A stretch of DNA of 40,681 bases from Neocallimastix lanati (nom. inval.) (taxonomy: Eukaryota; Neocallimastigomycota; Neocallimastigomycetes; Neocallimastigales; Neocallimastigaceae). The notes beneath the pieces are model-generated. The model saw only the letters and a list, made by a program, of their open reading frames with translations. It made no database searches and was not told the origin of the DNA. The stretch covers positions 1 through 40,681 of the forward strand of contig JACVTC010000347.1 of the NCBI GenBank assembly GCA_016946835.1, given 5' to 3'. Of the stretch, positions 1 to 40,681 are shown piece after piece (within the stretch, counting starts at the first letter, position 1; each line of letters begins with the position of its first letter). A program made the translations under genes and the position numbers.

Positions 1-1
1 C

Positions 2-483
2 ACTGAAGTTGGTACCAAATTAGTCCATTTATTTGATCTCTTTCCAAAGTTTCGTTCAGCTTTCCAGAAGAAATTAAAGTTAAAGCCAAAAACAACATCA
101 AAACCGATTACCAAGGAAAGTGTGATCACTAATGCAGTAAATATAATAAGTGAAAACAAAATCTCAAAGTTTATGGGCAAATAGAAGGACAAAATGGTGA
201 AATCTTTCTGGATTCTTGTACTAGTATTAATATGATTACTCGTGCTGCTTTGAAGAAGTATAATATAAACAAAAAGCCAGTTGGAAACATCACTGAAATG
301 ATATTACAAGCATATATCAATACTACTATGTCTTCCGATATCTATGAACTAGAGATCTCTATAGGACCAGTAACTTTTAAAGATTATTTCAGAATTATTG
401 AAAAGGACGATCTGTTTGAATTATTAATTGATGTAGATTCACTTAAGAAACATAAATTAATACTAAACTTTAATTATGTGTAA
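2..483 (+). pseudogene. Fragment of Ty3/Gypsy Pol, pre-protease and protease region, frameshifted
   Basis: This is the only plus-strand coding trace. The frame starting at base 2 reads a segment resembling the pre-protease part of elements A and F (LFPKFRSAF..KLKL matches their CPKIRSQL..GLKL) until TAG at 182-184. The next frame, open from about 142 and running to TAA at 481-483, continues the similarity with LDSCTSINMIT, then FRIIEKDDLFELLIDVDS, matching the A protease LIDSCSNLSIVT and FRIIEKEDSFYDMLI. The frame switch lies near 175-184. It carries the same D-S-C in place of D-T/S-G as A and F. It is broken by a single frame change, truncated by the window edge and cut off on the right by elements A and B. 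A domesticated protease is possible, but degradation is simpler. Confidence 0.7.
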
Positions 484-494
484 CGAAATCTTCA

Positions 495-785
495 TGTTAA
501 GGTTTTAGAGAATTAAATAAAAATAAAGTAAAGAAACACAAATTTTATTTTTTTATTTATTATTTTTATTTATAAATTTATTTGATGATTTTTAAAAAAT
601 TGGTAGCAAAATTTACAACTATTTATACTTTTTTTCAAGGCATAAAAGTTGTTCTTGCCACTAAATTACATTTTATTTATTTTTTTTTTTTTAAAAAAAA
701 CTACTAAATTTAAATTGAATTTTATAATCAGTTATATAAAATTTAATTATAACAATATAAATAAAATACATTTATAATATTAATA

Positions 786-827
<42 letters not shown>

Positions 828-1302
828 CTAAAATATTACTAATAAGAATTTATTTAATTAACTATAATTTTTATTACAATCTGTTAAAATATTCAAATAA
901 AAATAAAAATACTATTCTAATATAAAGGTTTTTAATAAAATAAAATATTTTTCAATATAAAATAAAACATTTCGATATAAAATTTTATAATAAAGTTAAA
1001 ATATAATATATAAATTTTTAATCATCAATATATAAAAATATTATTAATACAAAATTTCATTATTAATAAAAAAAAATATGACTTATTATTAATATTGATA
1101 ATATAAGTTTTAAATATATAAAAATATTACTATTAATATAAGATTTAATATAAAAATATAAAGTTTAATATAATTTTTGATTTAATTTTTGATCTTTGGA
1201 TTTAAAAATTTATTAAAGTACAAAAATAATAATGTACACATAATGTATTAGAAATAAATGGTAGATTTAATTAAGAATGCATTATTTAGTACATTCTTAT
1301 CA
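495..1302 (-). repeat. 3' LTR of element A
   Basis: 808 bp, begins TGTTAAGG and ends TTCTTATCA on the plus strand. It matches 7583-8389 nearly end to end; differences include single bases and the length of the T run at 790-820. A sense-strand TATA box (TATAAATAG) lies at 619-627. Immediately right of it is the sense tract GGGGCATCT, probably the end of the polypurine region that sets the 3' LTR edge. Confidence 0.93.
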
Positions 1303-1320
1303 AGATGCCCCGACGAAGAC

Positions 1321-4300
1321 TCAAGCTTCTCTGTAAGCGGAGTTAAACTTTACTAAATTTTTAAAGTGAACATTCCTATCGAGTTGCTTTCCAGTCTTCT
1401 GATCGATTAGGGTTGCCGTGTTGAATTGAATTTTTAAAATTTTAAATGGTCCATTGTAATATGGTTCTAGCTTAGTGCGGCTAAAGTTTCTAACAAGAAC
1501 AAGATCACCAGCCTTTAATTCTTTTCCCTTTTTCATACTTATTTGTTCTTCTCGTCTTGTTGCCCAATACTTGTTAGCATTCTTCACATTTTCGCATGCT
1601 TCTCTAGTCCATTGATAATGACGAACAAATTTTTCCATTAAAATTTCATCATATGATTTACCTGCATTTTCAATTGTTCTTATGGCTATATCATAAGGCT
1701 GTTGGTCTTCTCTTCCATATACTAATTCAAAACTAGAATGTCCAGTAGCTGTGTTTTTGGTAGTTCGAAGTTCCCATAAAACAGAAGGTAAAACTTCATC
1801 CCAATCTTGATTTTTCCTTCCTAATAAACGAAGTAATTTTCCAATTTCTTTATTTCGATTTTCAGTAAGGCCATTTGATTCAGGGTGGTAAGTAGCTACA
1901 TATTTAACATATACATCATAAAGATCAAGAAAGATTTTAGTCATATCAGAAGTGAATTGGACTCCATTATCAGTAGTAATAACTTGAGGTACACCATGTC
2001 TTGCAAAAACGTTTATTAAAAATTTAATTATATCAGAGGAAGTTATGTTTTCAGTGGGTTCGGCTTCAACCCATTTGGTAAAGTAATCAACAGTTACTAT
2101 AATATATTGATTATTATTTCTTGTTTTTGGTAACGGTCCTATAATATCTAATCCTAAATGCACAAAGGGACCCTCTACTTTAGTTGGATGGTTTTCGGTT
2201 GGTTCTGGATATGGTTGAGGACGATTTAACTGGCATTTTTCACAATTACTAACAATTCTTTTGATATCTTTAATCATATGATTCCAATAAAAGTTTTTCT
2301 TAAGTCTTTGATATGTTTTGTAATATCCTTCGTGGCCAATATTATGAGCTTCTAAAATTAATTTAAATTTTTCATTTTCATCCGTTATTAATTTTCTATA
2401 ATTTCCATTGTCGATAAAGTAATCTTCACCATCAATAACAGTAAACTTTTCATTAATAAATTCCTTTATAACTTTAGATAATAATTCTTCATTATTTCCA
2501 TTAGTAATTTTTGTTAATAATATCTTTCTCTCTTCCTTACTTTTCATTCTTGAAAGAGCATCAACTAACACATTCTTTTTGCCTGATTCATATTTTATAT
2601 TAATTCCAAGCATACTATCGGTTAGACACCATCTTGTTTGCCTTGCATTCAAAGGTTCTTTATTCTTAAATAAACCAACTAATGGTTTATGATCTGTGTA
2701 AATAGTTGTAGGTAATGGATTTCCTTCAATATAAGATTTAAATTTAGTCATACAGTAAAACAAAGCGGTTCCTTCCAAATCTGTGATACCATAATTCTTT
2801 TCAGCTTTCTTCAAACTTCTACTTATAAAATGTATTGGATGCTCCTTACCGGTTTCTTCTTCTTTTTGTAAAAGAACTCCACCAATTCCATTATACGAAG
2901 CATCAGTTCTAATGATAAAAGGTTTGTCAAATGACGGAAATTTTAGAATAGGTGCATTGATTAATTTTTCTTTTAGGAGTTCAAAGCTTTCTTGTTGTTC
3001 TTTATTCCATTCATATTTAGTATTCTTTTTCAATAATTTACATAAAGGTGAGGTAATTTGAGCATATTTAGGAATAAAGTCACGATAATATCCTACTGCT
3101 CCTAGAAATGATCTTAATTCATGCAGTGATGAAGGGGCTTCCCACTTCTTAATAGCTGTTATTTTGCTTTCCATGGGGCTTAATCCTTTAGTAGTAAGTT
3201 TGTGACCTAATACATCAACTTCAGTTTGAAGAAAATGGCACTTTTCAATATTAATTTTTAACTTGTTTTCTTTAAATACTTCTAATACTTGTTTAATATG
3301 AATTAAATGTTCTTCGATACTTTTTGAATAGATCAAAACATCATCAATAAATACGTAAACAAATTCACCAATAAAAGGGAATAAAATTTTATTCATTTCT
3401 CTTTGGAAGGTTGAGGGAGCTCCAGTAAGTCCAAAAGGCATAACCTTAAATTGATAATTTCCAAACTTAGTAGTGAAAGTGGTTACTTCAACGCTTTCTT
3501 CATCCATTAAGATTTGGTGAAAACCAGAAAATAAATCAAGAGTTGTAAATATTTTAGCTCCTCCGAGACTATCAAAAATTTCATCTATATATGGAACTGA
3601 ATAAGAATCTTTTTCTGTCATATCATTGACTTTTCGGTAGTCAATGCACAAGCGCCACTTTCCATTGTGTTTTAGAATAAGTACTACTGGAGATGACCAT
3701 TCTGAACAGGATGGTTCTATCAATCCTTTCTTAATAAGTTTTGTAAGTTCTTCTTTTAAGATATCTGATTTTAATTTAGTTAACCTATAACTTCTTAATT
3801 TTACTGGCTTTGAATTTGCTTTTAAACGGATCTTATGTGGTGAAAGTTTAGAAGGAGTTAGTTCTTCTGTTGAAGTGGCAACTATGTCAATCATTTCTTT
3901 GAGAATTTTAATAATTTGTTCTTTATAATCTTTATTTAAGGTACTTAAAAATTCATCACTCTCAATAAATTCCATTGGAGTTAATTCCTTTATAATTTCC
4001 TTTTCATTATTCGTTTCTTTAACTTTTCTAATAGTGCAAATTATACTTTCTTCATCATAATATTGATTATTTATTTTAGCTATTTCTTCGTATTCACTTT
4101 CTGACAAAAGTTTACATAAACTGTTTAAGGTCGGATGAATAAATAAACAATGATCGATTTGAGTTTTAAAGTTTATTAACATATCATAAAAAGAGTCTTC
4201 TTTCTCAATAATTCTAAAGTCCGCATTAAATTCATAATTATTAATTTTTACTGGTAATCGAACAATAATTCCTTCCGAGTATTCTTCATCTTGTGTTGCT

Positions 4301-5325
4301 AGTTGGATTCTTCCACGACTTTTTCCAACTGTTTCATATTCACCAGGTAATTTATCAAAATACTGCTTAGTAACGATGCTTAGGTTACTACAAGAATCAA
4401 TTAAAAGTTTTCCTAGTACTCCGTCAACACTTGCATCAATCATTGCTAAGTCTTCTTCGGCTACTTTATTACTTTTACTTATGTAGCTATGATCATAGTT
4501 ATTCATTAATAAAGTTCGTGCTATTACATTGTCTACAGTTCCAATTATTTTAGATTTTTCTAACTTTAAACCTTGAGTTAATTGTGAACGAATTTTCGGA
4601 CATGCATTCAAGAGTTGACCTATCGTAATACTGGATTTAAGATTATTTAAATCATCCATAATATTGTAAGGTTCTTTATTATTCATCATTTTGATATTCC
4701 TTTTTACTAACTGAGTATTTCCATTATTAGTTTCTTTAGTTTTTGTTGAAATTAATTTTTCCAAAGTATTAGTTTTATTTTGTTGATTATCTTTATTCAT
4801 TTCTATATCTTCTATTTCATTATCGATTACAAGTATATCTTCAGATTCAACTTTTTTCTTTCCTTTTGATGAATAATTGTTGTTTTCTTCTTTACTTTCT
4901 CTTACTCTTGTTATATTTCTTAATTCCTTTTCTTTTTGTTTTTCTTTGTTAATATTTGGTTGAGTTAAAATTGAAGGAAGTATTTGATTTTTATAAACTT
5001 TATTTGGTTTATTATGTAGCTCATTTTCTTTCTTCTTTCTTAAAGCAGGAGTTACGAAAGGACGTGGATTATCTTTTAAACTTTTATGTACTTTCTTGGA
5101 ATTATTTTCTTCTTTTTCGCTGTTATTATCATTCATTTTTCTTTTTATAGCATTTATAATGATATCATCCTCACTTTCAGTTGTGTCACTAAAATCAGAT
5201 TCTTCAGATTCTTTATTAAAGGAATTATTATCAATTAGGGTATTCTTAGTAAAAGTATTATTTTGTAAATTATTTAATGAAGCTATTGTTTTGTCATTGG
5301 GAGTGCTTCTGCTCCCATTTAGAAG
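1321..5325 (-). CDS. pol: Element A Pol: protease, reverse transcriptase, RNase H, integrase
   Basis: The 1334-codon frame is read from the -1 frameshift at 5325. The first ATG, at 5136, is internal, and the frame is open back to 5355, overlapping the end of gag. Order: a charged Asn/Lys-rich linker; protease with IDSCSNLSIV (near 4400), D-S-C replacing D-T/S-G; RT with FIDD (near 3345); RNase H with RTDAS and TDHKPL; integrase HHCC zinc motif (HNIGHEG...CEKC, near 2340-2240), DDE residues in GLDIIGPL, TDNGVQF and ESNGLTENRN; C-terminal GPF core module (LEPYYNGPF). It ends 18 bp before the 3' LTR. There is no internal stop. Pol makes cDNA and integrates it. Closest relative in the window is F Pol, then B Pol. 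Confidence 0.93.
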   Translation of the reverse strand, partial: LLNGSRSTPNDKTIASLNNLQNNTFTKNTLIDNNSFNKESEESDFSDTTESEDDIIINAIKRKMNDNNSEKEENNSKKVHKSLKDNPRPFVTPALRKKKENELHNKPNKVYKNQILPSILTQPNINKEKQKEKELRNITRVRESKEENNNYSSKGKKKVESEDILVIDNEIEDIEMNKDNQQNKTNTLEKLISTKTKETNNGNTQLVKRNIKMMNNKEPYNIMDDLNNLKSSITIGQLLNACPKIRSQLTQGLKLEKSKIIGTVDNVIARTLLMNNYDHSYISKSNKVAEEDLAMIDASVDGVLGKLLIDSCSNLSIVTKQYFDKLPGEYETVGKSRGRIQLATQDEEYSEGIIVRLPVKINNYEFNADFRIIEKEDSFYDMLINFKTQIDHCLFIHPTLNSLCKLLSESEYEEIAKINNQYYDEESIICTIRKVKETNNEKEIIKELTPMEFIESDEFLSTLNKDYKEQIIKILKEMIDIVATSTEELTPSKLSPHKIRLKANSKPVKLRSYRLTKLKSDILKEELTKLIKKGLIEPSCSEWSSPVVLILKHNGKWRLCIDYRKVNDMTEKDSYSVPYIDEIFDSLGGAKIFTTLDLFSGFHQILMDEESVEVTTFTTKFGNYQFKVMPFGLTGAPSTFQREMNKILFPFIGEFVYVFIDDVLIYSKSIEEHLIHIKQVLEVFKENKLKINIEKCHFLQTEVDVLGHKLTTKGLSPMESKITAIKKWEAPSSLHELRSFLGAVGYYRDFIPKYAQITSPLCKLLKKNTKYEWNKEQQESFELLKEKLINAPILKFPSFDKPFIIRTDASYNGIGGVLLQKEEETGKEHPIHFISRSLKKAEKNYGITDLEGTALFYCMTKFKSYIEGNPLPTTIYTDHKPLVGLFKNKEPLNARQTRWCLTDSMLGINIKYESGKKNVLVDALSRMKSKEERKILLTKITNGNNEELLSKVIKEFINEKFTVIDGEDYFIDNGNYRKLITDENEKFKLILEAHNIGHEGYYKTYQRLKKNFYWNHMIKDIKRIVSNCEKCQLNRPQPYPEPTENHPTKVEGPFVHLGLDIIGPLPKTRNNNQYIIVTVDYFTKWVEAEPTENITSSDIIKFLINVFARHGVPQVITTDNGVQFTSDMTKIFLDLYDVYVKYVATYHPESNGLTENRNKEIGKLLRLLGRKNQDWDEVLPSVLWELRTTKNTATGHSSFELVYGREDQQPYDIAIRTIENAGKSYDEILMEKFVRHYQWTREACENVKNANKYWATRREEQISMKKGKELKAGDLVLVRNFSRTKLEPYYNGPFKILKIQFNTATLIDQKTGKQLDRNVHFKNLVKFNSAYREA

Positions 5326-5331
5326 TTTAAA
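5298..5331 (-). promoter_or_regulatory. Programmed -1 frameshift signal, gag to pol, element A
   Basis: In gag frame the sense reads U UUA AAC (5331-5325), a classical X XXY YYZ slippery heptamer. A 7-nt spacer containing the gag UAA (5321-5319) follows, then a perfect 6-bp hairpin, UGGGAG / CUCCCA, with an 8-nt loop (5317-5298). Pol is in exactly the -1 frame and is open through this point. The same arrangement is seen in F and B. Confidence 0.85.
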
Positions 5332-6230
5332 GACTTTTTGGAATATATTTCTTTTTTATTTTTTTCCATAATCTTATTTAATTGAGGGCAATAGTATGAG
5401 CAATGACCTTCTTCCTTACAGAAGAAGCAAGTTTTAACAGATAAATTTCTCATTTTCTGGGTTGATTCTTCTATAATATCTTGAGGTTTCAGTTTATTAT
5501 TTGTTTGACTTGTTTGGAAAGTTTCGTTTCTTCTTTTATGATAAAGTCTTGAAGTAGTACTGTTTTGATTATTTTGATTATGCTGGGAATTATTAACATT
5601 ATAGGTATTAATATTATTGTTCCTTACAGAAAGTCTATCTACTTTCTCGGCAATTTTGAAAGCTTTCGCCATACTTATATCATCTTTAAGGGATAATTTC
5701 TTCCAGGCTTCATAATTATTTTGAATAGAATCAATATAATCTAGTACACCAATGCGCTTTCTTCTCTTTTTATCAAGTTTAGTGTACAAAGTTCTATATC
5801 TTACATTAAAGTCTTTAATCTTTTCGTTTCTTTTAATTCGCATTGCACGAAGTTCTTTAAGAAGTAAATTTTGGTCTTCTGTAATACCGTAAAAATTTTC
5901 AAGACTTGAAATAATTTTTCCAAGAGAAGGAAATTTAATATCATCATCAACATTTTCTTCTTCATCATCTTCTTCTTCTTCATCTGATGAATCATCACTT
6001 TCATCATCACTATCTTCTCCCAAATTTTCAATAACGCGTTGTACTTCACCAGAGCTGGTAAGTAAACAAGCATTAAATATTGTTTCTGGATCTGTAATAC
6101 CTTGTATCTTGATCCAAAGTTTTAATTCAGTAGCCCAGGACTTAATATCTAAATTGTCCTTGCTAAGTTTCACAATATCTCTTAATTCTTTTTTCAATTC
6201 TTTAAAGCTCAAAGTTGTTTCCTTGGACAT
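5319..6230 (-). CDS. gag: Element A Gag with zinc knuckle
   Basis: 303 residues if started at the ATG at 6230-6228 (MSKETTLSFKEL). The frame is open further up to an ATG at 6296, but that extension is hydrophobic and has no counterpart in F, whose Gag aligns from LSFRELKKEL. Capsid-like helical region first, then an acidic Asp/Glu/Ser stretch, then a C-terminal zinc knuckle CFFCKEEGHCSYYC (CX2CX4HX4C) for RNA binding. Gag forms the particle that packages the element RNA. The stop is followed within 2 nt by the frameshift hairpin. Confidence 0.9.
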   Translation of the reverse strand: MSKETTLSFKELKKELRDIVKLSKDNLDIKSWATELKLWIKIQGITDPETIFNACLLTSSGEVQRVIENLGEDSDDESDDSSDEEEEDDEEENVDDDIKFPSLGKIISSLENFYGITEDQNLLLKELRAMRIKRNEKIKDFNVRYRTLYTKLDKKRRKRIGVLDYIDSIQNNYEAWKKLSLKDDISMAKAFKIAEKVDRLSVRNNNINTYNVNNSQHNQNNQNSTTSRLYHKRRNETFQTSQTNNKLKPQDIIEESTQKMRNLSVKTCFFCKEEGHCSYYCPQLNKIMEKNKKEIYSKKSLNF

Positions 6231-6405
6231 TTTGTTTAAATATTTCTTGTTGTATATTAATGAGGTGATTAAATAAGAATAAATTTGGAAATACAACTTT
6301 AAAAATATAATTTAATAGGTAATTTAATATCGAATCAATTTTTAAAACAATATATTTTAGTAACTTTTGAAAATAATAATTTTATTTGCTTTCTTTAGTA
6401 GATAT

Positions 6406-6557
6406 AAGCTCGAAATCCTTATCGACAACTTAGTAGAAATTATAAAGCACGAGGTTCTTTTCGACTACTTTATTAAGAATAATTTTTAAGTTCGAAATCT
6501 TTATCGACAACTTAATAGAATATTTTTCAAGCTCGAAATCTTTATCGACCACTTGAA
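6406..6557. repeat. Four direct repeats of about 33 bp in leader of A
   Basis: Copies start at 6406, 6445, 6488 and 6529, a period of 39-43 bp. Core on the plus strand: AAGCTCGAAATC followed by TTATCGACAACTTA. Copies 1, 3 and 4 are close; copy 2 is diverged. They are absent from the leader of F. Confidence 0.8.
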
Positions 6558-6723
6558 TTTTGTAATTTAGTATATTTGTAGTAATAAATTTAGAAGCAAA
6601 GTTTTATTTATTATTTTCACCTTTCAAAAATTTTTCTTTTTAAACGATAAATATTGTATTGTTATAGCTAATAAAATTATTAATTAATTATAATTATTAA
6701 ACACAAAAAATAATCTTTATTGT

Positions 6724-6887
6724 CGTACAATCTGATAGTACACACTGTCTGACGTGCAGCTTACCTAATGGTGTCATGCCACGCGTGTGCCACGATTACT
6801 ATATTCAATATAAAATATAGCAGTTCAGAGCCCACTAGCCCAATTACTATGTAGGATAAACTTAATCCGATAATCTATGTACGGAAT
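6724..6887 (-). ncRNA. Conserved leader block shared by A and F (candidate packaging RNA)
   Basis: About 164 bp that align almost throughout with 31711-31876 in F, including long identical stretches and the 8-bp palindrome CACGCGTG (6780-6787). It is far richer in G+C than its surroundings. The LTRs of A and F do not align and their proteins are diverged, so conservation here is selective. The role is inferred. Confidence 0.6.
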
Positions 6888-7133
6888 AAAAAAAAATTTT
6901 AAAAGTATTCAATAATATTTTTATTAACTAATAAAAATTAACTAAAAACACAATATTTTCAAAGTAAATTAAGATTCTATTACAGGAATTATATAACAAA
7001 TAAAGTACCAGTAATAAAAAAAAAATAAAAAAAAATTTAAATGGCGAAGTTAGCCAAAGTCTGATACTTTATATAATAAAGTGCCTTATAACTAGCACAA
7101 AGAAAAATAAAAAAAATATAAAAAAAAAACAAT

Positions 7134-7263
7134 CTTACGCCTTCGGTGACGTAAGCTCCTTATTCGCCAGTGCTTGGAAAGTACCCGCACCTTCGTGTGT
7201 TGAAACGTTGAAGGCTGAACTATTATTACCGGGTCGGTAACCAAATACCTTCGTCTACTTTCC
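7134..7263. other. G+C-rich inverted-repeat block unique to leader of A
   Basis: Contains CTTACG/CGTAAG (7134-7139 with 7150-7155), an enclosing pair GGAAAGTA/TACTTTCC (7176-7183 with 7256-7263) and an inner TTACC-GGGTC-GGTAA hairpin (7226-7240). It does not occur in F. Function unknown; possibly a structured RNA or a small captured sequence. Confidence 0.5.
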
Positions 7264-7559
7264 AATTAATTCCCAAAATAACTATTATCCAATAACCTAC
7301 TATGAATAATAGATATTTTGTTGTTTTCTGGAAATACACTGTATATGAGCTCTATCCGCTCCTTGTTATAATTTACAATCTTTTTTTTTAGAATCTTAAT
7401 TTTACTTATTAAAAAAAAATTTTTTTTTTTTTTTTTTTATATATATATCAAACAAGCGCCATAGGTTAATCAAAGGATTAACGACTTACTTGTTTATCAA
7501 TATAAAATAAAAAAAAATTAAAAAAAATCTATGTTATTTACTATTATTTCTATTTAATT

Positions 7560-7576
7560 CCCCGATATCTCCACCA
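7560..7576 (-). other. Primer binding site of element A
   Basis: The sense sequence TGGTGGAGATATCGGGG begins 6 nt from the 5' LTR edge. It would pair with a tRNA 3' end finishing in CTCCACCA. The identical 17-mer is used by F. I cannot assign the tRNA. Confidence 0.75.
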
Positions 7577-7582
7577 TATAAA

Positions 7583-7873
7583 TGTTAAGGTTTTAGAGAA
7601 TTAAATAAAAATAAAGTAAAGAAACACAAATTTTATTTTTTTATTTATTATTTTTATTTATAAATTTATTTGATGATTTTTAAAAATTGGTAGCAAAATT
7701 TACAACTATTTATACTTTTTTTCAAGGCATAAAAGTTGTTCTTGCCACTAAATTACATTTTATTTATTTTTTTTTTTTTTAAAAAAAACTACTAAATTTA
7801 AATTGAATTTTATAATCAGATATATAAAATTTAATTATAACAATATAAATAAAATACATTTATAATATTAATA

Positions 7874-7914
<41 letters not shown>

Positions 7915-8389
7915 CTAAAATATTACTAATAAGAATTTATTTAATTGGCTATAATTTTTATTACAATCTGTTAAAATATTCAAATAAAAATAAAAATACT
8001 ATTCTAATATAAAGGTTTTTAATAAAATAAAATATTTTTCAATATAAAATAAAACATTTCGATATAAAATTTTATAATAAAAGTTAAAATATAATATATA
8101 AATTTTTAATCATCAATATATAAAAATATTATTAATACAAAATTTCATTAAAAAAAAAAAAAATAAGACTTATTATTAATATTGCTAATATAAGTTTTAA
8201 ATATATAAAAATATTACTATTAATATAAGATTTAATATAAAAATATAAAGTTTAATATAATTTTTGATTTAATTTTTGATCTTTGGATTTAAAAATTTAT
8301 TAAAGTACAAAAATAATAATGTACACATAATGTATTAGAAATAAATGGTAGATTTAATTAAGAATGCATTATTTAGTACATTCTTATCA
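7583..8389 (-). repeat. 5' LTR of element A
   Basis: 807 bp, begins TGTTAAGG and ends TTCTTATCA. It is paired with 495-1302 and followed by the TTCA that is shared with element B. Confidence 0.93.
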
Positions 8390-8393
8390 TTCA

Positions 8394-8992
8394 TGACAAA
8401 TGTTGATTATTATCTTAATTTAGAATTTACTTCTAAAAGTGATAATAATTTGTCAATTAAAAAGGTAGTTATTAACACAAAAATGTTAATTAAAACACTT
8501 TTATTATTTTGAATATTTATATTCTTAATAAAAAGTATTTAAAATAAATGAGAATAAAAGAAAATAATTTATTAAAACTTAAATTTTGAATTTTTAATTC
8601 TTGAATTCTGATTTTTTATTTTTAAAGAAATATTTACATGTTTTTATATTTTTCTTTTAAGTTTAAATTATTTAAAATAAAACTATATAATTATTTTAAG
8701 TAAACACTTTTAAGATAAAATAAACAATTTTGTTATTATTAATAAGTTTCTTTTTAATTAATATTAATATCAATTTAAACTGAGATTTAATTTAAAATCG
8801 TTAAAGTAAAATAAAAGAATAATTTAATATAAAATACATTGTTCTTTAAATTAAAATAATATTTATTTAATAATTTTAAATCTTTTAATTTATTTTTATT
8901 AAAATATTATTTTATAATTATCAATAACTAATTAAGAGGGTTATTATTCCATTTTATTGATTTTTCTTAATTTATAATTTGGTTATTTATCA
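8394..8992 (-). repeat. 3' LTR of element B
   Basis: 599 bp, TGACAAAT to TTTATCA. The last codons and stop of pol lie inside it (8983-8992). The polypurine tract GATGGTGGAGGAAT (sense) sits at 8993-9006, inside the pol C-terminus. Confidence 0.92.
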
Positions 8993-11900
8993 ATTCCTCC
9001 ACCATCAGATTGAACTTCGTCTCTTGAAGTTGTAATATTTTCTTCTCTTATTGTATATGGATAAACATTTTTAATATGTACGTTTCTTGCAAGTAATTTT
9101 CCAGTTTGTGGGTCTTCTAATACTACTGTGTTGAATTTTGGTTCTTTTACAACTCTAAATGGTCCGTAAAAGTAAGGGTCTAACTTTGTTCTGTTAATTA
9201 ATCTTATCATCACATAGTCTCCAATTTTGTATTGTTTCTTTAAGGCTTTATTGAAACCTATTCTGTGTTCCCAATATTTATTAGCATATTCTGAATATCC
9301 TATTGCTTCTTTTACCCATTTGTAATGTCTTAAAAATCTTCGAAAATTAAATTCGTCTTCTGTTTCTCCTTCTTCTTGGTGAATATCCGGAAACATGATT
9401 TCCATTGGCCAAGTATCCCTTCTTCCATATAATAGTTCAAAACTGCTGAATTTAGTTTTTGAACTTTTTGTTGTTCTAAGTGCCCATAAGACTGATGGAA
9501 GACATTCGTCCCATTCCTGTTCTTCCGTTATTAATAATCGTAATATTTTTCCAATCTCTCTATTTCTGTTTTCTATCATTCCATTTGATTGTGGATGGTG
9601 TGGTGCAGTAAAATGTACCCATGATCCATATAAATCGATCATCATTTTTGTAATATCCGAAATGAATGAGGATCCATTATCTGTTATGATTATTTCTAGT
9701 GGTCCATGTCTTGCTATTACTTCTGTTAAAAATTTAATTACCTGTTCTGATTTAATATCTGGTATAGCTTTGGCTTCTGGCCATTTAGTAAAGTAATCAA
9801 CTAAAGTAATTATATATTTATTACCTTGTTTTGTGGCTGGTAACGGTCCGATAATATCTAGTCCTACTCTGGTAAAAGGTTTTTCAATTGGTGTAATATG
9901 ATCTTCTGTATTTTGTGGTAGTGATTTGGGTCTAAATAGTTGACACTTGTGGCATGATCGAACCCACATTCTAACATCATTCCATATTCCAGGCCAGTAG
10001 TATGATTCTAAAATTCTTAAAGTAGTCTTTTCAGCACCTTCATGGCCGACGTTATGAGCTCTATCAATAATATCTTTCTTATCTTCATCTCTATAAATGA
10101 CTTTTAAATATAAATCGTTTTTTTTATAATATAAAGTGTTATCTATTATTTGATAATTTTTGCTAAAATATTTTCTTATACCTTCTGGTAAGTCTAAATC
10201 TCTTGGGTTGATATCACTTAAAATAGCATTAATACAATTTGTAACACTTTCATTTTGTTTTGATGGTAATCTAGATAAAGCATCTGCGAATATATTAGAC
10301 TTTCCTTTTTCGTATATTAATTTTATTTTATATTTATTAAATTCTTCTATCCATCTAAAATGTCTATTTTTGGTTGGTATGCTATTTTCAAAAAAACCTA
10401 AAAGTGGTTTATGGTCAGTAATTACTGTTGTTATTTGTTTATTACTTACAATATATTCGCGGAATTTCTTTAAACTATAAATAACTGCTAAGCCTTCCAG
10501 ATCGGTTATAGAGTAATTTTCTTCTGCAGGCTTTAAGGATCTGCTAACACAATAAATTGGATGTTCCAATTTATCTTCCTCCCGTTGCAAGAGTACACCC
10601 CCGATTCCTTTGATAGAAGCATCTGTTCTAATAATGAATGGCCTATTGAAATCAACAAAGGCAAGTATTGGATCTTTCAAGAGACAATTTCTTAAGTCTT
10701 CAAATGCTAAGGTACAATCATTATTCCAATTGTAATTATTATTTTTCTTTAAAAGTTTGAATAGTGGACTAGCTCTAATAGAAAAGTTTTTTATAAATTT
10801 TCTGTAATAACTTACCAAACCAAGAAATGATCTTAATTGAGAAATATTCTTTGGGTTTTCCCATAAGGCAATACTTTGGACTTTTGATGGTGCAGTTTTT
10901 AATCCATCAGCTGTTAGTACATGTCCTAAAACTTCGACTTTTTCTTTAAAAAATTGACACTTTTGTAAATTTATTGATAAATTATATTTTGAGAATATAT
11001 CGAATACTAATTTTAAGTGATTTATGTGCTCTTTTAAATTCTTAGAATAAACCACGATATCGTCAATATAGACAAATAAGCATTCACCTATTAATGGTAG
11101 CAATATCCGATTCATTTCTCGTTGGAATGTCGCTGGCGCATTTGTGAGTCCAAAAGGCATTACTAAAAAATTGTAATTTCCAAATTTTGTGGTGAACGAT
11201 GTTTTCTCGATATCTTTCTTATTCATTGGTATTTGGTGGTAACCAGAAAATAAATCCAATGCGGAAAATATTTTTGCACCCTTTACTGATGTTACTAATT
11301 CGTCAATGAGAGGCAAGGCATCAGAATCTTTTATTGTAATATTATTCAGTTTTCTATAATCAATACACATTCTCCATTTTCCATTTTTCTTTTGAACAAG
11401 TAATACTAGGAATGCCCATGGTGAATGGGAAGGTTCTATTAGTCCTTTGTTTAATAATGATATTATTTCCTCCTTAAGAATATTTGAATGTTCCTTTGAT
11501 AATTTGTACGGTTTTAATTTTATTGGTACATTGGTAGTTGTTATTATATTATGAGGATGCAAATTTGCAGTTGTTAATTGAGAAAGAGAAGTTGCCATAC
11601 ACTTTTGATTATTTAATATTAAAATTTTAAATTCTTCCTTTATTTCAATTGGTACTTCGTTAATTATTTCGTTAAGAGTATTCATAAATTCATTTTCTTC
11701 TTCGTTTGAAATAATAATTGAATTAATTAAAGGTATGTCCTGTTTACTATTAATAATTTCGCTAACTTTAATTAAACCTTTATCAGTCTTCTTGTAAATA
11801 AAATCATCATCTGGGTCAATTAATAATCTATATTTCTTTTGTATACTTCTTCCTATAATTAAATCATAATAATTATTTGTATAGTCTATAATATAAAATT

Positions 11901-12964
11901 TTTCATTAATAGTTAAATTTTCACTTATTTTTAATTTTATAGTTGTATAATATTGAGTTGGTATTAATGTTCCGTCAGCTAGAGCAATGGTAATTGTTTC
12001 GTCAGTTTTTACTATGTTATTTAATTCAGTTTTATTAAAACTTTCTAAGGTAATTATATTAATATTTGCACCAGTATCAAATAATACTTTAAAAGGTTGG
12101 TTATTTATTTCCCCAATGATAATCGGTATATTAAAATTCGCTATTGAACATAAAATTCTTTCTACTCTTGGCTTTAGACCCTGTTCCAATTCTTTTCTTA
12201 TTGCTGGACTTGCTGCTAATAGCTGTGCTAAATTAATTTTTGGATAGATTGATTTGATTTCTTCAATAATATTAAACTTTTGTTCTTTATCTAATAATTT
12301 TATTTCAGTCATATTCCTTTTAGTAATAAATTTTGTTGGCTTATTTTCATTATAATTATCTTTATCTAAATCAATTACATTATTTGTTTTTATTTCATTT
12401 TTATTTTTATAATTTTCATTATCTTTATTACTATTATCATTTTTATTATCATCATTATTCTTATTATCATAATTATTTTTATTATTTTTATTATTTTTAT
12501 TATTTGTATTATTTGTATTATTTGTATTATTATCATTATTATTACTAATTCCATTACTGTCATTATTATTAATAATACCATCATAACTATGATTATTATT
12601 AAGATTTATACTTTCCTCAAGATTATTTTTGTTTTCTATTTCTTGATTATTATTAGTTTCGTTATTTTCATTCTGGTTGGAGTATGTATTCTTCTTCATT
12701 ATCATCTATATCCATGGCTCTTCTTCTTTTGTCTCTAATTTCTCTTTTTTGTTGTTTTACTATTTTAATTTTGGGTTGGTTTAATATTGAAGGTTTAATA
12801 ATTGATTTATTTGATAATTTTATTTTGTTTTTATTCAATTGATTTGAAGTTGTAATCTTTTTTTTTTGTGCGGCATTAATTGTGTATATGTTATTGTTAT
12901 TATTGGAATTTATTGTATTTGCAATTTTATTTATATTGGGAGATTGCGTACTCCCATTATTTAT
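8983..12964 (-). pseudogene. pol: Element B Pol, PR-RT-RH-IN, one frame break near the N-terminus
   Basis: From the -1 site at 12964 the frame runs through a Lys/Asn-rich linker (KPSILNQPKIK resembles A) to MDIDDNEEEY, then hits TGA at 12670-12668. The rest of Pol is in the next frame, open from 12705, so one extra base (or equivalent) lies within about 12670-12705. The 1240-residue main part has an Asn tract from AAT repeats (12350-12600), protease FDTGANINII, RT YIDD, RNase H RTDAS and TDHKPL, integrase HNVGHEG...CHKC, catalytic D-D-E in GLDIIGPL, TDNGSSF and QSNGMIENRN, and GPF (LDPYFYGPF). The stop is 10 bp into the 3' LTR. All catalytic domains are intact; only the linker is broken. Confidence 0.88.
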
Positions 12965-12970
12965 TTTAAA
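12937..12970 (-). promoter_or_regulatory. Programmed -1 frameshift signal, gag to pol, element B
   Basis: U UUA AAA (12970-12964) in gag frame, 7-nt spacer beginning with the gag UAA, then hairpin UGGGAG/CUCCCA (12956-12937) with an 8-nt loop. The stem sequence equals that of A although the loop differs. The -1 frame is open for about 98 codons downstream. Confidence 0.82.
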
Positions 12971-13911
12971 CGTTCATCATTTTGTTCAGATTCTGGGCAG
13001 TCAACTTCATTATGTCCGATCCTCATACAATTTACGCAAAAATTAATTTTTAAGTCTGAGAGCTTTTGTGTTATTTCTTTTATTTCTTCATCATTTATGC
13101 TTTGTTTTGCATTATTTCTATTATTATTAGTATTTTTATTTAATTGTTCTTTATATTGATAATAATTATTGTACTTATTATTGTAGTTACTATTATAGGA
13201 TTTATTATTATAAAAATTTTTATTTTGATATCCATACGTTGAACTATTAGCGTTATTATTATTTCCTTCCTTATTTTTATTATTTGGAGAATAAAAATTA
13301 ATATAAGAACTTTCGGATTGCCTTTTTGTAGAATTATGGCTAGTAGTTTTCTCTTTTGAAGGATTTTTATTTTTATTTTCTTTAATAAGGTTCATAATCT
13401 TTTCTTTCTTCGAAGTGATTTTCTGAGCTTCTTCTAAGGTTGTTGGTTCTTCCTCCATTAAGCTTTCGTATATTTTATTCCAATTACGAAAAGCATTTAT
13501 ATAATAAGATGTTACGATAACATCTGAGATTACCACAGTTTTACTTATTTGGTTTAGCAATTCAGAGAATCGTATGTCAAAGTCTGTAATTGTTTCATCT
13601 TTACGTATAGTAATAGATGAAAGTTCCAGAAGTCTGGAATTCTTTGACGCAGTTTTCTTATAATACTTTGCTAAATTTGTTAATATAGTATCATATTCAT
13701 CTGGTATTTTTTTATTTAGAGAATTATAAACTATTGTCCTTGCAACACCATCTGTTATTGCAATTAAATAATCTATTTTCTCTCTTTCTTCGCTTACTTT
13801 AAAAGTAAGACACCAATGTTCGAATGCAAACTTCCATTCATCGAATGCAACTTTTGTTTTTCCGAGAATGGGAAGTCTGTTGAACGTTATTAATTTTATT
13901 TGATTTTCCAT
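12961..13911 (-). CDS. gag: Element B Gag with zinc knuckle
   Basis: 316 residues from ATG 13911-13909. N-terminal part has the capsid-like segment (FDEWKFAFEHWCLTF, TITDFDIRFSELL); the middle is Asn/Tyr-rich low complexity; the C-terminus carries CVNCMRIGHNEVDC (CX2CX4HX4C). Intact. It is only distantly related to the A and F Gags. Ends on the slippery heptamer that leads into pol. Confidence 0.88.
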   Translation of the reverse strand: MENQIKLITFNRLPILGKTKVAFDEWKFAFEHWCLTFKVSEEREKIDYLIAITDGVARTIVYNSLNKKIPDEYDTILTNLAKYYKKTASKNSRLLELSSITIRKDETITDFDIRFSELLNQISKTVVISDVIVTSYYINAFRNWNKIYESLMEEEPTTLEEAQKITSKKEKIMNLIKENKNKNPSKEKTTSHNSTKRQSESSYINFYSPNNKNKEGNNNNANSSTYGYQNKNFYNNKSYNSNYNNKYNNYYQYKEQLNKNTNNNRNNAKQSINDEEIKEITQKLSDLKINFCVNCMRIGHNEVDCPESEQNDERLK

Positions 13912-14000
13912 TTTTTTTTTTTTTTTTTTTTATATATATTTTTATTTTATTTTATTTTACTTATATATGCTAATTTATTGTATCACTATATATGTATATT

Positions 14001-14043
<43 letters not shown>

Positions 14044-14242
14044 TATATATATTATTTACTTATATTATTTGTATTATTTTACTTATTTATATTTATATTA
14101 TTTAACTTATTTATATTATTTAACTTATTTTATTATTTTCTTCATTTAATATATATTATCTTTTCTTTGTTTTATATATAAACTAAGATTAATTTTTAAT
14201 ATCTAAAAATTATATATTATTACTAGTTCTATAATGGATATA

Positions 14243-14292
<50 letters not shown>

Positions 14293-14597
14293 TAATAATA
14301 ATTAATTATAATTTAATTTACTATATTTTTATTAATTGTGTAACTTATAATTTTTTTTTTTTTAAAATAATTATATCAATAATTTTTAAATTAATTATTA
14401 CATTAATCTATTTAAATTAATTTCTGCTAAATATTTTATAACTATGATTTAATGGTTTTCTTTTATTTATTATTAATTTTCACTTAAGTATTTTACCTCA
14501 TTGGGTTTTACATAAGAATAACTTTAATTACCTCATTGGGTTTTAATTTTTTTTTTTTTTTATAGAATAAAGAATTCTACTTACCTCACCGGGCTTA
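13912..14597. other. Leader of element B, T runs, TA repeats and a thrice-repeated motif
   Basis: No gene. Contains T runs of up to 38 bases (14003-14040), TA microsatellites (14041-14052 and about 14238-14260), and three copies of TTACCTCAYYGGGYTT at 14493, 14528 and 14581. Plus-strand ORFs here are only translated T runs. Confidence 0.75.
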
Positions 14598-14614
14598 GTT
14601 AGGATTCTCCACCA
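14598..14614 (-). other. Primer binding site of element B
   Basis: The sense sequence TGGTGGAGAATCCTAAC begins 3 nt from the 5' LTR. It shares the first 8 bases with the A and F sites, then differs, so a different tRNA is implied. Confidence 0.7.
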
Positions 14615-14617
14615 GTT

Positions 14618-15216
14618 TGACAAATGTTGATTATTATCTTAATTTAGAATTTACTTCTAAAAGTGATAATAATTTGTCAATTAAAAAGGTAGTTATTAAC
14701 ACAAAAATGTTAATTAAAACACTTTTATTATTTTGAATATTTATATTCTTAATAAAAAGTATTTAAAATAAATGAGAATAAAAGAAAATAATTTATTAAA
14801 ACTTAAATTTTAAATTTTTAATTCTTGAATTCTGATTTTTTATTTTTAAAGAAATATTTACATGTTTTTATATTTTTCTTTTAAGTTTAAATTATTTAAA
14901 ATAAAACTATATAATTATTTTAAGTAAACACTTTTAAGATAAAATAAACAATTTTGTTATTATTAATAAGTTTCTTTTTAATTAATATTAATATCAATTT
15001 AAACTGAGATTTAATTTAAAATCGTTAAAGTAAAATAAAAGAATAATTTAATATAAAATACATTGTTCTTTAAATTAAAATAATATTTATTTAATAATTT
15101 TAAATCTTTTAATTTATTTTTATTAAAATATTATTTTATAATTATCAATAACTAATTAAGAGGGTTATTATTCCATTTTATTGATTTTTCTTAATTTATA
15201 ATTTGGTTATTTATCA
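14618..15216 (-). repeat. 5' LTR of element B
   Basis: 599 bp, nearly identical to 8394-8992. Sense TATA-like box near 14865-14872. Followed by TTCA. Confidence 0.92.
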
Positions 15217-15222
15217 TTCAGT

Positions 15223-16262
15223 TGTTATGGTTCGAGGAATTCAAAAAAAAAATTATATAATATTAAAACACAAAAAAAATTTTATTCTTTCACAATAATT
15301 TTTATTTATTTATTATATTTTTATTTTAATTTTTATTTTATTTTTATTATTATTTTTATTTATTTATTTTATTTTTATTTTATTTTTATTATTATTTTTA
15401 TTTATTTATTTTATTTTTATTTTATTTTTATTATTATTTTTATTTATTTTTATTTTCTTTTTTTTCTTTTTATTTATTTATTTTTATTATTTTTATTTTT
15501 TTATTTCCCTTTTTTTTTTTTTTTTCTCTCCCCTAAAAAGGGGTTCCAAGGTAGTCAATTTATATCTTTTTGAAGATATAAAAGTAGCAAAACCTCTGGA
15601 AGTAGTTGAAGAGATGGAAAAACAATAGATTTTTAAATCTTATTGATTATTTCCTTATTGTAATAAATAGAAATTTTATCATTTCCTAATATTCAAATTA
15701 ACCAAAATAAATCTATAATATAAAAGATGCATTATAGAAAATAATTAAACAAAAAAAAAGAGAAGCAGTATTACAATAAAATTGAATACTTTAACTTAAT
15801 TTTGATACTAATTTAATATGTAATCTTATATATTAATTTGAATGACATAATAGAAAATAAAATACATTTATTAATATATGAAAAATCTTTTACAATTTTA
15901 AATACAGAAAATTTTATTTTATTTATTTCTTTCATTTCAATTATTTCTTAATTCGAAAGACAGAAATATTGATAAAGTTATTTAAGTTGTTTATATACAG
16001 GAATTATTCCTTATTTAGAAAAATAATACTAAAAGTAATTAGTACTATGTTATTGCTAAACTCTCATAAATTTAATTTACCTTTATAAGGAATGAACATA
16101 AATTTAAATTAAATTTTATGTATAAACTTAAATTTTCAGATCAAATAATATAGTAAAATTATTAATGTAAAGAATACATAAATTTATTAATATTTTAAAA
16201 ATCACCTTGACTAATTTAAAAGGTTTTTAATAAGAATCAATTTATTACTTCATTCTTTATCA
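15223..16262. mobile_element. Solo LTR C1
   Basis: About 1040 bp, TGTTATGG...TTTATCA. It matches C2 (17721-18785) throughout, with a few substitutions and one fewer tandem repeat. CAGT precedes it (15219-15222) and CAG(T) follows it, which fits a 4-bp TSD. No internal coding region lies between C1 and C2. It carries a 42-bp-period T/A repeat and two adjacent hairpins, CCCCT-AAAA-AGGGG (15530-15543) and a 10-bp stem at 15559-15582. Orientation not certain. Confidence 0.82.
15346..15470. repeat. 42-bp tandem repeat in LTR C1
   Basis: The marker ATTATTATTT recurs at 15346, 15388 and 15430, an exact 42-bp period. In C2 it recurs at 17845, 17887, 17929 and 17958, so the two copies differ by a partial unit. 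Confidence 0.75.
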
Positions 16263-16265
16263 CAG

Positions 16266-17054
16266 TGGTATGGTTCATATAATTTTAGGAATATAATAAT
16301 AATTAACACAAATAATAAAATTACAATAAAAAAAAAATAATTTGTTTTAAAATCAATATTTATTTATTTAAATTTATAAAAGAAAAATAATAATATAATT
16401 ATTTATTTAATAAAAAGAAAGTTGTTGATTATATTTTATTTCACTAAAATTACATGTATTTATATTTTTTTATCAAATTAAAATTTGTAAAGCCTAACTA
16501 TTTTTTTAATAAACTAATTACTAATTATTTTTATAAATAAAACATTTAAATTGAAATTGAATTATTATTTTAGTTAATAATATTATTGTTATAAATAGTA
16601 GTTATATATTATTGAATTATTAATTATTTAATAATAGTTTAATACTAATATATATAAAATAAAAATAAAGAGATTATACAGAATATTTTATTGTGGTTTA
16701 GTTAAATTTAGTAATTAAAAATAAATTTAAATTGATAACGAAAATTTTAATAACTAATTAAATAGATTTGATTATTTTCAATATAACATAATACAAAAGA
16801 AATATAATATTAATATATTAAGTGGGCAAGGACAATATTCTTGGCTAAAGATTTTTAATACATTATAATGGAATCGGATCGATAATTCAAAAAGGAATTA
16901 TAAGTTAATTAGTGATTTATTAACTTAAGATTGCTATTTAGTAATATTTGAAGAATATTGGAAAGTTCCAATTATATAGAATAGAATAATCTATAAGGTT
17001 AGAATAATTTATATTATTCTAGCACAATTAGTATTATTTGTTCATTCTGTATTA
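16266..17054 (-). mobile_element. Solo LTR D, family of element F
   Basis: 789 bp, TGGTATGG...CTGTATTA, matching both F LTRs with only a few differences. Flanked by ACAG on the left (16262-16265, using the last base of C1) and right (17055-17058). A solo LTR made by LTR-LTR recombination. Confidence 0.88.
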
Positions 17055-17058
17055 ACAG

Positions 17059-17716
17059 TGATACAGAACATTTAAAATATTCCATATCTAGTTATTTATT
17101 TATTTGGTCGTTTCTCTAGGGAATTATGACACAATAATATATTCTAATAAATATAAGAAAATAATTTATAATAATAATGTTTTATAATAATATTTTGTTC
17201 TTTATTTATTTTTATAATTTTACTCTTACATACATAATAATTTATTATTACATTCTCTTAATTTTATATAATTGTTAAAATAATTAATTAATATTATATT
17301 TTTATTAAACATATCTCTTTAACTATTAATTTCCTAATAACTTTATTTAAAAATACAATTTCATTATTAAATATATTTAACTATTAATATTTAAAATATA
17401 TTTCCTGAATAAAATATAATTATCAATATTTATAATATAATTCCTAAAACTATATAATTCTCAAAATAATATTTAAAATATAAAATAAAACTTATTAATA
17501 ATAATGATGAATTAATTTATTATCATAATAATAGAATCATTATTAATATAATTTATCTATTTTAATTATGATAAAAGAATTAACCATGCTTTTAAAAATA
17601 ATTATTTGAATTAACTATATATAAATTATTTTAATTATTATAACCAATAATATTTATACAATATTTCTAACCTAAATTTCTTACCTAAATCTTATTTTTA
17701 TAGTGGTATCGTATTA
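17059..17716. mobile_element. Solo LTR J, otherwise unseen family
   Basis: 658 bp beginning TGATACAG and ending CGTATTA, with ACAG on both sides (17055-17058 and 17717-17720). Called an LTR from its TG...TA ends and flanks; there is no second copy in the window, so this is less sure. No ORF. Confidence 0.6.
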
Positions 17717-17720
17717 ACAG

Positions 17721-18785
17721 TGTTATGGTTCGAGGAATTCAAAAAAAAAAATTTATATAATATTAAAACAAAAAAAAATTTTATTCTTTCACAATAATTT
17801 TTATTTATTTATTATATTTTTATTTTAATTTTTATTTTATTTTTATTATTATTTTTATTTATTTATTTTATTTTTATTTTATTTTTATTATTATTTTTAT
17901 TTATTTATTTTATTTTTATTTTATTTTTATTATTATTTTTATTTTTATTTTATTTTTATTATTATTTTTATTTATTTTTATTTTCTTTTTTTTTCTTTTT
18001 ATTTATTTATTTTTATTATTTCTATTTTTATTTCCTTTTTTTTTTTTTCTCTCCCCTAAAAAGGGGTTCCAAGGTAGTCAATTTATATCTTTTTGAAGAT
18101 ATAAAAGTAGCAAAGCCTCTGGAAGTAGTTGAAGAGATGGAAAAACAATAGATTTTTAAATCTTATTGATTATTTCCTTATTGTAATAAATAGAAATTTT
18201 ATTATTTCCTAATATTCAAATTAACCAAAATAAATCTATAATATAAAAGATGCATTATAGATAAGAATTAAACAAAAAAAAAGAGAAGCAGTATTACAAT
18301 AAAATTGAATACTTTAACTTAATTTTGATACTAATTTAATATGTAATCTTATATATTAATTTGAATAACATAATAGAAAATAAAATATATTTATTAATAT
18401 ATGAAAAATCTTTTACAATTTTAAATACAGAAAATTTTATTTTATTTATTTCTTTCATTTCAATTATTTCTTAATTCGAAAGACAGAAATATTGATAAAG
18501 TTATTTAAGTTGTTTATATACAGGAATTATTCCTTATTTAGAAAAATAATACTAAAAGTAATTAGTACTATGTTATTGCTAAACTCTCATAAATTTAATT
18601 TACCTTTATAAGGAATGAACATAAATTTAAATTAAATTTTATGTATAAACTTAAATTTTCAGATCAAATAATATAGTAAAATTATTAATGTAAAGAATAC
18701 ATAAATTTATTAATATTTTAAAAATCAGCTTGACTATATTAAAAGGTTTTTAATAAGAATCAATTTATTACTTCATTCTTTATCA
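17721..18785. mobile_element. Solo LTR C2
   Basis: 1065 bp, second copy of family C, flanked by ACAG on both sides (17717-17720 and 18786-18789), so it is an independent insertion and not the partner LTR of C1. Same paired hairpins and 42-bp repeat (from 17845). Confidence 0.85.
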
Positions 18786-19415
18786 ACAGTGGTACAGGAC
18801 TCTTCATTTATTTATTTTCAATAATAATATATTCTAATTAATTCTAATTAAACTTATTTATTTATTCCCGAATTTATCTAAATTAATTAAACTCAACATT
18901 AATATTCTAATGTTTTTAAATATTAACTAAGCTCTCTTTTATTTTATTTTAAACCCCTTAACTAACTTAATTATTATTTAAACTTAAAACTATTATATTA
19001 ACAACACAGCTTAACACTAAATTAAAACACCCTTAATTTATTTTACCTTATTTTATTCTAAAATTTAATTTATAAAATTTTGAGAGAGAGTTTTTAATAT
19101 TTTTTGATTTTACAAGTTATTTATAGAATTTAATAAAGTTTTTTAATTGGTTCAAATAAATTTTTAATTAATTAAAATAAAATAATGTATAAAAAATAAT
19201 AAAATAATATATAAAAATAATAAAAATTAAAGTAAAAATAAAAGTAAAAGTAAAAATAAAAATAAAAATATAAAATAAAAATAAAATATAAGATAAAAAT
19301 AATATAATAAAAATTAAAATAAAAATAGAGTAAAAGTAAAAATACAAATAAAAATTTAAAATAAAAATAAAGATATAAAATAAAAATAATATAAAAGAAA
19401 TAAAAACAAATATAA

Positions 19416-20066
19416 TGTTAAGTTGGTACTTAGATTAAAGGGTAAACTTGGTTGGAAGCCTTTAATCTAATAACCTTTTGATATTATTTTATTTTTTTAA
19501 ATTGATTTATTCAAATATAAAATATTATTTTATTATTAAACTTTTAATTAACTATATTTTTATTTAATATGTTTTATTATAAAGTTATCAGATTATTTGT
19601 AAATAATAATCTTACAAAGATTTAAAAAAGAATATTTTTTAGTTCTTTTATATTTTGAAAAACAATATAAAATATTTAATAATATATTTTAATAAATACT
19701 AATTTAAAGATAACAATATAAAATATAATTTTAATATATAAAGTAATAGAATAATACATATATAATATAAGATAATAAAAATATATAAAATAATATAATT
19801 AATAAAAAACAATTTTTATAAATAATATTCAACTATATTAATTAATATAAAAAGGGATAATGTTAATTAATATGTAATACAATATTAATCAATTAATATA
19901 TTAGGGGTTCAATAATGTATAAAAGGGATAATATTAATTAATATGTAATACAATATTAATTTGGTTATGAACGGTACAAGGATTTAAGGAGTACAAATTA
20001 TATTTATAATTAAATTGTTATTTTTGTAGTATTAAATATAAATTAATTTGTATCAAATCCTTGACA
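19416..20066 (-). repeat. 3' LTR of element E
   Basis: 651 bp, TGTTAAGT...CCTTGACA. Contains a perfect 12-bp inverted repeat TTAGATTAAAGG/CCTTTAATCTAA (19430-19441 with 19459-19470). The adjacent sense sequence CTTGGAGAGAGCGT is the likely polypurine tract. Confidence 0.92.
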
Positions 20067-20249
20067 ACGCTCTCTCCAAGAATTCGCATTCCAGGCGAAT
20101 TCAAGAATACTAATATTTTTGATATTAGTTTATTCAAAAGAGTACTCAAGAAGTATTTGAAATTCACTTGAACATAAATGTTCAATTGGCAATGTGAATT
20201 TCAAATTAGTTGGAGAAATAAATTGTGTTGAATATATATTTTTAAAGAA

Positions 20250-20305
<56 letters not shown>
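20067..20305 (-). other. 3' UTR of element E with hairpins and a 54-base A run
   Basis: Directly after the pol stop the sense strand has 54 A (plus-strand T run 20254-20307). Then come three perfect inverted repeats: a 13-bp outer stem plus 8-bp inner stem (20155-20206), ACTAATAT/ATATTAGT (20109-20129), and GAATTCGC/GCGAATTC (20080-20102). No gene. Confidence 0.8.
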
Positions 20306-20311
<6 letters not shown>

Positions 20312-23300
20312 ACTATATGAGATCGAGACTGGTTTCCTATTATTATTAATGTATTTAATAAAAATATTTTGGTTTCTTGGATTATCTTCAACTTCAGAAG
20401 AAGATACCCAATTATAGGAGGAACGATATTTATAACGGATTTTATATTCGTATTGTTTCTTCTTATAGTTAGTTCTAAAACCCGCAATTTCAATAATATC
20501 CTTAATAGACTCAGGATCTTTATATCGTTTTCTAAACTTTTCAGGCACTGGTGTGAATGGTTCGAGTTCAGAGACGTGGAAAACATTATGATGCTTAGGA
20601 AAGGGTGAATTTTTAAGTTCAATTTCATAATTATTATTATGTAAAACATTGGTTACTTTGTATGGACCAAATTTGCATGGAGCTAGTTTTGAGCTTGATT
20701 CTATATTTAACGAAGGGGGAGCTTGAATCCACACCAAATCGTCAATGTTGTAAGAAGGAGCGGTAATTCTTTTTCTATCAGCAGAACGTTTATATAGCTC
20801 TTGGGATCGGAGAAGAACTTCTTTAACATGATTAAAACTTTCATAAACTTTTTGAACCATTTTATGATTAATGTTACAAGTAGGGAGTAGTGTATATTCA
20901 TCCATGTAAGGATGAAATCCATAGTTGATAAAAAAGGGAGTTTCGTTAGTGGAAGGGTGAATTGAGTTGTTATAAGCAAATTCAGCAAGTGGAAGAAAAT
21001 CAACCCAATCATCATGATAGAAAGATCTTGAGAAACAGCGAAGGTATTGTTCGATGAAAGAATTGCATCGTTCAACTTGACCTACGGTTTCATGGTGGTC
21101 AGTAGTAGCTATTTTCGATTTAATATTTAATAAGAATAGAAATTCTTGCCAAAGTTCACTCGTAAACTGTGAACCTCTATCCGTAATAATATCATAGGGT
21201 AGACCATGGAGCTTATAGATATTATTGATAAAAGCTTTGGCTGTTTGTACGGAATTTGGAATATCTTTGAAGGGAATAAGGTGTATCATTTTTGAAAATC
21301 TATCAACTACAACCATAATCACCGCATTACCTTTGGATGGTGGAAGACCACATAAGAAATCAATTTCGATTGATTTCCAAGGTCTTTCTGGAACGTCAAG
21401 CGGTTGAAGTAACCCAAATTTTCGGTGCCTAGATTTTTTGTTTCTCATACATGTTTCACACGACTTTACAAAATTCTTAACATCATCTTCCATCTTGGGC
21501 CACCAAAAGTTTCTTGAGATCAACTCCAAAGTTCTTTTGACACCAAAATGACCCGCAGCAGGTTTCTCATGATAACGAGTTAAAATATCTAAACGAAGTT
21601 GATCTGGTATGTAAATAAGATTGTTGTATAATATTAAATCATTTTCTAATTTAAACTTATTCATTTTGCGAAATGGTTTATAAGGGAAACCTTGAGAGAC
21701 ATTATTTTCAGAAAAATATATACGAAGATCCTCAGCAACCTTATCATTCTTTAAGTTTATTTTAATATTATTGAGAAGATCGTTAGTTATACTAATTAAA
21801 CATGGGATTTTACCAATATTCTTACTGTCTAAGATAAACTCAGGTTTATCCTCTATATCTTCCTTTTGGTAGTCTGGTCTTCTGGATAACGAATCGGGTT
21901 TGCCATTCTTTTTACCTTGGCGATAGATAAGTTCAAAGTCGTATTCTTGGAAGAATAGATGCCAACGATGTTGACGTTGATTACCTATCTTCCCTCCAAG
22001 GGTATATAGAAGATTTCTATGGTCAGTAAAAACTTTAATCTTGAATTTAGCACCTAACAAAAGGTGACGCCATGATGAGAAAGCTTCTTTAATTGATAAA
22101 AGTTCCTTATCGGTAATCGAATAGTTTATTTCGGCATTGTTAAGACTACGAGAAAAATAAGCAATAGGATGAAGCTTATTATCATTATCATACTGGGAAA
22201 GAACTGCTCCAATAGCAAAGTTACTAGCATCGCACTCAACAATAAAAGGTTTTGTTAAGTCAGGATGCATGAGGAGAGGGGAAGAAGTTAAACGTTTTTT
22301 GAGAATTGAGAAGGAGGTATCACAATCTTTAGACCAAACAAACTTCCTTCCTTTCTTGGTTAAAGCATGCAAAGGTTTAGCAATAGCAGCAAAATTCCTT
22401 ACGAATCTTCTATAGTAATTGCAAAGACCAAGAAACCTTTGAACCTCTTTTACGTTTTTTGGAATGGGCCATTCTTTGATTGATTTGATCTTCTTTGGAT
22501 CAGTGGACACACCAGAACCAGAAATGATATGTCCGAGGAATTCGACTTCCTCTTTATCGAATTCACATTTCGAAAGTTTAGCATATAAATTATTGTCAAT
22601 AAGCTTTTTGGAACCTCACGTACAGTTTGATGATGATCATCTAATGAATTAGAATAAATTAGAATGTCATCTAGGTAGAGTATTACCGATTTCTCTAAGA
22701 ATGGACGAAGGACAGAGTTAATAAAAGATTGGAAGATTGCAGGTGCATTTTTAAGACCAAATGGCATTACTAAATATTCGTAATGTCCATACTTAGTACG
22801 GAAAGCTGTTTTATATTCATCGCCTTCCTTTATACGAATTAAATTATATGCGGAGCGCAAGTCCAATTTAGTAAAGTACTTGGCTCCTTTGACTCGTTCA
22901 ATAATGTCGTTGATGAGCGGTAAAGGATAGGAATTTCTAATAGTAACCGCATTTAAACGTTTGTAGTCAACGCAGAGTCGGAGAGAACCATCACTCTTTT
23001 TTTGAAAGAGAACAGGATAGCCGGCTGGGGAGTGAGATTCTCTAATAAATCCTTTCTTTTCGTTTTCCTTTATGTAATCTTTTAAAACTTCTGATTCTTC
23101 CAATGTAAGCGGGTAGATTGGTCCATAATGTAAAGTAGCACCTGGTTGAAGATTGATCTCACAGTCCGTTAAACGATGGGGAGGAAGCTTATCTGCTTCC
23201 TTTTTACTGAAGACTATTGCAAGGTCTTTATACTGTTCAGGAATACGCTCAATATCAGGTTCTTCAGAATCCTCTGATACCTTATTTGAAAGAAAAGAAT

Positions 23301-23874
23301 AGATTAAAAAGTTGTAATTATAGGGTAATCCTTCATAAAAATTAATTGAATTCGCATTTTGTTTAAAATTCTTTATAATTCTTGATTTAAATTTTGAGAT
23401 TTTAAAAGTAGAGTAAAGATAATGATTATCATAACTAAAATGTATTTTATAGTTTTTCATAAATTGATTTCCAAGGAGTAAATCCACTGGAATATGTTTT
23501 GACACAAGGAATTTTTCTTTAAATTTGATTAAATGAAACGTATTGTTAATTTTGATTTTTAGTTGAAAATTTAAAGACACAAATTCATTAATGGAATCTG
23601 TATCACCACTAATACCTTTTATATATATTTTATTATTAAGTTTTTGAGGTACAAGATTTAACCGAGAGATTAAATTGGTAGAAATAAAATTGCAGTAAGA
23701 ACCACAATCTAACATTGATTTGGTTTGTAATTTAATGTTTTTGTTCCTTTTGTTTATTGTTGGGATAAATGATTTAAACAAAAAGAAAGAATTAGGAAGA
23801 GGAGGGTTTAAAGTTGGATAATTATATTGAATAGTTTTAATCGGAGAGGACTTCTTGGGAAGTCCATTATCTAG
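20306..23874 (-). pseudogene. pol: Element E Pol with chromodomain-like C-terminus, one frameshift
   Basis: Read in -1 frame from 23874. Protease LDCGSYCNFIS (D-C-G); RT from about 23200 with YLDD (near 22665). The frame then breaks at a 5-base run (22605-22609), where one base appears missing, just after the catalytic aspartates. It resumes through the RT thumb, RNase H (VECDASNFAIG, TDHRNL), integrase zinc motif (HEKPAAGHFG...CETC), DDE in EIDFLCGL, TDRGSQF and GQVERCN, and GPY-type module (CKFGPYKV). After HNVFHVSELEPF comes a segment (IKDIIEIAGFR..QYEYKIRYK..NWVSSSEV) that resembles a chromodomain, known in chromoviruses to bind histone marks. The stop at 20306-20308 abuts a 54-base A run. 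Confidence 0.88.
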
Positions 23875-23880
23875 TTTTTT
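23848..23880 (-). promoter_or_regulatory. Programmed -1 frameshift signal, gag to pol, element E
   Basis: A AAA AAC (23880-23874) in gag frame, immediately before the gag UAG (23873-23871), then an 8-nt spacer and a perfect 7-bp stem with a tetraloop, GGACUUC-CCAA-GAAGUCC (23865-23848). The pol frame is the -1 frame and open here. Confidence 0.85.
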
Positions 23881-25095
23881 GAGTTAATTTTTTGGACTTC
23901 GGTAACATAATTTTCTCGGTTGTTGTAACTGGAATTAACCTTAGATTTATTATTATGGAAGTTATTATTTTTACTATGATTGTAATAATTGTTATTCTTC
24001 TTATTCTTGTTTTCACTATTGGGATAAGAATGAGAGTTCTTTCTCTTATAATTTTTATTGCTGGTTAATTGATTTATCTTTAATTTAGTTTCTTGAGAAG
24101 ATTCAAACAATATGCACTTTGTTGTAATTTCTTCTATTTTCTCTGGAAACTTCTCCATTTTATTAATTTCTTCTTTAAATTTTGGATGAAGACCATTATA
24201 GAAAAATAATACTAATGGTTCTTCAGGCCAACCAAGATCAGCTGTTAGTTTACGGAAAGAATCGATATAGTCCTTAATATTACCATGAGAATGTTTAAGA
24301 TTTATTAAATTAATTTTCTTTAACTTTTTGCTGAAAACATCAGGAAAAGCTTCTTTTAATTCATTAAGAAGAGCCTCTAGGGAAGCAGGAGGACTACTGG
24401 AATATTTTGTTTGGTACCAACTTCTAGCAGCTTCTCTTAATCTTGATTGCACAAAGTTGATTTTCGAATCTTCAGGCCAAGACTTACATGGATAGGTTTT
24501 TAAATGTGTCCCCACACAGTTGACAGAAAAGTTCGGTTTCAGAAATATCACCTGAAAACAAACCTGGATCGGGAACTTGAGGAATATTAATAGGGTAAGC
24601 AGATTGCATGATAACATCATGATCATTGTCATATCTTGTAGTAGTTGAGATATTATCATCGAAAACAGAATGGAGGTTTACCGTAGGATTTCCAGATGTC
24701 AACGGTATCGACGAGGTAGCACCAGAAGAAGTATTTTCTACTTGAGTTTTATTACATAATTCATGCTTAAAATAGAGGGTAGCCTTCTTCAAAGATTCTA
24801 AAGAGGCCAATATTTCATTATTCATTTTATCATAAGCTCCGAATTGTTTCATTACCTCTTGATGGTAATTTTGTAAGTCTTCTTTGGAAACGAAGTTTTC
24901 ATTCACCCCAGAAACTATACTATTACAAGCTTGTGAGGTATCATTTCTTAACTGTTGAACACCTTCTGCTAAGGTGGTACAAGCTTGGGTGGCTTCGGAT
25001 CGCAATTGTTGTACTGAGTCTTCTTTATTCATATCCATTTCTTCATCCGATCTAGCTGAATACATTCCCGAGCGTCTTAGGCCAATTTTATGCAT
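23871..25095 (-). pseudogene. gag: Element E Gag, one frameshift
   Basis: ATG at 25095 is only 34 nt from the 5' LTR. The N-terminus has a duplicated motif (VQQLRSEATQAC, then VQQLRNDTSQAC) of coiled-coil type. The capsid region reads PDPGLFSGDISETELFCQLCGDTF in one frame, and YPCKSWPED..FVQSRLREAARSWY in the next. The switch falls at a 5-base run (24497-24501), where one base seems extra. The C-terminus is Asn/Lys/Tyr-rich and basic with no zinc knuckle. It ends on the AAAAAAC slippery site. Confidence 0.85.
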
Positions 25096-25118
25096 TCCAA
25101 GGAAGTTTCTAAAATAGC

Positions 25119-25129
25119 GGTAAGATTAT
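25119..25129 (-). other. Self-priming PBS of element E
   Basis: The sense sequence directly after the 5' LTR, ATAATCTTAC (11 nt if the last LTR base is counted), is complementary to the transcript at 25319-25329 inside the LTR. No TGG-type tRNA site is present next to the LTR. Confidence 0.6.
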
Positions 25130-25780
25130 TGTTAAGTTGGTACTTAGATTAAAGGGTAAACTTGGTTGGAAGCCTTTAATCTAATAACCTTTTGATATTA
25201 TTTTATTTTTTTAAATTGATTTATTCAAATATAAAATATTATTTTATTATTAAACTTTTAATTAACTATATTTTTATTTAATATGTTTTATTATAAAGTT
25301 ATCAGATTATTTGTAAATAATAATCTTACAAAGATTTAAAAAAGAATATTTTTTAGTTCTTTTATATTTTGAAAAACAATATAAAATATTTAATAATATA
25401 TTTTAATAAATACTAATTTAAAGATAACAATATAAAATATAATTTTAATATATAAAGTAATAGAATAATACATATATAATATAAGATAATAAAAATATAT
25501 AAAATAATATAATTAATAAAAAACAATTTTTTTAAATAATATTCAACTATATTAATTAATATAAAAAGGGATAATGTTAATTAATATGTAATACAATATT
25601 AATCAATTAATATATTAGGGGTTCAATAATGTATAAAAGGGATAATATTAATTAATATGTAATACAATATTAATTTGGTTATGAACGGTACAAGGATTTA
25701 AGGAGTACAAATTATATTTATAATTAAATTGTTATTTTTGTAGTATTAAATATAAATTAATTTGTATCAAATCCTTGACA
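25130..25780 (-). repeat. 5' LTR of element E
   Basis: 651 bp, matching 19416-20066 apart from about one base. Contains the 12-bp inverted repeat near its sense 3' end (25144-25184), the self-primer complement (25319-25329) and a TATA box (25359-25370). Confidence 0.92.
25359..25370 (-). promoter_or_regulatory. TATA box of element E LTR
   Basis: Sense AAAATATAAAAG, about 37 nt upstream of the sequence predicted as the self-primer, which would then be the RNA 5' end. The identical box is in the left LTR. Confidence 0.6.
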
Positions 25781-25835
25781 TATAAAATAATAAATTCAAT
25801 AATATAAGCAATATTAGATTGTTCCGTATCAACAG

Positions 25836-26622
25836 TGGTATGGTTCATATAATTTTAGGAATATAATAATAATTAACACAAATAATAAAATTACAATAAA
25901 AAAAATAATTTGTTTTAAAATCAATATTTATTTATTTAAATTTATAAAAGAAAAATAATAATATAATTATTTATTTAATAAAAAGAAAGTTATTGATTAT
26001 ATTTTATTTCACTAAAATTACATGTATTTATATTTTTTTATCAAATTAAAATTTGTAAAGCCTAACTATTTTTTTAATAAACTAATTACTAATTATTTTT
26101 ATAAATAAAACATTTAAATTGAAATTGAATTATTATTTTAGTTAATAATATTATTGTTATAAATAGTAGTTATATATTATTGAATTATTAATTATTTAAT
26201 AATAGTTTAATACTAATATATATAAAATAAAAATAAAGAGATTATACAGAATATTTTATTGTGGTTTAGTTAAATTTAGTAATTAAAAATAAATTTATAT
26301 TGATAACGAAAATTTTAATAACTAATTAAATAGATTTGATTATTTTCAATATAACATAATACAAAAGAAATATAATATTAATATATTAAGTGGGCAAGGA
26401 CAATATTCTTGGCTAAAGATTTTTAATACATTATAATGGAATCGGATCGATAATTCAAAAAGGAATTATAAGTTAATTAGTGATTTATTAACTTAAGATT
26501 TCTATTTAGTAATATTTGAAGAATATTGGAAAGTTCCAATTATATAGAATAGAATAATCTATAAGGTTAGAATAATTTATATTATTCTAGCACAATTAGT
26601 ATTATTTGTTCATTCTGTATTA
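25836..26622 (-). repeat. 3' LTR of element F
   Basis: 787 bp, TGGTATGG...CTGTATTA. The 3' end is TA and not the usual CA; the edge is set by the adjacent GGGGGCATCT tract and by the two other copies. Confidence 0.92.
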
Positions 26623-26645
26623 AGATGCCCCCGCTAAGACTCAAG

Positions 26646-29600
26646 CTAGGTAGAAGCTGAGTTAAACTTGACAATATTTTTCAAATGAACATTACGATTC
26701 ATTTGTATATTAGTAGCAGGATCAGCTAAAGTGACTGTATTGAATTGTTTCTTTACCACTTTCATAGGTCCAACAAAGTAAGGTTCAAATTTAGTTCGAT
26801 TAAAGTTTCTTACTAGTACTAAATCACCTGGTTTTATTCTTTTAGCTTGATTCATACTGGTCTTTTCTTCTCTCCTAGTAGCCCAATACTTCGAAGCATT
26901 TTTGATATTAGATGCGGCCTCCATTACCCATTGGTAGTGTGATACAAATTTTTCCAGTAGAATTTCGTCAGAAGACTTATTTATACCCTTAGTTGGTCTG
27001 GCAGCAATGTCAAAAGGTTGTTGGTCCTCCCTTCCATAAACTAATTCAAAACTTGAATGGTTGGTGATTGAGTTTTTAGTAGTTCTTAAAGCCCAAAGTG
27101 CAGATGGTAAAATTTCATCCCATTCTTTGTGTTGTTGTCCTAGTAATCGTAATAATTTTCCAATTTCTTTATTACGATTCTCAACTAAACCATTGCTTTC
27201 AGGATGATATGGAGTGATAAATTTAACATATACATCATATAAATCAAGGAAGATTTTTGTCATATCTGATGTAAATTGTGTTCCATTATCAGTAGTGATA
27301 ATTTGAGGTACACCGTGTCGAGCAAATACATTAATTAAAAATTTTATCACATCCTGAGAAGTAACATTTTCAGTGGGCTCTGCCTCAACCCATTTAGTAA
27401 AATAATCAACCACAACGATTATATATTGATTATTATTTCTGGTTTTACTTAGAGGTCCTATAATGTCCAATCCTAAGTGTGTAAATGGTCCTTCCACTTC
27501 AGTTGGTTTATCTTCCGTTGGTTCAGGGTATGGTTGAGATTTATTTAATTGACATTTTTCACATTTACCTATAATTCGCTTAATGTCATTAACCATATTG
27601 TTCCAATAGTAGCTCTTTTTCAAACGTTGGTATGTCTTGTAATAGCCTTCGTGTCCTATACTGTGTGCTTGAAAAATTAATTGAAGTTTTTCTTTTGTAT
27701 CTGTAACTAATTTTCTATAATTATTGCCATCAACAAAGTAGTCCACACCATCAATTGTCGTAAATTTTTCTTCAATAAATTCCTTAATGGTTCTTGAAAG
27801 CAGGTTTTCATCTTGTTCCTTGATAATTTGTGTTGTTAAGACAACTTTTTCTTTTTCATTTTTCATTCTTGATAAAGCATCTGCGACAACATTATTCTTT
27901 CCAGTTTCATATCGTAAATCAATTCCTAACATACTGACAGTCAAACACCATCTAGTATGACGAGAATTTTGTGGTTCCTTACTTTTAAGTAATCCGATTA
28001 ATGGTCTATGATCTGTATATACTATAGTTTGCTTAGGATTTCCCATAATATAAGATTTTAATTTATTAATACAGTAAATTAGAGCAGCACCTTCTAGATC
28101 CGTAATTCCATAATTCTTTTCCGATTTAGATAAACTTCTACTAATATAATGAACCGGATGCTCCTTTCCAGTTTCATCATCCTTTTGTAAAAGCACACCG
28201 CCTATTCCATCATAGGAAGCATCTGTTCTTATAATAAATTCTCTATCAAATCTAGGAAATCTTAATATTGGGGCATTGATTAATCTTTCCTTAAGAATTT
28301 TAAAACTTTCTTCTTGTTCCTTTTTCCATTCAAACTTAATACCTTTTCTTAATAGAGTGCAGAGAGGAGCAGTAACTTTTGCAAAGTCCTTAATAAAATT
28401 TCTATAATATCCAATGGCTCCTAAAAATGATCGAAGTTCATGAATGTTAGAGGGAGCCTTCCATTCTTTAATAGCTTCAACTTTGTTTTCCAATGGACTT
28501 AAACCTTCTGAGGATACTTTATGTCCCAGTACTTCTACTTCAGTTTGCATGAAAGAACACTTTTCGATATTGATTTTTAACTTATGTTCCTTGAATATTT
28601 CTAAGACTTGTTTAAGATGTTCTAGGTGTTCTTCTTCAGTTCTTGAGTAGATTAAAATATCATCGATAAAGTTATAGACACATTTTCCTATTAAGGGAAA
28701 TAGTATACGGTTCATTTCTCTTTGGAATGTAGCTGGAGCACCTGTTAAACCGAAGGGCATTACCTTGAATTGGTAGTTTCCGAACTTAGTTGTAAAGGTA
28801 GTGATTTCAACACTATCATCATCCATTAATATTTGATGATAACCGGAATAAAGATCTAATGTTGAGAAGATTTTTGCTCCATCTAAGCTATCAAAAATTT
28901 CCTCAATATTTGGTAAAGAATAAGAATCCTTCTTAGTTGCTTCATTTACTTTCCTATAGTCAATACACAGGCGCCATTTACCGTTCTTTTTAGGCACAAG
29001 TACTACTGGTGATGACCATTCTGAACATGAAGGTTCAATTAATCGTTTATATATGAGTTTGGTTAATTCTTCTTTTAAGATATCTGTTTTTAATTTACTA
29101 AGTCGATAAAATTTTTGTTTAATAGGTTTAACTCCTTCCTTAAGAATAATTTTGTGTGGTGATAAATCTGAAGGTGTTAATTCTTCAGAAGAAGTTGCAA
29201 TTATATCAATATATTCTTCAAGTAATCTAGTAATAGCTTCTCTATAATTTGAATTAATTGTACTTTGAAAAACTGTGTCATATATATATTTTATGGGTGG
29301 TAATCCTTCAATCGTTTTCAATTGTTGCTTAGCTTCTTGGTGATTCAATGCTTTGATTACACATAATAATTTTTCTTCGTCATCATATTCATTATTAATA
29401 GGTGCAATTTCTTCAATTAAACCTTGATCATTAAATCGACAAAGACTATATCTAATTGGATGTATAAATAACTGGTTATCAATTTGAGTTTTGAGGTTGA
29501 TTAATATATCATAGAATGGATCCTCCTTGTCTATAATTCTACACGTAACAAGTAGTTCTAGTTCATTAATTTTTACGGGAACTTTGATTAACACATCTTC

Positions 29601-30641
29601 TGAGTAATCATCATTCATCGTTGCTAAACGTATTCGTCCTGCACTAACTCCTATAGGTTCATACTGATAAGGTAATTTATCTAAAAATTGCTTTGTGATA
29701 ATACTTAAGTTGCTACATGAATCTATTAAAGCCTTACCACGAACTCCATCTACTATTACATCAACCATAGCAATATCATCTTCTTGTGGTTCATGATGTT
29801 TACTTTTATATGTATGATCTATATTGTTCGTTATTATTGTAGTAGCACACATATTATCCACTGCACCTGAAATTTTAGTATTATTCTTTTCTAATTTAAG
29901 TCCTTGTGATACTTGAGACCGTATCTTTGGAGCAACGTCCAATAATTGTCCAAATGTAATATTGCAATTACTGGAGTTTAAATCTTTGATCACGTCATAA
30001 CTATCACAATCAGTTTGCATTTGTATTCTTTTTGGAATTCTAGTTGGCATAATTTCAGTTGACTTTTCTGATGATTTTTCTTGAATTAATTTATTTAAAG
30101 TTTGTTTAGAATTATTTCCTTCCTGAGAAGTTTCTTCATTAATAATATTAACATTACTATTTTTATTATTTTCCACAGAAGTACTAGTACTAGCTCTTTC
30201 CTTATCTCTTAGCTCTTTCTCAATCCTCTTTTCTTTCTCTATTCTGGGTTGAGCCATAATCGAAGGATGTAATTGAGTTGTTGGCTTTTTGACTGGTCGC
30301 GATGTTCCCCTTAATTGATTTTCTTTTTGTTTTCGTAAACCTGGAGTAACTATTGGCTTAGGATCATCTCTTAGACTACGGTGAACCCTCTTTCCTCTTT
30401 GGTCACTAGTCTCTTCATCTTTAGGATTTGCCTTTCTCTTTATAACGTTTACTAAGTAATCCAATTCTTTGGAACCATCCGACTCATCATCAAAATCTTC
30501 GTAATAATCCGTAGTAGTACCTTCTTGGAAATCAGCAATTTCTTCATAATCATCATCTTCTTTTAAGTCAACTGTTTTGGGACGATGGCAGACTGAAGCA
30601 ATTTTTTTGACGATGGGAGTGCTTCTACTCCCTTTTAGTGG
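26646..30641 (-). CDS. pol: Element F Pol: protease, reverse transcriptase, RNase H, integrase
   Basis: 1331 residues from the -1 site at 30641; the ATG at 30464 is internal. The -1 frame begins with GSRSTP.., as in A, then an acidic stretch and VIKRK. Protease ALIDSCSNLSIIT with D-S-C (near 29730); RT FIDD (near 28665); RNase H RTDASYDGIGG and TDHRPL; integrase HSIGHEG...CEKC, D-D-E in GLDIIGPL, TDNGTQF and ESNGLVENRN; GPM in FEPYFVGPM where most relatives have GPF/Y. No stop and no frameshift. It is closely related to A Pol along the whole length. Confidence 0.94.
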   Translation of the reverse strand, partial: PLKGSRSTPIVKKIASVCHRPKTVDLKEDDDYEEIADFQEGTTTDYYEDFDDESDGSKELDYLVNVIKRKANPKDEETSDQRGKRVHRSLRDDPKPIVTPGLRKQKENQLRGTSRPVKKPTTQLHPSIMAQPRIEKEKRIEKELRDKERASTSTSVENNKNSNVNIINEETSQEGNNSKQTLNKLIQEKSSEKSTEIMPTRIPKRIQMQTDCDSYDVIKDLNSSNCNITFGQLLDVAPKIRSQVSQGLKLEKNNTKISGAVDNMCATTIITNNIDHTYKSKHHEPQEDDIAMVDVIVDGVRGKALIDSCSNLSIITKQFLDKLPYQYEPIGVSAGRIRLATMNDDYSEDVLIKVPVKINELELLVTCRIIDKEDPFYDILINLKTQIDNQLFIHPIRYSLCRFNDQGLIEEIAPINNEYDDEEKLLCVIKALNHQEAKQQLKTIEGLPPIKYIYDTVFQSTINSNYREAITRLLEEYIDIIATSSEELTPSDLSPHKIILKEGVKPIKQKFYRLSKLKTDILKEELTKLIYKRLIEPSCSEWSSPVVLVPKKNGKWRLCIDYRKVNEATKKDSYSLPNIEEIFDSLDGAKIFSTLDLYSGYHQILMDDDSVEITTFTTKFGNYQFKVMPFGLTGAPATFQREMNRILFPLIGKCVYNFIDDILIYSRTEEEHLEHLKQVLEIFKEHKLKINIEKCSFMQTEVEVLGHKVSSEGLSPLENKVEAIKEWKAPSNIHELRSFLGAIGYYRNFIKDFAKVTAPLCTLLRKGIKFEWKKEQEESFKILKERLINAPILRFPRFDREFIIRTDASYDGIGGVLLQKDDETGKEHPVHYISRSLSKSEKNYGITDLEGAALIYCINKLKSYIMGNPKQTIVYTDHRPLIGLLKSKEPQNSRHTRWCLTVSMLGIDLRYETGKNNVVADALSRMKNEKEKVVLTTQIIKEQDENLLSRTIKEFIEEKFTTIDGVDYFVDGNNYRKLVTDTKEKLQLIFQAHSIGHEGYYKTYQRLKKSYYWNNMVNDIKRIIGKCEKCQLNKSQPYPEPTEDKPTEVEGPFTHLGLDIIGPLSKTRNNNQYIIVVVDYFTKWVEAEPTENVTSQDVIKFLINVFARHGVPQIITTDNGTQFTSDMTKIFLDLYDVYVKFITPYHPESNGLVENRNKEIGKLLRLLGQQHKEWDEILPSALWALRTTKNSITNHSSFELVYGREDQQPFDIAARPTKGINKSSDEILLEKFVSHYQWVMEAASNIKNASKYWATRREEKTSMNQAKRIKPGDLVLVRNFNRTKFEPYFVGPMKVVKKQFNTVTLADPATNIQMNRNVHLKNIVKFNSAST

Positions 30642-30647
30642 TTTAAA
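30615..30647 (-). promoter_or_regulatory. Programmed -1 frameshift signal, gag to pol, element F
   Basis: U UUA AAC (30647-30641) in gag frame, 8-nt spacer containing the gag UAA (30637-30635), then the 6-bp hairpin GGGAGU-AGAAGC-ACUCCC (30632-30615). Pol is in the -1 frame and open for the whole interval to its first ATG. Confidence 0.87.
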
Positions 30648-31552
30648 TAATTTTCATAAAACTTCTTGCGGTTATTTTCCAATATAGAATTTAATTTAGG
30701 ACAGTTTCGTTTGGTATGTCCTTCATTGCTACAAAACCAGCAAGTACTAATTTTCATTTCTTTCATCTTGTTAGTGATATTTTCTATAGATACATTTTTG
30801 TGGGTTTTTGGTTTGTTAAAATCATTTGAAATGTTCTTATTAAAATTACTTTTAGAGTTAAGGAGATTGTAACGAGTCTTATCATAATATTCAGTACTAT
30901 TTTTAATAGATAAACGATCAACTTTTTCAGCTATAGCGAACGCTTTGGTAATAGAAATATGGTCTTTAAGCATAACCTTTCTCCATGCGTCAGGATTATT
31001 GGTTAAGGAATCTGCATAATCTAAAACACTAATTTTTCTTCTTCTCTTTTTATCCAATTTATGGTACAAAGATCTATAACGGACATTAAAATCTTTAACT
31101 TTCTCGTTCTTCTTTATTTTCATGGAACGCAATTCTCGCAACAAGTTGGTTTGATCTTCTTTAAGTCCATAAAAAGTCTTCAGATGATTTATTATTTCAT
31201 CAAGGCTTGGGTAGGTGTTAGTAGATTCACTTTCTTCATCATCTTCTCCTTCACTATCGCTATCGAAATCAGAATCTTCATCTTCAGTAAGGTCATTTCC
31301 ATCTTCTAGTTCTTGGATAATTTCTTTTGGTTCTCCAGAAGCCGTTAATATACAAGCAGTAAAAATAGTTTCAGGATCCTTGATATGTTGGTATTTTATC
31401 CATGCCTTTAACTCATTTGCCCAGGAGTTGATGTCAAGGTTTTGTTTAGTAAGCTTTTCAAAATCTTTTAATTCTTTCTTTAATTCTCTGAAGCTAAGCT
31501 TACTTTCTGGAGTACTCTCTGTTGGAGTACTGGAAGTACTGGATGTTCTCAT
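30635..31552 (-). CDS. gag: Element F Gag with zinc knuckle
   Basis: 305 residues from ATG 31552 (Ser/Thr-rich start). LSFRELKKELKDF..NLDINSWANELKAW aligns with A Gag; an acidic Asp/Glu/Ser block follows (about residues 85-110), then a basic region (KKNEKVKDFNVRYRSLYHKLDKKRR) conserved in A, and the zinc knuckle CWFCSNEGHTKRNC. Intact. Confidence 0.92.
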   Translation of the reverse strand: MRTSSTSSTPTESTPESKLSFRELKKELKDFEKLTKQNLDINSWANELKAWIKYQHIKDPETIFTACILTASGEPKEIIQELEDGNDLTEDEDSDFDSDSEGEDDEESESTNTYPSLDEIINHLKTFYGLKEDQTNLLRELRSMKIKKNEKVKDFNVRYRSLYHKLDKKRRRKISVLDYADSLTNNPDAWRKVMLKDHISITKAFAIAEKVDRLSIKNSTEYYDKTRYNLLNSKSNFNKNISNDFNKPKTHKNVSIENITNKMKEMKISTCWFCSNEGHTKRNCPKLNSILENNRKKFYENYLNH

Positions 31553-32037
31553 AAAATAAAATTTATTGTATCTATAGAATGCTAAACCTCGTAATGTATA
31601 AATTGTTATAAAAAAGTAAAAATAAAAAAAAAATTAAAAAAAATAAATCTTTTAACTAATAAAATTATTAATTATTTATTATTATTAATCATTTATTAAA
31701 TTATAATAATCGTGCAATCTGATAGTACACACTGTCTGACGTGCAGCTTACCTCTTGAAAGGTGTCATGCCACGCGTGTGCCACGGTTACTATTTTCAAT
31801 ATAAAAAATAGCAGTCCAGAGCCTACTAGCCCAATTACTATGTAGGATAAACTTAACCCGGAAATCTATGCACGAATATTAGTTTAATTTAATATTAATT
31901 AATATTTTTAACAATTAATAATAATTAGTTAAAAATATAAAAATTGTTTTCTTTTTTAAAAAAATATTTGTTTTATTAGAAAAATTATTTATTAATATTA
32001 TAATTTTATCCCCAATGTATTAATTTATTATTATATT
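31553..32037 (-). other. Leader of element F
   Basis: About 0.5 kb between gag and PBS. Apart from the conserved block (31711-31876) it is plain A+T-rich sequence. Lacks the four repeats and the G+C-rich block of A. Confidence 0.75.
31711..31876 (-). ncRNA. Conserved leader block shared with A (candidate packaging RNA)
   Basis: 166 bp matching 6724-6887 with few changes, including GATAGTACACACTGTCTGAC, the palindrome CACGCGTG (31771-31778) and ATTACTATGTAGGATAAACT. A small length difference near 31753-31761 separates two almost unchanged halves. Role inferred from conservation and position. Confidence 0.6.
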
Positions 32038-32054
32038 CCCCGATATCTCCACCA
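32038..32054 (-). other. Primer binding site of element F
   Basis: Identical 17-mer to that of A (sense TGGTGGAGATATCGGGG), but 8 nt from the LTR instead of 6. Confidence 0.75.
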
Positions 32055-32062
32055 ATTTTTCA

Positions 32063-32849
32063 TGGTATGGTTCATATAATTTTAGGAATATAATAATAAT
32101 TAACACAAATAATAAAATTACAATAAAAAAAATAATTTGTTTTAAAATCAATATTTATTTATTTAAATTTATAAAAGAAAAATAATAATATAATTATTTA
32201 TTTAATAAAAAGAAAGTTATTGATTATATTTTATTTCACTAAAATTACATGTATTTATATTTTTTTATCAAATTAAAATTTGTAAAGCCTAACTATTTTT
32301 TTAATAAACTAATTACTAATTATTTTTATAAATAAAACATTTAAATTGAAATTGAATTATTATTTTAGTTAATAATATTATTGTTATAAATAGTAGTTAT
32401 ATATTATTGAATTATTAATTATTTAATAATAGTTTAATACTAATATATATAAAATAAAAATAAAGAGATTATACAGAATATTTTATTGTGGTTTAGTTAA
32501 ATTTAGTAATTAAAAATAAATTTATATTGATAACGAAAATTTTAATAACTAATTAAATAGATTTGATTATTTTCAATATAACATAATACAAAAGAAATAT
32601 AATATTAATATATTAAGTGGGCAAGGACAATATTCTTGGCTAAAGATTTTTAATACATTATAATGGAATCGGATCGATAATTCAAAAAGGAATTATAAGT
32701 TAATTAGTGATTTATTAACTTAAGATTTCTATTTAGTAATATTTGAAGAATATTGGAAAGTTCCAATTATATAGAATAGAATAATCTATAAGGTTAGAAT
32801 AATTTATATTATTCTAGCACAATTAGTATTATTTGTTCATTCTGTATTA
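32063..32849 (-). repeat. 5' LTR of element F
   Basis: 787 bp, partner of 25836-26622. Sense TATA box TATAAATAC at 32251-32259. Its last 3 bp are part of the TSD of G. Confidence 0.92.
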
Positions 32850-32851
32850 AC

Positions 32852-33831
32852 TGTAATAATCATACTAAGTTCTATCACTAAATATGATTATTAACTTCAA
32901 CTTAATGACTAATTCATTAAGTTGAGAAATAAAATAAAAATAAAAACTTTACCTAAAAAGAGAGTTTATTATAAAATTAATTATAATAACAACACAAAAA
33001 GTAAAAGAAGGAATATTTAGATAAATTTGGTTTTAAGAAATATGTTTTTTGAATAAAATGTTTTATTAATTTATTAAAATTTAAAATATAAAATTGCTAT
33101 TATTATAACTATATTTTTATAATAATAACTCTTGATTTCTTAAAGGGAAATCAAGAGCCTTATTTATATTTTTTTATGGAAATAAGGTTAAATAAAAAGG
33201 TTTTCTAATCTTAAAAAATATCTTATCTAGAAAAAGATTAGAAGAAAAAACTAGATAAGTTTTTTGATCGATATTCTATTCATATCGATCATCGTATATA
33301 TTAAGTAAAACCAAATATATTATTTTATATTTGGATAAAACCTTAATATATCGATTTTCTAAATTTTAATTTAGATCATCAAATAAAAGGAAAAATAAAT
33401 AATAACCGGAATGATCTAAATTATTCTATTCTATCTTTCTAAATATTATTTTTAAAATCTAATCTAAACTTATTAACATAAAACTATCTTTAAACTAGAA
33501 TACAGAATTATAAAAAATACAGAAACTTATTAATTGTTCTTTTAAATGTACAATGTAAAAAATAAATAAAACTAATGTTTACATTAACTTGATAATTAAA
33601 TGAATAACTAAATAAAATTAATAATATTAATAAGTGTACATATAATAATTATTTAAATAAATTTTCTAATATTATTTAAGTGTATGAATAATTACAATTA
33701 TAATAAATTTGATAATAATATCTCAATGTATGAATTAATTATAATTTAAATAAATTTATAATTATTATCAATAATTATAAAGACTAAGAAATAATAATTA
33801 TTTATTAGTAAATAATTATTATTTCTTACAT
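32852..33831 (-). repeat. 3' LTR of element G, rich in perfect inverted repeats
   Basis: 980 bp, TGTAATAA...TTCTTACA. Contains at least seven perfect inverted repeats of 8-20 bp; the longest, a 20-bp stem with a 4-base loop (33786-33829), ends 2 bp from the LTR edge. The pol stop lies only 8 bp away. Confidence 0.92.
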
Positions 33832-33839
33832 TGCTCCAT

Positions 33840-36800
33840 TTATAATGATGGTTCTTCCAGTTCTTTATTTCTTTTTACGTAAGGCTCCAACTGTGAGATA
33901 TGAAATACCGGATGGAGTCGTAAATTTTCCGGGAGTTCCAAACGGTAGTTCATTCTTTCCCTCTTTTCGATTATTTTAAACGGGCCTAAATATTGAGAGG
34001 ATAATTTCTTAGCTGGTTCATTTGTAAAATAATGTCGTTTAAGATAAACTAAATCATTGACTTGAAAATTGGGGCCAGTAGATTTTCTTGTATCACCATA
34101 TTTTTTAAAATCTTCTTTGGCTTTGCTTAAATGTTGACGAAGAGCATCAAAATGAGCAGCCCAGTCTCTTGTAAGAACTGAAGCATTATCTTTAAGTAAA
34201 ATAGGAGGAGAATCAATAACAGCATTAGGATGAAAGCCATAATTAGCAAAGAAAGGAGAATGACCAATAGACTTGTTCATCGAATTATTATAAGCAAATT
34301 CACAGAGGGGTAAGTAGAAGCACCATTCACTTTGAGCAGAAGAACAGTAGCATCTAAGATATTGTTCAATGACTGCATTAGCTCTTTCCACTTGACCATT
34401 TGATTGCTGATGATGAGCTGTAGCAAGTCTTGGTTTAGCACGAACAGCGGAGCAAAGAGAAGTCCAAAATTCGGATGAAAACTGGGAACCATGATCGGAT
34501 ACGATGGTTTTTGGAAAACCATGATATTTAAAAACATTAAACAATAGGAGCTTGGCAGTAAGATCAGCAGAAGGGACGTCGGCACAAGGCATTAAATGAA
34601 CCATTTTTGTTAAATGGTCAGACACCACCATTATGCAAGTACAGTTTTGCGAAGTTGGCAGGTAGACAATAAAGTCGACCCCTATTACTTCCCAGGGTTT
34701 AGAAGGAATAGGAAGTGGTTGTAACTTACCATAGGGTTTATGCCTGCGGATTTTACTTCGACAACAAACATCACACGATGCAACATAATTCTGTACGTCT
34801 TTCTTCATATTGGGCCACCAGTAGTACCTTTGAAGTTTTTCAAAAGTCCTATCTACCCCCTGATGCCCACTAGTTGGTGCGTCGTGGAACGATTTTAATA
34901 GCCTGGCCTTTAACGCGGATGGGACAATAATACGTTTTTGAAAGTGAAGTACACCTTCAATGTAACTGAACAAAGAACTTTTTAACTTTTTATCATGTTG
35001 TTTGATTTTTTTAAGAATTTCATTGCAGTATTTATCAGCTTTTTGGGCTTCAATTAAACCGCTAATATTATCGCTAATTGTGTAACAGAAAGCTTTTTCA
35101 CTAATAACTGACTGCGAAACAACCGGAATATCTTTTTTATAATCCGGCCTTCTTGAGAGTGCATCTGGTTTACCACCTTTAGCACCGGGTCTATAAGCTA
35201 CCCTGAAATCAAACTTGGAAAGGAATAAGCTCCAACGAATTTGCCTTTGATTTAAGTGTTGGGGCTTCTTTAAATATAACAGATTTTTATGATCGGTCAG
35301 GACTTGCACAGGGAACTTGGCACCTTCTAGATGGTGCCTCCAGGTATCAAAAGCAGTAATAATTGCAAGGAGTTCCTTGTCATAAATAGTGTAATTTAAC
35401 TCAGCTTTATTAAGGGACCTGGAGTGGAAAGCAACTGGATGAAGTAAATTATCCTTATCGCAAACCTGAGAAAGGACGCAGCCAACAGCAAAGTCACTAG
35501 CATCCGTTTCAACTATGAATTCTTTATCATGGTCTGGGAATATTAAGACTTCATCAGTTTCAAAGGCACTCTTTAATTTATTAAATGCAGAATCAGCTTC
35601 ATCGTTCCAAATAAACTGATTTTCTTTTTTGAGTAGCTTCCTTAATGGTTCCATGTTTTTTGCAAAGTTTTTAATAAATTTTCTGTAAAAATTGCACAAA
35701 CCCAGGAAACTTTGAAGTTCCTTTAAATTTTTAGGGATTGGCCACTCCAAAACCGATCTTACCTTGTTTCTATCCATTCTTAATCCATTAATAGATACTA
35801 CGAAGCCAAGAAAAGTGGTTTCTTTAACATGAAACTCACACTTTTCCAATTTTGCATAAAGACCATTCTTAATTAAAAGAGAAAGCACTAATCTGACATG
35901 CTTAACGTGATCTTCTAAGTTCTTTGAGTAAATTATAATGTCATCTAAATAAACTTGGGCGCAAGTTCCAATGACTTCATCAAGAACGTCTTGAATAAAA
36001 CGTTGGAAAACCGAAGGGGCATTACGAAGACCAAATGGCATTACGAGATATTCATAATGACCAAGAGGAGTTCTAAATGCAGTTAAATATTCATTACCTT
36101 CTTTTACTCTGACTAGATTGTAAGCGGATCTGAGATCTAGCCGAGTGAATATTGAAGCTCCTTTGAAAGACTCAATCAAATCACTGATTCTTGGGATAGG
36201 ATAACTATTACGGATTGTAATAGCATTGAGTCTTCTGTAATCAACGACAAGCCTTAAAGTTCCATCATGCTTCATAACAAAAAGAATTGGAGCACCTGCG
36301 GGAGATTTAGATTTTCTTATAAATTTTTTCTTCAAGTTTTCTTTAATGTATTTCCTTAAAGCCTTTAATTCTTTAACGGTTAACGAGTAAATCGGGCCAT
36401 AGTAGAGTTGTCCTCCAACAATAAGATCGATAGAAATATCATACTTCCTGTGTGGAGGAAGTTTCTCAGCTTCTTTCTTTTCAAAAACAATTTTGAGATC
36501 AGAATAAAATTTTTTAATAATCGATTCATTTCTTGATTTTTCTTTGTTGCCTTCAGTAGAAGTATCCATTGCAGCACAGACATCCTCGTAGAGTTCATCT
36601 TCAGAAATAGTAGTAGGAATTATGGAATCCAAAGTTTCTTTAGCAGTATAAGAGTCCTCATCCAGCATTGGAGCTGTAATATTAGAATTTTGAATAATAA
36701 ATTTGTTTTTCCTTGATGAAGGACAATGAGATTTACAATGTTTTCCCAAAAAGTAGATTTTATTCCTTTCATAGTCAATGAAAGGATTGTGTTTTCGTAG

Positions 36801-37150
36801 CCAATCTCTACCCAAGATACCATTGACTCCTTCAAGTGATATATTTCCAATGCAAAATTCAAAATTCTCAGAGTGATCCAAAGTCTTCAATTTAAGTGGT
36901 TTAGTGGTTTGCTTAATGGTCATGCATTTGTCATTAGGCAAACTGAATCTTAATTGGAGAAGAGAGACCAGAAGTAGGGATTTTATTAGCATTAACAAAA
37001 TTCTTGCACAAGAAACTTCTGCCGGAACCAGAATCAATAAGAATGTTAGCTCTAAGGTTTTTATTATTACAGGAGATGAAGAATGTAGTTGTTACTGTTA
37101 ATTTTCCCGAAGGAGTGTAATTAGCTGACAAGATTTCCTTATTTGGCTTG
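33840..37150 (-). pseudogene. pol: Element G protease-Pol, frame broken after the protease
   Basis: The protease frame contains ILIDSGSGRSFLCKN (normal D-S-G, near 37035) and runs to a stop at 36934. The remainder continues in another frame from about 36950, so one small indel lies near 36940-36955. Then RT with YLDD (near 35945), RNase H (VETDASDFAVG, TDHKNL), integrase zinc motif (HDAPTSGHQG...CDVC), D-D-E in GVDFIVYL, SDHGSQF and GQVERAN, and GPF (QYLGPFKI). It ends after HPVFHISQLEPYV with a short Glu-rich tail, so no chromodomain. The protease frame is +1 to gag, the switch falling at a 7-base run (37151-37157). Confidence 0.86.
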
Positions 37151-37953
37151 TTTTTTTCTGAATTTAGATTTCTTAAAGCGGTTTTCCGTTTTTGTAAGTT
37201 CTTTTCTTTTTCTATGGAAAGACTTACTAGTTTTACTCTTATTATCGGATTTATGACGAATGCAGCTTTCAAGATAGCATTTTTTGTCAATGCCGATAAT
37301 CGTATTGGTAGCTTCAAACAAGGTATCGGGTTTATTAAGTTTATCAAATTCTTCTCGAACCCGATCAACGAGACCCTTTCCAATGATATCGATTAGTACT
37401 TCGTCAGGCCATCCCAAACGTCCAGCTAACCTTCGGAACTCAATAGTGTATTCGGCAGCTTCACCAAGACGAAGCTGTTTTAATCTCCAAAGTTTGTCCA
37501 TAATTACATACTTTTGTTTTTTCTCACTACCCGAATCAAAATTTTCCAAAAGAAGAGCTCTGAATTCATCAAATCTTAGGGATTTTAAAGTACCGTCACC
37601 AAGTAAAGAGAGACCCCATCTTCTTGCAGTCCCTGCAAGCTTATTTATTACAAATGAATTTTTTGATTCGTCGCTTCTAAAGGATTCTGGGTGTTCCTTA
37701 AAGAAATCTTCGCTTTGAATGATGGTTTCGAGGACAGTTGGTTTACTTTTTCCCTCGTTTTCTTTAACTAATATTCCTCCTGGAGAAAAGAATGCAGGAA
37801 TAAATCAGTAATAGCTGTAATGAGTTTGGAAGCACTGCTGTTCTGGGTGATGTGATTTGTAGTGAGATTATTTGAGTTATTATTAATAAGGAGATTATTT
37901 GGATTATCATCCTCTACAGTGAGATTATTTGAGATATCACTATTGAATTCCAT
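37139..37953 (-). pseudogene. gag: Element G Gag, one frameshift
   Basis: Start chosen at ATG 37953 (MEFNSDISNN) because the upstream extension is hydrophobic leader-type sequence. The first frame stops at 37768; the capsid part (SFVINKLAGTARRWG, AAEYTIEFRRLAGRLGWPDE, typical chromovirus Gag) is in the next frame. The break sits at a 4-base run (37786-37789). The C-terminus is Lys/Arg/Ser-rich with no zinc knuckle. The stop at 37139 follows the 7-A run that leads into the protease frame. Confidence 0.83.
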
Positions 37954-38427
37954 CTTCCTAAATCTAAAAATTAAATTGATAAAATAAATAATAAAATAAA
38001 GATAAGTGTAATATGTAATATTTGACAAGTAAATATAAATAATTATAACAGCAAAATTATTATAATTTTATAATTAAGCTTCTGATTTGATTATTAATAT
38101 TTTAAGTTTTATTAAAAAAAATTATTTTGCATGCTGCTGTTCACCAACCGGCTTGGTCGATGAGCTGAATGTAGATTTCAGTTCTACCAGCGAGGGCCAG
38201 GATGCAAAAAATTTTATTAATAAGAGGCTCAAAACAAAATAAACAAGACTTTCCTTAATTATTCAATTATAAAATTTTCTCTCTGAAATAATTATTAAAT
38301 AACTTATTATTTTAAAAATTATAATTTTCTATCATTAACTATATTTATCTAATAATTTATTTAATTTACTAACTATTTTATTTTATATTTTGTTTATTTA
38401 TTTTTTATATCAATTCGTTGATACTCA

Positions 38428-38480
<53 letters not shown>

Positions 38481-38689
38481 TTAATTTATTCAATTTATCT
38501 ATTTACTAATTATTTCATTCATTTATTACTCTATAATTGATTTATCTATTTAATAATTATTTAATTTATTTATTTTTCTATAATTGACTTATCCTTTATT
38601 AAATCATTAATTTATTTAATTTATTTATTTACTAATTTTATTTACGAATTTTATTTACTAATTTTATTTACTAATTTTAATTATTTACT

Positions 38690-38741
<52 letters not shown>

Positions 38742-38760
38742 AAATTATTAATTTAAAACT

Positions 38761-38802
<42 letters not shown>

Positions 38803-38931
38803 GCCACTCTAGCTATATATTATTATTTTATTCTAATATATATATTTTTAATAGACTAATTCACTATTCCAATGTTACACTATTCTAAAAATTTTCCACA
38901 TTTTATCTAACCCTAAACTAATCTAATCTAG
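37954..38931 (-). other. Leader of element G, structured block plus long A runs
   Basis: About 1 kb without a gene. Holds one G+C-rich structured block (38125-38209) and three long T runs on the plus strand (38433-38474, 38692-38737, 38763-38800), that is poly(A) in the transcript, between degenerate TTTATTTACTAA-type simple repeats. Confidence 0.78.
38125..38209 (-). ncRNA. Structured G+C-rich leader element of G
   Basis: An outer 8-bp pair TTTTGCAT/ATGCAAAA (38125-38132 with 38202-38209) encloses two hairpins, ACCAA-CCGGC-TTGGT (38143-38157) and GTAGA-TTTCAGT-TCTAC (38171-38187). It has near-average G+C inside sequence that is otherwise almost only A/T. One sense frame is open through it (28 codons), so a peptide cannot be excluded. 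Confidence 0.55.
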
Positions 38932-38943
38932 AAGAGTTATTAT
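38932..38943 (-). other. Self-priming PBS of element G
   Basis: The 12 nt directly after the 5' LTR (sense ATAATAACTCTT) are perfectly complementary to the transcript at 39214-39225 in the LTR. No tRNA-type TGG site is found here. Confidence 0.65.
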
Positions 38944-39921
38944 TGTAATAATCATACTAAGTTCTATCACTAAATATGATTATTAACTTCAACTTAATGA
39001 CTAATTCATTAAGTTGAGAAATAAAATAAAAATAAAAACTTTACCTAAAAAGAGAGTTTATTATAAAATTAATTATAATAACAACACAAAAAGTAAAAGA
39101 AGGAATATTTAGATAAATTTGGTTTTAAGAAATATGTTTTTTGAATAAAATGTTTTATTAATTTATTAAAATTTAAAATATAAAATTGCTATTATTATAA
39201 CTATATTTTTATAATAATAACTCTTGATTTCTTAAAGGGAAATCAAGAGCCTTATTTATATTTTTTTATGGAAATAAGGTTAAATAAAAAGGTTTTCTAA
39301 TCTTAAAAAATATCTTATCTAGAAAAAGATTAGAAGAAAAAACTAGATAAGTTTTTTGATCGATATTCTATTCATATCGATCATCGTATATATTAAGTAA
39401 AACCAAATATATTATTTTATATTTGGATAAAACCTTAATATATCGATTTCTAAATTTTAATTTAGATCATCAAATAAAAGGAAAAATAAATAATAACCGG
39501 AATGATCTAAATTATTCTATTCTATCTTTCTAAATATTATTTTTAAAATCTAATCTAAACTTATTAACATAAAACTATCTTTAAACTAGAATACAGAATT
39601 ATAAAAAATACAGAAACTTATTAATTGTTCTTTTAAATGTACAATGTAAAAAATAAATAAAACTAATGTTTACATTAACTTGATAATTAAATGAATAACT
39701 AAATAAAATTAATAATATTAATAAGTGTACATATAATAATTATTTAAATAAATTTTCTAATATTATTTAAGTGTATGAATAATTACAATTATAATAAATT
39801 TGATAATAATATCTCAATGTATGAATTAATTATAATTTAAATAAATTTATAATTATTATCAATAATTATAAAGACTAAGAAATAATAATTATTTATTAGT
39901 AAATAATTATTATTTCTTACA
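38944..39921 (-). repeat. 5' LTR of element G
   Basis: 978 bp, matching 32852-33831 except for small length differences such as one T near 39449. Contains the self-primer site (39214-39225), an 11-bp hairpin next to it (39221-39249) and a TATA box. Confidence 0.92.
39253..39260 (-). promoter_or_regulatory. TATA box of element G LTR
   Basis: Sense TATAAATA in AAAATATAAATAAG, about 35 nt upstream of the predicted RNA 5' end at 39225. The distance fits an ordinary TATA promoter and so supports the self-primer call. Confidence 0.6.
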
Positions 39922-39927
39922 TTAACA

Positions 39928-40681
39928 TGTTATGGTTCGGGTTTTATTAGAATTTTATTTAATTATTTATTTTTAATATTTTTTTCTGTCTACATTTTAA
40001 TTATTGAAAAACTTCACTTATTTATACTTTTTGAAAAAAAATAAATATGTAAAGCCTTTCTACATTTTATTATCATATTTAAAAAAAAATATTTACTATT
40101 ACTAATTACTTAAAATTTTATATTAATTTAAATTAACTAATTCATAAGTATTTTTATTTTAATAAATTTTGTTTACATAATTTTATATTATTTTTCATAT
40201 ACTAAAACTAAATTATTTAATATATACGAAAAGTAACAAACAAAATTTAAAAAGATTTTACAGAAAAATAAAGTTATTTTAATCAAGAATGTTAATATAA
40301 TATTCTTATATTTTATATAAAATAAATTTAAAAACTATAATATATTTAATATTTATTATTAATCAATTAAGATTTGATTTTATTTGTGGGGAATAAAAAT
40401 ATAAAATAATCAATTTAAAAATAAAATAAAATACTAAAAAGAATACAAGTTTAATATTGATACAATATAATAATAATATAATAATATATTTGAAAATAAA
40501 AATAAAATATTAATATTGATAATAAACACTTTAATAAAATAATAAAATTTAAGGTTAAATTATAGATATTGATATTAATAATAAAAATATAGAATTATTG
40601 ATAATATTTTAGAATCTTTTAATAAAAATAAAAAAAATTATTTAGAAAATATTTTAGTATAGAAAATATAGTAAAGTAATA
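39928..40681. mobile_element. LTR H, left end only, runs off the window
   Basis: Begins TGTTATGGTTCG like family C but then diverges from it. Shares with the other LTRs a sense TATAAATAAG box (near 40018-40027) and a GTAAAGCC motif also in the F LTR. No ORF. Whether it is solo or part of an element cannot be seen. Confidence 0.55.

Follow-up and report, generated by a model that had tools for sequence, protein, structure and literature searches.

Why should LTRs of several retrotransposon families stand head to tail on one contig of Neocallimastix lanati, parted again and again by the same four bases? The window, by which we mean the whole stretch of 40,681 nucleotides analysed here, is an entire 40.7-kb contig and is built of repeats. 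A preliminary description had placed five exact ACAG spacers in it, and all five were found at the positions given there (Table 1), each between the right end of one LTR and the left end of the next. No further ACAGTG occurs at an LTR joint of the window; the sole other copy, at 37916, lies off any such joint. That recognised LTR edges should enclose the same 4-mer five times is far beyond chance.

Architecture of the window

Self-comparison of the window confirmed the repeat structure. C1 and C2 belong to a single LTR family (95% alike), as do D and F (99% alike), and the chain is longer than had been described, with the full-length elements A and B on its left and the K LTR on its right (Table 1). 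TTCA stands on both sides of A and of B and joins the two. The window elements share one orientation, with the minus strand as sense; all 11 frames of at least 150 aa lie on that strand, so that TGNTA marks the sense 3' ends and TATYA the sense 5' starts. The form TATYA-ACAG-TGNTA that had been proposed for every joint fails at the C1/D joint, which is one A short. H carries a 5-bp duplication, TTAAC, that borrows the last three bases of F, and the F/K joint without H reads GTATTA-ACA-TGTTATGG. The LTR designated I is a solo LTR interrupted by the nested element N, which has a 5-bp duplication (TATAA) and is a later insertion outside the chain. Reverse transcriptase (RT), RNase H and integrase (IN) follow in gypsy order in one frame in A, B, F and H and in two frames in N, which also has an SH3_Tf2-1 domain. 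No Chromo match at E 0.001 was found in the scanned frames of A, B and F, and these three are accordingly not classed as chromoviruses.

Table 1 Features of the 40,681-nucleotide window in plus-strand order.
Feature	Position	Strand	Remarks
Host-LTR start, first 12 bases TGTAACGAAATC	479..490	+	gypsy family, tRNA-like unit in LTR
TTCA, left target duplication of A	491..494	.	same TTCA at 8390-8393
Element A, full-length Ty3/gypsy	495..8389	-	LTRs 99.13% alike outside gaps
TTCA spacer A/B	8390..8393	.
Element B, full-length Ty3/gypsy	8394..15216	-	LTRs 99.83% alike outside gaps
TTCAGT	15217..15222	.	TTCA, right duplication of B; CAGT, left duplication of C1
C1, solo LTR	15223..16262	-	122 genomic copies of C1 left edge
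ACAG, left duplication of D	16262..16265	.	A shared with C1, whose last base it is
D, solo LTR, F family	16266..17054	-	99% to F LTRs
ACAG spacer D/J	17055..17058	.
J, solo LTR	17059..17716	-	left edge also adjoins C in L042
ACAG spacer J/C2	17717..17720	.	sole ACAG among 122 C edges
C2, solo LTR	17721..18785	-	95% to C1
ACAG spacer C2/I	18786..18789	.
I, solo LTR split by N	18790..25831	-	pieces 18790-19415 and 25786-25831
N, gypsy-type, nested in I	19416..25780	-	LTR pair 99.7%; TATAA on both sides
ACAG spacer I/F	25832..25835	.
Element F, full-length Ty3/gypsy	25836..32849	-	LTRs identical
TTAAC, 5-bp duplication of H	32847..32851	.	overlaps last 3 bases of F
Element H, gypsy-type, SH3_Tf2-1, at F/K joint	32852..39921	-	LTRs identical outside gaps
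TTAAC (right duplication of H) and A	39922..39927	.
K, start of a further LTR	39928..40681	-	runs past contig end; left edge also beside C in L007, L008, L053

tRNA genes and tRNA-like units as insertion sites

The 199-Mb genome was searched for the same LTR edges (loci are cited by L numbers). Among the 36 external right edges of K and F (40 flanks minus four internal edges), 29 have an LTR-like TG edge 3–5 bp away, five face an RNA polymerase III (Pol III)-type unit, and two (L150 and L153) do neither. Those five flanks and the non-LTR right flanks of C hold a tRNA gene or units with an A and a B box.

The flanks of tRNA genes were examined from the opposite side. Samples comprised 20 of at least 63 tRNA-Arg, 20 of at least 40 tRNA-Met and 20 of at least 40 tRNA-Ala places on several contigs, with tRNA-Met and -Ala identified by ARAGORN and tRNA-Arg and -Asn by our own reading. 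Seven of the 60 flanks, being identical over 60 bp to another, were removed before counting. The remainder were compared with a library of 24 LTR ends taken from other places, with up to 3 mismatches allowed. Where no tRNA-Asn led the gene, 24 of 46 distinct upstream flanks carried a library LTR end, in every case 13–18 bp from the tRNA gene. LTR ends were found in none of the seven upstream flanks in which tRNA-Asn stands in front, and in 1 of 60 flanks of the downstream control. Fifteen of the 24 matches were ends of A, B, C, F, J, K or the L009 family, the right end always facing the gene; no inverted left ends of these families were found at the tRNA flanks. By eye, approximately 18 of the 22 unmatched flanks end similarly, and L082, L083, L084 and L101 do not. 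A loose BLAST search of tRNA flanks had been dropped in favour of the library test because it also matched downstream flanks (26/40), in AT-rich low-complexity sequence.

A gypsy family that encodes a chromodomain carries a tRNA-like unit just inside its LTRs, a label that rests on what we take to be the A- and B-box consensus. The left flank of the window consists of the initial 12 bases of such an LTR, whose length is ~645 bp. The uninterrupted site predicted from this flank and that of L158, TGTAACGAAATCTTCAGTTAGTAAAATT, was found at 158 places elsewhere in the genome with up to 3 mismatches (control, 0), and the 100 of these that were listed are all exact. Of 40 sampled copies of the tRNA-like LTR, 10 are filled at the same place, 29 are uninterrupted and one is unclear; a single orientation is shared by nine of the filled copies, the exception being L196 with its inverted-looking edge. 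One C copy (L012/L013) is likewise inverted at its tRNA-like unit. At L050 the order is LTR start-GAGT-C-GAGT-second LTR-GAGT-tRNA-like unit.

In the non-LTR right flanks of F, K and C, the distance between the LTR end and the start of the best-scoring A box is 20–22 bp in 7 of 15 cases, 15–17 bp in another 7 and 27 bp in one. By our reading, the 15–17 bp cases are one unit type, with a second A-box-like string 5 bp further on. The A and B boxes of L199 are 43 nt apart, and 0 of 500 base shuffles scored as well. Rfam gave no tRNA match in L199, L201, L159, L182 or L168, and among the tRNA-like units only L147 scores as a tRNA there. Judged from their sequence, the tRNA-like units are putative sites of Pol III transcription and TFIIIB binding.

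The frame beside the tRNA-like LTR of L201, the one copy examined, contains SH3_Tf2-1 and Chromo matches, which places the host LTR family found at 479 among the chromoviruses. LTR starts of this family occur in pairs ~4.4–6.4 kb apart, one pair (5.3 kb) enclosing the chromodomain frame. Two other assignments of TGTAACGAATC were rejected, a SINE leader and a copia LTR (by our reading, copia-type pol lies to its left in L050 and L054): its 242 copies, many of them paired, together with the adjoining frame that encodes a chromodomain, showed an LTR of gypsy type. An LTR family with long inverted ends was also dropped, as the family at L035 may just be inverted.

Probable growth and origin of the stack

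The right neighbour is the younger one in all nine informative overlaps (L009, L040, L057, L015, L036, L039, L051, D/C1 and H/F), and the Pol III units at other loci lie on this same, younger side. The left ACAG of D takes the last base of C1, and D is therefore read as younger; the CAGT duplication of C1 alone is also compatible with the reverse order, and the duplication of D itself decides. A, B and C1 could not be placed in order of arrival. LTR-pair identities in plus order are 99.13% (A), 99.83% (B) and 100% (F). C copies are full-length in 7 of 8 cases touching a Pol III-type unit versus 11 of 24 touching an LTR (one-sided P 0.047), a split that was sorted by hand, with look-alike sites merged by hand, and that excludes copies seen at one end only (e.g., L005 and L006) and the inverted L012/L013. 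As an indication of age this share is weak, being seen for C only and with a marginal P.

Exact 4-bp duplications are present in 20 of the 28 C copies read at both ends. In this count L043, read into a third LTR, was scored as a miss, and L041/L045 and L020/L021/L046, which resemble copies of single sites, were all included. The window families combine a near-constant short distance upstream of tRNA genes or tRNA-like units with a 4-bp duplication and almost only one orientation.

We put the probability at roughly 0.86 that the chain arose by the stacking of Ty3-like retrotransposons, all inserted at one Pol III start site. By analogy with Ty3, the integrase would be positioned by Pol III factors (TFIIIB). 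Every later copy would then insert at the same handful of bases next to the Pol III unit and push older copies outward. Such re-use would recreate the 4-bp spacer and yield LTR-4bp-LTR joints with one repeated 4-mer, occasionally shifted by 1–2 bp (TTCA, CAGT, ACAG). The LTR start TGTAACGAAATC at 479 is the candidate founding target. Since the contig ends inside K, the anchor of this chain lies outside what was read; its Pol III unit is predicted to the right of K beyond the contig end, where TAGTAAAATT and then an A and a B box should close the stack. Most external right edges of K and F adjoin a further LTR, so that the model requires deep stacks. The preliminary description was right on several points: insertion is targeted and happens repeatedly, it makes 4-bp duplications, and it takes place again at the same bases next to an older LTR. 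Of the observations it had named as counter-evidence, varied duplications elsewhere were found, as regards ACAG, and unrelated flanks were not, most of the flanks that were read consisting of another LTR edge or a Pol III-type unit.

A mixed, self-reinforcing process, in which stacks are founded at a Pol III unit and capture of the next integrase is then aided by the LTR ends at the joint, is in our judgement unlikely. The joints do resemble a near palindrome of LTR ends, and stacks look deep, yet 29 of the 40 sampled tRNA-like LTR sites are still uninterrupted. Re-use of a Pol III start site alone, however, yields identical joints, and uneven occupancy may stem from age, chromatin or unit activity. 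Recognition of LTR–LTR junctions is hence unneeded for the joints, with a helper role possible.

In the preliminary description, LTR–LTR joints were themselves what the integrase, or a host factor, prefers; if recognition of LTR edges or joints were the main cause, no Pol III unit would be needed. Most external C, K and F edges read indeed adjoin another LTR edge a few bp off. We nevertheless consider this proposal very unlikely: filled and uninterrupted sites place the founding insertions at Pol III-type units, the LTR ends keep an almost fixed distance from tRNA genes, and the informative overlaps are one-sided (9/9). What the insertions were found to share is a nearby tRNA gene or tRNA-like unit, lying on one side at a short and nearly constant distance.

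Head-to-tail joining through recombination, cDNA concatemers or assembly error might be suspected in a window that is a whole contig of repeats. Recombination is expected to leave shared LTRs without duplications, whereas the joints here link different families with matching target duplications, and LTR-spacer-LTR joints also occur on contigs of 0.5–4 Mb; this origin is highly improbable. Finally, ACAG as a preferred target core, suggested by the five joints in the window, is practically excluded, and for family C is ruled out, since ACAG stands outside 1 of 122 genomic C edges and the 20 duplicated copies show 16 different sequences.

Relation to known systems

Ty3 of Saccharomyces cerevisiae is described as inserting at the Pol III start region with a precision of a few bp, with a 5-bp duplication and in both orientations (PMC8632968, PMC5911963). 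The elements studied here share with it the gypsy-type pol domain order and Pol III start-region insertion, start sites being inferred from the 13–18 bp tRNA-gene spacing, and the best solved-structure relative of F is the Ty3 Gag-Pol. They differ in their 4-bp duplication (20/28 C copies; A and B), in the almost single orientation of the window families, and in that sites are shared among several families, whose copies pile up. DGLT-A of Dictyostelium is reported to be a gypsy-type element without a chromodomain that inserts ~15 bp upstream of tRNA genes in either orientation, with twenty insertions detectable in D. discoideum (PMC5006619, PMC5911963). The upstream distance and the gypsy type without a chromodomain are alike as features, whereas here families of hundreds of LTR edges form multi-family stacks. 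A Pol III-type unit within an LTR, as in our host family, is reported for the short non-coding TRIMs Helenus (tRNA-like) and Cassandra (5S-like) (PMC10886601). The host family, in contrast, encodes a chromodomain, has LTR starts ~4.4–6.4 kb apart, and contains units that serve as insertion targets.

Pol III targeting and tRNA-like LTRs are thus each already known, while multi-family stacks and LTRs as mobile landing pads look new; in the portions of the open-licence literature covered, stacks of this sort were not found. This reading replaces a junction code by a simple rule, that a target surviving insertion is struck again at the same bases. Such stacks could reveal in what sequence different families inserted, with no need of a molecular clock, and the presence of uninterrupted and filled sites among many copies makes the targeting rule measurable. 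We tentatively suggest, with somewhat less than even confidence, that the tRNA-like Pol III promoter predicted in the LTRs of one gypsy family may be a mobile landing pad that scatters safe harbours for Ty3-like families. If so, target and parasite would spread together, load would be drawn from real tRNA genes, and every pad would hold an ordered insertion record. Should tRNA-like LTRs assemble Pol III factors, retrotransposons would become targets for each other, an ecology between mobile elements that was not found described for these fungi in the same portions of the literature.

At 5S genes, the upstream flank ends in an LTR-like end in one of a sample of only seven (L204). H-type ends face tRNA genes in the opposite orientation in L096 and L109.

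Organization of the window and its target duplications

The window is an entire contig (C276) with a G+C content of 24%, from a genome of 199 Mb in 762 contigs. All 11 large frames lie on its minus strand, and the F pol shares 50–75% identity with proteins labelled Orpsp1_1, a label that we take to denote an anaerobic gut fungus; the host is therefore probably one. The five ACAG joints of the preliminary description were exact on re-reading. ACAG is not a special target, however: of the 122 C left edges in the genome, only the one in the window has it outside. Both ends were read for 28 C copies, and 20 of these show exact 4-bp duplications, with 16 different sequences. The ACA of the K joint is compatible with AACA (the right end of K lies off the contig), and no loss of a G has to be assumed.

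Features of the window in plus-strand order
Feature	Position	Description	Bases before next feature
Frame	1-483 (plus)	resembles retroelement protease region by eye; broken by host LTR at 479
Host LTR start	479-490	first 12 bases of LTR	TTCA
A		gypsy-type, full-length	TTCA
B		gypsy-type, full-length	TTCAGT
C1		solo LTR, family C	(A)CAG
D		solo LTR, F family	ACAG
J		solo LTR	ACAG
C2		solo LTR, family C	ACAG
I		solo LTR, split by N	ACAG
N	19416-25780	gypsy-type with SH3_Tf2-1, inside I; duplication TATAA
F		gypsy-type, full-length
H		gypsy-type with SH3_Tf2-1
K		LTR start, runs off contig

LTR ends at tRNA genes and tRNA-like units

At fetched loci of the same genome, the C right end directly precedes tRNA-Met (L017), a cut gene that we read as tRNA-Ser-like (L025, L041, L045) and tRNA-like units (L029, L031, L032, L052, L058). 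A first look yielded 9278 tRNA candidates, of which 63 were scored. The survey covered flanks of tRNA-Arg, tRNA-Met, and tRNA-Ala genes, 20 per kind, from which duplicates were then removed. An LTR end from our library lies 13–18 bp upstream of 24 of the 46 genes without a preceding tRNA-Asn and in none of the 7 distinct flanks with one. The controls gave 1/60 downstream (any position, either strand) and 37/3001 at random in LTR-rich loci (earlier version of the library). For 15 of the 24, the match is to A, B, C, F, J, K or the L009 family, and it is their right end that is turned toward the gene; an inverted left end faces the gene only for H (L096, with L109 as a diverged case). The F primer site, TGGTGGAGATATCGGGG, is the complement of this genome's tRNA-Ala 3' end plus CCA and also occurs in A and C, while that of B differs.

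As side observations, what we read as tRNA-Asn immediately precedes tRNA-Arg at L059-L062, L064-L066, L073, L076, and L077. The region C555:188248-399007 of this genome (G000) holds a tRNA array with wider spacing of its units: more than 30 tRNA genes of a single kind, all with high scores and several ~540 bp apart. A 5S rRNA gene (L204) has an LTR-like end 9 bp upstream; none was seen by eye at 6 other 5S flanks.

The window left flank ends in TGTAACGAAATC-TTCA, and GT stands behind A and B. TGTAACGAAATC is the start of LTRs ~645 bp long; it and the related TGTAACGAATC have many copies, many of which form pairs separated by kilobases, and a purine-rich stretch precedes the 3' member. In one copy that was read, the sequence next to the LTR encodes SH3_Tf2-1 and a chromodomain. 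In all four LTR types tested, an A box begins at about base 27-38 and a B box follows 43-49 nt later; 0 of 500 shuffles of L199 were as good. At L158, TCAG-TTAGTAAAATT adjoins a tRNA-like unit. The uninterrupted site predicted by joining the window left flank to the L158 flank was found at 158 places with ≤3 mismatches (control 0), all 100 of the matches listed being exact (L199-L202 were read). Therefore, the cuts made by A and B (TTCA), C1 (CAGT), and D, J, C2, I, and F (ACAG) lie no more than 2 bp from a single point.

Among copies sampled by LTR start, a gypsy LTR lies just upstream of the boxes in 4/20 and 15/20 are uninterrupted (L176 is ambiguous); sampling by the tRNA-like part gave 6/20. 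Nine of the 10 inserted LTRs have the same orientation, the exception being L196, where the unit is faced by an edge that is a left edge elsewhere. L050 holds a short stack in full (LTR start / GAGT / C / GAGT / second LTR / GAGT / tRNA-like unit), with uninterrupted counterparts including L182, L185, and L186.

Growth of the stacks

Among the first 30 C left edges listed of 122, 11 were internal and 17 of the 19 external ones have an LTR-like end 2-7 bp off by eye. Right flanks were read for the first 40 external-looking places listed among the 303 edges of K and 460 of F; 4 of them proved internal. Of the remaining 36, 29 start by eye with an LTR-like TG edge at a distance of 3-5 bp, and several of these edges come from window families; a tRNA gene or tRNA-like unit follows in 5, and 2 (L150, L153) fit neither class.

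Duplications that overlap an adjacent element do so at the end of the one on the left (L009, L040, L057, D over C1, H over F), and at short spacers the C duplication seems to have been cut by the element on the right (L015, L036, L039, L051). CAGT of C1 alone fits the reverse order too; ACAG on both sides of D settles it. L020/L021, L046, and L047 do not discriminate between the two orders. Taken together, the left-neighbour overlaps and cut C duplications indicate that the stack grows rightward, toward the side bearing Pol III units at other loci. The LTR pair identities (A 99.13, B 99.83, F 100%) agree with this, on few points. Full-length copies make up 7/8 of C beside Pol III-type units vs 11/24 beside LTRs (one-sided P 0.047).

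In published work, TFIIIB directs Ty3 to a position 2-3 bp ahead of the start site (PMC8632968), and DGLT-A lies ~15 bp before tRNA genes (PMC5006619). The window's families probably use the same route. One point would be used repeatedly because the Pol III unit would survive each insertion and the bases beside it would be re-created. Re-use of the intact target would thus suffice for self-reinforcement, and the recognition of LTR joints proposed in the preliminary description is unneeded. Pol III targeting (PMC5911963) and tRNA-like LTRs (PMC10886601) are each known on their own, and no report of multi-family stacks on tRNA genes and tRNA-like LTRs was found in the literature searched.

The left edge of an LTR family beginning TGTAAGAATCTATAATTATTTGTTAGC (L021, L035, L046, L048, L095) occurs in both directions, inverted at L035 with 99% identity over 99 bp; either the family inserts in both orientations or it has long inverted copies as ends, and L043 and L196 show a family open to the same two readings. 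At L053 and L153, C and F used the same TTAA in different relative orientation, next to an LTR end that apparently comes from a chromodomain element. Three F-family LTR right ends on G000 C38 (508416, 509205, 509994) are spaced by exactly 789 bp, which would fit threefold stacking of a single family with short spacers.
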